Positions 1-64,000 of a stretch of 64,000 nucleotides of DNA are shown here, in pieces. Position numbers and translations under genes: made by a program. The stretch is from Terriglobus albidus (GTDB taxonomy: Bacteria > Acidobacteriota > Terriglobia > Terriglobales > Acidobacteriaceae). The DNA lies in NCBI RefSeq assembly GCF_025685425.1, contig NZ_JAGTAS010000058.1, positions 1,054,001 to 1,118,000 on the forward strand. The letters are read 5' to 3'. Within the stretch, counting starts at the first letter, position 1, and every line of letters begins with the position of its first letter. Below the pieces are notes generated by a model. It ran no database searches. It was not told where the DNA came from and saw only the letters and a program-made list of their open reading frames with translations.

Positions 1-1075
1 TCAGCCCGTCCGTAATCCCCAGCGCATCGCGCTGCGCCTGGGTCATCGCCGCATGGGTCATCGAAGCCGAGTGCGAGACCAGCGTCTCCACGCCCCCGAG
101 AGACTCTGCCAGATAGCAAAGCTTCAACGAGCGCACAAACTCGTTCGCTGCTTCCTTGCTTCCGAGCTCGAACGACATCATCGAGCCAAATCCCTTCTGC
201 TGCCGCGCCGCAATCGCATGTCCCGGATGCGACGGCAGTCCGGGATAGAAGACCTGGTTCACCTTCGGATGCTTCGCCAGGAACTCCGCCACCGTGCGCC
301 CATTCGCATCATGCTGCCGCATCCGCAGCGCCAGCGTCTTGAGGCCGCGCAGCACCAGGTAGGAGTCGAACGGCGCCAGGATGCCACCGGTACACTTCTG
401 CACAAACTCGAAGCGCTCCTTGTGCTCCGGCTTTGTCCCAATCAGCACACCACCCAACCCATCCGAATGGCCGTTCAGGAACTTGGTCGTCGAGTGCATC
501 ACGATATCCGCACCCAGCTCGATCGGGCGCTGGAGATACGGAGAGAGAAACGTATTGTCGATCGAGAGCTCGACACCATGACCATGCGCTACCTCCGCCA
601 CCGCCGCAATATCCACAATCGACATCATCGGATTCGTCGGGCTCTCAATATGCACCAGCTTCGTCGCCGGCGTAATCACGGCTTCCACCTTCGCCGGATC
701 GCTGGCGTCCACATAGGTAAACGTCAGTCCATAGTGAACAAAAATCCTGTCGAAGAGCCGTGCCGTACCGCCGTAAATATTCTCGCTGCAAACAACATGA
801 TCGCCGGCCTTCATCATCGTGCACAGCGCCGCAATCGCCGCCATGCCACTGCCGAAGACATGACCGCTGGTTCCACCTTCGAGCGCCGCCAGGCTCGCTT
901 CCAATGCTGAACGCGTCGGATTGGTGACGCGGGCATACTCCCAGCCCTTGTTCTTGCCGATCTCCTGCTGTTGATAGGTAGAGGTGAGATACACCGGCAC
1001 ATTCACAGCGCCGGTCAACTCATCCGGTTCCTGACCGGCATGAATTGCCTTCGTGGAAAACCCCTGGTAGGCCAT
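1..1075 (-). CDS. Cys/Met-metabolism PLP enzyme (cystathionine gamma-synthase / lyase type), 3' end off window
   Basis: Pyridoxal-phosphate enzyme of the transsulfuration family, which makes or cleaves cystathionine or related thioethers in methionine/cysteine metabolism in the cytoplasm. The 358 codons in the window begin MAYQGFSTKAIHAGQ, typical of the family N-terminus. Visible landmarks are the substrate/PLP region YARVTNPTRSALE, the GSGMAAI turn, SIDNTFLSPYLQ and the Schiff-base lysine K198 in STTKFLNGHSDG. The reading frame stays open to the left edge, so the C-terminal part is missing only because the window ends. It starts 15 bp after the stop of the upstream VWFA gene and probably shares its transcript. 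Synthase, lyase and O-acylhomoserine sulfhydrylase cannot be told apart from this portion. Confidence 0.9.
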   Translation of the reverse strand, partial: MAYQGFSTKAIHAGQEPDELTGAVNVPVYLTSTYQQQEIGKNKGWEYARVTNPTRSALEASLAALEGGTSGHVFGSGMAAIAALCTMMKAGDHVVCSENIYGGTARLFDRIFVHYGLTFTYVDASDPAKVEAVITPATKLVHIESPTNPMMSIVDIAAVAEVAHGHGVELSIDNTFLSPYLQRPIELGADIVMHSTTKFLNGHSDGLGGVLIGTKPEHKERFEFVQKCTGGILAPFDSYLVLRGLKTLALRMRQHDANGRTVAEFLAKHPKVNQVFYPGLPSHPGHAIAARQQKGFGSMMSFELGSKEAANEFVRSLKLCYLAESLGGVETLVSHSASMTHAAMTQAQRDALGITDGL

Positions 1076-1090
1076 CGTCGCGTGCACGCC

Positions 1091-2164
1091 TTACTTGCTG
1101 GATTTATCTGCTGCCGCCGCTCTTCCTGAGACTTTCGGGTAGTAACCGGTACGAGTGCGTACTGTCAGCTTGTTGAAGCCCTTGTATTTAGCGTCCACGT
1201 GGACCTGACGATAGCCACCGAGCGCAGGCGACTTCGTGGAGTGATAGGTAATCGTGTACTGCTCGCGGATGTCTTTCGCCACCTGGTCAGCGACCGAGTC
1301 TACTTCCTGCAGATTGCGCGGGAAGAAGGCGATGCCGCCAGTCTGTTCCGCCAGGTTCTCCAGCACGCGTTTCGCGTGGCGGCTTTCGCGCTTATCTGTG
1401 TCCTTGCCGAAGAGCAGGCCGACAGCATAGATCACCGGCCCATCCAGCTCCTGGATACGCGCAATCGCATCTTCCAGCGATGTGGCCGACGCGTTATCTT
1501 CACCGTCCGTTACCACCAGCAACACCTGCTTGGGCTGTTTGGCATTCTTCGCCAGATAGTCGGCCGAGGCCAGCAACGCGTCATACATCGCCGTTCCACC
1601 GGAAGACTTCACGTAGCTAAGACCCGCCTCCAGCTTGGACACATCACTGGTAAAGTCCGTATCGATGTATGGCTCGAACGAAAAATCCACCAGGAACGCT
1701 TCATCCTTGGGGTTCGAGAGCTTGATCAGCCTCACCGCCGCCTTGTTCACGGCATCCCGCTTGTCGTACATCGATCCTGAGCTGTCGATCAGGATTCCGA
1801 TCGAGACCGGAAGATCTTCCTGCCGGAAAGAGTTAATCGTCTGCGGGGTTCCGTCTTCGAAGACATGGAAGGCGTCCTGCGGCAGGGTCAGGATCGTGCG
1901 TCCACTGCCGTCCAGCACCGTCGCATTCAGTCGGACCTCGTAGGCATCGCGGTGCAGGACATAGCCGCCCTTGCCGCCGGAGATCTTGTCTGTGGGCGCG
2001 CCTCCAGGCCCCACCGGCGCGGTCGATTGCGCCGGAGCCGTATCCGGATCCGGCGATGCGATCGGATCCCGGTCCACGGTCAAAGAAGGCTGCTGCTGTG
2101 CCCAGCCCGCCGTGAAACTTCCAACTACCAGGATGGCGCCAAAAACCTTAGTCCGCAGGTGCAT
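1091..2164 (-). CDS. VWFA-related Acidobacterial domain protein, exported (357 aa)
   Basis: Secreted protein with a von Willebrand factor A domain of the type expanded in Acidobacteria. An N-terminal signal peptide ends near WAQQQ (residue 22). A Pro/Ala-rich linker follows to about residue 60, then a beta-rich segment, then the VWFA domain from about residue 120. The metal-ion-dependent adhesion site DSSGS is at residue 127, with the later TDGEDN motif of the same site. The C-terminus holds the conserved ITYHSTKSPALGGYRQVHVD segment. It overlaps the end of the upstream paralogue by 17 bp, so the two are probably translationally coupled. Ligand and function are unknown; VWFA domains usually mediate metal-dependent protein binding. 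Confidence 0.88.
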   Translation of the reverse strand: MHLRTKVFGAILVVGSFTAGWAQQQPSLTVDRDPIASPDPDTAPAQSTAPVGPGGAPTDKISGGKGGYVLHRDAYEVRLNATVLDGSGRTILTLPQDAFHVFEDGTPQTINSFRQEDLPVSIGILIDSSGSMYDKRDAVNKAAVRLIKLSNPKDEAFLVDFSFEPYIDTDFTSDVSKLEAGLSYVKSSGGTAMYDALLASADYLAKNAKQPKQVLLVVTDGEDNASATSLEDAIARIQELDGPVIYAVGLLFGKDTDKRESRHAKRVLENLAEQTGGIAFFPRNLQEVDSVADQVAKDIREQYTITYHSTKSPALGGYRQVHVDAKYKGFNKLTVRTRTGYYPKVSGRAAAADKSSK

Positions 2165-3215
2165 AGTACCCTTGTCGATTATGCACGGTCAGAGGGGGTA
2201 GTCCGGGCGGAGGGTTAAGTTTCACTTTCAATTTGCGCCAGGTCCCGTCATGCTTCAGGTCGCCTGGGCGGAAACCGACAACGTACTCGTTGCGCAGCTC
2301 CTGCGAGATACGGGCCGCGATATCGCCAAGTTCGGCGACATCGGTCACGCGGAACATGCGGCCGCCGGTCATCTCGCAGATATCGTTCAGCATGATGGGA
2401 CCGGCAATCTCTTCCGGAGTCGAGGCGTAGGTATCGAAGATGCCGATGGAATAAATCTGCACGTCGCTCTCACGGACAGCCCGGCGCAATTCCCCTTCGG
2501 TATAGCGGCTGCGGTTATCGCCGCCATCTGAAATGATCAGCAGCGCCTTGCGGTCATATTTCGCATCCTTCAGCTTATTCAGGCCCAGGTAGACGGCATC
2601 AATCAGCGCCGTCCTGCTCTCCGGTTTCATCATCGCCATGCGGGCTTCGACGTCATCCACGTTCGAAGTGTTATCTACTACGACGGCAGGACGGTCGTTA
2701 AAGGCGACAACAAAAAATTCATCTTCCGGATTTGAGGTCCGCATAAACGCGCTCAACGCCTTACGCGCCCGCTGAAACTTCGATCCCATGCTTCCGCTCA
2801 TATCGAAGATGATCCCGATGGTCACCGGAGCATCATCCAGCGAGAAGGTACGGATCTCCTGCGGCTGGTTGTTCTCATAGATCCAGAAGTTCTCCCGCTC
2901 CAGGCCGGTTACCAGGCGGTTCATCGGGTCAGTCACCGTCATCGGTACCAATACCAGGTTGACCGAGACACGGATGCTGGCGCTGCGTGGCGCGGAAGCC
3001 GCCTCACGTGCGACATTCTCTCCACCCTCAATTACCTTTTTGGGCTCAACCGGCGGCTTCGGTGGAGGAGGCACAGCGGTATTCACGTCCCCCAGGGGAT
3101 TCTCCTGCGCCCACACGCTCCCGCTCAGCGCTGCACCCATGACAAACAGCACTGCCAGGCGGCGCCATATGCGCTGCCCACGTTCCAGCCGACCCTTGAG
3201 ACCCAGACCCGCCAC
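2148..3215 (-). CDS. VWFA-related Acidobacterial domain protein, exported (355 aa)
   Basis: Paralogue of the gene just downstream, with the same order: signal peptide (RRLAVLFVMGAALSGSVWAQ), Pro-rich linker, beta segment (SIRVSVNLVLVPMTVTD) and a VWFA domain with the MIDAS motif DMSGS and the later SDGGDN. The frame is open to an upstream start at 3311, but that adds about 30 residues before a normal signal peptide. A GTG at 3215 preceded by CGAGG is therefore the better start. The gene heads a minus-strand unit of two VWFA genes and a transsulfuration enzyme. It is divergent from the DUF1015 gene across about 290 bp. Function is unknown beyond likely protein-protein adhesion in the periplasm or outside the cell. 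Confidence 0.85.
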   Translation of the reverse strand: MAGLGLKGRLERGQRIWRRLAVLFVMGAALSGSVWAQENPLGDVNTAVPPPPKPPVEPKKVIEGGENVAREAASAPRSASIRVSVNLVLVPMTVTDPMNRLVTGLERENFWIYENNQPQEIRTFSLDDAPVTIGIIFDMSGSMGSKFQRARKALSAFMRTSNPEDEFFVVAFNDRPAVVVDNTSNVDDVEARMAMMKPESRTALIDAVYLGLNKLKDAKYDRKALLIISDGGDNRSRYTEGELRRAVRESDVQIYSIGIFDTYASTPEEIAGPIMLNDICEMTGGRMFRVTDVAELGDIAARISQELRNEYVVGFRPGDLKHDGTWRKLKVKLNPPPGLPPLTVHNRQGYYAPAD

Positions 3216-3507
3216 CGTTAGCCTCGTTCCGGAGATCACCTCCAGGAAGTACGAGTGTAATCCACCGTTTTCCTGTTTGACGCATCCCCTGGTGAAATCG
3301 CAGCCTCTCATTCCATGATCGGGAAAACCGCTCTCTGCACTGTCAACAAAATGTCATTCCAGCGAACGGGTCGGGGAAATCCGTACTTCCTCCGCTGCCC
3401 TAACCATTCAACGATTCAACCATTCCACCGGGCCGCCGCAGACTCCTATGTCCCCAAAGTACAATTTCTCCTAGAACCTAAAGATTGGAGTGTCGTCTTC
3501 CGCACGC
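3216..3507. other. Divergent intergenic region with octamer array
   Basis: Non-coding region between the VWFA unit (-) and the DUF1015 gene (+). On the minus strand a TTGACA hexamer (plus-strand positions 3341-3346) could be the -35 box of the VWFA unit, but no convincing -10 box was seen. A short array of three diverged 8-bp units (CCATTCAA, CGATTCAA, CCATTCCA) lies at 3404-3427 and matches arrays at 7234 and 32338. A TACAAT hexamer at 3460-3465 is a weak -10 candidate for the DUF1015 gene. Confidence 0.4.
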
Positions 3508-4884
3508 ATGGCTCGCATTTATCCGTTCCGCGCCTTCCGTTATAACCCCGCCAAGGTCAAGCTGGAGGATGTCGTCACCCAGCCTTATGACAAGATCACC
3601 CCGGAGATGCAGGACCGCTACTACGCGAAGAGCCCGCTGAACCTCATCCGCGTGATCCTGGGGAAACACTTCCCGGGCGACACCGAAGAGGGAGAGAACG
3701 TCTACACCCGCGCCGCCGACACCCTCAACGCCTGGCGCAAGGACCAGGTGCTCGTCGAAGAGGCGGAACCGGCTATCTACGGTTATTCGCAGGTCTACAC
3801 CGTTCCGGGCACTACTGAAACCCGCGAGCGCCGTGGCTTTATCGCCCTCGGCCATCTCTACGACTACGCCGACCAGGTCGTCTATCGCCACGAACAGACT
3901 TTTCCCAAGCACAAGTCCGATCGTCTGGCCCTGTTCAAAGCCACCCGCGCTTACTGCGAGCAGATCTACATGCTCTACAACGACCCCGGCTTCAGCGTCG
4001 AACGCCTTCTCTTCGAGAACGGCCCCGCTCCAGACCAGGCCGTTGTCGACGAGTACGGAGTCCTTCATAAGCTCTGGAAGATTACTGACCCGTCCCTGAT
4101 CCGTATCATCGTGGGCGCCATGCAGGACAAGAAGCTCATCATCGCCGATGGCCACCATCGCTACGAGACCTCGGTCGCCTACTCGAAGGAACGCGCGGCC
4201 GCTCTTGGCCTGCCCTTTAATCCTGCTCCGGGCTCCGAAACCGCCGGAGCCGACGAGGCGGAAAAGTTGCACGTCACCGCCACCGACCTGCCCACGCCGG
4301 CTTACCCCGAAGCTGCCATGATGATGACCTTCGTCAATATGGCTGCCCCCGGAATCACCATTCTGCCGACACACCGCGTGCTCAACGGCCTGCAGAACTT
4401 CTCGGCGCACGACCTCCTCGCCAAGGCGGCTCCGTACTTTGAAGCCGCTGCTTTGAACGGCAGCAACCATGTAGCCCTCAAAACAGCCCTCGACGCTACG
4501 GAAGGCGTGGCCTTCGTTGCCGTCACCTCTCATGGAAGCTGGCTGCTCACCGCGAAACCTGAAGCCATTGAGCCGAAGCTGCAGGAGTTTTCCCCCCGTC
4601 AGCGTCAGCTCGATGTCGTACAGCTCCACGGCCTGCTCTTTGCGCAGATCCTCGGTCTCTCGCAGGAACAGGTGACGAAACTGGGCAACGTAAAGTATCT
4701 TCGCGAAGCATCCGAGGCGGTGGATCTGGTGAACAAAGGAGAGGCGGACGTTGCTTTCCTTACCAAACCGGTCACATTGCAACAACTCCGCGATGTTGCC
4801 TTCGCCAACGAGGTCATGCCGCAGAAGTCCACGGACTTCTATCCGAAGTTGCTGAGCGGTCTTGCCATCTATGCCCTGGATTAG
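3508..4884 (+). CDS. DUF1015 family protein (458 aa)
   Basis: Conserved protein of the DUF1015 family, recognised from the start MARIYPFRAFRYNP, the VVTQPYDKI motif near residue 30 and the strongly conserved DGHHRYET near residue 220. Length is normal for the family (about 400-460 aa). Biochemical function is not established. A GTG six codons upstream (3490) is in frame, but family members begin at MARIYPFRA, so ATG 3508 is preferred. The stop codon TAG (4882-4884) is the first three bases of repeat element copy A. Removing the element would leave TAA at the same place, so the protein's end is unchanged. The amidase gene overlaps its last 14 bases. Confidence 0.88.
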   Translation: MARIYPFRAFRYNPAKVKLEDVVTQPYDKITPEMQDRYYAKSPLNLIRVILGKHFPGDTEEGENVYTRAADTLNAWRKDQVLVEEAEPAIYGYSQVYTVPGTTETRERRGFIALGHLYDYADQVVYRHEQTFPKHKSDRLALFKATRAYCEQIYMLYNDPGFSVERLLFENGPAPDQAVVDEYGVLHKLWKITDPSLIRIIVGAMQDKKLIIADGHHRYETSVAYSKERAAALGLPFNPAPGSETAGADEAEKLHVTATDLPTPAYPEAAMMMTFVNMAAPGITILPTHRVLNGLQNFSAHDLLAKAAPYFEAAALNGSNHVALKTALDATEGVAFVAVTSHGSWLLTAKPEAIEPKLQEFSPRQRQLDVVQLHGLLFAQILGLSQEQVTKLGNVKYLREASEAVDLVNKGEADVAFLTKPVTLQQLRDVAFANEVMPQKSTDFYPKLLSGLAIYALD

Positions 4885-5689
4885 AGCATTTTTCCTGTTG
4901 CTGGGTATCCCGACAGAGGAGTGCAGCGGCGTTTTCATTGCGGAAAACGCCCATAGATGCGGAAGCCCTACTCTGCACCGACAGAAAAAATGCTCTAAAC
5001 CCGCGTCGTTTGCGGCGGCGGCTGTGGCAGCTCTCCTGCTGCCCGCCGCCCGCGCGCAAACCCCTGCACCACAGCAACCCGTCATCCTTCTCGACGCCGC
5101 TCACGGCGGCCCGGATACCGGGGCAAGGCTCACGGAAAAACTCCCGGAGCGCGAAGTGACCATCGCCTTCGCCAACCGCCTCCAATCCTTGCTGATCGTG
5201 CGTGGCTTCAAAGTCGTCTTGACGCATACAACACCGGACGATGCCGCTAATCTCACCGGCGATGGCCGGGTTGAGCTCGCCAACCGTTCCGGAGCCATGG
5301 CTTGCATTACCCTGCATGCCTCCGGCAACGCCGCCGGAGTCCATCTCTTCACCTCCGCTCTTCCCGAGACCGAACCGGCGCTCCAGGGCGCCAAACCTGT
5401 CCCCTGGAATGAAGCGCAGGCTCCCTGGGTCACACGTTCACTTCGCCTCGCTTCAGAGCTGCAGGCTGCTATTTCCCGCTCTCATACGCCCGTCACCAGT
5501 AGCCGCACCTGGCTGGCTGCACTCGATTCCCTCGCCTGCCCCGCAGTTGCAATCGAGCTTGGTCCGCTTGATGACGCCACTGCCCAGGATCCCGCCTATC
5601 AACAGCGAGTCGCAGAGGCCATCGCCGGAGCCCTGCTCTTCTGGCGAGGCCATCCAAACGCCGTTACCGGCACGGGAGCTGTGCGATGA
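4871..5689 (+). CDS. N-acetylmuramoyl-L-alanine amidase, signal peptide interrupted by a repeat element (272 aa)
   Basis: Amidase_3-type peptidoglycan amidase that would cut the MurNAc-L-alanine bond in the periplasm. The catalytic domain starts at VILLDAAHGGPDTGA (zinc histidine) and includes the conserved ELANRSGA and ITLHASG motifs and VAIELGPLDD near the end. The N-terminus is odd: after MPWI the next 38 codons are encoded by repeat copy A. Only then comes KPASFAAAAVAALLLPAA, a hydrophobic stretch ending at RAQ. Removing 114 bp joins MPWI to KPASF and gives an ordinary signal peptide in the same frame. The stop overlaps the GerMN gene start (ATGA). Whether the extended signal still works, or an internal TTG in the element is used, is not visible. 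Confidence 0.82.
   Translation: MPWIRAFFLLLGIPTEECSGVFIAENAHRCGSPTLHRQKKCSKPASFAAAAVAALLLPAARAQTPAPQQPVILLDAAHGGPDTGARLTEKLPEREVTIAFANRLQSLLIVRGFKVVLTHTTPDDAANLTGDGRVELANRSGAMACITLHASGNAAGVHLFTSALPETEPALQGAKPVPWNEAQAPWVTRSLRLASELQAAISRSHTPVTSSRTWLAALDSLACPAVAIELGPLDDATAQDPAYQQRVAEAIAGALLFWRGHPNAVTGTGAVR
4882..4997 (+). repeat. Palindromic repeat element, copy A (116 bp)
   Basis: Reference orientation. Imperfect terminal inverted repeats TAGAGCATTTTTCCTGT and ACAGAAAAAATGCTCTA enclose a core with a perfect 9-bp inner hairpin (GGCGTTTTC / GAAAACGCC, loop ATTGCG). The core GTGCAGCGGCGTTTTCATTG is shared by all copies. It is flanked by TA on both sides. Deleting the inside plus one TA restores GAT TAA at the end of the DUF1015 gene and an uninterrupted signal peptide in the amidase. 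No transposase is encoded. Confidence 0.9.
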
Positions 5690-6393
5690 TCCCCCGCTAC
5701 CAGCGCATCCTGTTTCTGGCGCTGATGACGCTCTCAGTTCTCATGGCGGGCTATCTGTGGCGCGTCCACCAGCGCACCATCGCCCGGCTGAACTCTATTT
5801 CCAGTGCAGCCACGCCGATTGAGGCTCCGGGCGGCGCCACAATCCAGACCGAGGCCGTTACCTTCCTCCTGGCAGATGATGCCGCAGGCACGATTACCCC
5901 CAGTGACCGCCAGATCGCGCTGCCCAACGAGCCGACGATCCGCCTGCGCGCCATCCTTGAACGTCTTTTCAGCGATTACGGACAGACAGACTCGCGCCAC
6001 CCCCTCAAGTTCGATGGCTCTGCCATTGCCGACGTCTTCTTCCTTCCACTCCCGCTTACACCTCCCAAGCCGCCCGAATCCGGATATAAAAACACCGAGG
6101 AAAAGACCACGCCCTCTCCCACCGCCTTCACCGACATGGCGGCGCGGAACGGATATATGGCGGTGATCAATCTCCGCCAGAGCTTCGCGGATGCACATCC
6201 CTCCGGAATCGAGGTCGAGACTCTGACCGTGCTCTCCATACTGGGTACGGTCCATGCAAATTTTCCACAAGTCAGCCGGATTCGGTTCCTCGTGGACGGC
6301 AAAACAAGGCCCACATTGGCTGGGCATTTCTCTCTGGATCGGGTGTATCCTTCTACCGACACCACCCTTCAATCGACGAAAGAGATACCATGA
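5686..6393 (+). CDS. GerMN domain protein, membrane-anchored (235 aa)
   Basis: One N-terminal membrane segment (about residues 9-24, ILFLALMTLSVLMAGYLW) is followed by a linker and a GerMN domain from about residue 65 (LPNEPTIRLRAILERLF, then VINLRQSFADAHPSGIEVE, ending RIRFLVDGKTRPTLAGHFSL). GerMN domains occur in spore germination protein GerM and in many Gram-negative envelope proteins, where they often lie near amidase genes. It is coupled to the amidase (ATGA overlap) and to murI (again ATGA, 6390-6393), which points to a peptidoglycan-linked role. The exact function is unknown. Confidence 0.8.
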   Translation: MIPRYQRILFLALMTLSVLMAGYLWRVHQRTIARLNSISSAATPIEAPGGATIQTEAVTFLLADDAAGTITPSDRQIALPNEPTIRLRAILERLFSDYGQTDSRHPLKFDGSAIADVFFLPLPLTPPKPPESGYKNTEEKTTPSPTAFTDMAARNGYMAVINLRQSFADAHPSGIEVETLTVLSILGTVHANFPQVSRIRFLVDGKTRPTLAGHFSLDRVYPSTDTTLQSTKEIP

Positions 6394-7205
6394 CCGCCGT
6401 GCATGTTGGCGTCTTTGACTCCGGCTTCGGAGGCTTGACCGTATTGCGCGCACTCCTGCCGCTGATTCCAGGAGCCCGCTACACCTACCTGGGCGACACC
6501 GCCCGTCTTCCCTACGGCGCCAAGTCCCGCCAGACCATCGCGCGCTACGCCGTTTCTTCCGCCAAGTTTCTTGAAGATCACGGTGCAGAGATGCTCGTCA
6601 TCGCCTGCAACACCGCATCCGCACTTGCGATGGACGAACTCAGGGCATCGACCAGCCTTCCTATTCTCGGCGTGATTGAACCCGGGGCTGAGGCTGCCCG
6701 TGAGGCCACGACCGCCGGCTCTGCCCTGGTGCTGGCCACCCAGGCTACCGTTCAGTCAAACGCCTATCTCAAAGCCCTGCAAGCTGTCGGCATCGAGGCC
6801 ACACAGAAGGCCTGCCCGCTTCTTGTGCCGCTCGTTGAAGAGGGATGGATCGACCACGACGTCACCGAACAGGTGGCGCGCATCTACCTCACCGAAGCTC
6901 TCGCCGATGCCGCCAAGACCGGGCTCTCGCCGTCTACTGTGCTTCTTGGGTGCACCCACTATCCTCTGCTCCGTCCGCTCATCACACGGCTTCTCGCCGA
7001 GCTGAGCCCGCAGCCGATCACTGTCATCGATTCCGCAGAGACGACCGCCGGCAAAGTGGCAGAGATGCTCCACGCCTTACCTGGCCGCCCATCGGACAAC
7101 CTCACCTTCTACGCCACCGATTCGACAGAAAAGTTCCAGGTTCTCGGCTCCCGCTTCCTCGGCCAACCCCTGCCGGAAGTCAAACTACTCGACCTCGGCG
7201 GCTAG
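6390..7205 (+). CDS. murI: Glutamate racemase MurI (271 aa)
   Basis: Converts L-glutamate to D-glutamate for peptidoglycan precursors, in the cytoplasm. All family hallmarks are present: GVFDSGFGGLTVLRAL at the N-terminus, YLGDTARLPYG, the first catalytic cysteine in VIACNTASA (near residue 73) and the second in LLGCTHYPLLRP (near residue 190). Length is normal. Its start overlaps the GerMN stop, making amidase-GerMN-murI a compact cell-wall operon. Confidence 0.96.
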   Translation: MTAVHVGVFDSGFGGLTVLRALLPLIPGARYTYLGDTARLPYGAKSRQTIARYAVSSAKFLEDHGAEMLVIACNTASALAMDELRASTSLPILGVIEPGAEAAREATTAGSALVLATQATVQSNAYLKALQAVGIEATQKACPLLVPLVEEGWIDHDVTEQVARIYLTEALADAAKTGLSPSTVLLGCTHYPLLRPLITRLLAELSPQPITVIDSAETTAGKVAEMLHALPGRPSDNLTFYATDSTEKFQVLGSRFLGQPLPEVKLLDLGG

Positions 7206-7281
7206 CGCTCCTGGGTTTCAGGGACTATATCAACGATTCAACTATTCAACCGTTTTCAGAGCCAGCAACTAGAATCTCCCC
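7206..7281. repeat. Short gap with octamer repeats
   Basis: The gap between murI and the EVE gene carries two 8-bp units (CGATTCAA, CTATTCAA) at 7234-7249. They are the same octamer family as at 3404 and 32338. No terminator with a T-tract is obvious. Confidence 0.5.
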
Positions 7282-7668
7282 ATGGCTGCCTACCTTCTCA
7301 AATCCGAACCCGACGTCTACTCCTTTGAAGATCTGCAGCGTGACGGCGAAACCGTATGGGATGGCATCAAGAACCCCCAGGCATTGATCACTCTGCGTGG
7401 CATGAAACCCGGTGAAGACCTGGTCATCTATCACTCCAACGTCGGCAAAGCTGCCGTCGGTCATGCCAAGGTTGTCTCGGTCGATGCTTCTGATCCGAAG
7501 AATCCTGCTGTGCGCATCAAGCCGGTCAAAGCGATCGCACGCCCGAAGCCCCTCGCCGAGATTCGCGACAATCCCCTGTTCACAGACTCCATTATGTTCC
7601 GTCAGTTCCGCCTCTCCGTAGTGCCTCTGACCAAAGAGCAGTTCACCTGGCTCGTCCAGGGCAAGTAA
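7282..7668 (+). CDS. EVE domain-containing protein (128 aa)
   Basis: Small soluble protein consisting only of an EVE (PUA-like) domain: AAYLLKSEPDVYSFEDL at the start, then VWDGIKNPQALITLRGMKPG and DLVIYHSNVGKAAVGHAKVV. EVE domains bind modified bases in DNA or RNA, and the family includes human THYN1. The native target is unknown. The YHS pocket typical of the family is conserved. It is monocistronic, lying between two repeat-rich gaps. Confidence 0.92.
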   Translation: MAAYLLKSEPDVYSFEDLQRDGETVWDGIKNPQALITLRGMKPGEDLVIYHSNVGKAAVGHAKVVSVDASDPKNPAVRIKPVKAIARPKPLAEIRDNPLFTDSIMFRQFRLSVVPLTKEQFTWLVQGK

Positions 7669-7824
7669 GTAAAGCAGCTGCCAGTTAACAGTTTCCAGTT
7701 GAGAGGTACGGCATGGATATGAAAAAGTCCATCGACGCACCCAGAGAGCCCCCATACGACCATCGCTAGCCCAACTGGCAACAGCATCAGAGGATCGAAA
7801 AGAGATCATCACTGACGGAACGCC
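7669..7824. repeat. Composite repeat: heptamer array, core, heptamers
   Basis: The gap holds three 7-bp units (CAGTTAA, CAGTTTC, CAGTTGA; 7682-7702), then a roughly 65-bp core (GGTACGGCATGG, then AAGTCCATCGACGCACCCA), then CAACTGG CAACAGC. A diverged copy of the same core lies at 9194-9262, also after a heptamer array. No gene is seen. Confidence 0.6.
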
Positions 7825-8133
7825 ATGAACCTTCCCTACTTACACCTCGCCTCCACGACGCTTCCATTCTGGTTCCTCGTTCTCTCGCTCTTTCTACCTC
7901 GTATCTGCCTCGCCATTGCCTGGCTGCAGGGCAATCTCACACCATTTCATCTCTTCGGGTGGGTGCCGCTGCTCGCCGCCATCTTGGTGCCGCGCATTCT
8001 GATCCTGGTGCTCATCTACCAGAGCCAGGGTCTCTCAGTCTGGTTTCTCATCCATGCCGTCGTGATGGTCTGTGTCTTCGCCGGAGCAGGCTCCCAACCC
8101 GCCCGCAGACGTCGACGCTCAGAGGACTTCTAG
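7825..8133 (+). CDS. Small hypothetical membrane protein (102 aa)
   Basis: Not recognised. Three hydrophobic segments are visible: PFWFLVLSLFLPRICLAIAW (about 15-34), WVPLLAAILVPRILILVLIY (about 46-66) and VWFLIHAVVMVCVFAGAG (about 71-88). A basic tail (RRRRR near residue 95) follows. It is probably an inner-membrane protein. It stands alone between repeat-rich gaps, with the convergent methyltransferase gene downstream. The coding call rests on the clean membrane topology and ATG start. Confidence 0.6.
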   Translation: MNLPYLHLASTTLPFWFLVLSLFLPRICLAIAWLQGNLTPFHLFGWVPLLAAILVPRILILVLIYQSQGLSVWFLIHAVVMVCVFAGAGSQPARRRRRSEDF

Positions 8134-8314
8134 AACGCATCGACGCATTCAGAGCGTCCCAAATCCTGGGTGCCTCATATATGCGAAGCATATGTGGGCT
8201 TATCGAGCGCCAGCTCGATCCGTTTTTCGAGTCCAAGAAAAAGGACTTTCAGCTGCTGCAGGAAAAACTCCCTCGCCAAACATGCCGTCATCTTCAACTT
8301 TCAACTTGCAACGT
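8134..8314. repeat. Repeat-rich gap between convergent genes
   Basis: Contains a hairpin of the GGGGCACCC-type family at 8164-8198 (inner stem ATATGC-GAA-GCATAT). Four 7-bp units follow at 8292-8319 (CTTCAAC, TTTCAAC, TTGCAAC, GTTCAAC). No coding potential supported. Confidence 0.55.
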
Positions 8315-9151
8315 TCAACGGCCTTCAAAGAGGCATAGCCGTCCTTCATCCACAGCCGACACCGCCTTGACCCAGGACTGCGCTGCAATCTCCGCCGTGC
8401 AAGGCCCGAGGGAAGCAATCCGAATTGGCCGCTTGCGGCTCTCCTCCTCTAACCGTTGCAGCACCTCCGCCAGCATCGAGCCCCGGAACGGCGTGTACAG
8501 GTAGAAGACCGTTCCCCAGCCCAGATCAGCCTCCCTGACATCCTGCTCAAGAAAACGTGCCTGCTCCAATCCCAGGTCTGCAGCACATTGCCTCGCGGCC
8601 GCCACATAAGCAGCCTGTACTTCAATCCCGACGCTCTGACATCCGGAGAACATTGAAGCCAGCAAGGACACATGCCCCATCCCCGCACCGAAATCGACTA
8701 ACCGGTCCGTCTCCCGCAGGTCAAACCTCTCGATCAGATCGAGGATGTGTCGCGCCGGCGTTGGCTGATAAAACACCATCTCTTCTGCAAGTTCCGGCAG
8801 CTCCATCTCTGGTACGTGAAGCTGCAGCAGGCCGCTCACAATTTCGTCCAACGAGTCATACGAGAGCCCATGTCGTGGCAACTCCGTCTCTCGTTGCCCT
8901 CGCAGCCATTGCCAGACATCCGCCACGGAACCCTGCCGTATCTCCTCACGAATCGCGTCATACACGGCTGCATTGGCGGCGTCGAGGCGCGAGCGCATCG
9001 TCACAGCGCGCTGCACCCCCAAACTGCTCCGCGGCCCGGCGCTTCCCAAAAAGAAATCCAACCGGTCCAGCGCATCGATCCGCTTCCGCAGTCCATCTCT
9101 GCCAAAGAGATCCGAATCGACCTCGAGTTCCGCAAGAAAGCCATCAAGCAT
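8315..9151 (-). CDS. Class I SAM-dependent methyltransferase (278 aa)
   Basis: Soluble protein with an alpha-helical N-terminal part (about 1-125) and a C-terminal Rossmann methyltransferase domain. The SAM-binding motif I is LVDFGAGMGHVSLLAS near residue 152, followed by VGIEVQAAYVAAARQ (acidic loop residue E) and the motif IV-like VFYLYTPFRGSMLAEVL. Substrate is unknown. It starts 14 bp from a heptamer array and is followed, convergently, by a small membrane-protein gene. No operon partners. Confidence 0.85.
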   Translation of the reverse strand: MLDGFLAELEVDSDLFGRDGLRKRIDALDRLDFFLGSAGPRSSLGVQRAVTMRSRLDAANAAVYDAIREEIRQGSVADVWQWLRGQRETELPRHGLSYDSLDEIVSGLLQLHVPEMELPELAEEMVFYQPTPARHILDLIERFDLRETDRLVDFGAGMGHVSLLASMFSGCQSVGIEVQAAYVAAARQCAADLGLEQARFLEQDVREADLGWGTVFYLYTPFRGSMLAEVLQRLEEESRKRPIRIASLGPCTAEIAAQSWVKAVSAVDEGRLCLFEGR

Positions 9152-9165
9152 ATCTTTTAACTACA

Positions 9166-9262
9166 GTTGAAAGTTAAAAGTTGAAAGTTGAAGCGGTACT
9201 GCATGGGGCACGAAGAAGTCCATCAATACACCCAAGCGAGGCAACCCATAGGAGCATCGGCG
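9166..9262. repeat. Heptamer array plus diverged core repeat
   Basis: Four 7-bp units (GTTGAAA, GTTAAAA, GTTGAAA, GTTGAAG; 9166-9193) precede a roughly 65-bp core (GGTACTGCATGG, then AAGTCCATCAATACACCCA). This core is a diverged copy of that at 7703-7769. It lies between the methyltransferase promoter and the CATCTGG array. Confidence 0.6.
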
Positions 9263-9265
9263 CTC

Positions 9266-9314
9266 CATCTGGCATCTGGCATCTGGCATCTGGCATCTGG
9301 CATCTGGCATCTGG
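9266..9314 (+). repeat. Perfect tandem heptamer array (CATCTGG)7
   Basis: Seven exact copies of CATCTGG without interruption. The array lies just before the DUF1569 gene, in a frame that remains open upstream. There it would encode repeats of the heptapeptide ASGIWHL. Because 7 is not a multiple of 3, a change in copy number would shift the frame of any start located upstream. Confidence 0.95.
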
Positions 9315-9337
9315 CAACTGCCTTTACACTGTTGGCC

Positions 9338-9796
9338 GTGCGCCCTACTATCGCCAACCCAGCCGACCTCCACGCCCTGAAATCCAGGATCGCCTCCCTC
9401 ACTCCGGACGCGTCTCCGCAGTGGGGCGATATGACCGCGGCACAGGCGGTCTGCCATATGACAGACTCTCTGCTCTACGGCCTCAACCGGCGCACTATCT
9501 GTACCAGGATCAAACCTCCTCTCCCAGTCGGACTCTACAAGTGGCTGGCCCTGAACTTTCCGGCCAAATGGCCGAAAGGCGTTCCGACCACTCCCGAGAT
9601 GAAACAGGGCATCGGCGGTACGCCGCCTGCCGATTTCCAGTGCGATCGCGATGCCCTGCTGCAGGCCCTCGACGCCTTTGCCGCCAACCGGGAGAACTGG
9701 CCGCCTCACCCCATCTTTGCTGGTATGACCACCCGGGAATGGCACCGCTGGGCCTGGCTCCATACCGACCACCACCTGCGTCAGTTTGGCCGCTAA
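9338..9796 (+). CDS. DUF1569 / DinB-like family protein (152 aa)
   Basis: Matches the DUF1569 part of the DinB/YfiT helical-bundle superfamily: DLHALKSRIASLTPDASPQW, WGDMTAAQAVCHMTDSL and the C-terminal GMTTREWHRWAWLHTDHHLRQFG. The His residues in CHMTD and TDHHLRQFG are the usual metal-binding pattern of the superfamily. The frame is open back to 9188, through the CATCTGG array. The conserved domain starts after it, so GTG 9338 is chosen, although its ribosome-binding site is weak and TTG 9332 is also possible. Activity is unknown. Confidence 0.75.
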   Translation: MRPTIANPADLHALKSRIASLTPDASPQWGDMTAAQAVCHMTDSLLYGLNRRTICTRIKPPLPVGLYKWLALNFPAKWPKGVPTTPEMKQGIGGTPPADFQCDRDALLQALDAFAANRENWPPHPIFAGMTTREWHRWAWLHTDHHLRQFGR

Positions 9797-9843
9797 ACGG
9801 ACGATCCTTGGTATCCTAGATAAATCACGCTTTCAGTCAAAGA

Positions 9844-9860
9844 CGCGCAGTAACTGCGCG
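9844..9860 (+). promoter_or_regulatory. Perfect palindrome in the asd leader
   Basis: CGCGCAGTAACTGCGCG is an 8-bp perfect inverted repeat around one base, 10 nt before the asd start codon and touching its AAGGA ribosome-binding site. It could be a leader hairpin affecting translation of asd-lysC-dapB, or an operator. No known riboswitch was recognised here. Confidence 0.4.
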
Positions 9861-9870
9861 CAAGGACCGT

Positions 9871-10995
9871 ATGGAACGACGTAAAGTAGGCATCCTTGGC
9901 GCCACCGGCATGGTGGGCCAGCGCTTTATCCAACTTCTCGCCAACCACCCCTGGTTCGAGATTACATGGCTCGCGGCATCGGACCGCTCCGCCGGTAAAC
10001 CGTACGGTGAGGCCACCAACTGGAAGCTCGACACGCCGCTGCCGGCGCAGATCGCCAAAATGATCGTGCAGCCCAACACCCCGCCCACGGCGGAGCAGCT
10101 CGCGTCCGGCGAAGTGCCGCGCATTATCTTTTCGTCCGTAGATTCGCCGATCGCCAAGGAACTGGAGCCCGCTTACGCCAACGCAGGCTGCGCCGTCATC
10201 TCCAACTCCTCGGCCTTCCGCATGACTCCGGATGTTCCTCTGGTTGTGCCTGAGGTCAACTCCGATCACTTCGGTCTGCTCGAGACCCAGGTCTCACGCA
10301 GGCAGAATGGTGGCTTCCTGGTCACCAATCCAAACTGCTGCGCCATCGGCCTGGTGCTCGCTCTGGCTCCGCTGGAGCAGAAGTTCGGCATCGAGAGCCT
10401 TTTTGTGACCACCATGCAGGCTGTCTCGGGCGCCGGCTACCCCGGCGTTGCGTCCCTAGATATCCTCGGTAACGTCGTCCCCTACATCAAGAACGAAGAG
10501 GAGAAGTTGGAGGAAGAGGTCGGCAAGCTGCTCGGCGCGTTCAAGGCCGACGAAACGGCCGGCACCGGCTCCATCGACCTGCTGGACGCAAAAGTCTCGG
10601 CGCATTGCAACCGCGTGCCTGTCATCGACGGCCACACCGAGTGCGTCAGCATCAAGCTGAAGACCCCGGCCAACTACGAGCAGATGGTCGCCGCCTGGCG
10701 CGAGTTCCAGCCGCTCCGCGCACATCATCTGCCCTCGGCCCCTCTACACCCGGTCGAGTATGACGAGGCGGAAAACCGTCCCCAGCCCCGCCTGGACATC
10801 GCACGCGGTAATGGCATGGCCACCACTGTGGGCCGTCTGCGTCCGTGCTCGCTGCTGGACTGGAAGTTTGTCCTGCTTTCGCACAACACCGTTCGCGGTG
10901 CTGCAGGCGCGGCCATCCTCAACGCCGAGATCCTGGCAGTGATGGGTAAGTTCAAGTTCGCCGGCGCGCGGCAGGAAGCGCTGGTAAACGCATGA
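9871..10995 (+). CDS. asd: Aspartate-semialdehyde dehydrogenase (374 aa)
   Basis: Reduces aspartyl phosphate to aspartate semialdehyde, the second step towards lysine/diaminopimelate, threonine and methionine. The NADP-binding loop is VGILGATGMVGQRFIQLL. The catalytic cysteine lies in TNPNCCAIGLVLAL (near residue 150) and a conserved histidine in HCNRVPVIDGHTE. Length and motifs suggest the long ASADH form found in archaea, fungi and some bacteria rather than the E. coli form. The stop overlaps the lysC ATG (10992-10995), so the two are co-translated. Confidence 0.95.
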   Translation: MERRKVGILGATGMVGQRFIQLLANHPWFEITWLAASDRSAGKPYGEATNWKLDTPLPAQIAKMIVQPNTPPTAEQLASGEVPRIIFSSVDSPIAKELEPAYANAGCAVISNSSAFRMTPDVPLVVPEVNSDHFGLLETQVSRRQNGGFLVTNPNCCAIGLVLALAPLEQKFGIESLFVTTMQAVSGAGYPGVASLDILGNVVPYIKNEEEKLEEEVGKLLGAFKADETAGTGSIDLLDAKVSAHCNRVPVIDGHTECVSIKLKTPANYEQMVAAWREFQPLRAHHLPSAPLHPVEYDEAENRPQPRLDIARGNGMATTVGRLRPCSLLDWKFVLLSHNTVRGAAGAAILNAEILAVMGKFKFAGARQEALVNA

Positions 10996-12440
10996 GCACA
11001 CCCCGCAATCACATCGTCGTTATGAAGTTCGGCGGCACCTCGGTTGAGGACGCCAAAGCGATCGACCGTACCGCCGCCATCGTCCGCACCCGCACCGAGA
11101 AGGGCCTTTCTCCGGTTGTTGTCGTCTCTGCCATGGCCAAGGTTACGGACCAGCTTCTGGCAGCCGCTGCTGCGGCCGGTAAGGGCGACAAGATGGGCGC
11201 ACTTGCGATCTCTGCCCGTTTGCGCAATCGGCATATCGACACGGCCGCTGAACTGCTGGACAACGAGCGTTTCACCGCGCTGCAGCCAGTCATTGGCAAT
11301 GAGTTCGACTCACTTGACGATCTGCTGCGCGGCATTGCGGCGGTTGGCGAGCTCACACCGCGCACGACGGACAATGTCGTCAGCTACGGTGAGCGCCTTT
11401 CGTCGCGGATGGTTGCTGCTGCCTTCGATCAGCGCGGTTTGAACGGCATTCATCATGATGCGCGCGAATCTATCATCACTGACTCCGCCTTCGGCAAGGC
11501 CAAACCGCTCAGTGACAAAATCGAAGAGAAGTTGGTCGCAAATGTTCTGCCATTGATCGACGCCGGCAAGACGCCGGTCATGGGTGGCTTCATCGGCTCC
11601 AATGAGCAAGGTATTACGACCACTCTTGGCCGTGGCGGTTCTGACTACACTGGTGCTCTGATCGGTGGCGGTCTGCATGCCGGAGCGATCGAGATCTGGA
11701 CCGACGTCAACGGCATCATGACGACCGATCCGCGCATCACCTCCGATGCGCTCCGGGTAAAGACCATCAGCTTCGAAGAAGCGGCTGAGCTTGCTTACTT
11801 CGGTGCAAAGGTGCTGCATCCCGCGACGATCCTCCCGGCTGTTCAGAAGAACATCCCCGTCTGGGTGCTCAATTCGCGCAATGCGGCGAACGAAGGCACC
11901 AAGATCATCGCTGCCGCTCCGCCCTGCAAGTCGCCCTTCAAGTGCATTGCAGCGAAGCGCAAGCTGACCATCATCGACATCGTCAGCTCCGGCATGCTGA
12001 TGTCGCACGGCTACATGAAGGCCGTCTTCGATATCTTCGACCGGCACAAGGTAGTCGTCGATATGGTTTCCACCTCTGAGGTTTCGATCTCGCTGACTGT
12101 CGATTCGACTATTGGTCTCGATGCGGTGATTGAAGATCTCAGCGCGATCGCCGACGTCAAGCTGGATCCGAATAAGGCTCTTATCTGCCTGGTGGGTGAG
12201 GATATCCGCGGTCATGCCGGTATCTCCGGTCAGGTCTTTACGGCTGTCAGCCATGTGAATGTGCGCATGATCAGCCAGGGAGCCAGCGAAATCAATATGA
12301 GCTTCATGATTGAAGAGGCGGATGTGGAGGAGGCGGTGCGCTCGCTGCACAAGAAGTTCTTCGCCAATCCCGACCCCAGTGTCTTCGATGTGGAAGCTCG
12401 CGCCGCAGCACAGACCGAACCTGCAACCGCAAAAGCCTGA
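10992..12440 (+). CDS. lysC: Aspartate kinase (482 aa)
   Basis: Phosphorylates aspartate, the committed step of the aspartate family pathway. The kinase domain (about 1-310) begins VVMKFGGTSVEDAKAI and holds TLGRGGSDYTGALIGGGL and IWTDVNGIMTTDPR. The C-terminus (about 320-470) carries two ACT domains (TIIDIVSSGMLMSHGYMKAV; ALICLVGEDIRGHAGISGQV). Family members with this layout are feedback-regulated by lysine and/or threonine. It is not fused to homoserine dehydrogenase. It lies in the asd-lysC-dapB operon, 15 bp before dapB. Confidence 0.96.
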   Translation: MSTPRNHIVVMKFGGTSVEDAKAIDRTAAIVRTRTEKGLSPVVVVSAMAKVTDQLLAAAAAAGKGDKMGALAISARLRNRHIDTAAELLDNERFTALQPVIGNEFDSLDDLLRGIAAVGELTPRTTDNVVSYGERLSSRMVAAAFDQRGLNGIHHDARESIITDSAFGKAKPLSDKIEEKLVANVLPLIDAGKTPVMGGFIGSNEQGITTTLGRGGSDYTGALIGGGLHAGAIEIWTDVNGIMTTDPRITSDALRVKTISFEEAAELAYFGAKVLHPATILPAVQKNIPVWVLNSRNAANEGTKIIAAAPPCKSPFKCIAAKRKLTIIDIVSSGMLMSHGYMKAVFDIFDRHKVVVDMVSTSEVSISLTVDSTIGLDAVIEDLSAIADVKLDPNKALICLVGEDIRGHAGISGQVFTAVSHVNVRMISQGASEINMSFMIEEADVEEAVRSLHKKFFANPDPSVFDVEARAAAQTEPATAKA

Positions 12441-12455
12441 TCAGAGAGATCATTG

Positions 12456-13130
12456 ATGCGTATCCTCGTCCTGGGACACGGTAAGACCGGTAAGCTTGTC
12501 GCCGACGTCGCGCATGAGCGCGGCCATGGCGTGCACGTTCTCGATGCGAAAGAGAACCCTAACGCCGCCGCGCTGACGCCTCCATTCGTCACCGGCTTCG
12601 ATGTAGTGATCGATTTCACTACGCCCGAAGCCGTCATTCCCAACCTGCGCGCCTGTCTCGCGACCGGCGCTCGCGTTGTGGTGGGCACTACGGGCTGGTA
12701 CGAGAAGCTTGCTGACATGCGCAGCTTGGCCGAACGCAAAGAGGCCGGTCTGCTCTACGGCACGAACTACTCCATCGGAACCCAGGTGATGTTCCAGGCT
12801 GCTGCGGTTCTTGCCAAGGGACTCGCAAAGGCCGGCTACACGTTCACGGTTGACGAGACCCACCACGTCACCAAACTCGATGCTCCCAGCGGAACCGCGA
12901 TCAGCCTGCAAAAGGCTCTTGGTGGAGTAGATGCTCCGATCACCAGCCATCGCGAAGGTGACGCCATCGGTCTCCACACGCTGACAGCAACCTCCAAAGG
13001 CGACAGGATCGTTCTAACCCACGAGGCTTTCAGCCGTCGCGCCTTCGCCGACGGAGCCGTCCGGGCTGCCGAATGGCTTTCGACACGCAAAGGCTGCTAC
13101 GACTTCAAGGACATCTTCTCGGAACTGTAA
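12456..13130 (+). CDS. dapB: 4-hydroxy-tetrahydrodipicolinate reductase (224 aa)
   Basis: NAD(P)H-dependent reductase in diaminopimelate/lysine synthesis. The nucleotide-binding N-terminus is MRILVLGHGKTGKLVADVA. VVIDFTTPEAV and VVGTTGWYEKL are conserved. The signature VDETHHVTKLDAPSGTA contains the substrate-binding HH and the K of the active site. At 224 aa it is shorter than the 265-270 aa E. coli form, like the compact versions of several soil phyla. TTG 12453 directly precedes the chosen ATG. A strong terminator follows the stop. Confidence 0.94.
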   Translation: MRILVLGHGKTGKLVADVAHERGHGVHVLDAKENPNAAALTPPFVTGFDVVIDFTTPEAVIPNLRACLATGARVVVGTTGWYEKLADMRSLAERKEAGLLYGTNYSIGTQVMFQAAAVLAKGLAKAGYTFTVDETHHVTKLDAPSGTAISLQKALGGVDAPITSHREGDAIGLHTLTATSKGDRIVLTHEAFSRRAFADGAVRAAEWLSTRKGCYDFKDIFSEL

Positions 13131-13142
13131 GTGAAACCAAAG

Positions 13143-13182
13143 CCAAACCGCGGTCCTGGATCAGGACCGCGGTTTGGTTTTA
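13143..13182 (+). terminator. Rho-independent terminator after dapB
   Basis: A perfect 16-bp stem (CCAAACCGCGGTCCTG / CAGGACCGCGGTTTGG) with the 3-nt loop GAT is followed by TTTT. It starts 13 nt after the dapB stop and closes the asd-lysC-dapB operon. Confidence 0.93.
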
Positions 13183-13265
13183 ACCCGGTGATCTACTCGT
13201 GCACTTCCCGGATCACATCTTCCGGACTTGCGGAGCAGCCGATCGGCTCCTACCCTAGAAACACT

Positions 13266-14534
13266 ATGTCTTCTGCAACCGTTCTTGCTCCCGTTGCTCC
13301 TAAAACCTTCGAAGAAAAGCTCGACGCCCTTGCACTGGTCACTGTCCGTGTCGGTCTCAACCTTCGCGCCGGACAGGAACTGGTCATCACCGCTCCCATG
13401 GAAGCTCTCCCCTTTGTTCGCCGCATCACGGAACACGCCTACAAGGCCGGCGCCACGCTGGTGACTACGCTGTTCAACGATGATGAGCTTACCCTGGCGC
13501 GCTACCAGTACGCGCCGGACGAAAGTTTCGATAAAACCGCGGTCTGGCTCTCCGAGGGCATTGCCAATGCCTATCGTTCCGGCGCTGCACGACTCGGCAT
13601 TACTGGAGCCAATCCCTCCCTGCTTGCCGGACAGGACCCAGGCAAGGTCTCCCGCGCCAATGTCGCTGCCAGCAAAGCCGCCAAGCCGGCGATGGAGATC
13701 ATCACCCGTCACGAGATCAACTGGACGATCGTCGCCTGCGCAACCCCGGCATGGGCAAAGCTCGTCTTTCCTGACCTTCCGGAACAAGAGGCGGTAGCGA
13801 AGTTGTGGGATGCCATCTTCGCCGCCTCGCGCAGCGACCAGCCCGATCCAGTCGCCGCCTGGGAGACACATGGCGGCCGTCTAAAGGAGCGTGTGGATTT
13901 CCTGAACAACAAGCGCTACTACGCGCTTCGGTTCCACTCAAACGACGGCCTCACCGACGTGACTGTAGGCCTGGCGGATAACCATCTGTGGGCAGGCGGT
14001 GGAACGACCGCCGGCAACGGGGTCTACTGCCAGCCGAATATCCCGACGGAAGAGTGCTTCACCACACCCCATAAAGATCGCGTGAACGGCCGCGTGCGTG
14101 CTTCAAAACCGCTCTCCCATCAGGGAACGCTCATCGAGAACATCTCGGTTCACTTTGAAAATGGCCGCATCGTCGACGCCTCCGCCTCTGCAGGAGAAGA
14201 GGCCCTGAAGAAGCTGATTTCCACCGACGAGGGCGCAGCCCGGCTCGGCGAAGTTGCCCTTGTTCCACACCACTCCCCGATTGCAGAGAGCGGCCTGTTG
14301 TTCTGGAACACGCTCTTCGATGAGAACGCGGCCAGCCACATCGCACTTGGTCAGGCCTACTCCACCTGCATCATCGGCGGCGAGAAGATGAGCGAAGAGG
14401 AACTAAACAAACTTGGCGCCAACAGCTCTCTGATCCACGTGGACTGGATGATCGGCAACGCCAAGATGAATGTCGATGGCGTATACGCCGACGGTTCCAG
14501 CGAACCGCTGATGCGCAACGGAAACTGGGCCTAG
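13266..14534 (+). CDS. M29 family aminopeptidase (422 aa)
   Basis: Metallo-aminopeptidase of family M29 (AmpS/aminopeptidase T type), which removes N-terminal residues from peptides using a two-metal centre. Landmarks are EKLDALALVTVRVGLNLRAGQELVI, NIPTEECFTTPHKDRVNGRV with a metal-ligand glutamate, ALVPHHSPIAESGLLFWNTLFDENAASHIALGQ and VDWMIGNAKMNVDGV. The frame is open 45 codons upstream, across the terminator. ATG 13266 gives the usual length of about 410-420 aa. It sits between dapB and dapA but is separated from both by hairpins, so it is probably its own unit. Confidence 0.93.
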   Translation: MSSATVLAPVAPKTFEEKLDALALVTVRVGLNLRAGQELVITAPMEALPFVRRITEHAYKAGATLVTTLFNDDELTLARYQYAPDESFDKTAVWLSEGIANAYRSGAARLGITGANPSLLAGQDPGKVSRANVAASKAAKPAMEIITRHEINWTIVACATPAWAKLVFPDLPEQEAVAKLWDAIFAASRSDQPDPVAAWETHGGRLKERVDFLNNKRYYALRFHSNDGLTDVTVGLADNHLWAGGGTTAGNGVYCQPNIPTEECFTTPHKDRVNGRVRASKPLSHQGTLIENISVHFENGRIVDASASAGEEALKKLISTDEGAARLGEVALVPHHSPIAESGLLFWNTLFDENAASHIALGQAYSTCIIGGEKMSEEELNKLGANSSLIHVDWMIGNAKMNVDGVYADGSSEPLMRNGNWA

Positions 14535-14550
14535 AACACAGCTGCATCAG

Positions 14551-14608
14551 TGCCCATGTCCCTTTTGGGGCATGGGCATCGCTTCGCGCCACACGCCTTA
14601 GCGTGTGG
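14551..14608 (+). terminator. Two adjacent hairpins after the aminopeptidase gene
   Basis: Stem TGCCCATG / CATGGGCA (14551-14578) resembles the GGGGCACCC-type repeat hairpins. A second perfect 8-bp stem CCACACGC-CTTA-GCGTGTGG lies at 14589-14608. There is no T-tract right behind, so termination is only a possibility; repeat remnants are the alternative. Confidence 0.45.
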
Positions 14609-14790
14609 CTTCAGCTAGAGCGTATCGACATACAGGGTTGTTTTTGTCTGTCATTTCGCACCGATAGCGGAGAAATCTGCTTTTTCCTGCTGACTGCAGT
14701 GGTGACGACCCTGTGGGTAACTCAACCTTTGCGACGAACCGTCGTCCTTCCTGACAAGCACCCGCCCGCAACGGTAAACTAGCATTTGTT
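14609..14790. promoter_or_regulatory. Leader of dapA with a dispersed-repeat remnant
   Basis: 14657-14687 reads GTCATTTCGC, then GGAGAAATCTGCTT, a repeat type also seen at 56535-56571. A possible promoter is CTGACA (14751-14756), an 18-bp spacer and TAAACT (14775-14780). It would start transcription just before the dapA ATG at 14791. Both hexamers are imperfect. Confidence 0.35.
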
Positions 14791-15711
14791 ATGGACCTAC
14801 AAGGCTGCGGGACAGCGCTGATTACGCCCTTCCGACCAGACAACACACTCGACGAACCTGCGATTAGCTCTCTGGTTCACTGGCAGATCGATTCCGGCAT
14901 CAGCTTTCTGGTCGCCGCTGGTTCTACTGGAGAAGCTTCGACGCTTACCGAGTACGAGACCGTCCGCCTGATCGAGACGGTTGTCGGCTCAGCGGCAGGG
15001 CGGGTTCCCGTGCTGGCCGGGTGCACCCATAACAACACGGCAGAGGCGGTTGCGCGCGTTGGAAAGCTTTCCCGCATTCCCGGTCTCTCGGCCATCCTGA
15101 CAGCAAATCCCTACTACAACAAGCCTTCCCAAGAAGGTCAGTACCTTCACTTCAAGGCAATTGCTGACGCATCCCTTCTGCCGGTAGTGCTCTATAACAT
15201 CCCGGGCCGGACAGCAGCGAATCTTGAGCCGGCTACAGTGCTTCGCCTGGCCGAACACAACAACATCATCGGCATCAAGGAGAGCTCCGGCAATATAGCG
15301 CAGATCTCTGAGATGATTGCCACGGCTCCCCGCAACTTCCGTGTCTTTGCCGGTGACGATGGCATTGCTCTGCCGGCCATTGCTCAGGGGGCATCTGGAC
15401 TTATCTCTGTCGGTTCCAACGTCATTCCACGCCATATGGCGCAGATGATCGATGCCGCACTGAATAACGACTGGTCAACAGCTCGCCGCATTCAGAGGCA
15501 CTACAGCAAATTTCTTAACGCGCTTTACTGGGAGCCCAATCCCGCTCCGACCAAAGCGATTCTGACCCTGATGGGCAAAATCCACGGTGGCCTTCGCCTG
15601 CCCATGACGGAGGTCTCACCTGTCACTCGCAGGAAACTCGATATCCTCATTGGAGAGCTTGGCCTATTGGTCGATGCCTTGCCTACGGGAGAAGATCTGC
15701 GCGTTTTTTAA
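14791..15711 (+). CDS. dapA: 4-hydroxy-tetrahydrodipicolinate synthase (306 aa)
   Basis: Condenses pyruvate and aspartate semialdehyde, the first step specific to diaminopimelate/lysine. TIM-barrel family signatures: GCGTALITPF, VAAGSTGEASTLT, ANPYYNKPSQEG, VLYNIPGRTA with the catalytic tyrosine, and the Schiff-base lysine in GIKESSGN (near residue 165). Then GDDGIALP. Length is normal. It is transcribed alone, although the other dap genes lie on either side. Confidence 0.96.
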   Translation: MDLQGCGTALITPFRPDNTLDEPAISSLVHWQIDSGISFLVAAGSTGEASTLTEYETVRLIETVVGSAAGRVPVLAGCTHNNTAEAVARVGKLSRIPGLSAILTANPYYNKPSQEGQYLHFKAIADASLLPVVLYNIPGRTAANLEPATVLRLAEHNNIIGIKESSGNIAQISEMIATAPRNFRVFAGDDGIALPAIAQGASGLISVGSNVIPRHMAQMIDAALNNDWSTARRIQRHYSKFLNALYWEPNPAPTKAILTLMGKIHGGLRLPMTEVSPVTRRKLDILIGELGLLVDALPTGEDLRVF

Positions 15712-15730
15712 ATCTGTAATGAATGATTTC

Positions 15731-15755
15731 CAGGATATGGATTTTCCATGTCCTG
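15731..15755 (+). terminator. Possible terminator hairpin after dapA
   Basis: An 11-bp stem (CAGGATATGGA / TCCATGTCCTG, one wobble pair) with a TTT loop starts 20 nt after the dapA stop. No T-tract follows, so the function is uncertain. Confidence 0.4.
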
Positions 15756-15876
15756 CATCGGGCAAACTTCCACAGCTCAATCAGCGTCAGAGTATCGGGC
15801 CTTGTAGATGGGACCTTGGCAATTAACAGCCGATTCACTTTACGCACGTTTCACCTGAGTACGAGAAGTTGCTGTC

Positions 15877-16302
15877 ATGGATTCGCAGTTCCCTCATCGC
15901 ACCATCCTGCTCGTCGACGATGATTCCGATATCCGGTCGCTCTACAAAGCGTTCCTGCGGCATGCGGGTTACACCGTCTTGAGTTGCCACAATGCGCATC
16001 GTGCGGCGGAGGTCTTTGCCAGCCGGCCGGACATCGATCTATTGGTAACCGACATTCACATGCCTGAGAGTTCGGGCGTGGAACTGGCCCAGACACTCAC
16101 GGCGGCAAAGCCTGAGATGCCGGTCATCCTGATCAGCGGCGAAGATGTGGGTCAGAGCCGGGCGGCGGAGATTCTTTCCCGATCCTGGCGCTTCGTACAG
16201 AAACCTGTCAGTCTGCCTTATCTTCTGGATCTAATCCATACACTGCTGACGCCATCACGAAACCGGCGTGGATACAAACCGAGGTTACCTATCCCGGCCT
16301 AG
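15877..16302 (+). CDS. Stand-alone receiver-domain response regulator (141 aa)
   Basis: A single receiver domain without an output domain: acidic pair in ILLVDDDSDIRSLYKAFL, the phospho-acceptor Asp in LLVTDIHMPESSGVEL (near residue 57), the switch Ser in PVILISGED and the conserved Lys in FVQKPVS. Such proteins usually relay phosphate or bind a partner directly. No histidine kinase gene is adjacent. It is convergent with the esterase gene, and their last four bases overlap. Confidence 0.92.
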   Translation: MDSQFPHRTILLVDDDSDIRSLYKAFLRHAGYTVLSCHNAHRAAEVFASRPDIDLLVTDIHMPESSGVELAQTLTAAKPEMPVILISGEDVGQSRAAEILSRSWRFVQKPVSLPYLLDLIHTLLTPSRNRRGYKPRLPIPA

Positions 16303-17186
16303 TGCAATATCCCGATCGTGTGAAGCCACGTCGTCACCAGCGATGGCCACTTCACAATCGGCAGCCCATTTGCGCGTAATCCATAACCGTGCCCGCCTTC
16401 CGCGTACACGTGCAGCTCGGCTTTGACCTTAGCCTCCTTCAATGCCTGGAAGTACACGAGCACGTTCTCTTCGTGCACGGGATCGTCCTCAGCCTGCAGC
16501 AGAAAAGTAGGCGGTGTCTCCGAACTCGGCTTAACGCCTTCGTCGACCTGTTTCAGACTCGCATCGGTCAGGTACGCGGGATAGATCAGGACCGTAAAGT
16601 CGGGCCTGGCGCTCACAGATGCCTCATCCGCAGGCTCATCCGCGCGTTTGAAGTCGGCATGATTGCTCAACACTGCGGCAAGATGCCCACCGGCCGAAAA
16701 GCCCAGAACACCGACCTGCGAGGAATTGATTCCCCATTCAGCCGCATGCATTCTTGTGAGACGAACGGCCTTCTGCGCATCCTCCAGGTCGATTGTGCTG
16801 GCCGGATAATGCTCCTTCAGGGGCACGCGGTATTTCACCAGCACACATGCGACGCCCTCCGCATTGAGCCACTGGCAGACCTCAGTTCCTTCGAGGTCAT
16901 AAGCAAGGATGCGATAGCCGCCACCTGGCAAAACAACCACGGCCGCACCCGTACGCTTTTCTTGCGGCGGCTGGTAGAGAGCCAATGTTGGCTGTTCGAT
17001 ATTGCTTAATTTCGAGACTGAATGGCCGCCTACCAGTTTGTCCGTTGGCTTCATGGTCTCCACTTCGGGACCAGGAGTCCACTGTTCCGGTGTTCCGTTG
17101 GGCCACAGCGGCAGAGTCACAACCTGCGCCGATGCGGACAATGCAGCGAAGAGAAGAGAAGAGGAGAGAACCAGGAAGGATCGCAC
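16299..17186 (-). CDS. Alpha/beta hydrolase, acetyl-esterase type, exported (295 aa)
   Basis: A signal peptide (MRSFLVLSSSLLFAALSASAQ) is followed by an alpha/beta-hydrolase fold. The oxyanion motif is VVVLPGGGYRILAYDLEG, the nucleophile elbow is VGVLGFSAGGHLAAVL, the acid lies in LLQAEDDPVHEENVLVYFQAL and the catalytic His in HVYAEGGHGYGLR. This pattern fits BD-FAE/acetylxylan-esterase-like enzymes of polysaccharide-degrading bacteria. The N-terminal PLWPNGTPEQWTPGPE is typical of that group. The exact substrate is unknown. It stands alone inside the dap region. Confidence 0.88.
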   Translation of the reverse strand: MRSFLVLSSSLLFAALSASAQVVTLPLWPNGTPEQWTPGPEVETMKPTDKLVGGHSVSKLSNIEQPTLALYQPPQEKRTGAAVVVLPGGGYRILAYDLEGTEVCQWLNAEGVACVLVKYRVPLKEHYPASTIDLEDAQKAVRLTRMHAAEWGINSSQVGVLGFSAGGHLAAVLSNHADFKRADEPADEASVSARPDFTVLIYPAYLTDASLKQVDEGVKPSSETPPTFLLQAEDDPVHEENVLVYFQALKEAKVKAELHVYAEGGHGYGLRANGLPIVKWPSLVTTWLHTIGILH

Positions 17187-17283
17187 GGACGCATTCTACG
17201 TGAATGTCCTGCTGATTGATGGAATTCGCCTGTGGGGGCGTCATCCCCTACACTGGGATTACCGACTTTCAAGGAGATAGCTT

Positions 17284-18129
17284 TTGAGCACTACCCTCGA
17301 GCAGACCATTGAACATCACTTTGCCTCCGGAGCCGCAGCGATCGGCAACCCCGACGCTGAAAAGGCTTTCCTGGAGCTCCGCGGTCAACTCGAAGCTGGT
17401 ACGCTGCGCTCAGCCTCTCCCGATGATGCCTCGTCGATCGGTTGGACGGTCAATGCATGGGTCAAACGCGGCATCCTTTTGGGTTTCCGGATCGGCCAAC
17501 TCGAAGATCAGTCCTGCGGCCGCCTGAGCTTCATCGATAAAGCTACCTATCCGGCACGCACCTTTACTCCCGAACAGGGAGTCCGGGTGGTACCTGGCGG
17601 TTCGTCAGTACGCAGCGGAGCCTATCTCGCCAAGGGTGTGGTGATGATGCCTCCCGCCTATGTGAACGTTGGTGCGTATGTGGATGAAGGCACCATGGTG
17701 GATTCGCACGCTCTGGTAGGTTCCTGCGCACAGATCGGCAAGCGCGTCCACCTCTCGGCGGCATGCCAGATCGGAGGCGTGCTGGAACCCGTCAATGCCT
17801 CACCAGTGATCATTGAAGATGACGTCCTGGTAGGTGGAAATACGGGCGTCTATGAAGGGACGATTGTACGTTCTAAGGCTGTCCTCGCGGCCGGTACAGT
17901 GCTGACGCGCGGGACTCCGGTCTATGACACGGTGAACGGAACCGTTCTGAAAGCAACGGCGGACCAGCCGCTCATCATTCCGTCAGGCGCCGTTGTGGTT
18001 CCAGGTGCGCGTGCTATCACCAAAGGAAAAGGGACGGAGTGGGGGCTCTCTGTCTACACCCCCGTCATCGTAAAGTACCGCGACGAGAAGACGGATCTCT
18101 CGACGGCACTTGAAGACCTGCTGCGTTAG
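17284..18129 (+). CDS. dapD: 2,3,4,5-tetrahydropyridine-2,6-dicarboxylate N-succinyltransferase (281 aa)
   Basis: Succinylates tetrahydrodipicolinate in the succinylase branch of diaminopimelate synthesis. An N-terminal helical domain is followed by a left-handed beta-helix of hexapeptide repeats. Landmarks are [60 protein letters not shown] and [20 protein letters not shown]. It uses a TTG start at 17284, supported by an AAGGAGA ribosome-binding site at 17271-17277. The stop TAG is the first three bases of repeat copy B. Removing the element regenerates TAG, so the protein end is unaffected. Confidence 0.95.
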
Positions 18130-18240
18130 AGCATTTTTCTGTAGGCGTAGAGTAGGGTTCCGCATCTATGGGCGTTTTCCGCAATGAAAACGCCGCTGCA
18201 CTCCTCTTCCGGGATACCCGGCAACAGGAAAAATGCTCTA
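18127..18240 (-). repeat. Palindromic repeat element, copy B (114 bp, reverse orientation)
   Basis: Reverse complement of the copy A type, with TAGAGCATTTTTC and GAAAAATGCTCTA ends and the same core and inner hairpin. It is flanked by TA on both sides. Excision of the inside plus one TA joins CGT to TAG, the dapD stop. The element ends 13 nt before the rnj start codon, so it forms the whole dapD-rnj intergenic region apart from the ribosome-binding site. Confidence 0.9.
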
Positions 18241-18253
18241 GCATGAAGGTTTG

Positions 18254-19921
18254 ATGAGTCTCGACAAGCTGCATATCATCCCGCTCGGCGGCCTTGGCGA
18301 ATTTGGCATGAACTGCTGTGCCATTCGCTATGGCGACCACATTCTTGTCATCGATGCCGGACTCATGTTTCCGGACGAGGAACTCTTGGGTGTCGATATT
18401 GTCGTGCCCGACATCGGATACCTGGTCGAGAACCGTGAGAAGGTCAAAGCTATTCTGCTGACCCATGGTCACGAAGATCACATTGGCGGCCTTCCCTGGA
18501 TTTTGACCGAGCTGCGCGACGTACCCGTCTACGGTACCGAGTTCACTCTCGCCTATGTCGAAGGCAAGCTGGAAGAGCACAAGCTGCTGGACGACACCGA
18601 GATGCTGGAGATGATCCCCGGTGAGCAGTTCCAGATCGGCCCCTTCCGGATTCAGCCAATCCGAGTGACGCACTCCCTCGTGGACTGCGTTTCGCTCGCG
18701 ATCCATACCCCGGTGGGGACAATCCTGCATACAGGAGACTTCAAGGTCGACCTGGCTTCGCCGGACGGGCACCCTTTCGACCTGCAGGCATTTGCTGAGC
18801 TTGGGAAGAACGGCGGCGTACTCGCCCTTCTGCAGGATTCAACCAACGTCGATCGGCCAGGACACACGCCGAGCGAACTGGCCGTAAAGCCACGGTTGGA
18901 CGAGATCTTCGGACGGACAAAGAAGAGGCTCTTCTTCTCTTGCTTCTCATCGTCGATCCACCGGCTGAAGCTGGCCTTCGAGCTTGCGGACAAACATGAC
19001 CGCAAGGTTGCCGTCATCGGGCGATCGCTCGACAACTCCACCGAGATTGCCGCAGACCTTGGATATATCGATATACCGCCAGGCATTTTGATCAATGGCG
19101 GGCAGATCAAAGACTATCCGCCGGAGCAGGTTTGTGTCCTGATCTCGGGAACTCAGGGTGAGCCGATGTCGGCGCTTTCCCGTGCCGCCGTGGACAACCA
19201 TAAACATGCGCGGATTGAGCCCGGCGACACCGTTCTGCTCTCGAGCCGCATCATCCCCGGCAACGAAAAAGGCATCTTCCGCATGATCGATCACCTGGTC
19301 CGCCGGGACGCGAACGTGATCTTCGACGACGGCACCCAGGGAACCATCCATGTGAGCGGGCATGCCAGCCAGGAAGAGCTTCGCCTGATGATCAACCTGG
19401 TGAAGCCGAAGTACTTCATCCCGGTGCACGGCGACTATCGGCATCTGAAGCGCCATGCGGAACTTGCCGCATCGACCGGGATTCCGAAACAGACCTTCCT
19501 GCTGGAAGACGGAGACGTGCTGGAGCTGACGCGCGACTCGGCCACACGCCAGGACAAAGTGCAGGCAGGCAGAATCCTGATCGATGACGGCTCGACGGCA
19601 GATGTGGTGGACGATCTGGTGATTCGCGATCGCCGGCACCTTTCGGAGGCCGGTTTGCTGCTGCCGATCCTCGCCATCAACAAGCTGACCGGCCTGGTAG
19701 AAGGAGCGCCGGAGATCATCGCTCGCGGCTTTGCAGTGCCCGATCCAGCCATTCTGACGGAAGCGCGGCAGGTGATTGCGCGCACGCTGGATGCCTCCTC
19801 GAACGAGGAGAAAGGCGACTACGGTGTGATTAAGGAGAAGATCCGGACGGACCTGAAGCGCTACATCCAGAAGAATACAAGCCGGCGGCCGTTGATCATG
19901 CCGGTAATTCTGGAGATTTAG
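18254..19921 (+). CDS. rnj: Ribonuclease J (555 aa)
   Basis: Metallo-beta-lactamase/beta-CASP ribonuclease with 5'-3' exo- and endonuclease activity in mRNA decay and rRNA maturation. It begins LHIIPLGGLGEFGMNC. The zinc motif is LLTHGHEDHIGGLPW, and later metal ligands are in GDFKVD and the C-terminal VHGDYRHLKRHAELA. The beta-CASP region holds SGTQGEPMSALSR and SSRIIPGNEKGI. Length is normal (about 555 aa). Start: ATG 18254 with GAAGG at 18245-18249; a TTG lies directly before. The leader is dominated by repeat copy B. Confidence 0.95.
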   Translation: MSLDKLHIIPLGGLGEFGMNCCAIRYGDHILVIDAGLMFPDEELLGVDIVVPDIGYLVENREKVKAILLTHGHEDHIGGLPWILTELRDVPVYGTEFTLAYVEGKLEEHKLLDDTEMLEMIPGEQFQIGPFRIQPIRVTHSLVDCVSLAIHTPVGTILHTGDFKVDLASPDGHPFDLQAFAELGKNGGVLALLQDSTNVDRPGHTPSELAVKPRLDEIFGRTKKRLFFSCFSSSIHRLKLAFELADKHDRKVAVIGRSLDNSTEIAADLGYIDIPPGILINGGQIKDYPPEQVCVLISGTQGEPMSALSRAAVDNHKHARIEPGDTVLLSSRIIPGNEKGIFRMIDHLVRRDANVIFDDGTQGTIHVSGHASQEELRLMINLVKPKYFIPVHGDYRHLKRHAELAASTGIPKQTFLLEDGDVLELTRDSATRQDKVQAGRILIDDGSTADVVDDLVIRDRRHLSEAGLLLPILAINKLTGLVEGAPEIIARGFAVPDPAILTEARQVIARTLDASSNEEKGDYGVIKEKIRTDLKRYIQKNTSRRPLIMPVILEI

Positions 19922-19927
19922 AGATCC

Positions 19928-19958
19928 CCTGCCTGGCTCCCCGGTAGCCAGGTAGGTT
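19928..19958 (+). terminator. Probable terminator after rnj
   Basis: An 11-bp stem CCTGCCTGGCT / AGCCAGGTAGG (one G-T pair) with a 7-nt loop starts 6 nt after the rnj stop. It is followed only by TT, so it would be weak. Confidence 0.45.
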
Positions 19959-20064
19959 CCCCAGGTGGCGATTTCCGGCACGGAAGCCGACTCGAAACGA
20001 GGACAATGAAAGGTACTTCCGCGCTTTGCGCGCGGAAGCGGTCCGTATTTGTTCCGAGGTGTCG

Positions 20065-22692
20065 ATGAAGCCACTCCGTTTTGTTACAACGCCGACGCGT
20101 AATCGCCGCCTGAACGAGCTGATTGGTCTGGCCGTTCTGGTAGGGGGCGGTCTGCTGGCGCTGGCGCTGGTCAGTTATACGGCGACCGATCCCTCCTGGA
20201 ACACCGTGGGAGGCTACGCCACAGGGCGTCCGGCACATAACTGGACAGGCATCGTAGGCGCCTTCATCAGCGACGCTACACTGCAGCTTCTCGGTATCGC
20301 CGCGTTCGCCGTACCACTCTCAGTTATGAGGCTGGGCTACTGCTGGATGCGGTCGCGTCCGGCGGGCTCGCCTGTCGCAAAATCCGTAGGCCTGGCGATC
20401 TGGATCTTCTTTGGCCCGGCGATGTTTGCGCTGCTTCCGGGACATATGCTGTGGCGGAGCACGCTGCCCATTGAAGGCGTGGAAGGCCGCTTGATGGCAG
20501 ACAGCATCATTGCCCTGCTGAACTTCCCAGGCGCCTGCATTGTCGTCGCCCTGATGGTGGTAATGGCCACCTATCTCTCCACGACCTTTACCTTCAACAC
20601 TGCCCGTGAGTGGGCGACGGCCCGCTTCGCCTTCCTACAGGCCATGCAGGACCGTTGGCGCAACTGGCGTGGCACCCGTGCCTCACGGGCGGATCGGGCA
20701 ATCGCGGAGTACGAGAGCAAGCGCGAACGCGCCATGGAGCGCGATCGTCGTAGCCGTGAGAAGGCTGACCGTAAAGCGGAGAAGGCCGCCGCCGCGAGCG
20801 AAAGCACCTCCCTGCTCAGCAGCCTGTTCGGCTGGTGGGGCCGCAAGAAGGCGCAGCCTCAGCCTTTGGGGGAGCAGACCAACGCGGATCCGGTCGAGAC
20901 GGAGGCATCGCCGGCACCCTCTGTGTGGGCGAAAGTGCCGCGTACTATGGTCGACGCCCCGGTTGAGAACGGAGATCCTGTGCTGCCCGCCGCTTACGCC
21001 GCCGCTGTCGAGGAACGCCTCCACCAGGCAACCATCGAAGAGCCTACTCCGGAATGGGCTCACCATCCTGCACAGGCCGAGCCGGAGACGCCGCGAAAGA
21101 TCGTCAACTTCCCCGCCCCGGTTACTCCGGCCGCGCAGCAGACAGAGACCGAGGAAAAAGAGATCTCCTTTGGCAAGCGTGCCGACGAGAAGCTGAAGAC
21201 TGTTACTCTGACTGCGAAGAGCGTGCATGGCTACAAGCTGCCGCCGTCGAGCCTGCTGCACCGCAGCGAGGAGCCGACCATTGTTCGAGAAGAAGCTCTT
21301 CGCGAAGAAGCCCGCACACTGGTTGAGAAGTGCGCTGAGTTCGACGTTCACGGTCAGGTTACGCAGATCAACCCCGGCCCCGTGGTTACTACGTTCGAGT
21401 TCCGCCCGGAAGCCGGCGTTAAGTATTCGCGCGTTACGGGCCTTGCCGATGATCTCTGCCTGGCAATGGCGGCCGAAAGCATCCTGATCGAACGTATGGC
21501 CGGCAAGAGCACCGTTGGTATCCAGGTGCCGAACAGTGAGCGCGAGACGATCTGGCTGCGCGATATTGTCGAGAGTGAGCACTTTGCCAACACGAAGTCT
21601 CGCCTGGCGATGGCGATGGGCAAGGACATCAATGGCCGTATCGTTACCGCCGACCTTGCCTCGATGCCGCACGTCCTGATTGCCGGATCCACCGGCTCGG
21701 GTAAGTCCGTGGCGATCAATGCCATGATCATGAGCGTGCTCTTCAAGGCGACGCCGGAACAGGTGCGTATGATTCTGGTCGATCCGAAGCGCGTAGAACT
21801 CGGCATGTATGAAGGCATCCCGCATCTCTTCACGCCGATCATCACAGAGCCCAAGCTGGCCGCGAATGCGTTGCGCAATGCGGTCCGCGAGATGGAACGC
21901 CGGTTGAAACTGCTCGCCTCCAAGCACGTCCGCAATATCGACCAGTACAACAAGCTCTTTGAAAATGGCACGCCGTCTATGTTCGAGGATGATGAAGAGC
22001 AGCAGCCGCTGCCGTACATCATGATCATCATCGATGAGCTCGCTGACCTGATGATGCTGGATAAGGCCAACGTCGAAGAGGCCATTACCCGTTTGGCGCA
22101 GATGGCGCGCGCTGTCGGAATTCATCTCGTGCTGGCGACACAGCGTCCTTCGGTCGACGTGATCACCGGCCTGATCAAGGCGAATGTGCCGACACGTATG
22201 AGCTTCCGTCTCGCGACCAAGGTGGACTCGCGTACCATCATCGACTCCAATGGCGCCGAGAGCCTGCTGGGACGCGGCGACATGCTCTTCCTGCCGCCGG
22301 GAACTTCGCGGCTGCAGCGTGTGCACGCTCCGTTTGTTACAGAAAAAGAGATCGCCGCGGTGACCGACTTCTGGAAACAGCAGGGTGAGGCTGAGTATGT
22401 TCAGGGCTTCCTGGAAGGTCCGAAGGACGATAAGGGCCGCGACCTGGATGCGATGGATGGCGACGATACAAACGATGAACTCTTTGACGATGCCGTCAAA
22501 CTGGTCTTCGAGTTTGGGAAGGCATCGACGAGCCTGCTGCAGCGCCGTCTGCGTATCGGATACGGCCGTGCGGCGCATTTGATCGACATGATGGAGCGTG
22601 ACGGTCTGGTAGGCCCTGCCGAGGGGTCCAAGCCGCGGGAGATTCTCAAGAGCGCGGACTGGCTTCGTGAGACGGATCCAGCGATGCGTTAG
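20065..22692 (+). CDS. ftsK: DNA translocase FtsK (875 aa)
   Basis: Septal DNA pump coordinating chromosome dimer resolution and cell division. Four N-terminal membrane helices (about residues 15-180; e.g. LIGLAVLVGGGLLALALVSY) are followed by a charged Ala/Glu-rich linker (about 190-400) and the motor. Walker A is IAGSTGSGKSVAINAMI, Walker B IIIDELADLMML, then LATQRPSVDVITGLIKANVP. The C-terminal winged-helix gamma domain (SLLQRRLRIGYGRAAHLID) should read KOPS-type sequences. The frame opens at 20026, but ATG 20065 after GAGGTG is the natural start. Confidence 0.96.
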   Translation: MKPLRFVTTPTRNRRLNELIGLAVLVGGGLLALALVSYTATDPSWNTVGGYATGRPAHNWTGIVGAFISDATLQLLGIAAFAVPLSVMRLGYCWMRSRPAGSPVAKSVGLAIWIFFGPAMFALLPGHMLWRSTLPIEGVEGRLMADSIIALLNFPGACIVVALMVVMATYLSTTFTFNTAREWATARFAFLQAMQDRWRNWRGTRASRADRAIAEYESKRERAMERDRRSREKADRKAEKAAAASESTSLLSSLFGWWGRKKAQPQPLGEQTNADPVETEASPAPSVWAKVPRTMVDAPVENGDPVLPAAYAAAVEERLHQATIEEPTPEWAHHPAQAEPETPRKIVNFPAPVTPAAQQTETEEKEISFGKRADEKLKTVTLTAKSVHGYKLPPSSLLHRSEEPTIVREEALREEARTLVEKCAEFDVHGQVTQINPGPVVTTFEFRPEAGVKYSRVTGLADDLCLAMAAESILIERMAGKSTVGIQVPNSERETIWLRDIVESEHFANTKSRLAMAMGKDINGRIVTADLASMPHVLIAGSTGSGKSVAINAMIMSVLFKATPEQVRMILVDPKRVELGMYEGIPHLFTPIITEPKLAANALRNAVREMERRLKLLASKHVRNIDQYNKLFENGTPSMFEDDEEQQPLPYIMIIIDELADLMMLDKANVEEAITRLAQMARAVGIHLVLATQRPSVDVITGLIKANVPTRMSFRLATKVDSRTIIDSNGAESLLGRGDMLFLPPGTSRLQRVHAPFVTEKEIAAVTDFWKQQGEAEYVQGFLEGPKDDKGRDLDAMDGDDTNDELFDDAVKLVFEFGKASTSLLQRRLRIGYGRAAHLIDMMERDGLVGPAEGSKPREILKSADWLRETDPAMR

Positions 22693-22728
22693 TGGTTATT
22701 TTGTTAAGCTCCCTTTTTTTTACAACGA

Positions 22729-22764
22729 GATACGGAACGGTTAAACCGTTCCGTATCGGCTTTT
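22729..22764 (+). terminator. Rho-independent terminator after ftsK
   Basis: A perfect 12-bp stem GATACGGAACGG / CCGTTCCGTATC with a 5-nt loop is followed by GGCTTTTA. It starts 36 nt after the ftsK stop. Confidence 0.85.
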
Positions 22765-22967
22765 AGGGGCAAACCCTTCAAAGATGAAAGCATCCCATCG
22801 TGATACATGGCGCCGGTTAATTATTTTCCGGCGGAGATGCAGAAGTGGCTGGCAGGGGAGTAGGATTTTCGCGATTTCTCCTGCTTGTCGCCGGCGAAGG
22901 AGAATCGCAACGCAGCCGGCGGACCCTGTTCCAGCCACAGAAATTTCTGAACTACGGAGGATACCCC
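22765..22967. promoter_or_regulatory. Leader region of the DUF2383-like gene
   Basis: No gene is supported here. The frame of the next gene is open to 22845, but that part lacks family similarity. A strong ribosome-binding site GGAGG at 22956-22960, 7 nt from ATG 22968, fixes the start. No promoter was identified with confidence. Confidence 0.4.
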
Positions 22968-23435
22968 ATGGCCATGACCGATGCCGAAAAACAGAACCGA
23001 ATCAACGACACATTACGGGAAGTGATCCAAGTCCTGATCGATGGACAGGAAGGTTTCCAGACGATCGGTGAACACCTGAAGGATGACATGCTGCGGCGTT
23101 ACTTTCTGGCGGAAAGCCTGAAGCGGGCCAGCTTCAGAGCTGACCTGGAAAACGAATTGCATCGCGCCGGCTTTCATGACGTGAAAGAGAGTGGAACGAT
23201 AGCCGGTACGATGCGCCGATCGTGGGGCGATCTGAAGGCCAAGCTCGGAGGTGGCGACTACACGTTGCTGGCTACAGCCGAGCAAGAAGAAGACAGCACC
23301 AAGAAGGTCTACTCCAAGGCCGTTCAGGAAGCGCTACCGCTGCCGGTGCATAAGATGCTGAGCGAGCAGTATGCGCATATCCAAACGTCGCATGATTACG
23401 TCCGCAGTGCGCGTGATCGGCGTAAAGCGGCTTAG
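22968..23435 (+). CDS. PA2169 family four-helix-bundle protein (DUF2383-like, 155 aa)
   Basis: Small ferritin-like helical-bundle protein: TLREVIQVLIDGQEGFQTIGEHLKD, then FLAESLKRASFRADLENELHRAG, SGTIAGTMRRSWGDLKAKLGGGDYTLLATAEQEED and a C-terminal helix IQTSHDYVRSARDRR. This is the typical PA2169/DUF2383 pattern. In other bacteria such genes are often stress or stationary-phase induced; that is family knowledge, not seen here. It is monocistronic, with its own terminators before and after. Confidence 0.88.
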   Translation: MAMTDAEKQNRINDTLREVIQVLIDGQEGFQTIGEHLKDDMLRRYFLAESLKRASFRADLENELHRAGFHDVKESGTIAGTMRRSWGDLKAKLGGGDYTLLATAEQEEDSTKKVYSKAVQEALPLPVHKMLSEQYAHIQTSHDYVRSARDRRKAA

Positions 23436-23447
23436 AGGAACGATGTT

Positions 23448-23483
23448 AAACACAAACGGCCCCATGGGGCCGTTTGTGTTTTT
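23448..23483 (+). terminator. Rho-independent terminator
   Basis: A perfect long palindrome AAACACAAACGGCCCC-ATGG-GGCCGTTTGTGTTT with CCATGG at the tip is followed by TT. It begins 13 nt after the stop of the DUF2383-like gene. Confidence 0.9.
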
Positions 23484-23495
23484 GGGTGTTCCTGG

Positions 23496-23560
23496 CCACC
23501 CTAGCGTTGCGAGCGTTCACCCCAGCGAACAAAGTTCGCCGGGGACCCCGAGGGTGTGGA
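23496..23560. repeat. Composite hairpin repeat with inner module (copy 1)
   Basis: Outer half-stems CCACCCTAGCG and CGAGGGTGTGG enclose the inner module TCACCCCAGCGAAC-AAA-GTTCGCCGGGGACCCC (23517-23549). The same module occurs at 39479-39511 and, inverted, at 59903-59934. It lies between two convergent transcription units. Confidence 0.7.
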
Positions 23561-23591
23561 CCCGGATAGGTAATACAAGGACAAACAAACA

Positions 23592-24971
23592 CTAGAGATC
23601 GTCTTTGGGGGCCGACTCAGGGGCGAGGCCGTGCTTTTCCATGCGATAGATAAGGGTGCGGCGGCTGATGTCGAGGTAGCGGGCAGCCTGGGTCTGGTTG
23701 CCGTTGAACTTCTCGAGTGCGCGGCGGATCAGGTCTCGTTCGAGAGCTTCGAGACTAATGCCCTGTTCCGGAAGGTCGGGCCAGAAGGGGGCAGGACGCG
23801 GTGGGGCGGTGAGCTCCGGCGGAAGGTCTTCGGTGGAGATGACCTCTGACGTCGAGAGCACCACCAGGCGCTCCATCACATTTTCTAGCTGGCGGACATT
23901 GCCAGGCCAGTGATAGGCGATGAGATGTTGCAGCACCGCCGGCGAGAGACGTAGATGCTCAATGGCGTGCCGCTTGCGTGCGCGTTCAAAGAGCACCTCA
24001 ATCAACTCCGGTAGATCTTCTCTTCGCTCCCGCAGTGGCGGAATGCGCAGCGGAACGACAGCAAGACGATAGTAGAGGTCTTCACGAAAAGTTCCATCTT
24101 CGACCATGGCGGACAGGTCGCGATGGGTCGCAGCGATAACACGGACATCGACCTTGATGGGATCAGTTGCGCCGAGCTTGGCAAGCTCTCCTTCCTGCAG
24201 GACTCGCAGCAGCTTGACCTGAGCTTCGAGGGGAAGTTCACCGACTTCATCGAGAAAGAGCGTGCCGCCGTTGGTGGACTCGATGCGGCCTTCTTTGTTC
24301 GCAACAGCTCCGGTGAAGGCGCCTTTGGTGTAGCCGAAGAGTTCGCTTTCGACGAGATCGCGCGGGATAGCGCCGCAGTTGATAGCAGAGAAGGGGCGTT
24401 TGCCTCTGCGGCTATTGTGATGAATGGCGCGAGCCACAAGCTCCTTGCCGGTGCCGGTCTCTCCCTGGATAAGCACCGTTGCATCGCGCTGGGCGACACG
24501 GGCCGCCTGATCGAGGACGCGGAGGAGTCCCTTGGAATGTCCGACAATGGCTTCGAAGCCATAGCGCTGGTCAAGCGCGGAACGAAGGGTCTGGACCTCT
24601 TCGATGAGGCTCTGACGTTCCATCGCGCGATGAACAACGAGGACAAGCGCATCAAAGTCGAGAGGCTTGGTGACATAGTCATAGGCGCCGAGCTTCATCG
24701 CCTCGACGGCCGTCTCGACTGTGCCGAAAGCGGTAACAACAATGACTGTCGTGCGAAGGCCTGCGTGCGTAATACGTGAGAGCAGCTCCAGACCCGTTGT
24801 GGGCATGCGCAGATCAGTAATGACAAGCTGAGGCTCGGATTCGCGAAGCATGCGCCAGGCCTCTTCGCCATCGGAGGCGACGGAGACCTGATAGCCCGCT
24901 TCCTCGAGCTGCAGCTTCATCACGCGCCGGAGGCTGACATCGTCATCGACGACAAGGATGCGATTACTCAC
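23592..24971 (-). CDS. Sigma54-dependent response regulator, NtrC/ZraR type (459 aa)
   Basis: Three-domain enhancer-binding protein. The N-terminal receiver starts ILVVDDDVSLRRVM, with phospho-acceptor Asp in LVITDLRMPTTGLEL. The AAA+ domain has Walker A GETGTGKELVARAIHH, the sigma54-contact loop KGAFTGAVANKEGRIE, Walker B TLFLDEVGELP and R-finger region LYYRLAVVPLRIPPLR. The C-terminal Fis-type helix-turn-helix reads NGNQTQAARYLDISRRTLIYRM. It is coupled to the upstream histidine kinase gene (4-bp overlap). By position it is the likely activator of the divergent RND efflux operon, which carries a -24/-12 element. Confidence 0.95.
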   Translation of the reverse strand: MSNRILVVDDDVSLRRVMKLQLEEAGYQVSVASDGEEAWRMLRESEPQLVITDLRMPTTGLELLSRITHAGLRTTVIVVTAFGTVETAVEAMKLGAYDYVTKPLDFDALVLVVHRAMERQSLIEEVQTLRSALDQRYGFEAIVGHSKGLLRVLDQAARVAQRDATVLIQGETGTGKELVARAIHHNSRRGKRPFSAINCGAIPRDLVESELFGYTKGAFTGAVANKEGRIESTNGGTLFLDEVGELPLEAQVKLLRVLQEGELAKLGATDPIKVDVRVIAATHRDLSAMVEDGTFREDLYYRLAVVPLRIPPLRERREDLPELIEVLFERARKRHAIEHLRLSPAVLQHLIAYHWPGNVRQLENVMERLVVLSTSEVISTEDLPPELTAPPRPAPFWPDLPEQGISLEALERDLIRRALEKFNGNQTQAARYLDISRRTLIYRMEKHGLAPESAPKDDL

Positions 24972-26152
24972 GCCACCTCCACGGGCCGATGTAGCGGCGC
25001 GGATGTGAGGGGAAGCTCAACTCGGAAGATGGCTCCCTGACCGGCGTTCGGAGCGCAAGTCAGAGTTCCGCCGTGCTGGCCGGCGATGTTGGCGGCGATC
25101 GCAAGGCCGAGACCAGTACCATTCTCGCGGGTGGTAAAGAAAGGCTCGAAGATACGGGCGCGGACTTCGGGACTAATGCCCTTCCCCTGATCGCGCACCT
25201 CGATGCAGAGGTTGCTACCTTGCACAAAGCTGCTAAGGGTAACGGTTCCTTCTCCTTCGGTTGCCTGGATGGCGTTTAAGACAAGATTCAGCAGAAGCTG
25301 CTTGATCTGCTCCGGATCGCACTCGACAGGGGGCAGTGTTGTGTCATTGAGGACCTGCAGCGTCACGTTCTGACGGTTCGCTGTGTGTTGTGCCAACGCG
25401 GCGACAGAGGCGACCATCTCCGCGGGCTCCATCCATTGCATGCGGGGAAGACGTGGTCGGGCAAAGTCGAGGAAGTTCGTGAGGAGCTTGTTGAGGCGCT
25501 GCGATTCCTTGGTAAGGATCTCCAGACACTCGGCGCGGGCTTCCGCAGATGCCTGTCCTCGTGCAAGGATGCCCGCGGCGCCGCTGATACTGGCGAGTGG
25601 ATTCCGTATCTCGTGAGCGAGACTGGCGGAGAGCTGGCCGGCCGCACTGAGGCGCTCTGATTTGCGGAGCTGGTCAATGTTCTGGCGCAACTCGGTGTAG
25701 ACGTCTTCCAGCTCGCGTTTGGTGGTCTCGACCCGGCGGCGTTGCATGCGTTCGCGGTCAGCGAGCAGGCCGGCGATGACACCGGCAGCGCCGAAGGTGC
25801 TGAGCTCGACCACCTGATCCTGTGCATCGATGGGAGCGCGGAACCAGTGACGGTAGATGGAAGGAAGAAACAGAAGAGTCGCTAGAAGAACAGTACGCGC
25901 GGCACCACGCCAGCCAAAGAAGAGGCCAGCGAGCATGAAGGGGAGAATATTGAGGTGGTGGAGGATATTGTGCACCACCACATAGCGTGATGGGACTACC
26001 CAGGTGAAGATGGCCAGCAACACCACGAGGATGCCGACAAGTGCGGCCTTTGCCTGCGACGATCGCAACGCAGATGGAAGCTGGGCCATAGTGTCATTGT
26101 CCCATGCGGGCGGCGACGGCATGGGCCAGCGGGGCTGGTAGACGGCGGGCAT
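24968..26152 (-). CDS. Sensor histidine kinase of the sigma54 two-component system (394 aa)
   Basis: Membrane histidine kinase. Several hydrophobic segments (about residues 35-150, e.g. AALVGILVVLLAIFTWVV and ILPFMLAGLFFGW) form a compact sensor with very short external loops, followed by a coiled coil. H-box SLAHEIRNPLASISGAAGIL, N-box LLLNLVLNAIQATEGEG, G1 VRDQGKGISPEVRARIFEPF and G2 GTGLGLAIAANIAG are all present. The frame is open to a TTG at 26182, but that lies in a -24/-12 element. ATG 26152, ATG 26122 or ATG 26089 are the real options. None has a clear ribosome-binding site. It is the first gene of a two-gene operon with its response regulator. Confidence 0.93.
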   Translation of the reverse strand: MPAVYQPRWPMPSPPAWDNDTMAQLPSALRSSQAKAALVGILVVLLAIFTWVVPSRYVVVHNILHHLNILPFMLAGLFFGWRGAARTVLLATLLFLPSIYRHWFRAPIDAQDQVVELSTFGAAGVIAGLLADRERMQRRRVETTKRELEDVYTELRQNIDQLRKSERLSAAGQLSASLAHEIRNPLASISGAAGILARGQASAEARAECLEILTKESQRLNKLLTNFLDFARPRLPRMQWMEPAEMVASVAALAQHTANRQNVTLQVLNDTTLPPVECDPEQIKQLLLNLVLNAIQATEGEGTVTLSSFVQGSNLCIEVRDQGKGISPEVRARIFEPFFTTRENGTGLGLAIAANIAGQHGGTLTCAPNAGQGAIFRVELPLTSAPLHRPVEVA

Positions 26153-26165
26153 CGTTGAGTTGGAT

Positions 26166-26182
26166 AGCAATTCCGGAGCCAA
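26166..26182 (-). promoter_or_regulatory. Predicted sigma54 promoter of the kinase/regulator operon
   Basis: Minus strand reads TTGGCTCCGGAATTGCT: GG, ten bases, then GC, the -24/-12 spacing, with TTGGC and TTGCT boxes close to the known consensus TGGCAC-N5-TTGC. Transcription would start near 26155, just before ATG 26152. It implies sigma54-dependent autoregulation. Confidence 0.65.
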
Positions 26183-26580
26183 TGTGGGGGATATTGCGCT
26201 GGCGAGAGCCGTGGGCTTTTAGCCACGGTCTATCTTCTCAATATAGAAACGGGTTTTTAGCCCTGGACCTCCTCTGTCCCTTAAGGAGAAAAGCCCATTT
26301 CTTTTACGCCTTATCAGCGGGCTGAAGCCGGCTGCTCCCACCGCTCTTCACAAGGATCAAGCGTAGCCATATTCAGCCTTCAGGACTAGACGGCCTATTG
26401 GTTAGTGCTCTCTAGGAAATCTCAGATTCCCTTGTTCCTCTGTGAGCTTCGCTCCCACATTTGCTTCGCAGATATGGGGCACCCGCGATATGGGATGCAT
26501 CGAGTGCCGGATTGCGGGCAGTGGTGTACCAAATGGGACATCGTAGAGGTTCAAATCCCCATGAATATGGGGATTTTGAT
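26183..26580. promoter_or_regulatory. 400-bp divergent regulatory region between two-component system and efflux operon
   Basis: No gene is supported. It contains a GCCGTGG / CCACGGT hairpin near 26209-26230 and a GGGGCACCC-type hairpin at 26454-26484 (CCCACATTTGCTTCGC, then ATATGGGGCACCC) next to GAGCTTCGCTC. A perfect 10-bp inverted repeat AAATCCCCAT-GAAT-ATGGGGATTT lies at 26553-26576. The last lies about 44 bp before the predicted start of the efflux transcript and is a candidate regulator site. Binding sites of the enhancer-binding protein should lie here. Confidence 0.5.
26553..26576. promoter_or_regulatory. Perfect 10-bp inverted repeat, candidate regulator site
   Basis: AAATCCCCAT, spacer GAAT, ATGGGGATTT. 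It lies immediately upstream of the predicted -24/-12 element of the efflux operon. It could be an operator or enhancer, or a terminator-like hairpin; the sequence alone does not decide. Confidence 0.5.
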
Positions 26581-26597
26581 TTGGCGCGCGAATTGCC
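26581..26597 (+). promoter_or_regulatory. Predicted sigma54 promoter of the RND efflux operon
   Basis: TTGGCGCGCGAATTGCC has GG-N10-GC spacing and shares TTGGC and GAATTGC with the element on the other side of the region. The transcription start would be near 26608, practically at the GTG of the TolC gene, so the mRNA may be leaderless. Confidence 0.65.
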
Positions 26598-26608
26598 ATA
26601 GAACTGAT

Positions 26609-27919
26609 GTGACGCTAGGAAAGTTGCTCCTCCTCCCACTGTTGCCGGCGGCTTTGCTGGCAGCCCAGACGCCTGTGGATGCGCCGCTGCCGGCAGAGCC
26701 TGCACCGCAGCAGACGGCTGTAGCCGCTACATCCGGCGAGTTGCGGCTGACGCTTGATGATGCCCTGGCCATGGCGCGACGCAACAGTCCGCGCCTGCAG
26801 GAGGCGCTTGCGGCAACACAGCGCGGCCAGGCAGCGGTACAGACGGCGCGCGCCTACACGAACCCTAATGTCGAAGTCTTCCAGGGCCGCCAGTATGCAC
26901 GGCCGATCAAAACACCCGGAACTCCAGGTCTGCTGCAGCACTATGCGGGTTACCAGACCATTGAGATTCCCACGGAACGTAGTGCACGACGCAAGGCAGC
27001 GGAGTTCATGGCGGCAAGCGCGCGAGCGGCCGAGCGCGGTGTGGGCCTGAATGTGATGGCGGATACGCAGCGTGCGTTCTATGAGGCGCTGAAGCGGCAG
27101 GAGGAGATCAATCATGCGCGCGAGAATCTGGCGCTGGTCGAGGACCTCCGGCGGCGTGTCGAGGTCGAGGTGAATGTCGGCGAAAAAGGCAAGCTGGAGC
27201 TGACACGAGCAGAAGCGGAGTTGGCTCGTGCGCGGTTCGCAGTAAACAGCGCGCAAATCGAATACGCTTCGGCAATCGCAATTCTGCGTGCGGTGATTGC
27301 GGCACCTGCGGATGCAAATCTGATTCCGGTGGGCGTGACCACGGCACACATGACTCTGCCGCCGCTGGATACGCTACGCGACCAGGTGCTGACCGCACAT
27401 CCGGCAGTCGCGCAGTCTGAGGCAGAGTTGAATGCAAGCCGATCGACACTGGACCGCGAGAAAGCGCTTCGTATTCCGCAGCCGACTGCTTTTGCCGAAT
27501 TTGAGAACCAACCCGATCTGCGCTACTGGCGAGCCGGCATCACGATTCCGATTCCGCTGTGGGACAGGCGGCGTGGACAGATTGCGGATGCAAAGGCAGC
27601 GATCTCACAAGCCAACGCGACGCTGGATCAGCGGCGCCTGGAGCTGGTGAGCGCGCTGGAACGGGCCTATGAACAGTACCAGCTGGCTGACCAGCAGGTG
27701 ACATCGCTGGAGGCCGGATCGCTGCGAGCTGCAGAAAGCGCGGTGGAGGCGGCGAAGTCTGCATACCGGTTCGGTGAGCGCGGCATTGTTGAGGTTCTGG
27801 ACGCACAGCGCGTACTGCAAAGTGTGCGCGGCGATTTGCTGGATGCGCAGTTCGCGCGCCAGTCTGCATTGATCGATCTGGAAGAACTGGGCGCACTGAC
27901 GCCGGGAGCGAGGCCGTGA
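26609..27919 (+). CDS. TolC-family outer membrane efflux protein (436 aa)
   Basis: Outer-membrane channel of a tripartite RND pump (CusC/CzcC type). A signal peptide MTLGKLLLLPLLPAALLAAQ is followed by two homologous helical halves: LRLTLDDALAMARRNSPRLQEAL near residue 50 and later LDTLRDQVLTAHPAVAQSEAEL, with long coiled-coil segments. The frame is open to 26405 through non-coding repeat sequence. GTG 26609 gives a normal signal peptide, but it lacks a ribosome-binding site and coincides with the predicted sigma54 start site. The stop TGA overlaps the adaptor gene ATG by one base. Confidence 0.88.
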   Translation: MTLGKLLLLPLLPAALLAAQTPVDAPLPAEPAPQQTAVAATSGELRLTLDDALAMARRNSPRLQEALAATQRGQAAVQTARAYTNPNVEVFQGRQYARPIKTPGTPGLLQHYAGYQTIEIPTERSARRKAAEFMAASARAAERGVGLNVMADTQRAFYEALKRQEEINHARENLALVEDLRRRVEVEVNVGEKGKLELTRAEAELARARFAVNSAQIEYASAIAILRAVIAAPADANLIPVGVTTAHMTLPPLDTLRDQVLTAHPAVAQSEAELNASRSTLDREKALRIPQPTAFAEFENQPDLRYWRAGITIPIPLWDRRRGQIADAKAAISQANATLDQRRLELVSALERAYEQYQLADQQVTSLEAGSLRAAESAVEAAKSAYRFGERGIVEVLDAQRVLQSVRGDLLDAQFARQSALIDLEELGALTPGARP

Positions 27920-29184
27920 TGACACGATGGTTGAAGCATTTTTCCTGTTGCTGGGTATCCCGGGAGGAACGTGCAGCGGCGTTTTCATTGAGGAAAACGC
28001 CCACAGATGCAAAAGCCCTGTACTACACCTACAGAAAAAATGCTTTGGCGGCCGCGGCAATGGCCGCGGTGTTGCTGGGGGCAGGTTGTAAGTCGAAGCC
28101 GAAGGAAGCGAAGGCGGCAACAAGCGCCGGAGATCCAAACATCGTGACGGTGACGCCGGTGCTGGCCGAGAGCCTGAAGTTCGGAACACCGCAGATGGCC
28201 GAGGTGAACGGGACACTGCAGGTGGCCGCTCGTGTTGAGACAGATGCGCAACGTATTGCGCGCGTCGGATCTCCGGTCTCCGGACGCATTCTGAACCTGC
28301 TGGTCTTTGAAGGGCAGTTCGTGCGCGCAGGAGCGGTTCTGGCAACGTTGCACAGCACCAACCTTTCGGACACGCAGTTCGCCTTGATCAAAGCAGCGTC
28401 GCAGCGGGAGCTTGCCGCAGCAGCGGAAAAGCGCGCGGAGCAACTGGTGGCGGCGGATGTGATTGGGCGAGCGGAGCTGGAGCGGAGACGTGCCGAACGA
28501 TTGCAGGCGGCTACCGAAGAGGCGAGCTATCGCACGCAACTGCTCGGCCTCGGCATGACTGAAGCACAGATCCGGCAACTGGAGACATCACGCAAGCTGA
28601 GCGCCGATTATCCAATCGTTGCTCCAAAGAGCGGAACCGTGTTGAAGCGCGAGATCACCATTGGACAAGTGGTACAGCCCGCAGACCCTGCATTCACCAT
28701 CGCCGACCTGTCGAATGTGTGGATCACAGCGGATGTCCCTGAGCAGGAGGCCGGAATACTGAAGCAGGGGATGAATGTCGAAGTGCGTGTCCCCGCGCTG
28801 AAGGATCTGCAGCTCAACGGCCGGCTCTCATTTGTTTCTCCCATTGTCGATCCGGCAACTCGCACCGTAGAGGTGCGTATGGATGTTCCAAACCCCGACG
28901 GGCGGTTGAAGCCAGATGAACTCGCCAGCATGACCTTTACTGGGCGCAGCGACCATAAGCTGACGGTACCGAACGCTGCAGTGGTACGTGAAGACAATAA
29001 GGACAACATCTTCGTGCAGATCGGGCCACAGCGATACATCCTGCGTGAGGTAACACTGGGCGAGGAAGAGAACGACAGGCGCGTTGTGATTAGCGGTGTA
29101 ACGCCGGATGAGCGGATGGTGACCGAGGGAGCCTTTCACCTGAACAATCAGCGCAAGCAGGCTGCGATCAAAGGAGAGAAGTAG
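27919..29184 (+). CDS. RND efflux periplasmic adaptor lipoprotein, signal peptide interrupted by a repeat element (421 aa)
   Basis: Membrane-fusion protein of the CusB/CzcB group linking inner-membrane pump and outer channel. Landmarks: barrel-sandwich hybrid VGSPVSGRILNLLVFEGQFV and YPIVAPKSGTVLKREITIGQ, the hairpin between them, beta-barrel VWITADVPEQEAGIL, and C-terminal YILREVTLGEE. The N-terminus is unusual: MTRWL is followed by 38 codons encoded by repeat copy C, then ALAAAAMAAVLLGAGC with a lipobox (LGAGC). Deleting 114 bp (27934-28047) restores a compact lipoprotein signal, MTRWL-AAAAMAAVLLGAGC, in frame. Middle gene of the efflux operon, 2 bp before the pump gene. Confidence 0.88.
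   Translation: MTRWLKHFSCCWVSREERAAAFSLRKTPTDAKALYYTYRKNALAAAAMAAVLLGAGCKSKPKEAKAATSAGDPNIVTVTPVLAESLKFGTPQMAEVNGTLQVAARVETDAQRIARVGSPVSGRILNLLVFEGQFVRAGAVLATLHSTNLSDTQFALIKAASQRELAAAAEKRAEQLVAADVIGRAELERRRAERLQAATEEASYRTQLLGLGMTEAQIRQLETSRKLSADYPIVAPKSGTVLKREITIGQVVQPADPAFTIADLSNVWITADVPEQEAGILKQGMNVEVRVPALKDLQLNGRLSFVSPIVDPATRTVEVRMDVPNPDGRLKPDELASMTFTGRSDHKLTVPNAAVVREDNKDNIFVQIGPQRYILREVTLGEEENDRRVVISGVTPDERMVTEGAFHLNNQRKQAAIKGEK
27934..28047 (+). repeat. Palindromic repeat element, copy C (in frame inside the adaptor gene)
   Basis: Same orientation as copy A; ends AAGCATTTTTCCTGT and ACAGAAAAAATGCTT. Both ends carry matching changes relative to A (GAGC to AAGC, GCTC to GCTT), so they still pair. 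It is flanked by TG on both sides. The 112-bp inside plus one TG is 114 bp, exactly 38 codons, with no stop in the adaptor frame. Confidence 0.9.
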
Positions 29185-29186
29185 GC

Positions 29187-32100
29187 ATGTTGCAGTCCAT
29201 CATTGCAGCTGCTCTGCGGCAGCGCCTGATCCTCGTGGTGGTCGCATGCGTGATGGTGGGGTTCGGCCTCAACGCAGCGCAGAAGCTTTCGGTCGATGCC
29301 TTTCCGGATGTAGCCAACATACAGGTGCAGATTGCAACCGAAGCCGCGGGCAAGAGCCCGGAAGAGGTAGAGCGCTTCGTCACCATTCCGATTGAGATCG
29401 CGATGACCGGCCTGCCAGGCATGACGGATATGCGGTCCCTGAATAAGCCTGGCCTGTCTTTGATCACGCTGGTCTTTACGGATGAGAGCGATCTTTACCG
29501 TGAACGGCAGATGGTTTCGGAAAGGCTCGCGGAGCTGCGTGACCGCATGCCGGAAGGTGTGACGCCGGTATTGGGGCCGATCACCAATGCATTGGGTGAG
29601 GTGTACCAGTACACGCTGGAGCTTCCCGGCGAGGCGGAGCAGCACCATGTGCTGACGCGGGATGAGTTGATCGAGCGTCGCACGCTGCAAGACTGGGTGG
29701 TTCGTCCCCTGCTACGCGGTGTTTCGGGTGTTGCAGAGATCAACTCCACCGGAGGCTACGTCAAGCAGTACGAGACCCTGGTCGATCCGCAGAAGCTGCA
29801 CTACTACAACCTGACGATCAACGATGTGAGAGCGGCGCTGGCACGCAATAACGCGAATGCCGGCGGAGGTGTTCTACCGCAACACGCCGAGCAGTACCTC
29901 ATCCGCAGCGTGGGCCTGGTGCGCGATGTAGCCGACATCGAGAACATCGTTCTGAAGGAGAACAAGAACACTCCGGTTTATGTGCGCGATGTAGCGACGG
30001 TACGCATCGGGACCGAGGTCCGCTATGGTGCGATGATGAAGAACGGATACACCGAGGCCGTAGGCGGAGTGGTGCTGATGACCAGCGGCGGTAACGCCAA
30101 GGAGATCGTAAGCCGCGTCAAGGAACGCGTGGCGGAGATCAACGGCAAGCACATGATTCCCGGCGGACTGCAGCTTGTGCCCTACTACGATCGGTCGCAA
30201 CTGGTAGATGCGGCGATTCACACCGTAACCGAGGTGCTGGGGGAAGGTATCGTCTTCGTTGTCGTGATTCTGTTCCTCTTCCTGGGGGATCTGCGATCGA
30301 GTTTGATCGTCAGTGCAAACCTGATCCTGACACCACTGCTGACGTTCCTGGTGATGAATAACATCCATCTTTCAGCGAACCTGATGTCGCTGGGCGGTTT
30401 GGCGATTGCCATCGGCTTGATGGTGGATGGATCGGTTGTGGTGGTGGAGAACGTCTTCGCCCGGCTGAGCCATAACCATGACCATGTACACAGCGAGGAA
30501 AAGCCTTCGAAGCTGCGCATCGTTCTGGATGCGACGCAGGAGGTGGCAACCCCGACACTCTTCGGCGTGACGATTATCATTTTGGTCTTTCTGCCGCTGA
30601 TGACGCTGGAAGGGATGGAAGGCAAGATGTTCGCTCCGCTGGCGTATACCATCGCGATCGCGCTGGGTATCTCGTTGGTGTTGAGCCTGACGCTGTCGCC
30701 GATTCTCTCGTCCTATCTGCTGAAAGGAGGATCGGAGGAAGATACGCGACTGGTGCGGTGGCTGCGCAAACCGTATACGGCCATTTTGAACTGGGCGCTG
30801 GGTCATCGCAAGGTTCTGGTCACCGGTGTGGTGCTCGCGTTCTTCGGCTCTCTGGCGCTGTTCCCTTTCCTGGGGACCTCGTTCATCCCTGAGATGCAGG
30901 AGGGCACGCTTTCGCCGAATGCTGACCGCGTGCCGAACATCTCACTGGAAGAGTCACTGCGGATGGAAGGACAGATGCAGAAGCTCATCATGAGCGTGAA
31001 GGGCGTGGAGAATGTGGTGTCGCGAGTAGGGCGTGGCGAATCACCTGCTGATCCAGCCGGACCGAACGAAGCTGATGTGCTCGCATCGCTGACATCGTTT
31101 GATGAGCGTCCGCGCGGCATGACGCAGGACAAGATCGCGGAGGAGATCCGCACGAAGCTGGCGGCTCTTCCCGGCATCAACCTGGTGATGTCTCAACCGA
31201 TCAGCGATCGTGTGGACGAGATGGTCTCGGGCGTGCGCGCCGACGTTGCGGTGATGCTGTACGGCGATGACCTTGGCCTGCTGGTGGAGAAAGCAAACCA
31301 GATTGCGAAGGTCGCGACGGGGATCCAGGGAACACAGGATACGCGCGTAGATCGTGTAGGCGGACAGCAGTATCTGACGATTGACATCGACCGTGGAGCG
31401 ATTGCGCGCTACGGACTGAACGCCTCGGATGTGAATGATGTTATCGAGACAGCGATCGCAGGCAAGTCAGCCACTGAGGTCTACGAGGGAGAACGGCGCT
31501 TCGCGAGCGTGGTGCGTCTTCCCGCCAACTTACGCGATTCGGTGGAAGATATCCGGCAGTTGCAGATCAGCTCTCCCGATGGGCCGCGTGTACCGCTTAA
31601 AGATTTGGCCACTGTCAAGGTTGCGGAGGGGCCGGCGCTTATTAATCGCAATATGGGCAAACGCCGTATTGTGGTGGGTGTGAATGTGCAGGACCGCGAT
31701 CTTGGCGGCTATGTCGCCGAGCTGCAGCAGAAGGTGGGCCAGCAAGTGCCGTTGCCCGCGGGCTACTACATTGAGTGGGGCGGGCAGTTCCATAACATGG
31801 AGCGGGCGCTGCATCACTTGATGATCATCGTGCCGATTACGATTGCGGCGATCTTCTTCCTGCTGTTCATTCTGTTCAAGTCAGTTCGCTTTGCGGCGCT
31901 AATCATCACGGTGCTGCCGCTGGCCTCGATTGGCGGGATCCTGGGGCTGTTTGTCTCCGGCGAGTATCTATCCGTACCTGCATCTGTCGGTTTCATCGCC
32001 CTGTGGGGTATTGCCGTATTGAACGGCGTAGTGTTGGTCAGCTATATCCGCAAGCTTCGCCAGGAGGGATTGTCACAGGAAGATGCCATACGGCAGGGAG

Positions 32101-32333
32101 CGCGTCTGCGTTTCCGACCGGTGATGATGACGGCGACAGTGGCGGCGCTGGGGCTTGTTCCCTTCCTGTTTGCTACGGGACCGGGGTCGGAGATTCAGAG
32201 GCCGCTGGCCATTGTGGTGATCGGAGGTCTGGTGAGCTCGACTGCGTTGACGTTGATTCTGCTGCCGGTGGTGTATGCCACGTTTGAGGGAAAGAATGCG
32301 CAGGTGGCGTTGGAGGAGACGCCTGAAGTGTAG
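29187..32333 (+). CDS. RND heavy-metal-type efflux transporter (CusA/CzcA family, 1048 aa)
   Basis: Inner-membrane proton-driven pump of the heavy-metal-efflux branch. It starts MLQSIIAAALRQRLILVVV, then KLSVDAFPDVANIQVQIATEA and SPEEVERFVTIPIE, typical of CzcA/CusA. Two large periplasmic loops and twelve membrane helices are arranged as a duplicated half. The fourth helix contains GGLAIAIGLMVDGSVVVVEN, with the acidic residue used in proton relay. The second half ends RLRFRPVMMTATVAALGLVP. Ribosome-binding site AAGGAGAG. Last gene of the TolC-adaptor-pump operon, presumably under sigma54 control. The metal specificity is not certain. Confidence 0.94.
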   Translation: MLQSIIAAALRQRLILVVVACVMVGFGLNAAQKLSVDAFPDVANIQVQIATEAAGKSPEEVERFVTIPIEIAMTGLPGMTDMRSLNKPGLSLITLVFTDESDLYRERQMVSERLAELRDRMPEGVTPVLGPITNALGEVYQYTLELPGEAEQHHVLTRDELIERRTLQDWVVRPLLRGVSGVAEINSTGGYVKQYETLVDPQKLHYYNLTINDVRAALARNNANAGGGVLPQHAEQYLIRSVGLVRDVADIENIVLKENKNTPVYVRDVATVRIGTEVRYGAMMKNGYTEAVGGVVLMTSGGNAKEIVSRVKERVAEINGKHMIPGGLQLVPYYDRSQLVDAAIHTVTEVLGEGIVFVVVILFLFLGDLRSSLIVSANLILTPLLTFLVMNNIHLSANLMSLGGLAIAIGLMVDGSVVVVENVFARLSHNHDHVHSEEKPSKLRIVLDATQEVATPTLFGVTIIILVFLPLMTLEGMEGKMFAPLAYTIAIALGISLVLSLTLSPILSSYLLKGGSEEDTRLVRWLRKPYTAILNWALGHRKVLVTGVVLAFFGSLALFPFLGTSFIPEMQEGTLSPNADRVPNISLEESLRMEGQMQKLIMSVKGVENVVSRVGRGESPADPAGPNEADVLASLTSFDERPRGMTQDKIAEEIRTKLAALPGINLVMSQPISDRVDEMVSGVRADVAVMLYGDDLGLLVEKANQIAKVATGIQGTQDTRVDRVGGQQYLTIDIDRGAIARYGLNASDVNDVIETAIAGKSATEVYEGERRFASVVRLPANLRDSVEDIRQLQISSPDGPRVPLKDLATVKVAEGPALINRNMGKRRIVVGVNVQDRDLGGYVAELQQKVGQQVPLPAGYYIEWGGQFHNMERALHHLMIIVPITIAAIFFLLFILFKSVRFAALIITVLPLASIGGILGLFVSGEYLSVPASVGFIALWGIAVLNGVVLVSYIRKLRQEGLSQEDAIRQGARLRFRPVMMTATVAALGLVPFLFATGPGSEIQRPLAIVVIGGLVSSTALTLILLPVVYATFEGKNAQVALEETPEV

Positions 32334-32337
32334 CTAC

Positions 32338-32377
32338 TGGTTGAATGGTTGAATGGTTGAATAGTTGGATAGTTGAA
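32338..32377 (+). repeat. Octamer array (TGGTTGAA)5
   Basis: Five 8-bp units: three exact TGGTTGAA, then TAGTTGGA and TAGTTGAA. The array starts 4 nt after the pump gene stop. Inverse-complement units of the same family occur at 3404 and 7234. Confidence 0.85.
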
Positions 32378-32388
32378 TGTGAAAAGCG

Positions 32389-32438
32389 GTTCGCGCGAAG
32401 CGCGAATGCCCAGGTTCCAGGGGGGACCTGAAGCACCC
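32389..32438 (+). repeat. GTTCGCGCGAAGCGCGAATGCC repeat, copy 1
   Basis: GTTCGCGCGAAGCGCGAA (self-complementary TTCGCGC core) is followed by TGCCCAGGTTCC and a closing GGACCTGAAGCACCC. Related copies are at 41630-41680 and 56784-56868. Confidence 0.75.
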
Positions 32439-32527
32439 GGTGTAGTGGCTAAATAAAGCATTGAGCCACACCTGTGAAGCGGGTCCTTCACTTCGTTCAG
32501 CGGATGACAAGCAGAAGACTCGTGCCT

Positions 32528-32992
32528 TTATTCGCGGCGCCACTCGCCGCTTTTGCCGCCGGATTTGGCGATGAGCTGGACGTGGCGGATGCGGATGCCT
32601 TTGTCGAGTGCTTTGGTCATGTCGTAGATGGTGAGAGCGGCGATGGAGGCTGCGGTCATGGCTTCCATTTCGACGCCGGTGCCGGCGACGGTTGCTGCTG
32701 TTGCGCGTATGCGGATACCTTCCGGCTCAATCTCAGTTTCGATGTCGATATAGCTAAGCGGCAGCGGATGACACATCGGGATCAGTGTCGAAGTCTGCTT
32801 CGCAGCCTGGATGCCGGCGAAGCGAGCCACTTCGAGAGGATTGCCCTTAGGATTCTGCGGCAGCGCGGCGAGGGTCTGGGCCGAGAGCTCTACGAAGGCC
32901 TCCGCGATCGCTTCGCGGCGGGTCTGAGACTTGGCGGAGACGTCCACCATATGTGCCTGGCCGGCGTCGTCGTAGTGAGAGAGTTTACTCAT
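32528..32992 (-). CDS. moaC: Cyclic pyranopterin monophosphate synthase accessory/synthase MoaC (154 aa)
   Basis: Acts in the first step of molybdenum cofactor synthesis, turning the radical-SAM product into cyclic pyranopterin monophosphate. Signatures: LSHYDDAGQAHMVDVSAK at the N-terminus, TSTLIPMCHPLPLSYID, and GVEMEAMTAASIAALTIYDMTKALDK with the catalytic lysine. ATG 32992 gives the normal length; the frame extends upstream into moeA on the same strand but without similarity. It lies 7 bp after the moeA stop, so moeA-moaC form an operon. Confidence 0.95.
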   Translation of the reverse strand: MSKLSHYDDAGQAHMVDVSAKSQTRREAIAEAFVELSAQTLAALPQNPKGNPLEVARFAGIQAAKQTSTLIPMCHPLPLSYIDIETEIEPEGIRIRATAATVAGTGVEMEAMTAASIAALTIYDMTKALDKGIRIRHVQLIAKSGGKSGEWRRE

Positions 32993-32999
32993 GACAGGC

Positions 33000-34205
33000 C
33001 TAGCGTAGCAGGAGCGTGACCGGATCGCCTGCCGCGATGCTCTCGCGATCTGAGGGAAGAACGGCGTAACAGTTGGCGCGGGCGTTTGCCGCGAGGTCTC
33101 CGGAGCCCTGCCATGGCACCAGGCGAACCGTTGGTGTGAGCGAAGATTCAAGATGAGCCGGAAGGAAGCGGGTGAGGCCCGGTTTGTGCTTCATCGGTTC
33201 CGCGGCAGCAGCCTGTGCAAACACTGGTGAGAGATTCGTCTGTCCGCCAAGAGCGCGAAGCATAGGCGCGGCAAAGAGCAGGAAGGTGACCTGCGTCGAG
33301 ACGGGATTGCCGGGATGACCGAAGAAGTAGGGGCCGTTGTGCAGACGGCCGAAGACAGCGGGTTTGCCGGGCTGGATCGCCGCACCGGTGAAGTAGAACT
33401 CGGCGCCAAGCTCAGCGAGCACCTCTTCGACAAGGTCGTGTTTGCCTGCAGAGACTCCTCCGGAGAGCAGGGTCAGATCGTGGGAACGGGCCTGGAGCAG
33501 GAGATCGCGAAGCGATTCGCGAGTGTCGGCGGCGATGGGCAACGCCGATGGAATGCCGCCCGTCTCGCGAACCAAGGCAGCGAGCGCGTGGGTGTTGGAG
33601 TTGCGGATCTGGTGGGGGAGCGGAGTCTCTTCGACCGTTACCAGCTCGTCACCGGTCGCGAGGATGGCGACCGAGGGCTGCGTGTGCACCCAGAGTTGGC
33701 TGCCGCCGACGCTGGCCGCAAGACCAATCTCGGCGGCGCCGAGGCGGACGCCGATAGGAAGGATGCTCTGGCCTCCGGTGGCTTCGGAGCCTGCAGGGAC
33801 GATGTTCTCGCCGGGGCGAAGGATGCGGTCTGGAGCGAGCAGGATGTGATCGCTGGAGCGCTCGACGTGTTCGAGCATTACAACGGCGTCGGCACCCGCC
33901 GGCACGGGAGCACCGGTCATGATCTCGATCACCTCTCCAGGTGCAATCGCAGTTCCCTGCCAGGCCTTTCCGGCAGGAAGGAAGCCGGTCACCTTCGCCT
34001 GCCTGTCGCGGCTGAAGCTTTCGGCATCGACAGCATAGCCATCGCGGGTAGAACGATGGAAGGGCGGCTGGTCGCGGTCGGCGAGCAGTGGAGCCGCCAG
34101 CGTGCGGCCCAGGGCTTGTTCGAGAGGGATGGACTCGACTGCCGGTATGGGGAAGTTTCCCGCGTGTTCGAGGACGAGGTCGAGGGCTTGAGTGAAGGTG
34201 AGCAA
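33000..34205 (-). CDS. moeA: Molybdopterin molybdenumtransferase MoeA (401 aa)
   Basis: Inserts molybdate into adenylated molybdopterin, the last step of cofactor synthesis. Family landmarks: LEQALGRTLAAPLLADRDQP, STRDGYAVDAE, IMTGAPVPAGADAVVMLEH, STQVTFLLF and LLSGGVSAGKHDLVEEVL. The C-terminal domain reads VLPSDRESIAAGDPVTLLL. Length is normal. First gene of the moeA-moaC unit. Its leader holds a GGGGCACCC hairpin (34239-34270). Confidence 0.94.
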   Translation of the reverse strand: MLTFTQALDLVLEHAGNFPIPAVESIPLEQALGRTLAAPLLADRDQPPFHRSTRDGYAVDAESFSRDRQAKVTGFLPAGKAWQGTAIAPGEVIEIMTGAPVPAGADAVVMLEHVERSSDHILLAPDRILRPGENIVPAGSEATGGQSILPIGVRLGAAEIGLAASVGGSQLWVHTQPSVAILATGDELVTVEETPLPHQIRNSNTHALAALVRETGGIPSALPIAADTRESLRDLLLQARSHDLTLLSGGVSAGKHDLVEEVLAELGAEFYFTGAAIQPGKPAVFGRLHNGPYFFGHPGNPVSTQVTFLLFAAPMLRALGGQTNLSPVFAQAAAAEPMKHKPGLTRFLPAHLESSLTPTVRLVPWQGSGDLAANARANCYAVLPSDRESIAAGDPVTLLLR

Positions 34206-34238
34206 GATAGGCTCCGGAAGTTTCTGGGTATTTCCGAA

Positions 34239-34270
34239 CCCACCCTAGCTTTGCGAGGGTGGGGCACCCT
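34239..34270. repeat. GGGGCACCC-type hairpin upstream of moeA
   Basis: CCCACCCT-AGCTTTGCG-AGGGTGGGGCACCC, an 8-bp perfect stem. Same family as 8164, 26454, 38379 and 59886. Confidence 0.75.
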
Positions 34271-34308
34271 GGTAAAGGTATCGTCTGTAAAGCGGTTCGA
34301 GCCGTGAA

Positions 34309-34341
34309 AAATGCGAAGGCCCCACAGAGCGTGGGGCCTTC
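34309..34341 (-). terminator. Rho-independent terminator after the TPR gene
   Basis: On the minus strand GAAGGCCCCAC-GCTCT-GTGGGGCCTTC, an 11-bp perfect stem, is followed by GCATTTTTC. It starts about 19 nt after the TPR gene stop. Confidence 0.9.
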
Positions 34342-34359
34342 TGGTAGATCACAAGCGGC

Positions 34360-35538
34360 TTACTTCTTCTTGCCGGCCTTGTAGCTGGACTTGATCTCAG
34401 CGCCGATGCCTGTGAGGATGCCCTTGACCTCTTCGGCATGAGCGCCGTTGGGGTCAAGCTCCAGATACTGCTGGTAGGCTTCGACAGTTCCCGGAGGAGC
34501 GGTGATCTTGTTAGTCTTCGGATCGACCGTAGCCTTGGGGATCAGGGCCTGGCCCTTGATGTAGTAGGCCATCGCCTGATTTGGATCGACAGCGATGGAT
34601 TTGTCCGCGGCGGCAGCGGCTGCTTCAAGCTGCTGCCCGTTGTAGAAGGTGGCGGCGGCGTTGAAGTAGTAGGTCTTGGCCTTGGCCGGGTTGGTCTTGG
34701 CGGCTTCTTCGTAAGCCGCATTCGCTTCATCAACCTTGCCGGACTTGGCGAGAGCTGCGCCCATGTTGCCCAGGGCCTCGCCCGCGATCTCGGGGTTCGG
34801 CTTCTTGGCGGTGGCGTTCAGCTCCTTGACCTTCTTGTAGGCATCGGCGGCGGCGGCGTACTTGGCCTGGACATCGGGATCGGTGGCAGCCGGCTTACCG
34901 GCCTTCTTGTCGTTCGCGGCGGCGGTATCAGCCTGACCGAGCAGAGCGTTGCCATACTCGAACCAGAGAATCGGCTCGTCGGGCTTGGCGTCGACGGCGC
35001 CTTTCATCGTGTTCGCCGCTTCGTCATAGTTCTTGCTGGCCATGGAAGCGCGAGCCGCGCCGAGCGCCTGGTTCAGATTGGCGACCTTGGCATTGGCTGC
35101 GGTGGCAGCGGCGTTCTGTTTCTTGAACTCCTCGAGCTGCTTCTTCTCTTCCGGCGTCATCTTGTCCGTAAATTCCTTACGGGTCATATCGATGTCGACC
35201 TGCTTGTCCTGACCGGAGGTGAGAGTGACATTGTCGATGAAGTCGATGCTGCGGCCATCGGCGGAGAAGTAGATAGCGACGTAGGTGTCGGGAGCGACAT
35301 CGCTTCCTTTGTAGTTACCGGTGCCGTCAACCTGGAAGGTATAGGCATACTTGCGGCTCTTCTCGTCGGAGGTGCGGTCTTTTGTCAGCTTGACGGAGCC
35401 GGAGGTCATGGCCTGACCGGCGGGATTCTGAACATGGCCGTGGATGCTGGCCGGGGCCTGCTGTGCCACGATGGCGACCGGAGCGGAGAGCGCGAGCGCG
35501 ACGAAGGCCACGCCCATCGAATTACGGAAGGTGATCAT
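34360..35538 (-). CDS. Exported TPR protein with carboxypeptidase-regulatory-like domain (392 aa)
   Basis: A signal peptide (MITFRNSMGVAFVALALSAPVAIVAQ) is followed by a carboxypeptidase-regulatory-like beta-sandwich (ASIHGHVQNPAGQAMTSG to YVAIYFSADG, about 30-120). Then come a helical linker (MTPEEKKQLEEFKKQNAAA) and several tetratricopeptide repeats (GEALGNMGAALAKSGKVDEA, TYYFNAAATFYNGQQLEAAA, MAYYIKGQALIPKAT). The frame opens further upstream, but ATG 35538 follows AGGAGAAGAAG. It is probably a periplasmic scaffold protein. Function is unknown, though the fold combination is common in Acidobacteria. Not in an operon; own terminator. Confidence 0.87.
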   Translation of the reverse strand: MITFRNSMGVAFVALALSAPVAIVAQQAPASIHGHVQNPAGQAMTSGSVKLTKDRTSDEKSRKYAYTFQVDGTGNYKGSDVAPDTYVAIYFSADGRSIDFIDNVTLTSGQDKQVDIDMTRKEFTDKMTPEEKKQLEEFKKQNAAATAANAKVANLNQALGAARASMASKNYDEAANTMKGAVDAKPDEPILWFEYGNALLGQADTAAANDKKAGKPAATDPDVQAKYAAAADAYKKVKELNATAKKPNPEIAGEALGNMGAALAKSGKVDEANAAYEEAAKTNPAKAKTYYFNAAATFYNGQQLEAAAAAADKSIAVDPNQAMAYYIKGQALIPKATVDPKTNKITAPPGTVEAYQQYLELDPNGAHAEEVKGILTGIGAEIKSSYKAGKKK

Positions 35539-35645
35539 GGTGATTTTCTTCTTCTCCTGCGGCGCGCTAGCTGAGCAGGCGCCGTGTCTGCTTGAAATTT
35601 TAAAACCCTGAAATCTGGCGTTCGTTGTCTGCGGCAGGCCTGGCT

Positions 35646-36341
35646 TCAGCGCGCCGCGTAGGGTATAGGATCGGCCGCTCCTGCCTCGCGGAATGCCCGT
35701 AACCGTAGGACGCAGCTTTCGCAGACTCCACAGGCGGCGTCCTGCCCGGAATAGCATGACCAACTTACATGGAACGGAGCACCAAGTTCAACTCCCAGCC
35801 GGACGATCTCGGCCTTTTTCAAGTGAATCAGCGGCGTCAAGATGCGAATATCGCCCTCTTTGGTTCCTGCCTGAATGAGCTGATTAAATGCCTCGTAATA
35901 GGCTGGCCGGCAGTCAGGGTAGCCGGACGAGTCCTGCTCGACGGCGCCGATAAAAACCGTCTTCGCGCCGAGCACCTCGGCCCAGGAGACGGCAGCGGAG
36001 AGGAAATGCGCGTTGCGGAAAGGAACGTAGGTAACTGGCACCTGCTGACCGATGGCAGCTTCCTCTTCCGGAGCGTCGGGGACGGCAATGGACTCGTCGG
36101 TCAGAGCAGAACCGCCGATCTTACGGAAGAGATCGATCTTCAGATGCAGAAAGTCTTTGAAGCCGAGAAGTTCGGCCGCCTGCCGGGCAGAGAGAAGCTC
36201 ACGAGCCTCAGTCCGCTGCCCATAGGAGAAGTGGACGGCATAAGCGTCGAAATCACGCGTGGCAAGAGCAGCACAGACAATAGAGTCCATGCCACCGGAG
36301 AGCGAGACTACGGCACGGGGCCGGTTAGAGGTCGTTGCCAT
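35646..36341 (-). CDS. queC: 7-cyano-7-deazaguanine synthase QueC (231 aa)
   Basis: ATP-dependent conversion of 7-carboxy-7-deazaguanine to preQ0 in queuosine synthesis. PP-loop VVSLSGGMDSIVCAALA near residue 12, then HFSYGQRTEARE. The C-terminal zinc cluster is CYSGQDAACGVCESCVLR. Last gene of the queD-queE-DUF2007-queC cluster. Its first 17 bases overlap the end of the DUF2007 gene. Confidence 0.96.
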   Translation of the reverse strand: MATTSNRPRAVVSLSGGMDSIVCAALATRDFDAYAVHFSYGQRTEARELLSARQAAELLGFKDFLHLKIDLFRKIGGSALTDESIAVPDAPEEEAAIGQQVPVTYVPFRNAHFLSAAVSWAEVLGAKTVFIGAVEQDSSGYPDCRPAYYEAFNQLIQAGTKEGDIRILTPLIHLKKAEIVRLGVELGAPFHVSWSCYSGQDAACGVCESCVLRLRAFREAGAADPIPYAAR

Positions 36342-36594
36342 CGTCTGCGAGCGGCGCTCCTTCTGCGGGTGCGGGTGGATTATTCAGGAGCTCTAGAGCG
36401 GTCTCCTCGTCGGCACGGCGTACTTCAAGGCGTGAGCCGACTCCGGCGGGAATCACATGGCTGGCCTCATCGCCGGAGAGAAAGAATTCGATGCCGGCGG
36501 ACTCGAGGATACCGCTGGCCAGGTCCGCCTCAGCAGGGTTGGAAAAACGGGCGACAGTCACCAGATCGTCAGGGTTCTTGCTGGTCGAGCTCAT
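36325..36594 (-). CDS. DUF2007 domain protein (89 aa)
   Basis: Short protein with the DUF2007 pattern of the putative signal-transducing (GlnB-like fold) group: LVTVARFSNPAEADLASGILESAGIEFFL, then SRLEVRRADEETALELL. An acidic Pro/Ala-rich tail overlaps the start of queC by 17 bp. Its function is unknown. The overlap with queC and its position in the que operon imply co-translation and perhaps a role in regulating or assisting queuosine synthesis. Confidence 0.82.
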   Translation of the reverse strand: MSSTSKNPDDLVTVARFSNPAEADLASGILESAGIEFFLSGDEASHVIPAGVGSRLEVRRADEETALELLNNPPAPAEGAPLADDGNDL

Positions 36595-36705
36595 TGCGGG
36601 GTCCCTTTCTGAAAAGCAGTTCCTAGTTGCTAGATGCTAGTTCCTGGTTGTCAGTTGGTGAGAAGGACTGCACCGTTATCCGGCAGCCGAATGCATCGCT
36701 GAAGA
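36595..36705. repeat. Heptamer array between queE and the DUF2007 gene
   Basis: Six diverged 7-bp units at 36619-36660 (GTTCCTA, GTTGCTA, GATGCTA, GTTCCTG, GTTGTCA, GTTGGTG). They separate queE from DUF2007-queC within the operon. Confidence 0.7.
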
Positions 36706-37389
36706 TTAGACTCCCTTTTTCTGGGGTTCCCAGATGAATTTGTGGATCTGGAGGCTGAGGCGGGCGGGCAGGCCGTCGGCGAGCATCCATTCGACGAGAA
36801 GGCGGGGATCCAGGGTCGCGTTGTCGGCGGTGCGCAGCGGAGAGGGCGTCTTCTGGAAGGCCGGGGAGAGCAGAACGTGGCCGCACCTCGCCGCGAGCGC
36901 GTGCTCCCGGATGAAGTCGCGGGCAAACTCGTAGTCAGCCCGGTCACTGATGACAAACTTCACCTCATCATTTCCCGTAAGCGCGTCGAGATTGGGCATG
37001 TGAAAGCTGTTGGCGGCCGATCCGGCGCCGGGGCACTTCACGTCCACGATCTTATGGACAGCCCGGGGAACATCGGCCAGGGGGCGCTCGCCGCTGGTCT
37101 CCATCATGAGCGTAAAGCCTTTCGCCAGGAGGCGATCCATCAGGGGAAGCAGCTCTCGCGCCTGCAGCATGGGTTCGCCGCCGGTGAACTCCACAAGGGT
37201 GCAGGGGAAGAGAGCGGCGAGTTCAGCCTCGATCTGTTCGAACGTGTAGGGCTTGCCGCCGGTAAAGGTGTACTCGGAGTCACACCAGGAGCAGCGCAGG
37301 TTGCAGCCCGCCAGACGGACGAAGATGCATGGCATGCCGGCGAAAGAAGACTCACCCTGTACCGATTTGTAGAGTTCGATCAGGTGCAC
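36706..37389 (-). CDS. queE: 7-carboxy-7-deazaguanine synthase QueE (227 aa)
   Basis: Radical-SAM enzyme that contracts the pterin ring of 6-carboxytetrahydropterin to the 7-deazaguanine core. It starts MHLIELYKSVQGESSFAGMP. The iron-sulfur site CNLRCSWCDSEYTF has the cysteine spacing C-x3-C-x2-C, and then VEFTGGEPMLQ. Length matches the family. It begins 4 bp after the queD stop. Confidence 0.96.
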   Translation of the reverse strand: MHLIELYKSVQGESSFAGMPCIFVRLAGCNLRCSWCDSEYTFTGGKPYTFEQIEAELAALFPCTLVEFTGGEPMLQARELLPLMDRLLAKGFTLMMETSGERPLADVPRAVHKIVDVKCPGAGSAANSFHMPNLDALTGNDEVKFVISDRADYEFARDFIREHALAARCGHVLLSPAFQKTPSPLRTADNATLDPRLLVEWMLADGLPARLSLQIHKFIWEPQKKGV

Positions 37390-37393
37390 GGAG

Positions 37394-37771
37394 TTACTCG
37401 AAGTAGCGAGCCATGGAGGTGTCGGTCTCGTACATGACGCAGTCCTTCACTGAGACACGGCCGTTGGTCATCTCCAGCATTTGCTTGCTGGTCTCCTGGT
37501 AGAAGTAGCGCGCCAGGTTTTCGGCGGACGGGTTGACCTCATCGAAGGGCTTGAGATCGTTGATCATCTGGTGGTCGAGGTAGTTGACCACGGGACGCAT
37601 GACCTGCTTCAACAGCTTGAAATCGAGCAACAAACCACTATCGTCCAGTTCCTTGCCCTGCAAGGTGACCAACACACGGTAGTTGTGCCCGTGCGGGTTC
37701 TCGCACTTGCCGTGATAGTTGCGGAGGTAGTGGCCGGAGGAGAAGGTCGCCTCTACGGTGATCTCAAACAT
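37394..37771 (-). CDS. queD: 6-carboxytetrahydropterin synthase QueD (125 aa)
   Basis: Second step of queuosine precursor synthesis, from dihydroneopterin triphosphate. Zinc histidines in SSGHYLRNYHGKCENPHGHNYRV, with the catalytic cysteine in KCENPHGHN. Then DFKLLKQVMRPVVNYLDHQMIND and the C-terminal ETDTSMARY. First gene of the operon. The start codon lies 46 nt downstream of repeat copy D. No preQ1 riboswitch was recognised in the short leader. Confidence 0.96.
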   Translation of the reverse strand: MFEITVEATFSSGHYLRNYHGKCENPHGHNYRVLVTLQGKELDDSGLLLDFKLLKQVMRPVVNYLDHQMINDLKPFDEVNPSAENLARYFYQETSKQMLEMTNGRVSVKDCVMYETDTSMARYFE

Positions 37772-37817
37772 GACGCGGTCTGCTTTCTAAAAATGCTTCA
37801 GTTACCAGTTTACTTGC

Positions 37818-37931
37818 TAGAGCATTTTCACTGTTGCTGGATATCCCGGAAAAGGCGTGCAGCGGCGTTTTCATTGCGGAAAAACGCCCAAAGATGTGGA
37901 AGCCCGCAGTACACCTACAGTAAAAATGCTC
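37818..37931 (+). repeat. Palindromic repeat element, copy D
   Basis: Same orientation as copy A; ends TAGAGCATTTTCACTGT and ACAGTAAAAATGCTCA. The inner hairpin has one extra A. It sits within a heptamer array: CAGTTAC CAGTTTA CTTGCTA (37799-37819) on the left and GTTGCTG GTTTCTG GTTGCTA GTTGCTG (37934-37961) on the right. It lies upstream of the queD operon (gene on the other strand). Confidence 0.9.
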
Positions 37932-38022
37932 ACGTTGCTGGTTTCTGGTTGCTAGTTGCTGGTTGAAGCAAGAGAAGTGGCAACCGGATCACCGTCGGCT
38001 CCGCGGCGAATTTGCTGATAAA

Positions 38023-38268
38023 TCAGGAGTTACGGCGACTGCGACGCCTTTCCTCCGCGCGCCGTTCGGCCTGTTCGAAGAGGGTGGAGAGCACTCCGCT
38101 GAGGGCAACAATGAGTGAGATTACCAACAGGATAAGGCCCATCGTGCGCCACAGCGAGACATCGCCGGGAGAGCCGGGCTCGCGGGCGATGTTGGTATAG
38201 GCCAGACCGCAGGAGATCAGAGCGAACAGGAGGAGCGTGCCGGCAAGAATGAAGAGATTACGTCCCAC
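38023..38268 (-). CDS. Small hypothetical membrane protein (81 aa)
   Basis: Not recognised. Two hydrophobic segments (LFILAGTLLLFALISCGLAY and MGLILLVISLIVALSGVLS) are followed by a highly basic tail (RRAEERRRSRRNS). The frame stays open further upstream, but that part runs through a GGGGCACCC repeat. GTG 38268 directly before the first membrane segment is chosen without a good ribosome-binding site. It lies upstream of the que operon and repeat copy D. Confidence 0.55.
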   Translation of the reverse strand: MGRNLFILAGTLLLFALISCGLAYTNIAREPGSPGDVSLWRTMGLILLVISLIVALSGVLSTLFEQAERRAEERRRSRRNS

Positions 38269-38360
38269 AAGTTCTATTAAACGCGATTTGTAGGGTATGG
38301 GCGATATGGGACATATCCTCACTCCTAATACGAGGCGGGACCAAGTGACGAAAGACGATT

Positions 38361-38423
38361 CGAGCTTCGCTCGAACATCCCACCCATCGCAAATCACCAC
38401 GATGCGCGATGGATGGGGCACCC
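38361..38423. repeat. GGGGCACCC-type hairpin with GAGCTTCGCTC lead
   Basis: CGAGCTTCGCTCG (38361-38373) is followed by CCCACCCATCGC and GCGATGGATGGGGCACCC (38379-38423), an imperfect long stem. The same order GAGCTTCGCTC plus CCCACAT is present at 26444-26484. Confidence 0.7.
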
Positions 38424-38446
38424 AATGTTTCGGTTCTTGAAACGCC

Positions 38447-39337
38447 TTAGGGGTGATACGGGGAAACGCTCTCACCTTCTTTCGAGAGCCATGTGCGCAC
38501 AGGGTTGGGATTCAGAGCGCGCAGTGCGGAGATGACGATGCGGGCGTTGAGCTCAGCGCCTTCGAGTGAGGTGTGGGTGTGGGGGTCGGCGAAGAGTTTT
38601 TCGACGGCTTCGTGCGGCATAGCATCGTAAGCGCGGGCGATGGCCTCGTTCAGATCGAGGAAGGGGACATGCTCCTGGTCAGCGACCTCATGCGCCCATG
38701 TGCCGTACTGGTCGCGGTGGATCTTGCCAGTGGCTTCCTCCCATGTCTTGCGTGGGATTGGAGAACAGATGACCGGAATCGCTCCTTTGGCCTTCGTCTC
38801 GCGTACAAACTGCCGCAGATACCAGCCGTAGCTGTGCACCGTCTCGTGTTTGCGCGTGATGGGATTGTCGATCTCCTGCGCCTCGTCACCGGTTCCCTTC
38901 AGCGTGCCGCGAGCGCGGGCTTTGTCATCAAGAGGGCCGCTGTCGTTGTGGCCGAACTGCATGAGAACAACGTCACCCGTCTGCACCTGCGCGAGAACAC
39001 GGCTCCAGTGATCGCGATAGTAGGTACGCGAACTTCGCCCGCCGAGCGCTCGATTGACGACGTTCATCTTGTCAGTCTGGAAGAAGGGATCGAGCTCATC
39101 GCCCCATCCCCACTGGCCGCCCTTGCCCTGGCCGTCGCCATTGCGCACGGTGGAGTCACCGATGAGCCAGAGTGTTGGAAGGCCGGGATGGGCGATGGGT
39201 CTCAAAGCGGCTTCGGCCTTGGCGTTATCGAGAGCGGGATCGGTCCACTGGTTGCCGTTGGGATTGCTGTCTGGTGTTTGTGCGTGCAATGTGAAAGCGA
39301 GCAGCCAGCAGAGGCCGAGGCAAAGGAGGTTCCGCAT
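38447..39337 (-). CDS. SGNH/GDSL esterase, rhamnogalacturonan acetylesterase type (296 aa)
   Basis: Exported esterase (signal peptide MRNLLCLGLCWLLAFTLHAQ) that would remove acetyl groups from pectin-like polysaccharides. SGNH blocks are visible: LWLIGDSTVRNGDG with the catalytic serine, NRALGGRSSRTYY, MQFGHNDSGPLDD and the C-terminal DPHTHTSLEGAELNA region with the catalytic Asp-His. QWGWGDELDPFF is typical of the rhamnogalacturonan acetylesterase group. Stand-alone gene. Confidence 0.9.
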   Translation of the reverse strand: MRNLLCLGLCWLLAFTLHAQTPDSNPNGNQWTDPALDNAKAEAALRPIAHPGLPTLWLIGDSTVRNGDGQGKGGQWGWGDELDPFFQTDKMNVVNRALGGRSSRTYYRDHWSRVLAQVQTGDVVLMQFGHNDSGPLDDKARARGTLKGTGDEAQEIDNPITRKHETVHSYGWYLRQFVRETKAKGAIPVICSPIPRKTWEEATGKIHRDQYGTWAHEVADQEHVPFLDLNEAIARAYDAMPHEAVEKLFADPHTHTSLEGAELNARIVISALRALNPNPVRTWLSKEGESVSPYHP

Positions 39338-39576
39338 GGCAACTATCCTAGGACGTATCGGTAGATTTCGGCGAGGCCTACGCTCGTTCTCTCATTCTTC
39401 GTGCTCCGCATCCCGAAGGAGAAATATCTCGCGTTTATGCTCAGAATAATGAAGGCCGGGCCCATGTCCCCGAGGGAGACCATCCCAACGAACGAGTTCA
39501 TTGGGGACCCCGGACATGGGCACCCCTTGCATCGGCTGTCTTGAATTATGTCGATATGCCCGGAAGATCGATACTC
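39338..39576. repeat. Non-coding gap with composite hairpin repeat (copy 2)
   Basis: CCCATGTCCCC and GGACATGGGCACCCC (39461-39525) enclose ACCATCCCAACGAAC-GA-GTTCATTGGGGACCCC (39479-39511), a diverged copy of the module at 23517-23549. No gene is supported in this gap. Confidence 0.65.
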
Positions 39577-41583
39577 TTATGCGAAGAAGTTTTCGACTTC
39601 TGTAATGTCGTCCGTGAGGCGATACGAGGGCAGGCTTTCCAGGAAGATGCGGCCATAACGTTGGCGCTGGATACGTGGATCGAGAAGCATGAGCACGCCG
39701 CGGTCGTTGATGCTGCGGATCAGGCGGCCGAAGCCCTGCTTTAATGCGATGACTGCCTGCGGGACCTGCAGATCGAAGAAGGGCTGACCACCGGTGGCGG
39801 TGATGGCTTCCATGCGCGCCTGAATGACCGGGTCAGAGGGCACCGCGAAGGGCAGGCGATCGACGATGACGCAGCTTAGCTGTTCGCCCTGCACATCGAC
39901 GCCTTGCCAGAAGCTGCTGGTGCCAAAGAGCACCGCATTCGGAGTTGCGCGGAACTCATCAAGCAGAGCCTTGCGCGGCGCCTGCCCTTGAAGGAAGAGC
40001 GGGAACGGCACCTCAACCAACATACGCTCGTAGAGCTCACGCATCTGCTGATAGCTGGTGAAGAGGCAGAAGGCGCGGCCGGCGGTGATCTCAAGCACGC
40101 GGCGGGTTCGTTCGACAGCATGCTTCATAAATGCAGGATCACGGGGGTCGGGCATGCCCTGCGGCAAATAGAGCAGCGCCTGCTTGCCGTACTGGAAGTG
40201 CGATGGAACGATGAGCTCGCGTGCGCTTGTCATGCCCAGACGCTTGCGAATGTGCTCAAAGCCGGCCTGCACGGTGAGTGTGGCCGAAGTGAGGATGACG
40301 GAGCTGAACTTCTCCCATAACGTCGCAACCAGAAGCTCGGAGACATCGATCGGAGTGGCCTGCAACTGTGTGTGCAGCGCGGGGGCCGTATCGCGGCGGG
40401 CAGCGGTGCGCACCCCACCGATAGGGCGGCGCTCGATCCAGAAGACGGTGTTCGGATCTTCCGTCTCCATCAGGAAACGGAGATGAGCGCGGATGTCGTT
40501 GCAGCGCTTCTTCAGACCCTGTACCTCGTCGACATCTTTCACACGATCAAGCTCGCCGAAGAAACGTTCGAGAGCGGCGAGTAAGGAGAGATAAGCTTCG
40601 CCGTTGAGTTCGAGGAAGTCGGTGCGTCCCGTGAAGGGCATGCGGCCCGGGGAGTTGGCGTGGGGCAACGTGGAGAAGAAGAGGCGCGCGCGGTCTTTGA
40701 GGGTGGCGATAGCGGAGTCGACACCGGCAACGACGACCTGACGAGCACGCAGCAGAAGCTCGGTATCGCGCGCCAGCTCGTCAAAACGGCCGGTGGAAAG
40801 CGAGATGCCAAAGTAGGCGCTGGCGACATCTTCCAGCTCGTGCGCCTCATCGAAGATCACCGCGGCTGCTTCGGGAAGGACACCGGCGTCAGGTGCTCCT
40901 GCCGCTTCCTGTTTGATGGAGAGGTCGGCGAAGAAGAGGTGGTGATTGACGATGATGAGGTCGCTCTCAACTGCCCGGCGGCGCATCTGCGTAATGAAGC
41001 AGCGCTCGAAGTTGGGGCAGGTCTGGCCGAGGCAGGCTTCGGTGCGGGCATCGAGTTTGGACCAGAGCGCAGACGACTCCGGGAGCACGGTCAGCTCGGC
41101 GCGGTCACCGGTCTCGGTGGTCTGTTCCCACTCGGCGATCTCGCGGTATTGGTTGATCTCTTCCAGGCCGTTGAGGATGGGCTGGTCGCGCAAGGCGTAC
41201 AGCTTCTGCCGGCAGAGATAGTTGGCGCGCCCTTTCATGTAGGTGACGCGTAAGGCACCGAGCAGTGACTCCAGAAAGGGGATGTCTTTGAAGAAGAGCT
41301 GTTCCTGGAGGTTCTTGGTGCCGGTGGAGACGATGACACGCTGGCCACGCTCGCGGGCGAAACGGAGGGCGGGAAGAAGGTAGGCGAGGGTTTTGCCGGT
41401 GCCGGTGCCGGCCTCCACGATCAGGTGCCTGCCATCGTCGAGGGCGCTCTCGACGGCCTTGGCCATTTCGAACTGGCCGCGCCGGTGCTCGTAGGTGAGC
41501 GAAGACTGGGCCAATACTCCGCCGGGCGCGAAGAACTCGTGCAGCGTGGGGAGGTTCTCCGAGATGGCGGGAGGTGAAGACAA
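39577..41583 (-). CDS. DinG/XPD-type ATP-dependent DNA helicase (668 aa)
   Basis: Superfamily 2 iron-sulfur helicase. Walker A VEAGTGTGKTLAYLLPAL near residue 60, DEAH box VIFDEAHELEDV near residue 240, and the C-terminal helicase motifs SSFWQGVDVQGEQL and QGFGRLIRS. Four cysteines suited to a [4Fe-4S] cluster lie between Walker A and the DEAH box (YLCRQ; CLGQTCPNFERC). The family unwinds forked, R-loop or G4 DNA in repair. It is monocistronic. Exact subfamily (DinG or YoaA) is not settled. Confidence 0.92.
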   Translation of the reverse strand: MSSPPAISENLPTLHEFFAPGGVLAQSSLTYEHRRGQFEMAKAVESALDDGRHLIVEAGTGTGKTLAYLLPALRFARERGQRVIVSTGTKNLQEQLFFKDIPFLESLLGALRVTYMKGRANYLCRQKLYALRDQPILNGLEEINQYREIAEWEQTTETGDRAELTVLPESSALWSKLDARTEACLGQTCPNFERCFITQMRRRAVESDLIIVNHHLFFADLSIKQEAAGAPDAGVLPEAAAVIFDEAHELEDVASAYFGISLSTGRFDELARDTELLLRARQVVVAGVDSAIATLKDRARLFFSTLPHANSPGRMPFTGRTDFLELNGEAYLSLLAALERFFGELDRVKDVDEVQGLKKRCNDIRAHLRFLMETEDPNTVFWIERRPIGGVRTAARRDTAPALHTQLQATPIDVSELLVATLWEKFSSVILTSATLTVQAGFEHIRKRLGMTSARELIVPSHFQYGKQALLYLPQGMPDPRDPAFMKHAVERTRRVLEITAGRAFCLFTSYQQMRELYERMLVEVPFPLFLQGQAPRKALLDEFRATPNAVLFGTSSFWQGVDVQGEQLSCVIVDRLPFAVPSDPVIQARMEAITATGGQPFFDLQVPQAVIALKQGFGRLIRSINDRGVLMLLDPRIQRQRYGRIFLESLPSYRLTDDITEVENFFA

Positions 41584-41629
41584 GGTGAAAATCTCACCTC
41601 ATGATATCGCGGCGGGCTTTCGAAAAACG

Positions 41630-41680
41630 GTTCGCGCGGAGCGCGAATGCCCAGGTCCCTTAAGGGATCCGGAGCACCCA
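41630..41680 (+). repeat. GTTCGCGCGGAGCGCGAATGCC repeat, copy 2
   Basis: GTTCGCGCGGAGCGCGAATG is followed by CCCAGGTCCCTTAAGGGATC and CGGAGCACCCA, between divergent genes. It contains the palindrome TCCCTTAAGGGA. Confidence 0.75.
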
Positions 41681-41726
41681 GTCTCGTGCAGACTGCACGA
41701 TGGCGCAGCCAATATCAGTTTCTATA

Positions 41727-43520
<1,794 letters not shown>

Positions 43521-43603
43521 TTGAATAAAGGAATGATTGAATCATTCGATCGTTGCGGACGAAGGCAATGATTCTCAGACGTTCTAGTAAGCGATGGTGA
43601 ATT

Positions 43604-44698
43604 CTAACTTGTGGGCTCATCTGCGATCGCAGGTGGCTCCGGATCCAGCGGAGGCGCCGGCTGCAGATTCCACCAGCTTTGTCCTGGCGGTTCGAGAAGG
43701 TCGCCGAGTCGTGGGTAGCGGCCGCCGAGATAGTAGGCCGCGTAGCACCGCAGGAAGAGGGTTACCGTACCGATGGTGAAGAGCTGCACGTAGAGCGCGA
43801 TCGTAAAGAAACACAGCACGAAGATCGCGACGCCGATACCCACTCCCGCTGTGCCGAGAGAATGACCGGTCGCGGTTATGTGAGGGAGCGCAAGGCCGCC
43901 AATGATGGCCGGTATGATGACCAGGAAGTAGAAGAACAGCATCACGATCGAACTTACGGTGTAGTGCGCGATGAATCCGACGATCGCCAGGACAATCTTC
44001 AGAGCGGCGTAACCGCAGATGCTCCCCGGCTCCTGCCGGAACAGGTCCTGGAAGCGTCGCAACGCGTTGCCCGGCGTGACCTCTTCGAGCACGAGCGAAG
44101 GCAAGACGAAATCTGTCAACAGGCCACCGGCGACAATGACGAGCGACACGCCGGCGAAGAAACAAACATATACCAGCAGGAAAGACGCGACGACCGGAAG
44201 CGGATTCTGTTGCCCGGCCTGAAGAGCAGGCGCTGATCTGAGAATCCAGAAAAGAAAGAAGAGAAAGGGCAGACATGCCAAAACAGCAAGTGGCGTGGTG
44301 ATGGCAAGCTTCAGCTTTGCCCAACGCCAGCGCAGTGGATGATATTTCCGCCAGGCAGGAGCAACGAATTGGGCGCGCTCTACCGCGATGTCGAACGAGA
44401 TCAGTTGCATGCGGGAGGTCAGGGTAAAGATCCAGAACGAGAAAGCATCGAAGGCAAGCGCGCCGAGGATTCCGAGAAAAGCATGACCTGGCCTGATGGG
44501 GCCATACACATTCGGTCTCCAGAAGATGAAACAGATGAGGCCGAGAGTGCAGAAGGGGATGTACGCGGTTCCGATGACAGCAACATAGGTCGACGCAGCG
44601 AGCTTCCAACTCCGGCCAAAGTGAAAAGGCTGAAAGAGTATCTCGCGGGTTCGATTGAAGGCGGGGCCGATGGCTTCAGATGGGGTAAGTCGTTTCAT
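43604..44698 (-). CDS. Multi-pass membrane protein, paralogue 2 (364 aa)
   Basis: Unknown function. About seven hydrophobic segments run from residue 30 to 320 (e.g. YVAVIGTAYIPFCTLGLICF; LAVLACLPFLFFLFWIL; VSSIVMLFFYFLVIIPAIIG). Conserved ends: SEAIGPAFNRTREILFQPF at the start and LGGRYPRLGDLLEPPGQSWW near the C-terminus, then a Pro-rich tail. The same blocks occur in the adjacent upstream gene, so this is a tandem duplication. The genes are 15 bp apart and surely co-transcribed. Similar to uncharacterised inner-membrane proteins of Acidobacteria; no catalytic motif was seen. Confidence 0.8.
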   Translation of the reverse strand: MKRLTPSEAIGPAFNRTREILFQPFHFGRSWKLAASTYVAVIGTAYIPFCTLGLICFIFWRPNVYGPIRPGHAFLGILGALAFDAFSFWIFTLTSRMQLISFDIAVERAQFVAPAWRKYHPLRWRWAKLKLAITTPLAVLACLPFLFFLFWILRSAPALQAGQQNPLPVVASFLLVYVCFFAGVSLVIVAGGLLTDFVLPSLVLEEVTPGNALRRFQDLFRQEPGSICGYAALKIVLAIVGFIAHYTVSSIVMLFFYFLVIIPAIIGGLALPHITATGHSLGTAGVGIGVAIFVLCFFTIALYVQLFTIGTVTLFLRCYAAYYLGGRYPRLGDLLEPPGQSWWNLQPAPPLDPEPPAIADEPTS

Positions 44699-44713
44699 GC
44701 TCTGGTTGTTGCT

Positions 44714-45787
44714 CTATAGTTCTCCCGCTACGCTTCCGGGAGCAGTAGGCGGAGGATCAAAGGGGACGGAAGGTTGCAGGTTCCACCAGCTTTGTCCGAC
44801 GGGTTCCAAGATCTCCCCCAGAAGAGGATAGCGACCACCGAGAAAGTACAGCGCATATGCCTGGAAGAAGGTGCAGATGAATCCGGCAACCAGCACCATG
44901 ACAAAGAGTACCCAGACAACCAGCACGAACAAACCCACAAACAGGCCGAGCCCCAGTAGCGCACTCGCCATCGGCGACTTGTGCACGAGCAGATAGAAGA
45001 TGGCCCCGACGAGCCCCATGGGTACCAGACCGAGAAATGCCGCCACAAAATAAACGATGTAGCCGCCGATGGCGAAGACAATGAACAGCGCCACCCGGAG
45101 CAGCATATAAAGCACGACCTGGCCGGGTTCGTCCCTCACCACCGCCATGCCACGCTCCAGCGCCGTAGCGAGCGATGCATTCTCAAGCGCGATGAACGGC
45201 ATGACGAAGTCGCGTAGCAGCCAGTAAATGGCAAAGACGCACAGACTGACGAAGCTGATCACCAGAAAGAACTGGAGGAATGCGGGGAAGAATCCAGGTG
45301 GAAGCTGGCCGGGAACCGTAGACCGCATCCGCGCGGCGATACCGCGGGTGTAGCGCAGGGTCGCAATGACAACAAGCACGTAAAACAGAAGGCTGGGCAG
45401 AAGCTTCAGCCCCATCCAGCGCCAGACCGGCGCGCCATGTTTCCGCCAGAGCGGCAGAATCTCTGTTTGTCTGGTAGCGACCACATCCACCATGACCAAC
45501 TGCATGCGCGAACCGACGAGAAAGAGAATGGTCGTAACGATAAAGACTGCGAAGATCAAGATGCCGGAGACCGCGGCCATGGCCAGGGCGGATTTGGCCG
45601 AGGCTGGGTGCGATGCGCCGGAACGCAGGCCGGCGAAGTTTGGCAGCGAGAGCAGGCTGCCCGCCTCTGCCAGAACAGCACAGAGGGCCAGCTTGAAGTA
45701 AAGACTGAATCTGCGTCGTTCGAAGAGGATCTGCTTAGTGCGCTCCCATGCGGGACCGATGCACTCGGACGCGGAGAGGGTATTCAT
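44714..45787 (-). CDS. Multi-pass membrane protein, paralogue 1 (357 aa)
   Basis: Paralogue of the following gene: SASECIGPAWERTKQILFERR at the start, SRMQLVMVDVVATRQTEILPLWRKH in the middle, FFQAYALYFLGGRYPLLGEI and LEPVGQSWWNLQPSVPF near the end. Hydrophobic segments span about residues 30-330 (e.g. LLFYVLVVIATLRY; ALLGLGLFVGLFVLVVWVLF). Function is unknown. First of the two-gene unit, convergent with der on the far side. Confidence 0.8.
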   Translation of the reverse strand: MNTLSASECIGPAWERTKQILFERRRFSLYFKLALCAVLAEAGSLLSLPNFAGLRSGASHPASAKSALAMAAVSGILIFAVFIVTTILFLVGSRMQLVMVDVVATRQTEILPLWRKHGAPVWRWMGLKLLPSLLFYVLVVIATLRYTRGIAARMRSTVPGQLPPGFFPAFLQFFLVISFVSLCVFAIYWLLRDFVMPFIALENASLATALERGMAVVRDEPGQVVLYMLLRVALFIVFAIGGYIVYFVAAFLGLVPMGLVGAIFYLLVHKSPMASALLGLGLFVGLFVLVVWVLFVMVLVAGFICTFFQAYALYFLGGRYPLLGEILEPVGQSWWNLQPSVPFDPPPTAPGSVAGEL

Positions 45788-45835
45788 AAAGTGCGGCGGC
45801 CCCTTTTGCCTGTTGGGGCTGAGAGTATCGCAGCC

Positions 45836-47176
45836 CTACGCCGGGAGCAATGACTTTTCCGCCGCGAGCCACTCGGCCCATGCATTAAGGGCACGTTCGC
45901 ACTGAATACGGTGACGTTCTTTCTTGTCGCGGACCTTCTTCCGGAGCTCTTCTTCGAGCGGCGGCAAAAGGTCAAACGTAATATTGGCCGGCTGGAAGCT
46001 TTGCGCCTCAGAGTGCGTGATGTAGTGCACTAAGGAGCCGTGCGCAGTTGGGCGTGGCGGTGTAGCCGGCTGCTCTCCCTTAGCGAGCATGGCGGCGAAG
46101 CGGCCGGCAAGAAGACCGCCGGCGATGGATTCCGTGTAGCCTTCCACCCCCGAGAGCTGCCCGGCGATGAGGATCGATGGGTGTGCCTTCAACTGCAGTG
46201 TTTCGTTCAGCACGGCGGGCGAGTTGATGTAGGTATTGCGGTGGATCTGGCCGTAGCGCAGGAACTTTGCGTTTTCGAGGCCGGGGATCATACGCAACAC
46301 CTTCGCCTGATCGCCGTACTTCATGTGGTTCTGGAAGCCGACGAGGTTATAGCTGTCGGCACGCAGGTTCTCCTGCCGTAACTGCACGCAGGCATACGGC
46401 CAGCGGCCGGTTTTGGGATTGGTGAGCCCTGCCGGCTTCATGGGACCGAAGCGAAGCGTGTCGCGGCCACGGCGGGCGAGCTCATCGATCGGGAGACAGG
46501 CTTCGAAGTACTGCGGCTTCTCCCAATCTTTGCTTGCGACTTTCTCTGCGGCGAGCAGCGCGTCGAGAAAGGCTTCGTACTCCTCTTTGGTGAAGGGGCA
46601 GTTGATATAGTCCGCAGTTCCCTTGTCCCAGCGCGCCGCGAAGTAGACCTTCTCCATGTCGATGGTTGAAGCATCAACGATAGGCGCGATGGAGTCGTAG
46701 AAGGCGAGCTGGTCGCTGCCAGTAAGCCGCTGCAGCTCGCCGGCGAGGGCGGGTGAGGTCAGCGGACCGGTCGCAAGCACGGTGATGTGGTCTGCACCTT
46801 CGGCAAGAGTCGTCACCTCTTCGCGGACGACAGTGATGCGCGGATATGCGGCGATGGCGTCGGCGACACGGCGGGAGAACTCCACGCGATCGACGGCGAG
46901 GGCATGCCCGGCGGGAACGGCGGTGGCATCGGCCTCCCGCAACAGGAACGAACCGGCGCGGCGCATCTCTTGTTTTAGGAGCCAGGGAGCGGTGTTCTCA
47001 CTTTCGCTCTTCAGCGAGTTGGAGCAGACGAGCTCGGCGAAGTCGCTGGTCTGATGCGCCTCAGTCGAGCGGCGCGGCCGCATCTCAAAGAGCGTGACCT
47101 CACAGCCCAGGGATGCAGCCTGCAATGCGGCTTCCGGCCCGGCAAGACCACCGCCAATCACGTGAACCTTTTTCAT
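45836..47176 (-). CDS. trmFO: Methylenetetrahydrofolate-tRNA-(uracil-5-)-methyltransferase TrmFO (446 aa)
   Basis: FAD- and folate-dependent enzyme making ribothymidine at position 54 of tRNA. It starts VHVIGGGLAGPEAALQAASL (FAD-binding), then CEVTLFEMRPRRSTEAHQTS and FAELVCSNSLKSESENTAPW with the essential cysteine. Later NCPFTKEEYEAF, CLPIDELARRGRDTLRFGPM and GQLSGVEGYTESIAGGLLAG. Length is typical. The start overlaps the stop of the GNAT gene by 4 bp. Confidence 0.96.
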   Translation of the reverse strand: MKKVHVIGGGLAGPEAALQAASLGCEVTLFEMRPRRSTEAHQTSDFAELVCSNSLKSESENTAPWLLKQEMRRAGSFLLREADATAVPAGHALAVDRVEFSRRVADAIAAYPRITVVREEVTTLAEGADHITVLATGPLTSPALAGELQRLTGSDQLAFYDSIAPIVDASTIDMEKVYFAARWDKGTADYINCPFTKEEYEAFLDALLAAEKVASKDWEKPQYFEACLPIDELARRGRDTLRFGPMKPAGLTNPKTGRWPYACVQLRQENLRADSYNLVGFQNHMKYGDQAKVLRMIPGLENAKFLRYGQIHRNTYINSPAVLNETLQLKAHPSILIAGQLSGVEGYTESIAGGLLAGRFAAMLAKGEQPATPPRPTAHGSLVHYITHSEAQSFQPANITFDLLPPLEEELRKKVRDKKERHRIQCERALNAWAEWLAAEKSLLPA

Positions 47177-47655
47177 ACAGAAAACTTCTTTGCCAGCGCG
47201 GGCAGGTCGTCGCCATCGACGCGCATGATACGCCAGGGATGGAGCATCTTCGCTCCGATGGATTCATAGAATTTGATGGCAGGCTCGTTCCAATCGAGCA
47301 CATGCCACTGGAAGCGATCGCCACGTTCAGCTGCGATGGCGGCAACACTGGAGATAAGCGCTTTGCCGATCCCGAGACGGCGGAACTGGGGCCGCACGAA
47401 GAGATCCTCGAGATGGATGCCGGCGTTGCCGCGCCACGTCGAATAAAACGGAAAATACAGCGCCATACCGGCGGGCCTTCCCTCCCACTCGGCGATCAGG
47501 CACTGAAAAACGGGACGGTCGCCAAAACCGTCACGAAGCAGGTCTTCGGCGGTCGCAATAGCGGCGTGGGGTTCGCGTTCGTACTCGGCGAGCTCGCGGA
47601 TGAACGCGAGCATCTCCGGGACATCGGCGGGTGTGGCTTCACGGATCGTTAACAT
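47173..47655 (-). CDS. GNAT family N-acetyltransferase (160 aa)
   Basis: Acetyl-CoA-dependent transferase: TIREATPADVPEMLAFIREL at the N-terminus, YSTWRGNAGIHLEDLFVRP, and the acetyl-CoA loop QFRRLGIGKALISSVAAIA near residue 100. Then FQWHVLDWNEPAIKFYESIG, as in diamine/spermidine-type acetyltransferases. The substrate is unknown. Coupled to trmFO by a 4-bp overlap. Confidence 0.9.
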   Translation of the reverse strand: MLTIREATPADVPEMLAFIRELAEYEREPHAAIATAEDLLRDGFGDRPVFQCLIAEWEGRPAGMALYFPFYSTWRGNAGIHLEDLFVRPQFRRLGIGKALISSVAAIAAERGDRFQWHVLDWNEPAIKFYESIGAKMLHPWRIMRVDGDDLPALAKKFSV

Positions 47656-47672
47656 ACAGCGCAGTAACCAGT

Positions 47673-48281
47673 TTACGGCTTCTGGGCGCTGGACACAGGC
47701 GGCACATACTTCGCCAGCGGGATTTCAAAGGCATACAGCTCGCGATTGCCCTTTTTATCGAAAACCATGACCTGCTTCACATACATCTGGCCGGTGCTAA
47801 AGGGCTGCTTGATCCTCTGCAGATCGTAGATCAGATACCCGGAGACGGTGCTGTGCGGCGCTACCAATGTGGAGCGAAACCCGAACTGTTCGAAGTCGAG
47901 AGCAAGGTTCGACTCGATCGCCCGGGGATTTCGGCGGTAGGCCGTAATGCGGCGGTAGACCTCCATCTCCGTCGCAGCCGGAATGCGGTCGTTATTGCTG
48001 GAGATGAAGTGCATTCGCACCTCATCCAGCGTCAGCGTATGGTCGGAATCGTTCGTGATGATGATGCGGATCGGGAAGAAATCCCATTCCTGGTAATGCT
48101 CGCGAAAGAACGGGCAACGCTGTACCACGTCGCACGGCTCCGCCGCGATGGCAACCTTCTCGTCGGCTTGAATGTCGACAGCAGCATATGCCCTGGCTTC
48201 GTGGGCTGGTGGTGCGATGCGGTCAGCGGCAAAGGCAATGGAAGTGATTCCCAGAAAACTCAGCAGAAAAAACCGGAACAT
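47673..48281 (-). CDS. Exported protein of unknown function, paralogue 2 (202 aa)
   Basis: A signal peptide (MFRFFLLSFLGITSIAFAA) is followed by a domain with EKVAIAAEPCDVVQRCPFF, FFPIRIIITNDSDHTLTLDE, RMHFISSNNDRIPAATEMEV and a C-terminal YVKQVMVFDKKGN. The same blocks occur in the gene upstream. Two cysteines (C-x5-C) may form a disulfide. The frame opens at 48350 inside repeat copy E, but the signal peptide fixes ATG 48281, 29 nt after that element. Function unknown; the motifs look like an Ig-like periplasmic domain. Confidence 0.78.
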   Translation of the reverse strand: MFRFFLLSFLGITSIAFAADRIAPPAHEARAYAAVDIQADEKVAIAAEPCDVVQRCPFFREHYQEWDFFPIRIIITNDSDHTLTLDEVRMHFISSNNDRIPAATEMEVYRRITAYRRNPRAIESNLALDFEQFGFRSTLVAPHSTVSGYLIYDLQRIKQPFSTGQMYVKQVMVFDKKGNRELYAFEIPLAKYVPPVSSAQKP

Positions 48282-48310
48282 TGCCTTTAGGCTATGTCGT
48301 TTGGCGCCCT

Positions 48311-48426
48311 GGAGCAATTTCCCTGTAGGGGTAGAGTAGGGCTTCCGCATCTATGAGCGTTTTCCGCAATGAAAACGCCGCTGCACTCTTCTTCCGGGAT
48401 ACCCAGTAACAGGGAAAATGCTCTAA
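48311..48426 (-). repeat. Palindromic repeat element, copy E
   Basis: Reverse orientation; in the reading of copy A it runs TTAGAGCATTTTCCCTGT to ACAGGGAAATTGCTCC. The end stems pair through CCCTGT/ACAGGG, a matched change relative to copy A. It fills the gap between the two exported paralogues, 29 nt before the start of the downstream one. Confidence 0.9.
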
Positions 48427-48428
48427 GA

Positions 48429-49094
48429 CTATGGTTTCTCTGACTTTAGGGAGCGGTAGCTCTTCTTGAGCGCGATCTGGAAGGCGAAGAGCTCCTGATT
48501 TTCCGTCTCCTGCGGGGCACGGGTCTTTACCTGGCGAATGTAGAGCTCGCTGCCGTCGATGGGATCCTTCACGCCACGGATGTCGTAGAAGAGATAGCCG
48601 GAGACAGTCGTGTGTGGCTTGACGACGGTGGTGGGAAAGCCAAAGTCGTTGAAATCCTGTGTGATCTTCTTATCGACCGGATGATGGACGGTCATGGGAG
48701 GAAGCGGCCCCGGCAAAGGGATCTTGGTGCCCTTGGCGCTCTTGTAGGTGAAAAGACGGCGATTGACCTCTTCTTCGATGGCCGCTGGGATCTTGTCGTT
48801 ATCGCTGGTCATCATCTGCATGCGCGCATCGTCAAGCGAGACCAGGTTGTCAGAGTTGTTGGTCACGATCACGCGGATAGGCAGGAGGTCGTTCTCGACA
48901 TACTTGATGCGAAAAAACGGGCACTTCTGGTCAGTGTCGCAGACGTCGGCGGCGATAGCCACCTTCTCTGCATCGTGCACATCCTTGGCCGGATAGCTGG
49001 TGGCAGGATCGGCTGCGGGCGGTTTCTTGTCCGCGGCAACGGCAGGCAGGGCATATAGAAGAGCAACGGCTAACAGTCGGCGGTGGCGCATCAT
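48429..49094 (-). CDS. Exported protein of unknown function, paralogue 1 (221 aa)
   Basis: A signal peptide (MMRHRRLLAVALLYALPAVAA) is followed by a Lys/Pro linker and a domain with AEKVAIAADVCDTDQKCPFF, LLPIRVIVTNNSDNLVSLDD, RMQMMTSDNDKIPAAIEEEV and a C-terminal YIRQVKTRAPQETENQELFA. It parallels the downstream gene. The paralogues are separated only by repeat copy E. The frame opens further upstream, but that part has no similarity. Divergent from waaA across 50 bp. Confidence 0.78.
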   Translation of the reverse strand: MMRHRRLLAVALLYALPAVAADKKPPAADPATSYPAKDVHDAEKVAIAADVCDTDQKCPFFRIKYVENDLLPIRVIVTNNSDNLVSLDDARMQMMTSDNDKIPAAIEEEVNRRLFTYKSAKGTKIPLPGPLPPMTVHHPVDKKITQDFNDFGFPTTVVKPHTTVSGYLFYDIRGVKDPIDGSELYIRQVKTRAPQETENQELFAFQIALKKSYRSLKSEKP

Positions 49095-49144
49095 GGGTTC
49101 CCAAACCTTTATCATCTTCGCTGTTAGACGAACAAGACCGGCGA

Positions 49145-50416
49145 ATGATGACCCTCTACAGACTGGCTTATGTGGCGGCGTTGCTGCTGAGCGCTCCCTA
49201 CTGGCTGGCGCGCATGGCAATGCAGCGGAAGTATGCCTTGAGCCTGCGACAAAGATTAGGCGCGGTACCGGAACGCGTGCGAGAGACCGCAAAACGCGGC
49301 AACATCATCTGGCTGCACGCGGTAAGCGTTGGAGAGACACTGGCGGCGACGCGGCTGGTCGAGGAACTGGAACGTGCCCTGCCGGGGTACACGGTAGCGA
49401 TCTCCACGACGACGGCCACCGGGCAGGCACTGGCGAGACAGCGGTTCGGCGAAGAACGGGTCTTCTACTTTCCGCTTGATCTTCGCTTTTCGGTGCACCG
49501 TTATCTTGAGGCTCTTCGCCCCAGGTTGATGGTGCTGATGGAGAGTGAGTTGTGGCCATGCCATCTGGAGGAGTGCCGCCGCGCGGGTGTACCGGTGGTA
49601 GTGGCCAATACGCGCGTGTCTGACCGGTCGTTCCAGCGGACACAGCCGGTCCGGCGGCTATGGCAATGGATGACCGGTAGCATTGCACTGCTGTTGGCGC
49701 AGAGCGATGAGGATGCGCGGCGCTTGCGCGCTCTGGGTGCGCGTCCGGAACAGGTAGATACAACGGGCAACCTGAAGTATGACATCCGAGCAGGCGCGGA
49801 GATGCCGATCACCACTCTGCTGCGTAGCCATCTCCCGCAGGGCTTGCCCTTGCTGGTGGCAGGCAGCACGCTCGCGGGTGAAGAGGAGAAGCTCATCGCG
49901 TGCTGGAAACAGGTGCAGGGTGCTGCGATGGTCCTGGCGGTGCGGCATCCCGAACGATTTGATGGGGTAGCGGCGCTGCTGGATCAGAGCGGGCTGAAAT
50001 GGATGCGGCTTAGCGCATGGAGAAAGGCGCCGCAACCGATTGCTCCAGGGATGGTGCTGTTGCTGGATTCGATTGGGGAGCTGGCCTCCGTCTACTCGCT
50101 GGCGCGGGTAGCCTTTGTAGGAGGAAGTCTGTTTGGCGCCGGGGGACACAATCCGCTGGAGCCGGCGCAGTGGAGTGTGCCTGTGGTCCAGGGAATGTCG
50201 TATGAGAACTTCCGCGGCCCAGTGGATGCTCTGCGAGCCGCAGACGCCATCGCACTGGTAACGGTGGACCGCCTGTGTGACGGGATTAGCGAACTATTGT
50301 TCGATGCAACACATGCCGCAGCCATGGGAAGACGGGCAAGAGATGTCTTTGAGGCACAAGCAGGGGCAACCGCGCGCACGGTATCAGCAATTGTCCGTAT
50401 GATGGAACGCCTGTAA
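49145..50416 (+). CDS. waaA: 3-deoxy-D-manno-octulosonic acid transferase (423 aa)
   Basis: GT30 glycosyltransferase adding Kdo to lipid A precursor on the cytoplasmic face of the inner membrane. N-terminal hydrophobic anchor LAYVAALLLSAPYWLARM, then LRQRLGAVPERV, IWLHAVSVGETLAATRLVEEL, FYFPLDLRFSVHRYLEALRP, LMESELWPCHLEECRRAGVP and VANTRVSDRSFQR. C-terminal FVGGSLFGAGGHNPLEPAQ. Length normal. The stop TAA overlaps the lpxK ATG by one base. Confidence 0.95.
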   Translation: MMTLYRLAYVAALLLSAPYWLARMAMQRKYALSLRQRLGAVPERVRETAKRGNIIWLHAVSVGETLAATRLVEELERALPGYTVAISTTTATGQALARQRFGEERVFYFPLDLRFSVHRYLEALRPRLMVLMESELWPCHLEECRRAGVPVVVANTRVSDRSFQRTQPVRRLWQWMTGSIALLLAQSDEDARRLRALGARPEQVDTTGNLKYDIRAGAEMPITTLLRSHLPQGLPLLVAGSTLAGEEEKLIACWKQVQGAAMVLAVRHPERFDGVAALLDQSGLKWMRLSAWRKAPQPIAPGMVLLLDSIGELASVYSLARVAFVGGSLFGAGGHNPLEPAQWSVPVVQGMSYENFRGPVDALRAADAIALVTVDRLCDGISELLFDATHAAAMGRRARDVFEAQAGATARTVSAIVRMMERL

Positions 50417-51366
50417 TGAGACAGCTGCTTAAACCACTCGTACCTCTGTATGCCGCCGGGCTGGCCTGGAAAAACTCACGCTTTGACCGGAAACTCAGTC
50501 AGGTGCGTAAGCTGAGCCGGCCGGTGATCTCCGTAGGCAGCCTGTCCGCCGGCGGAGCCGGCAAGACACCGGTAGTACTCGCGCTATTGGAGCTGTTGCA
50601 ACAGTATGGAGTGATAACGGACGTACTTTCGCGTGGGTATGGACGAAAGCTGACCCAGGCGATACCCGTCGATCCGAAGGGCGCCGCAGCAGAGTTCGGC
50701 GATGAAACCTTGATGATGGCTCGCAGAGGCTGGGAGGTCTTTGTAGCCCCGCAGCGCTACGATGCCGGGCTGCTGGCCGAAGTGAAGAGCAGTGCCGCGT
50801 TGCACCTTCTGGATGATGGCATGCAGCATCGCCAGTTGCATCGTGACCTGGAGATTGCCCTGCTGACGCGAGAGGACGTCAATGATCTGCTGCTCCCGGC
50901 CGGGAACCTGCGGGAGCCGCTGGAGAATTTGCGGCGGGCGCAGGTCGTGGTGCTGCGCGAAGAGGAAGCCAAGCAGCTTTCGCTGGCGGTACACCACTAT
51001 GCTCCGATGGCAAGGCGGTGGATTATCCGGCGTTCGCTTCGCATCGAGGGACCACAGCCTGAACGCGCCATGGCCTTCTGCGGCATCGCGCGGCCCAGCG
51101 ACTTTTTCACGGCGCTGAAGCGTGGCGGCATCCCTCTGGTATCGCAGCAAACGTTCCCTGACCATCATGCCTATACCGACGCGGAGATTGCATCCATCGG
51201 CGAACGCGCGCAGCAGATGCTCTGCGATGCGATGATCACGACCGAGAAAGATGCTGTAAAGCTGCCCACATCGATGCCGGGAATGCGGGTTGCATATCTG
51301 GATGCCGTGTTTACCGATCCGGCCACCGTATGGGCCGATCTGCAACAGATGCTCCCGTTGCAGTGA
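50416..51366 (+). CDS. lpxK: Tetraacyldisaccharide 4'-kinase LpxK (316 aa)
   Basis: Phosphorylates the 4' position of the lipid A disaccharide. It has the P-loop VGSLSAGGAGKTPVVLALLE near residue 37, then DVLSRGYGRK, GDETLMMARRG and the DDGMQHRQLHRD motif. An N-terminal hydrophobic stretch suits inner-membrane association. The C-terminus DHHAYTDAEI and TTEKDAVKL are conserved. Second gene of the waaA operon. Confidence 0.95.
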   Translation: MRQLLKPLVPLYAAGLAWKNSRFDRKLSQVRKLSRPVISVGSLSAGGAGKTPVVLALLELLQQYGVITDVLSRGYGRKLTQAIPVDPKGAAAEFGDETLMMARRGWEVFVAPQRYDAGLLAEVKSSAALHLLDDGMQHRQLHRDLEIALLTREDVNDLLLPAGNLREPLENLRRAQVVVLREEEAKQLSLAVHHYAPMARRWIIRRSLRIEGPQPERAMAFCGIARPSDFFTALKRGGIPLVSQQTFPDHHAYTDAEIASIGERAQQMLCDAMITTEKDAVKLPTSMPGMRVAYLDAVFTDPATVWADLQQMLPLQ

Positions 51367-51388
51367 CCGCTTCTGCGACAATCGAAGT

Positions 51389-52465
51389 TTGACCTCTGAT
51401 CTTCATCGCAAGCCTGACCCGGCGCCCCGCATTCTGGTGGTGCGCACCGGAGCTATGGGAGACATCCTGCATGGCATGCCGGCGATAGCGGCGTTGCGGC
51501 AGGCCTTTCCTCAAGCCGAGATTGGATGGGTGGTGGAGCCGCACTGGGCCCCGCTACTTGAGACTTCGGCTACAGCAAAGCCGCGTTCAGCGGAGCGGCC
51601 TTTAGTTGATCGCGTGCACTTTGCCGAGACACGAGCGTGGAGCAAGCATCCGGTTTCGAGCACGACGTTACGGAGCATCCTGCGCCTGCGGCGGGAATTG
51701 CGGGCTCAACGGTATGAGATTGCGATCGATCTGCAGGGCTCAATCCGTTCGGCAATCATCGCGAAGCTGAGTGGAGCGAAGCAGATTGTAGGTCCGGCGA
51801 AGCCGCGTGAGAAGCAGGCTACCTGGATGTATGGGACGAGGATCTTGACGCAAGCGGAGCATGTGATTGAGCAGGCCTGCGAGATTGCCAGTGCTCTCGG
51901 TGTGTGGTTGCTGCCTGCGCAGGTGTCGCTTCCTGTGGATGCAGAGGTGGAGCGATGGGCTGAGGCTCAGATCGATGTACAGACAAAGGGCCACGGGGTT
52001 CTGCTGGCTCCCTCAGCCGGATGGGGAGCGAAGCAGTGGCCGGCGGAACGATATGGAGAGCTGGCATCGCGGCTTGGCCGGAACGGATACTCTGTCCTGG
52101 TGAATGCGGTTGATGAACACGACCCGCTTGCAGCGATTGTGGTACGCACCAGCGAAGGCGCAGCAACGCCTGTGGTTGCGAGCATTGCACAGTTGATTGC
52201 GCTGACGCGGCGCATGAGGCTGGTAATCGCGGGCGATACGGGACCGCTCCATCTGGCGGCGGCGCTGCAGACGCCTGTGTTGGGAATCTTTGGGCCGACA
52301 GACCCTGTGCGCAATGGTCCGTATGGCACGCGCAGCCGCGTGCTTCGCGATGCCGGCAGCGTACGGGATCATCGGCGGCACGCCGCGCCGGAGGCTGGAC
52401 TGTTACGTATTTCGGTCGACCAGGTGGAGACGGCCGCACTTGAACTTCTGGAGAACAATGCATGA
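51389..52465 (+). CDS. Glycosyltransferase family 9 (heptosyltransferase-like, 358 aa)
   Basis: GT9 enzyme of the LPS heptosyltransferase I/II group: RILVVRTGAMGDILHGMPAI at the N-terminus, ALRQAFPQAEIGWVVEPHW, YEIAIDLQGSIRSAIIAKLS, then VLLAPSAGWGAKQWPAERYG and RLVIAGDTGPLHLAAALQTP with the sugar-nucleotide site. The frame begins at 51290 inside lpxK, but the domain suggests TTG 51389, 22 nt after the lpxK stop; the ribosome-binding site is weak. The stop overlaps the next gene (ATGA). Confidence 0.9.
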   Translation: MTSDLHRKPDPAPRILVVRTGAMGDILHGMPAIAALRQAFPQAEIGWVVEPHWAPLLETSATAKPRSAERPLVDRVHFAETRAWSKHPVSSTTLRSILRLRRELRAQRYEIAIDLQGSIRSAIIAKLSGAKQIVGPAKPREKQATWMYGTRILTQAEHVIEQACEIASALGVWLLPAQVSLPVDAEVERWAEAQIDVQTKGHGVLLAPSAGWGAKQWPAERYGELASRLGRNGYSVLVNAVDEHDPLAAIVVRTSEGAATPVVASIAQLIALTRRMRLVIAGDTGPLHLAAALQTPVLGIFGPTDPVRNGPYGTRSRVLRDAGSVRDHRRHAAPEAGLLRISVDQVETAALELLENNA

Positions 52466-53025
52466 GTGCTCAACGCACACGATGGCAGAAGATCGCCCGC
52501 CGCATCCGCGTGCCGCTGGGATTTGTCTGCGCGGCGATCTTTCTATATGTGGCGAGGCCCAGCGTGATTACATTGCTGGCAAGTATTCCGGTAGTAGGCT
52601 GTGGGCTTTGGCTGCGTGGATATGCCGCGGGATACGTGAAGAAAAATGCTGAGCTGACGCAGACAGGGCCTTATGCACACACGAGGAATCCGCTGTACCT
52701 GGGATCAATTCTGATTGCAGTGGGATTCGCCGTGGCGGCGCGGAGCTGGCCTATGGCCGTGGTACTGGTGGCGATGTTTCTGGCGATTTATCTGCCGACA
52801 ATCCGGTCGGAAGAAGAGTATCTGCGCACACACTTTTCTGACTTCGATGCCTATGCAAAGCGCGTTCCGCGACTGTTGCCACGGTTGACGCCTGCGCGCA
52901 CGACGGCGACAAAGGGGAGCTTCTCGCGGGAGCTGTATCTGCGTCATCGCGAGTACAATGCACTTATGGGTGCGTCGGCGATTTATGCGGCCCTGGTAGC
53001 GCGGCTGCTGTTTTGGCCACGCTGA
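52462..53025 (+). CDS. Isoprenylcysteine carboxyl methyltransferase-like membrane protein (187 aa)
   Basis: Integral membrane methyltransferase of the ICMT/PEMT fold. Hydrophobic segments LGFVCAAIFLYVA, VITLLASIPVVGCGLWL and ILIAVGFAVAARSWPMAVVL are visible. The SAM-binding signature follows the ELTQTGPYAHTRNPLYLGSI pattern, with EEYLRTHFSDFDAYAKRVPR at the end. The substrate is unknown; lipid or isoprenoid methylation is typical. Coupled to the glycosyltransferase by ATGA overlap. Confidence 0.88.
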   Translation: MSAQRTRWQKIARRIRVPLGFVCAAIFLYVARPSVITLLASIPVVGCGLWLRGYAAGYVKKNAELTQTGPYAHTRNPLYLGSILIAVGFAVAARSWPMAVVLVAMFLAIYLPTIRSEEEYLRTHFSDFDAYAKRVPRLLPRLTPARTTATKGSFSRELYLRHREYNALMGASAIYAALVARLLFWPR

Positions 53026-53038
53026 TCTTCCTGAGAGA

Positions 53039-53854
53039 ATGGGCTGCAGTTTGCATTTGACCAGACGATTGACCAGACGATTTTTCGCCGTCGCCGCTAC
53101 TCTCGCGCTCTCCGTCGCCGGCAGCACACAACAGCCATCGCCCGCCGCCGCTCCCGCAATGGCCGCGCCACAGCCCGGTTATACCTTCGCCAGTCCGCAG
53201 ACTCTTACATTTACCGTTGACTGGCGTGTCTTTACCGCGGGCCAGGCGGTGTTTCGCCTGGAGAATGTCAACGGGCAGATGAAGGTCACGGCAACGGCAG
53301 ACACACTGGGGGCGGTGAACATGCTCTACCCCGTGTCGGATAAGTACCAGTCGAGCTTCGATGAGCGCACGGGATGCTCCGCGAGCTTCTCCAAGCAGAT
53401 TCAGGAAGGCCGCCGCAAGGTCAACACCGACCTGACCTTCAACTACGCGGCCGGCAAACAGATGCTCTTCGAGCGCAATCTGATCAAGGGCAATACCAAG
53501 CAACAGGACGCTCCGATACCGGCGTGTGTTACTGATTCCCTTTCGGCGATCTTCTATGCGGCGTCACAGCCGATCGTGGTGGGACAGAACATTACGCTGC
53601 TGCTGGCTGACTCCATGCGCGTGGTGCCGGTAACGATGAAGGCCGAAGCGAAGGAAGAGATCAAGACGCCGGCGGGAACGTTTCAAACGATCCGCGTGCA
53701 GCCGACGGCGGATGCGGGTATTGTGAAGAACCGCGGCAATATCTGGATCTGGTACACGGACGATGCGCGCCATCTGCCGGTACAGATACGCGCGCATCTG
53801 CCGCTGGTCTTCGGGACCATAACCTTCCATCTGCAGTCTGTCGAATCGAAGTAA
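53039..53854 (+). CDS. DUF3108 domain protein, exported (271 aa)
   Basis: An N-terminal signal with two Arg pairs (LTRRLTRRFFAVAATLALSV) suggests Sec or possibly Tat export. The DUF3108 domain begins LTFTVDWRVFTAGQAVFRLE, then DKYQSSFDERTGCSASFSKQ and ETFEIKT-like KEEIKTPAGTFQTIRVQPT. Its last strand WYTDDARHLPVQIRAHLPLVF is conserved in the family. Function is unknown; the family is periplasmic and often near cell-envelope genes. A 12-bp tandem duplication (53057-53080) creates the repeated LTRR. Last gene of the waaA operon. Confidence 0.85.
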   Translation: MGCSLHLTRRLTRRFFAVAATLALSVAGSTQQPSPAAAPAMAAPQPGYTFASPQTLTFTVDWRVFTAGQAVFRLENVNGQMKVTATADTLGAVNMLYPVSDKYQSSFDERTGCSASFSKQIQEGRRKVNTDLTFNYAAGKQMLFERNLIKGNTKQQDAPIPACVTDSLSAIFYAASQPIVVGQNITLLLADSMRVVPVTMKAEAKEEIKTPAGTFQTIRVQPTADAGIVKNRGNIWIWYTDDARHLPVQIRAHLPLVFGTITFHLQSVESK

Positions 53855-53862
53855 GCAGAGCG

Positions 53863-55437
53863 TTACGGCTGAAGCTTCTTCAACTGTGCGCGGGCATTGT
53901 CGTTGCCTGGATTCAGCTTGAGTGATTGTTGATAGTTGCTGATCGCGAGGTCTTTCTTACCTGCTTTCAGATAGGCCTCTCCGAGACTGTCAAAGGTGTT
54001 GGCATCTGCCGGATACAGCTCCGTGTTGCGCCGGAATACCTTGATGGCGTCATCCAATCTTTTCTCAGCCAGCAGATGGTAGCCGAAGCTGTTGAGAGCT
54101 GCGGAACTTTTGCTTTCGACGGGATCGGCGGTACGAGCACGTTCATAGGTGGCAAGGGCTGTTTCCATACCCAGCCGTGCTTCGATAAGAGGCAGCGTCT
54201 CCTGCAGGGGAACTTGCTTTGCCGTGTACTGCCAGTTCCGCACGCGGGCTATGGTTTCAACGATGTGCGGATAGATGAGATGGAAGGAGTCAGAGTTCCC
54301 CATCAGCGCTATTCCCCAGCCACTGTCGGCATCCATGAAAAGGTAGGATTCGAAACCATCATTGCCGCCGGTGTGGCGGAACTGCCCGGGATGACCGCGG
54401 TAGCCAACGCCAAAACCCAGCCCTACACCTCCAGTCGGATCCCCCGGCGCGTCGAGGCATTGTGGCGTTAACATCTCCTTCGTCATCGCCTGGGAAAGGA
54501 TGTGATTCGCCTTGCCTTGGCGCGAAAGCGAAAGCTCGATACCGAATCGTGCGAGGTCGGTCGGTGTGGTCCAGAGGCCGTCGGGCGCTAACTCCGGATA
54601 GATATGCCACTTACCCGGTACGGCATTGCCGTCGGAGCGTGTGGCTATGGCGGCGCGCGCCGCAAGCTCAGGAGGAAGCTGCTGCTCAAAGGTGCTGCTC
54701 TTCATGCCGGCAGGGAGAAGGACATGCCGTAGGATGAAGTCTTCAAATCGCTCGCCGGATGCGTCCTTAATGAGGAGACCCTCCACGGTGACGCCGCCGC
54801 CCGAGTAAATGCATTCTGTTCCCGGCGTCACAGTGACGCGGATGGGAGGATTGTTCGCGGGTGAGAGACCATCGAGTGTCTGCTGCATGGTTGGAACCGG
54901 AGTTCCCTGCTCATATCCCGCGAAGCCATGCACGTTCATGCCGGCGTTGTGACTCATGAGGCGCCGCAGGGTGACCTTCTCTTTTTCGGTGAACTGGTTC
55001 TCCGGCACCTTCCAGGTCTTCAGAGCGAGGTTGACGTCCTCATCCAGCTTGAGCCTGCCGTGCTCGACGAGCCAGAGGCCTCCTGCGGCGGTGACAGGTT
55101 TGCTGATGGATGCGGCCTGGAAGAGTGTGTCGGTCGTCACAGGCGAATTACTGCCAGGAGCTACAACGCCGAAGCCCTTTGCCCATTTGAGTTTGTTGTC
55201 TTCGACCACCGCGACGCTGAGACCCGGATCTTTATAGACCCGCATCAGGTCACCGAGGGTAAAGGTCAGTGCAGGCTTACCATCCGCCATGGGGACGGAG
55301 AGCACGACCGTGTCAAGCGTCAACAGGTCTGGAGCAGCAGAGGCCGGCGACTGAGCAGAGCTATCCTGCGGTGGAGTTAGGAGCGCGACAGCAAGCAAGG
55401 CGACCAGGCATTTCACGGGATATCTCCTCCCATGCAA
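53863..55437 (-). CDS. Serine hydrolase (beta-lactamase/esterase fold) with C-terminal TPRs, exported (524 aa)
   Basis: A signal peptide (CLVALLAVALLTPPQDSSAQ) is followed by a class C beta-lactamase-like domain (about 55-390). SxxK motif QAASISKPVTAAG holds the catalytic serine and lysine; the YSGGGVTVEG block provides the tyrosine, and FRHTGGNDGFESYLFM corresponds to the KTG-like box. A C-terminal segment has tetratricopeptide repeats (AALNSFGYHLLAEKRLDDAI; TFDSLGEAYLKAGKKDLAIS). Such proteins are D-amino acid or ester hydrolases in the periplasm, and resistance cannot be inferred. Stand-alone; convergent with the DUF3108 gene. Confidence 0.9.
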   Translation of the reverse strand: MHGRRYPVKCLVALLAVALLTPPQDSSAQSPASAAPDLLTLDTVVLSVPMADGKPALTFTLGDLMRVYKDPGLSVAVVEDNKLKWAKGFGVVAPGSNSPVTTDTLFQAASISKPVTAAGGLWLVEHGRLKLDEDVNLALKTWKVPENQFTEKEKVTLRRLMSHNAGMNVHGFAGYEQGTPVPTMQQTLDGLSPANNPPIRVTVTPGTECIYSGGGVTVEGLLIKDASGERFEDFILRHVLLPAGMKSSTFEQQLPPELAARAAIATRSDGNAVPGKWHIYPELAPDGLWTTPTDLARFGIELSLSRQGKANHILSQAMTKEMLTPQCLDAPGDPTGGVGLGFGVGYRGHPGQFRHTGGNDGFESYLFMDADSGWGIALMGNSDSFHLIYPHIVETIARVRNWQYTAKQVPLQETLPLIEARLGMETALATYERARTADPVESKSSAALNSFGYHLLAEKRLDDAIKVFRRNTELYPADANTFDSLGEAYLKAGKKDLAISNYQQSLKLNPGNDNARAQLKKLQP

Positions 55438-55639
55438 GATATCCGAAGACCTTCGTAGATATCAACGAAAAGATTCGTACAATCTCTGTATAAGCCGTGA
55501 AACGCTTCTAGCGAAACTCGAAGAGGGTGGGAGAAGCGGGCTTCAGCCAGTTTCAGCTTTGCTCTACCGCAGGCAGCTCGGCATACCGGAGGGGTGGAAG
55601 GCCAGAGCTACCTGCGAGCTACTGCTTCGTGGGCAGAAC
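55438..55639. other. Intergenic region without recognised features
   Basis: 202 bp between the serine hydrolase start and the SDR stop. No gene, strong hairpin or recognised repeat was seen. Confidence 0.5.
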
Positions 55640-56431
55640 TTATGCAGTGATGTTGTAACGTGCAGCCGGGTATTGTTTTGAGAGATTGGGAGCGAGAGCC
55701 TTACGAGCGTTGTCAGCCTTCTCCCAGTCGGCGACATCCGGCAGCGACGGGATGGTGACAAGCTCACCGAGCTCCAGGCCCTTGAGAGCGGCGTCGACGA
55801 GGTTCTCCGGTGTCATGACCATCTCGGCGGGAAGATTGTGGACCGGGTACTTCAGCCTGTCCCAGAAGGGCGTGTCGATGGCTCCTGGAAGCACAGCCTG
55901 AAGACGGATGCCCTTGTCCTTGAGCTCATTGGAGAGGGATTGTGTGAGAGCGAGCACGAAGGCCTTGGTGCCGCCGTAGACGCCATTGAGCAGATCGGGA
56001 GCAACGGCGACGATGGAGGCGATATTGATCAGGGTTCCGCTCTTGCGTCCCACGAAGCCGGGAAGAGCGGCCTGCGTCAGGCGGGTGAGCGCGGTCACGT
56101 TCAGGGTGATCATGTGCTCCATCTCGTCGGCGGGCGAGTCGAGCAGCTTGCTTGCGGCGCCCAGTCCGGCGTTGTTCACGAGAACGGTGATCTGCGGGTT
56201 GGTACGGAGAATCTCTTCCACGCGGGCGAGATCGCTCTTGTTTGCAAGGTCGGCGGCAATGGTCTCGACACTGCGGCCGGTCTCGTTGGTAACGCGCTCG
56301 GCATGCTGCTGTAGTTTGGCAGCGTCACGGGCGACAAGGATGAGGTCGTAGCCCTGTTTGGCGAGGCGGTCGGCGTAGACGGCTCCGATGCCTGTGGATG
56401 CTCCGGTGATGAGTGCTGTTCCCTTGCTCAT
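55640..56431 (-). CDS. Short-chain dehydrogenase/reductase (263 aa)
   Basis: Classical SDR, an NAD(P)-dependent oxidoreductase. Cofactor loop TALITGASTGIGAVYADRLA, DLILVARDAAKLQQHAERV, the NNAGLGA motif near residue 87, and the catalytic tyrosine and lysine in VYGGTKAFVLAL near residue 155. Length normal. Substrate unknown; similar proteins are annotated as oxidoreductases of the DltE/YqjQ kind. Its promoter region carries a near-certain TetR-type operator (56476-56491), but no tetR gene is adjacent. Confidence 0.92.
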   Translation of the reverse strand: MSKGTALITGASTGIGAVYADRLAKQGYDLILVARDAAKLQQHAERVTNETGRSVETIAADLANKSDLARVEEILRTNPQITVLVNNAGLGAASKLLDSPADEMEHMITLNVTALTRLTQAALPGFVGRKSGTLINIASIVAVAPDLLNGVYGGTKAFVLALTQSLSNELKDKGIRLQAVLPGAIDTPFWDRLKYPVHNLPAEMVMTPENLVDAALKGLELGELVTIPSLPDVADWEKADNARKALAPNLSKQYPAARYNITA

Positions 56432-56475
56432 GGGTGTTTCTCCTATCGCGATCGTTTCGATCTAAAGCAATAGAG

Positions 56476-56491
56476 TAGACCGGTCGGTCTA
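56476..56491. promoter_or_regulatory. TetR-type operator palindrome upstream of the SDR gene
   Basis: TAGACCGGTCGGTCTA is a perfect 7-bp inverted repeat with a GT centre, 45 nt before the SDR start codon. TAGACCG(N2)CGGTCTA is a known TetR-family operator pattern that often controls oxidoreductase genes. The regulator gene is not in this window. Confidence 0.75.
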
Positions 56492-56877
56492 GCGATTCAG
56501 AAAATTACCCTACATTGTTTTTCTTTGGCTTGTCATTTCGTAGTGGACCAACGGGAGCGGAGCAATCTGCTTCTCTCCCCACCATCAATCGCCAAAAAGG
56601 CCTTAAGCGCTGAAAGGCTCCGGGCTTTTCTTCCTCCCGATAGGAAGGCCCAAGGCTCAAGTCCGTCTCTTACAGAGCTCGTATGCCATAGGCTGAAGTC
56701 CACGGCTCCCACCCATCAGCTTCGCTCGATACACCCATATAAGCTGCGTGGATGTGGGCAGCAAGTGGCAACGACATTGCTTGGTTCGCGCGGAGCGCGA
56801 ATGCCCAGGGTCCCTGAGGAATACCACAACGAAGCAGGTTCGTCGCGACCCCGGGAACCTGGGGCACCGCTTTGGTG
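56492..56877. other. Non-coding region with repeat remnants
   Basis: Holds a GTCATTTCG, then GGAGCAATCTGCTT repeat (56535-56571), like that at 14657-14687, and copy 3 of the GTTCGCGCGGAGCGCGAATGCC repeat (56784-56868) ending GGAACCTGGGGCACC. A plus-strand frame from 56525 to 56950 is open but lacks family similarity and runs through the repeats. No gene is supported. Confidence 0.55.
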
Positions 56878-57285
56878 TTACTGCATGGGCTTTTCGCGGA
56901 TCAGCATCCAGAGCACCTTGAATTTGTCGCGCACGATCCCGAACTCGTAGGCGAAGAAGGTCTCGTTGCGCGGCATCAGGATTTCGCCGCCATCGGCGAG
57001 CGCTTTCCAGGATTTGTCGAAAACCTCGGCCTCGGGCATGGAGAGTGTGAGGTACGAGCTGCGGATGGGCTCGTAGTTCGGCGTGTCGCTGCCCATGATC
57101 TGCGTGTCGGCGATGGAGAGGTTCGCGTACAGGATCTGGTCACCGGCCCCAGGGGGGACGTTGCTCTGATCAGGCGACTGGTTGAAGGTCATCGACATAA
57201 TGATCTTTGCGCCGAGGTGCTGCTCGTAGTACTCGAAGGCTTGGCGACAGTTGCCGCCGAAGTTGAGATACGCATTCAGTTTCAT
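56878..57285 (-). CDS. VOC family protein, PhnB-like (135 aa)
   Basis: Small glyoxalase/bleomycin-resistance-fold protein: MKLNAYLNFGGNCRQAFEYY, then FNQSPDQSNVPPGAGDQILY and LSIADTQIMGSDTP, and YEFGIVRDKFKVLWMLI at the end. These are the features of the PhnB/3-demethylubiquinone-like subgroup. Metal and substrate are unknown. The start ATG overlaps the stop of the DUF899 gene (TGATG), so it is translationally coupled. Confidence 0.9.
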   Translation of the reverse strand: MKLNAYLNFGGNCRQAFEYYEQHLGAKIIMSMTFNQSPDQSNVPPGAGDQILYANLSIADTQIMGSDTPNYEPIRSSYLTLSMPEAEVFDKSWKALADGGEILMPRNETFFAYEFGIVRDKFKVLWMLIREKPMQ

Positions 57286-58028
57286 CAGAGTTGCTCTCCA
57301 TGGCAGCATGCGGCTGCCTTCGGTTTGGTTTCGTATTCGTCATGCCGCTTGAGAAAGCTCATCGTCCTGCTCTCATTGCGGCCAAGTGGAGCCCGGTCAA
57401 AGATCATCAGCGTGCCGATCCAGTCTTCGATACCGCGCGCGTAGCTGGAGAAGGTGTGATACACCGTTCCATCGGCATCGCGGAAGAAGGCGCTCATTCC
57501 GGGCAGCTCAGTCTCGCCGCTGTCGCGGCCCGGATGCTTTTCGTAGTTGTAGGTAATACCCTCGGCGATTTGCTGCTGTGTGAACGAGACATGGAAGTCA
57601 AAGTTGAAATCGCTGCCGAAAGACGACACCCAGGGGAACTTCCACTCCATTCGCTGCTTGTAGGCCTGGATCTCAGGCAGCGAAGCGCGGGAGACAGCGG
57701 TGAAGGTGACGTCGTGGTGGTTGAGGTGTGGCAGGGCGCCGTCGACGTGGTCGACCAGGAAGGAGCAGCCACGGCAACCTGCCTCCCAGCCTGGGCCGAG
57801 CATGAAGTGATAGACGATGAGCTGGCTGCGTCCATCGAATAGGCTGGCGAGCGTCCGCGGCCCCTGTTCCGTATCAAAGACGTACTCTTTTTCGACCCTG
57901 ACCCAGGGCAGCGCCAGACGCTCGCGGTTGATGGCGTCGCGAAGATGAGTGAGCTCTTTTTCGCGCTGGAGGAAGGCTTTTCGGGCTTGGAGCCAGGCTT
58001 CGGGGGAGACGACGGCATGATCCGGCAT
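57285..58028 (-). CDS. DUF899 family thioredoxin-like protein (247 aa)
   Basis: Member of the DUF899 family (thioredoxin-like fold): VSPEAWLQARKAFLQREKEL, LPWVRVEKEYVFDTEQGPRT, HFMLGPGWEAGCRGCSFLVD with a C-x2-C pair near residue 85, and FSSYARGIEDWIGTLMIFDR. A C-terminal CCHGE follows. The family is widespread and of unknown exact activity. First gene of a DUF899-VOC operon, divergent from a MarR regulator, with a shared operator between them. Confidence 0.92.
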   Translation of the reverse strand: MPDHAVVSPEAWLQARKAFLQREKELTHLRDAINRERLALPWVRVEKEYVFDTEQGPRTLASLFDGRSQLIVYHFMLGPGWEAGCRGCSFLVDHVDGALPHLNHHDVTFTAVSRASLPEIQAYKQRMEWKFPWVSSFGSDFNFDFHVSFTQQQIAEGITYNYEKHPGRDSGETELPGMSAFFRDADGTVYHTFSSYARGIEDWIGTLMIFDRAPLGRNESRTMSFLKRHDEYETKPKAAACCHGEQL

Positions 58029-58058
58029 GAGAGGAAGACTCTCCTTCTTGACTTCGAT

Positions 58059-58074
58059 ATGTTGATATCAACAT
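58059..58074. promoter_or_regulatory. MarR-type operator between DUF899 and marR genes
   Basis: ATGTTGATATCAACAT is a perfect 16-bp palindrome with the core TTGATATCAA, a typical MarR-family site. It ends one base before the regulator ATG and is 31 nt upstream of the DUF899 start, so it can control both. Confidence 0.85.
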
Positions 58075-58075
58075 A

Positions 58076-58534
58076 ATGTGGGCAGTGTCAACTTCGGCCC
58101 CATGCACGGTTCCTTTCGAAACGACGATTCACGTACGAGATACCTGTCTGTGCCTGCACGTTCAGCGGGCAGCGCGAGCCCTGGCGCGGCGCTTTGATGC
58201 AGTGCTGAAACCATCCGGTCTGACCAACGGACAGTTCTCGTTGCTGATGTCGTTGAATCGTCCGCAGCCGGCGCCAATGGCTTCGGTTGCGAATCTGCTG
58301 GCGATGGATCGGACGACATTGACGGCGGCGTTGAAGCCGCTGGAACGTCGGGGGTTACTGCGCAATGAGGCGAACCCGAGTGACCGGAGGTCACGCTTGC
58401 TGAGCCTGACGGAGAAGGGGCATGCGGCACTGCAGGCTGCGCTTCCCTTATGGACGCAGGCGCATGAAGAACTGGACAAAGCAGTCGGATCGGCGGCGGA
58501 TTTGCGGAGCGGACTAATGGCGCTTTCGCGGTGA
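58076..58534 (+). CDS. MarR-family transcriptional regulator (152 aa)
   Basis: Winged-helix repressor: CLCLHVQRAARALARRFDAV, LTNGQFSLLMSLNRP, MASVANLLAMDRTTLTAAL as recognition helix, LKPLERRGLLRNEANPSDRR as wing, and SLTEKGHAALQAALPLW. A small Cys cluster (DTCLCLHVQ) is seen, as in sensors of the family, but redox function is not shown. ATG 58076 is the only upstream start, very close to the operator. Divergent from DUF899-VOC, which it probably controls together with itself. Confidence 0.92.
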   Translation: MWAVSTSAPCTVPFETTIHVRDTCLCLHVQRAARALARRFDAVLKPSGLTNGQFSLLMSLNRPQPAPMASVANLLAMDRTTLTAALKPLERRGLLRNEANPSDRRSRLLSLTEKGHAALQAALPLWTQAHEELDKAVGSAADLRSGLMALSR

Positions 58535-58646
58535 ATGAAACCGGTATTTGACCGGCTGCCGAAAGCAGTCAAGACTCGGGAAAAATCCTTTGTTTTCCAA
58601 AGCGGTACTGGAACCTGCGACAGTTTGTAACTTTTTGACTGCTTGA

Positions 58647-58675
58647 TTGACGGGCCTGTACCTGCGCGCAATAAT
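58647..58675 (+). promoter_or_regulatory. Sigma70-type promoter of the TPR gene
   Basis: TTGACG (58647-58652), a 17-bp spacer and AATAAT (58670-58675) match the -35/-10 consensus in 5 of 6 bases each. The start codon at 58704 follows a GGGAGG ribosome-binding site. Confidence 0.75.
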
Positions 58676-58703
58676 CGCAGGCACCATATTGGGAGGTGCG
58701 CCC

Positions 58704-59606
58704 ATGCGCGTACACTCTGTTTCGTTTCTGATGATGCTGTGCCTCACCGCCCCATGCGCGGTAACGGCCCAGCTTGCTTCTAACCCAGACGGTCGGGTGG
58801 CCACCGATGTACGGATGCACGAGACGGAAGAGTGGCACCAAATCTCCCTGCATCTGCCCGACCCGAAGCTCGCTCCCCATGAAAAGCTGGAGGTTGCCGG
58901 CGATATTCTGCGCGCGCGCCGGTATCCCCTCGACGCCATGGACTACTATCGCTATGCGCTGGAACGCGGCGGCGACAAGGCGAGACTGACCAACAAGATC
59001 GGCCTGATCCAGTTGGAGATGAACGACAACCGTTCCGCACGCCAGAGCTTTGTACTGTCAACGAAGATCAACAAGAAGTATGCCGAGGCCTGGAATAACC
59101 TGGGCACGGTGGATTACCTGGAACAGCACTTCGGCAACTCGATCGGCGAGTATAAGAAGGCGATCAAGCTGGACAAGAAGTCCGCTGTCTTCCATGCCAA
59201 CCTGGCTGCGTCGTACTTCAGCCAGAAGGATATGGAGTCGGCACAGAAGGAGTTCCAGATCGCGCTGACGCTGGATCCGCAGATGTACGAACACCGCGCT
59301 TCCGGCGGCATTGCAACTCATGTGATCTCAGCCAACGATCGTGCCCGCTTCTGTTTTGAGCTGGCGCGTGTCTACGCCCGTAGCGGCGAAACCCAGACGA
59401 TGTACCGTTACCTGGCGAAGGCAGCAGAAGGCGGTATGGATGTGAGTAACGCCGTCAAAGACGATGCTGTGTTCCGCAAGTATCTGAAGGATCCGCAACT
59501 GGCGCTGTTGATTCGCGACACACGCGCCTTCCTGATGGCGATCGAGAGCCCGGCCTCGGTTCCGACTCCGGCATCCGCGATTCCACCACAGCCGCCGGCC
59601 CACTAG
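58704..59606 (+). CDS. Exported TPR protein (300 aa)
   Basis: A signal peptide (MRVHSVSFLMMLCLTAPCAVTAQ) is followed by tetratricopeptide repeats from about residue 60: YPLDAMDYYRYALERGGDKA, AEAWNNLGTVDYLEQHFGNS, AVFHANLAASYFSQKDMESA and RARFCFELARVYARSGETQT. A Pro-rich tail ends the protein. It is a probable periplasmic scaffold. The frame opens at 58647, but GGGAGG at 58691 and the signal peptide fix ATG 58704. Single gene; convergent with the DUF5522 gene. Confidence 0.88.
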   Translation: MRVHSVSFLMMLCLTAPCAVTAQLASNPDGRVATDVRMHETEEWHQISLHLPDPKLAPHEKLEVAGDILRARRYPLDAMDYYRYALERGGDKARLTNKIGLIQLEMNDNRSARQSFVLSTKINKKYAEAWNNLGTVDYLEQHFGNSIGEYKKAIKLDKKSAVFHANLAASYFSQKDMESAQKEFQIALTLDPQMYEHRASGGIATHVISANDRARFCFELARVYARSGETQTMYRYLAKAAEGGMDVSNAVKDDAVFRKYLKDPQLALLIRDTRAFLMAIESPASVPTPASAIPPQPPAH

Positions 59607-59609
59607 GCC

Positions 59610-59774
59610 CTAGTCTTCGTAATCAATCTCGCGATACGGGCAGTGCCTGCAGCCGTTGTTACAACAGTAGCCACGGCGCAGCAGGTACTGTGCCGTGAAG
59701 ACGAGATACTCGCCCTCGTAATAGAAGTCGCCGGGCTTCAGTTCCTCTGGCAGAGATGGTTGTGGCGTATCCAT
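59610..59774 (-). CDS. DUF5522-like small protein (54 aa)
   Basis: Tiny cysteine-containing protein: ELKPGDFYYEGEYLVFTAQY, then LLRRGYCCNNGCRHCPY with C-C and C-x2-C, ending with acidic residues. This is the pattern of the DUF5522 family. The frame opens at 59894, but the preceding part is repeat sequence. ATG 59774 gives the usual size (50-60 aa). Unknown function; a metal-binding or redox role is possible from the cysteines. Confidence 0.8.
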   Translation of the reverse strand: MDTPQPSLPEELKPGDFYYEGEYLVFTAQYLLRRGYCCNNGCRHCPYREIDYED

Positions 59775-59885
59775 TGCGCGGGCGATTATAGCGAGTTGAG
59801 GAAGGCGATGGACACTCCGTCGCCTTCGACAGTTAACGATCAAGATGCTCGAGAATCGGGGCAAGGAGATAGGGACGGAGAATAT

Positions 59886-59956
59886 CCCACCCATCGCCTA
59901 TCGGGGTCCCCGGCGAACTTGTTCGCTGGGGTGATTTGCGATGGATGCGGCAGCCA
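59886..59956. repeat. Composite hairpin repeat with inner module (copy 3, inverted)
   Basis: CCCACCCATCGC and GCGATGGATGCGGCAGCC outer stems enclose GGGGTCCCCGGCGAAC-TT-GTTCGCTGGGGTGA (59903-59934), the inverse of the module at 23517-23549 with one base fewer in the loop. Confidence 0.75.
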
Positions 59957-59989
59957 GTGCATTGGCTGTTTCGCCTTTATTGATACGTC

Positions 59990-62900
59990 CTAAAAGAGGC
60001 CGACGGGCGGAGCAGTAAGCTGCACAGGAGGTTCCGTGATTGGTGCTGGGGTTTCCTCCTGCTTTTCAGACAGGCCGTTGCGATAGCGGACGACATTACG
60101 TGGCATGGCTGCGACGCGTTCGCCGGGGAGAACGACGCCGACGAGGTTCATGGGATCGGCGGCAGCGACAACCACTTCGCGATCGTCAGTAGGGCGGTTC
60201 TTCATCTGCCGCAGCGAGTCAACGGCTTCAGGAAGAGCGAACTGTTCGCCGCCAACGCCGATGACGAAGCGGCCGCCGCGGATCTCTCCTCGGGCCTCCA
60301 TGCGGCGCAGCATGCCTACGAGATCGCGCCACTTCGGGGCGTTGGATTCGCGAGCGAGGAGCTCGCGAAAGACGACGCCATAGCGCGCCAGCAGCATGCG
60401 CGCGGCCGATTCGTGAGCCGCATCGACGCGGCGGGCGCGTTCGATGGCGGTTTCGGGAATTGCGGAGGAGTCTTCCACCAGCAGGCTCCAACGGCCGGCA
60501 TGCGAGCGCACGCCACGACGTCCGGGTTCCATGACGGCAGGCTTCTTCTTCGGATCCATCATCACGCGGAGCTGGTCCCATCCATCGGCCGAGGCAAGGC
60601 CGGCGGTCGCCAGTTCCCACATGGCCATCTGCGTCTGCTGTTTACTCAGCAGAAGAATGCGCTGAATATCAGCCGCGAAGCAGGCGCCACGCTCGCGCAG
60701 AAGATTGCGCACGCGGTTGGCCTCTTCGCTGAGAGCAACGGCGAGCTTGGGCTCATCCACCTGCTTTTGTTCCAGTGCCCATCCCAGCCAGTCGGCGGTC
60801 TCTCGCAGATAGAAGGTGATGGGCGCCATGTTGGTGGGAATAACACGCCGGGGCGCTGTGCCATCGGCCCAGGCGGGATGCGGCGAGACACGGCCCCAGC
60901 CGACGACACCGGAGAGGCAGAGATGATCGAGCCAGCGGGGATCGTAGTTGGCGACACGCGCGGGAAGGAGCGTGCGTTCCCATTCGATGGCTGGAGCTTC
61001 AAAGCCTTCGAGCTGTTCGAGTGCGGTGAGCACACCTTCTTCGCCGGTGAGTTTGGTTCCGGTGAGGTGCTGCCATTCGAGAAGCCAGCGCATGTAGACG
61101 GCCTGGCTGACGGGTTCGACAGCGCGGCGCAGAGAGCCGACGGTGTTGCGATGGATGCGCTGCAGAAGGCGGCGCTCGCACCATTCAATGTCGACGTCAT
61201 TCGGTACGGAGCGGCCGTTCTCGAAGACGCCGCGGAGAATGACGCCCTGCGATTCCATTAGCACCATCTGTGCGAAGACGGCCTTAGCATCGAGACCGAA
61301 GGTTTCGGCGATGCTGCGTGCTGTTGCCGGACCGAGGATCTGCATCCAGCCCTGGAGGAGAAGCTTCAGCGCATCGGCGGCTTCCGCAGGCTGTGTGGAG
61401 GACCAGAGCGCCTCGACCATCGGCAGACGTTCGACGGCGATCCAGCACTCGTGATCGGCGAGACGAAGCTGCTTGACGCGGCCCTGGATGGCGAGTGTGT
61501 CGAAGAAGCCGGGCCAGTGACGCACATCCCATGCGGTCATGGCATCGACAGGAAGAGCGATGAGACCAAAGAGAAGATCGTGCAGCTCATGCGGGTCGCG
61601 AATGTCTGGCCAGCACTCCTTGCGGACCTCGACGATGGCTGCGGGATCAAGCTTGCCTTCTTCGGCGAGCACCGCATCGGGAATACCGCGGCGCAGTGAG
61701 ACGGCGCGGGCGCGGCGCTCTTCCAAACCAGCTTCATCGAGGAAGGCGTAGGGCATGGCGTTGATGAGCTCGTGCGCAAATTGCGAGGGTACGGGCGTAT
61801 CGACTGCAAGGCACTGAATGCTTCCGTTGGCGATCCCCTCTAAGACCTGTAGGAGGCCATCGAGGTCCATGGCCTCGTGCAGCACATCCTGCATGACTTC
61901 ATCGACGAGAGGATGATCGGGGATCTGAATATCGCCTTCGATGTTTTCGAAGCACGCGGCGGCCTGCGGGAAGACGCTGGCGAGCAGGTCCTCCGAGCGA
62001 GTGCGCTGAATCTGCGGGGCGACCCGCTTCCCTTTCACAAACCGCAACAGTTGCAACGAGCGGCTTGCGGCCCAGCGCCAGCGCGCTTTGAAGATGGGGG
62101 AAGCGAGGGCTGCCTGTTCGAGAAGCTCCTTTGCGGTCTCGACGGTGAGGAAGTGAAAGACGTCAGCGAGCGGGAAGCTGTGCTGCTCGGCAAGGCAGAT
62201 GTTGATGCCATTGTCGGTGGCGGCTGCCTGCAGCTCGAAGTTAAAGCCGCGGCAGAAACGTTTGCGTAGAGCGAGGCCCCAGGCCTTGTTGATGCGTCCG
62301 CCGAAAGGAGCGTGCAGGACGAGTTGCATACCGCCGCCCTCATCGAAGAAGCGTTCGGCGATGATGGTCTGCCGTGTGGGAACAGCGCCGAGGACGGCTT
62401 TGCCTTCCACGACGTAGCGTACGAGCTGTGCGGCTCCGCCGGGGCAGAGACCACACTCCTGCTGCAGCCACTCTGCGGCGGCCATGGCTTGTGGATGCGA
62501 AGCTGCGGTGAGGCCGGGAAGAACATCGGGTACAAGTTCGGCGATCTCCTGGCGAAGTCTGCCGACACCTTCGCTGAGGAGATCGGTACGTTGCGGAGCC
62601 TCGCCTTCCCAGAACGGCAATGTCGGCGGAGCGCCTTGTGCATCTTCGACAAGGACGCGGCCTTCCGCTTCGACACGCTGGATACGCCAGCTTGTGTTGC
62701 CGAGCAGCACGACATCGCCGGGGCCGGAGTCGACGGCGAAGTGTTCATCGAGCGTGGCGATCTGCACGTTCTCCGGCTGCAGCATGACGGCGTACTGTGC
62801 GACGTCGGGAATCGCTCCGCCGTTGCCGATCGCAGTCATGCGGGCGCCGCGGCGGGGGTGTAGCTCTCCGCGGACACCGTCGCGCATGAGGTAAGCGCCG

Positions 62901-64000
62901 TAGCGCCCGCGTGAGGACTCGATGCCCTGGTGCAGCAATGCGATCAGTTCGTCGAAGGTGGCGCGTTCGAGATCGCGATAGGGCCAGGCGCGTTTGAAGA
63001 CAGCAAAGAGATCGTCTTCACGCCAGGGCTCTGCGCCGACGGCGGCGACGATCTGCTGCATGAGTACATCTTTGGGCGCAGGCGGAATCTCCAGCCTGTC
63101 GAGATCGCCGGAGCGCATGGCGCGGATGAGCGCAGCCTGCTCCATCATGTCATCGCGGGTGGTGGCGAAGAACCGGCCTTTTGGGATGGCTCCGCGCCAG
63201 TGGCCGGCGCGGCCGACGCGCTGCATGGCAACGGCAACGGCGCGTGTGGTGGCAATCTGGCAGACGAGATCGACATCGCCGATGTCGATACCGAGCTCGA
63301 GCGATGCGGTGGCGATCAAAATCTTGATCTCGCCGTTTTTCAGCTTCTGTTCGGCGTCGAGCCGCAGAGCACGCGACAGTGAGCCGTGATGCGCGGCAAC
63401 GTTCTCCGCTCCGAGACGCTCGGCGAGATTGAAGGCAAGACGCTCGACGAGACGGCGCGTGTTGACGAAGACCAGTGTGGAGCGATGCGTCTCGGTCAGA
63501 GCGACGAGCTTGTCGTACATCTCATCCCACATGCGGTTCGAAGTCACGGAGCCGAGTTCTTCGCTGGGAACCTCGATGGCCAGATCGAGATAACGCCGCT
63601 GGCCAACCTGAACAATGGTGACTGGCCGCTCGCCTGCGCCGACGAGGAAGTTGCCAACCAACTGAATGGGATTTTGTGTAGCGCTGAGGCCAATACGCTG
63701 CGGAGTTGTGCTGAGACCGGTCAACATGCCTCCGGCGGCGAGACGGTTCTCTCCGCGCACCAAAGCGTCGAGGCGTTCGAGCGTGAGTGTGAGATGCGAT
63801 CCGCGCTTGTCGTCGGCAACAGCATGAATTTCGTCGACGATGACGGTACGCACGCGGCGCAAATTTTCACGCGCCTTGAGCGCAGTGAGCATCATGTAGA
63901 GGCTCTCGGGCGTGGTGACCAGGATGTGCGGCGGCCGCTTGAGCATGGCGGCGCGATCCTTTGCCGGTGTATCGCCGGTGCGAACGCCGGTACGGATCTC
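59990..64000 (-). CDS. lhr: Lhr-type DEAD/DEAH helicase, 5' end off window
   Basis: Large helicase-related protein of superfamily 2, which acts on DNA or RNA-DNA hybrids in repair. At least 1336 codons are in the window. The frame stays open to the right edge, reading EIRTGVRTGDTPAKDRA before the first methionine in the window, so Walker A lies outside. Motifs present: PPHILVTTPESL, IVDEIHAVADDKRGSHL (DEIH), GLSATQNPI, and motif VI QRVGRAGHWRG. A central winged-helix region and the long Lhr C-terminal domain follow (WKFGLEP-like WEWQHLTGTKL). The gene is at the distal end of this strand; nothing follows except a short gap to the DUF5522 gene. Confidence 0.93.
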   Translation of the reverse strand, partial: EIRTGVRTGDTPAKDRAAMLKRPPHILVTTPESLYMMLTALKARENLRRVRTVIVDEIHAVADDKRGSHLTLTLERLDALVRGENRLAAGGMLTGLSTTPQRIGLSATQNPIQLVGNFLVGAGERPVTIVQVGQRRYLDLAIEVPSEELGSVTSNRMWDEMYDKLVALTETHRSTLVFVNTRRLVERLAFNLAERLGAENVAAHHGSLSRALRLDAEQKLKNGEIKILIATASLELGIDIGDVDLVCQIATTRAVAVAMQRVGRAGHWRGAIPKGRFFATTRDDMMEQAALIRAMRSGDLDRLEIPPAPKDVLMQQIVAAVGAEPWREDDLFAVFKRAWPYRDLERATFDELIALLHQGIESSRGRYGAYLMRDGVRGELHPRRGARMTAIGNGGAIPDVAQYAVMLQPENVQIATLDEHFAVDSGPGDVVLLGNTSWRIQRVEAEGRVLVEDAQGAPPTLPFWEGEAPQRTDLLSEGVGRLRQEIAELVPDVLPGLTAASHPQAMAAAEWLQQECGLCPGGAAQLVRYVVEGKAVLGAVPTRQTIIAERFFDEGGGMQLVLHAPFGGRINKAWGLALRKRFCRGFNFELQAAATDNGINICLAEQHSFPLADVFHFLTVETAKELLEQAALASPIFKARWRWAASRSLQLLRFVKGKRVAPQIQRTRSEDLLASVFPQAAACFENIEGDIQIPDHPLVDEVMQDVLHEAMDLDGLLQVLEGIANGSIQCLAVDTPVPSQFAHELINAMPYAFLDEAGLEERRARAVSLRRGIPDAVLAEEGKLDPAAIVEVRKECWPDIRDPHELHDLLFGLIALPVDAMTAWDVRHWPGFFDTLAIQGRVKQLRLADHECWIAVERLPMVEALWSSTQPAEAADALKLLLQGWMQILGPATARSIAETFGLDAKAVFAQMVLMESQGVILRGVFENGRSVPNDVDIEWCERRLLQRIHRNTVGSLRRAVEPVSQAVYMRWLLEWQHLTGTKLTGEEGVLTALEQLEGFEAPAIEWERTLLPARVANYDPRWLDHLCLSGVVGWGRVSPHPAWADGTAPRRVIPTNMAPITFYLRETADWLGWALEQKQVDEPKLAVALSEEANRVRNLLRERGACFAADIQRILLLSKQQTQMAMWELATAGLASADGWDQLRVMMDPKKKPAVMEPGRRGVRSHAGRWSLLVEDSSAIPETAIERARRVDAAHESAARMLLARYGVVFRELLARESNAPKWRDLVGMLRRMEARGEIRGGRFVIGVGGEQFALPEAVDSLRQMKNRPTDDREVVVAAADPMNLVGVVLPGERVAAMPRNVVRYRNGLSEKQEETPAPITEPPVQLTAPPVGLF

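What the first reader, a model, noticed from the sequence alone, without database searches (positions are those of the whole stretch)
4882..48426. A 112-116 bp palindromic, transposase-less element occurs five times, always at a gene's 5' end
Copies A 4882-4997, B 18127-18240, C 27934-28047, D 37818-37931 and E 48311-48426 share terminal inverted repeats near TAGAGCATTTTTCCTGT and a constant core with the perfect inner hairpin GGCGTTTTC / GAAAACGCC. The distance to the next start codon is 13 nt (B), 46 nt (D) and 29 nt (E); A and C lie inside the first codons. Orientation relative to the gene is mixed. The compensated changes at paired ends (C: AAGC/GCTT; E: CCCTGT/ACAGGG) suggest the stem itself is under selection. 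This resembles Correia-type or MITE elements, but I do not know a named family with this sequence.
Basis: partly seen in the sequence, partly recalled or inferred. Interest (0 to 1): 0.78.

Follow-up and report, generated by a model that had tools for sequence, protein, structure and literature searches.

The report
Transposon-derived repeat at gene boundaries
A 116-letter jumping repeat, most likely moved by a borrowed IS630-type enzyme, has spread to several hundred places in an acidobacterium and settles where genes meet, often inside a stop codon that its own end restores or in a protein's start region without breaking the reading frame.

Summary
The repeat is real, and it is a MITE of the IS630 (Tc1/mariner) family. 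All five copies are present. The inner-hairpin pattern has 323 hits in this genome (reversed control 0), and HMM counts on a fifth of the genome scale to about 460-480 copies. Sites empty in relatives mostly show one TA where the element is flanked by two. IS630 elements with the same ends occur in other genomes of the family; none was found in this genome at E 1e-6.

'Always at a gene's 5' end' does not hold. Of 95 classified sites on 1.26 Mb, the nearest gene boundary is a 3' end in 64 and a 5' end in 31. At 31 of 96 sites the element sits in the TA of a stop codon; its terminal TAG restores the stop (copies A and B). An open-frame test repeats this in three other copy sets. The commonest net insertion is 114 bp, 38 codons, so insertions just after a start codon can keep frame (A, C); many such cases extend signal-peptide-like N-termini.

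The stem-selection claim is partly right: paired end changes mark subfamilies. In-place conservation of the inner hairpin is strong in one comparison and weak in another. RUP is the closest known element.

The parts
4882..4997 (+). Copy A (family I, 116 bp). Lies in the overlap of a DUF1015 gene (stop) and an Amidase_3 gene (start); its first TAG is the DUF1015 stop and the amidase frame runs through it
4871..5689 (+). Amidase_3 gene with a 38-codon N-terminal extension encoded by copy A; ATG at 4871; frame kept in two related genomes with element indels of +6 and -3 only
   Evidence: use of this start is inferred
4882..4884 (+). TAG of copy A used as stop codon of the DUF1015 ORF 3490-4884
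18127..18240 (-). Copy B (family I, reverse orientation), between a tetrahydrodipicolinate succinyltransferase-like gene and an RNase J gene
18127..18129 (+). TAG of copy B used as stop codon of ORF 17284-18129
27932..28047 (+). Copy C (family I), 10 nt after the ATG codon (27919-27921) of a HlyD/CusB-like gene; ORF runs through it in a different frame from copy A; frame intact in two related genomes
37818..37932 (+). Copy D (family I), 46 nt upstream of the start (37771) of a minus-strand PTPS gene, about 90 nt after the end of the next minus-strand ORF
48310..48425 (-). Copy E (family I, reverse orientation), 2-3 nt past the stop of minus-strand ORF 48429-49292

Best explanation
It is a non-autonomous IS630-family MITE. 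Steps shown: (1) the element is GAG...CTC, about 112 bp, and duplicates a TA on insertion, so the commonest net gain is 114 bp; (2) it prefers C or T before and G or A after the TA (CTAG-like); (3) its ends match those of about 1.02-1.03 kb IS630 elements in related genomes. Steps inferred: such a transposase moved it in trans, and the source is now absent or unrecognised here. Copies persist where they do little harm, at gene boundaries. A TAA or TAG stop fits the target, and because the element starts with TAG in either orientation the stop is rebuilt. Just after a start codon, the 38-codon length and three open frames (two forward, one reverse) let the downstream protein be read through, so signal-peptide N-termini are extended rather than broken. 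The hairpin is best explained as end symmetry needed for transposition, with possibly some in-place constraint on the inner hairpin.
For: Empty sites: 16 own sites are empty in at least one of two MAGs; by eye 14 have a TA at the junction (10 clearly), one has no TA, one is a doublet against a singlet. Own-empty, MAG-filled sites give the same picture, including family I nested in family II at a TA. Ends: 8 of 30 fetched transposase loci have both 12-bp ends within 3 mismatches at 1016-1031 bp spacing; HTH_33 plus DDE_3 in the two tested, each as two overlapping frames. Target: C 47% and G 6% at -1 against 24% and 26% in background. Density per 1000 preference-weighted TA: stop codon 27.8, within 30 nt of a 3' end 23.8, of a 5' end 14.9, 31-100 nt 7.3, beyond 100 nt 3.5, last 100 nt of genes 5.0, first 100 nt 2.3, deep in genes 0.07. 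Stop frame against the other two: 42/11/13, 27/6/6, 11/1/4, 40/12/6 in four sets; next base A or G in 83 of 93 such ends against 127 of 192 others. Read-through: all 19 rows have net length divisible by 3 against 54 of 99 near-full C28 copies (lengths), and 14 of 19 precede a hydrophobic stretch against 28-31% of genes.
Against: No relative of the matching transposase was found in G000 or the copy-rich G039 at E 1e-6, so mobilisation in trans is inferred. Many copies lack TA at one end (71 of 99 left and 74 of 99 right ends read TA). After correcting for target preference, the stop codon itself is hardly denser than the next 30 nt (27.8 against 23.8), so there is no evidence of active targeting of stop codons. 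The target weights come from the same sites. The gene caller was home-made. Translation of the extensions was not tested.
Confidence: 0.87

Rival explanations
1. REP/REPIN-type palindromes moved by a RAYT (Y1) transposase.
For: High copy number, palindromic, mostly extragenic; ten Y1_Tnp matches in this genome.
Against: TA duplication and about 17-bp TIRs fit a DDE IS630 enzyme. Y1 matches occur in 12 of 12 genomes tested, among them five same-genus genomes with 0 core hits. IS630 elements share the ends. The flanks of the RAYT genes were not examined for copies.
Confidence: 0.03
2. The inserted hairpin is kept by the host as a functional RNA or DNA structure (mRNA processing, or a protein-binding palindrome).
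For: Copies at the same sites in G000 and two MAGs differ by 10 of 351 in the inner stem, 63 of 667 in the TIR and 192 of 1135 elsewhere, while 4-fold sites differ by 31.9%; the loop (12 of 120) changes more than the stem (p 0.004). Family II keeps the hairpin with a swapped G-C pair.
Against: MAG against MAG gives only 9 of 161 against 53 of 508 (p 0.085). No clear G.U over A.C excess in the transcript sense (38 against 27, p 0.21; inner stem 8 against 7). Inner stem as conserved at convergent and divergent sites (10 and 7 copies) as at the others. The exact palindrome does not occur outside elements on C28. Gene conversion between copies is not excluded: 9 of 20 same-site pairs are no more alike than random copies.
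Confidence: 0.3
3. The stem pairs because template switching makes the two arms alike, not through selection or transposition.
For: End variants at 12-105, 11-106 and 13-104 change on both sides.
Against: In single C28 copies one-sided changes dominate; compensated doubles at inner-stem pairs: 1.
Confidence: 0.1
4. The stop-codon and start-region placement is an artefact of gene calling on sequence from which the element was removed.
For: The gene caller was home-made and worked on sequence collapsed to a single TA.
Against: The open-frame test needs no gene caller and repeats in three other copy sets; the base after the right TA is A or G more often at such ends; A and C keep frame in relatives.
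Confidence: 0.05

Closest known systems
RUP, repeat unit of pneumococcus (proposed to be mobilised by IS630-Spn1)
   Same: 107 bp, TA target, 108-110 copies, ends like those of an IS630 element, tightly folded with paired TIRs (PMC2229807 and PMC3049150, passages read)
   Different: No sequence comparison was made. RUP has stops in all six frames and is densest 50-150 bp from genes; this element has three open frames and is densest within 30 bp of gene ends. RUP's IS is common in its host; here no matching one was found in the genome
Correia/NEMIS elements of Neisseria
   Same: About 107/155 bp, TIRs, TA ends, foldable; the short form has ORFs fused to other ORFs
   Different: Different phylum, sequence not compared; RNase III processing and an IHF site are reported there and untested here
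BOX elements of pneumococcus
   Same: The repeat encodes the stop codon at the extreme 3' end in 36 of 58 overlapping CDSs
   Different: Modular element; its TIR has been likened to ISSpn2, not to an IS630 element
Rickettsia palindromic elements; ERIC and YPAL fusions
   Same: In-frame insertion in protein genes; one YPAL locus has a signal peptide partly formed by the MITE
   Different: Reported RPE fusions are in protein genes of many kinds; here the read-through cases lie at N-termini, mostly before a hydrophobic region
IS630 family insertion sequences
   Same: TA duplication (shown for ISY100, PMC2170065); preference for CTAG (title of Tenzen and Ohtsubo 1991 seen in that reference list only)
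   Different: This element has no transposase

Membership tests
IS630-type MITE | Short, no transposase gene, many copies | tested here: met
   116 bp; 323 core hits; 113 HMM hits, families I and II, on 1.258 Mb
IS630-type MITE | Terminal inverted repeats | tested here: met
   17 paired positions at the ends, 75-98% Watson-Crick per pair over 87 C28 copies
IS630-type MITE | TA target duplication | tested here: met
   TA at the junction in 14 of 16 empty own sites by eye, 10 clearly; further sites
IS630-type MITE | Ends shared with an IS630 element | tested here: met
   8 of 30 loci with both ends; HTH_33 and DDE_3 in the two tested. In relatives, not found in this genome
IS630-type MITE | Mobilised in trans by that transposase | not testable with these tools
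   needs an in vitro or in vivo transposition assay
RUP | RUP sequence | not tested
   RUP sequence not compared; filed as analogue, not member
Correia/NEMIS | RNase III processing of the transcript | not testable with these tools
   no RNA data
REPIN/RAYT | Presence tied to a RAYT, no target duplication (definition recalled, from no call) | tested here: not met
   TA duplicated; Y1 matches in genomes without core hits
Rickettsia palindromic element | In-frame presence within proteins | tested here: inconclusive
   Open frames run through A, C and the 19 read-through rows, but translation is untested; works like an RPE at these sites but is not filed as one
Any Rfam family | Match at gathering threshold | tested here: not met
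   0 matches in the window

The most novel reading that the evidence does not exclude
A MITE lineage shaped to be invisible to genes: TAG at both ends, a 38-codon net length and three open frames that carry basic residues near their ends let it settle in stop codons, gene overlaps and signal-peptide n-regions, and some copies (A in the amidase, C in the HlyD gene) are now translated N-terminal extensions kept across species, while the inner hairpin is conserved in place by the host.
Probability: 0.25. Interest if true: 0.72.

Novelty: new member of a known kind. Interest (0 to 1): 0.48.

Why it matters
It gives a bacterial MITE with its likely partner transposase family, target rule, empty sites and gene context at once, and shows how an insertion can pass between or into genes without breaking them. 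Hundreds of core hits in two same-genus genomes, and copies in two further MAGs, make it a natural experiment on what a 114-bp insertion does to operons and to signal peptides. It also warns that gene ends and N-termini in these genomes may contain mobile sequence.

Tried and rejected
RAYT/REPIN origin: tested by Y1_Tnp search, rejected. IS630 copies of this genome and G039 as partner: of the two G000 matches, C35 shows no end within 5 mismatches and C58 only 5-mismatch matches on one side; the two G039 copies show 4-5-mismatch matches that do not bracket the gene. Rfam: no match. RNA selection by G.U/A.C asymmetry and by orientation to the gene: none clear (same 33, opposite 36). RNAalifold inside a script gave an uninformative structure. 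Freestanding operator idea: the exact palindrome is absent outside elements on C28; 7 places match with up to 2 mismatches, about as many as at other spacings. First gene-position run removed both TA copies and moved gene ends; replaced. A 64,000-base query to the MAGs was over the length limit. MITE interior in the IS loci: what looks like a MITE copy beside a transposase fragment in L275, otherwise matches of 12-25 bases, mostly to the ends (best 30 lines shown).

Limits: C28 is 1.258 of 6.10 Mb. Of 108 sites there, 12 that begin with a partial hit were dropped, leaving 96. Copies in L031-L060, L061-L142 and L183-L212 were chosen by the hairpin pattern, so rates of hairpin change were taken from C28 and mainly from loci reached by flanks; 3 of the 20 orthologous pairs (L106, L120, L138) do use pattern-chosen loci. 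Of 29 filled comparisons, 20 were counted; two were skipped because the MAG copy lies at another place and orientation (sites 22, 28), one because no element was there (site 62), and six because they are family II, multi-copy or low-scoring sites or duplicates. At least two sites (20, 68) are filled in one MAG and empty in the other. The cut-off h >= 2.0 for signal-like stretches was set after seeing the rows; the 19 rows include one copy in both directions, a tandem doublet twice and one ortholog pair.

Papers: PMC2229807, PMC3049150, PMC2170065, PMC3189936 and PMC10969869 were read as passages only; the rest were search listings. No paper in the held library has the terms acidobacteri, IS630 and MITE together; of three sequence words searched, one matched one paper, on Bacillus cereus.
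Full report
Observation. The five copies are present, with limits A 4882-4997, B 18127-18240, C 27932-28047, D 37818-37932 and E 48310-48425 (for A, C, D, E). The window is part of contig C28 of a 6.10-Mb genome. The core pattern with up to 2 mismatches gives 191 + 132 hits against 0 for the reversed pattern. On 1.258 Mb of C28, HMM searches give 99 family I hits and 14 family II hits. Scaling gives about 463-480 family I copies and about 68 family II pieces. In the order sample 13 of 150 genomes, the own genome included, have a core hit; the same-genus genome G039 has 249.

Anatomy. The consensus is a 116-bp element with 17-bp ends, TAGAGCATTTTCCCTGT, and a 9-bp inner hairpin with a 6-base loop. 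A second family has the same architecture and length, ends close to TAGAGCAATTCTCCT, and a hairpin GCCGTTTTC/GAAAACGGC. Tandem arrays with about 114-bp period occur.

Transposition. Two MAGs about 89% identical in the flanks, G412 (SH_60_12) and G413 (Bin6.3), gave 64 comparisons: 29 filled, 25 empty, 10 other; 22 sites filled and 16 empty in at least one, with sites 20 and 68 in both groups. By eye, 14 of the 16 empty sites have a TA at the junction, 10 of them clearly; site 20 has none and site 21 is a doublet against a single copy. Clear cases include sites 26, 50, 68, 70 (family II) and 86. Comparison the other way gives the same result, including family I nested in family II. Target flanks favour C or T before TA.

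Partner. An IS630 remnant in G136 ends in GAAAATGCTCTA. A search with its C-terminal 51 residues found relatives in 53 of 398 genomes of the family, none in G000 or G039 at E 1e-6. Of 30 loci, 8 (L274, L281, L288, L289, L293, L295, L296, L301) have both ends within 3 mismatches at 1016-1031 bp; several others are cut short by contig ends or show the right end only. The two tested by Pfam, L274 and L281, carry HTH_33 and DDE_3 in overlapping frames. So the element is a MITE of an IS630 group whose source was not found in this genome.

Gene context. With elements collapsed to one TA and a home-made gene caller, 96 C28 sites fall as: tandem intergenic 35, in a stop codon 31, convergent 9, divergent 7, last 100 nt 7, first 100 nt 5, deep 1, edge 1; random TA sites are 67.8% deep and 2.0% in stop codons. 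Nearest boundary: 3' end 64, 5' end 31 of 95. Density per 1000 preference-weighted TA falls from 27.8 (stop codon) and 23.8 (within 30 nt of a 3' end) through 14.9 (within 30 nt of a 5' end) to 3.5 (beyond 100 nt); stop codons hold 31 of 82 stop-plus-intergenic sites against 17.4% expected after weighting (p 1e-5). Since the stop codon is hardly denser than the next 30 nt, the excess follows from the target rule plus the preference for gene ends. A test without gene calling agrees: open frames of at least 100 codons run into the element's TAG in frame 42 times (other frames 11, 13) on C28, 27 (6, 6) in other G000 loci, 11 (1, 4) in G039 and 40 (12, 6) in MAG loci. The base after the right TA is A or G in 83 of 93 such ends against 127 of 192 others, so most were stop codons before insertion.

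Reading through. The net insertion is 114 bp in the commonest length class (50 of 99 near-full copies), and three of six frames of the consensus are open. Copy A lies in the overlap of a DUF1015 gene and an Amidase_3 gene: TAG restores the first stop while the amidase frame continues through 38 codons into a signal-peptide-like region. Both MAGs keep this with element indels of +6 and -3 only and 7 and 2 base differences. Copy C does the same in a HlyD/CusB-like gene, in another frame, with no indel in either MAG; most of its changes alter amino acids, so protein-level constraint is not shown. Of the five C28 sites in the first 100 nt, four family I sites keep frame and the one family II site does not. 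Across 549 copy-and-direction tests, 67 rows have a coding frame open from the element's end; 19 read through with an upstream start, 13 are open without one and 35 have a stop. In 14 of the 19 a hydrophobic stretch follows, against 28% of genes by their N-termini and 31% of 64 genes just downstream of elements. This suggests, but does not prove, that signal-peptide n-regions tolerate the insertion. Translation was not tested.

The stem. Outer-stem pairs 12-105, 11-106 and 13-104 covary as subfamily variants; one-sided changes dominate in single C28 copies. In 20 same-site pairs between G000 and the MAGs the inner stem differs at 10 of 351, the loop at 12 of 120, the TIR at 63 of 667 and the rest at 192 of 1135 positions, against 31.9% at 4-fold sites and 3.2% at codon positions 1 and 2. 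In 9 pairs between the MAGs the contrast is weaker: inner 9 of 161, rest 53 of 508, p 0.085, with the TIR lowest at 8 of 258. Nine of the 20 same-site pairs are no more alike than random copies; the seven sites concerned have the same place and orientation in both genomes, which speaks against independent insertion, but gene conversion is open. There is no clear sign of RNA-level selection. I hold a host function of the hairpin at about 0.3.

Known relatives. RUP with IS630-Spn1 is the nearest in kind. Stop codons supplied by BOX, in-frame RPEs and a YPAL-formed signal peptide are precedents for each aspect of placement. I therefore file this as a new member of a known kind, with an unusually tight fit to gene boundaries.

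Noticed in passing
L217 about 4951-5220 (C28 884951-885220), and loci L088, L107: A second palindromic repeat of about 245-295 bp with ends like GTCATCAAA...TTTGATGAC is present in one genome and absent in the other at two sites; too short for a transposase gene.
   Followed up: no
L129 about 671-900: A tandem doublet of the element in a MAG, both units open in the same frame and continuing into a coding ORF.
   Followed up: no
L274 952-1701: The IS630 transposase frame ends with the TAG formed by the terminal TA plus the next flanking base, so the target rule also gives the transposase its stop codon.
   Followed up: no
L272 1203-1315 (G127): A TIR-bounded element of 113 bp with similar ends but an interior unlike family I or II by eye, possibly a third MITE family.
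   Followed up: no
C28 301894-302127: A tandem doublet in this genome where both MAGs have a single copy.
   Followed up: partly
query part 2700-2760 (a C28 coding-flank chunk): A short repeat found at many places in both MAGs, unrelated to the element.
   Followed up: no
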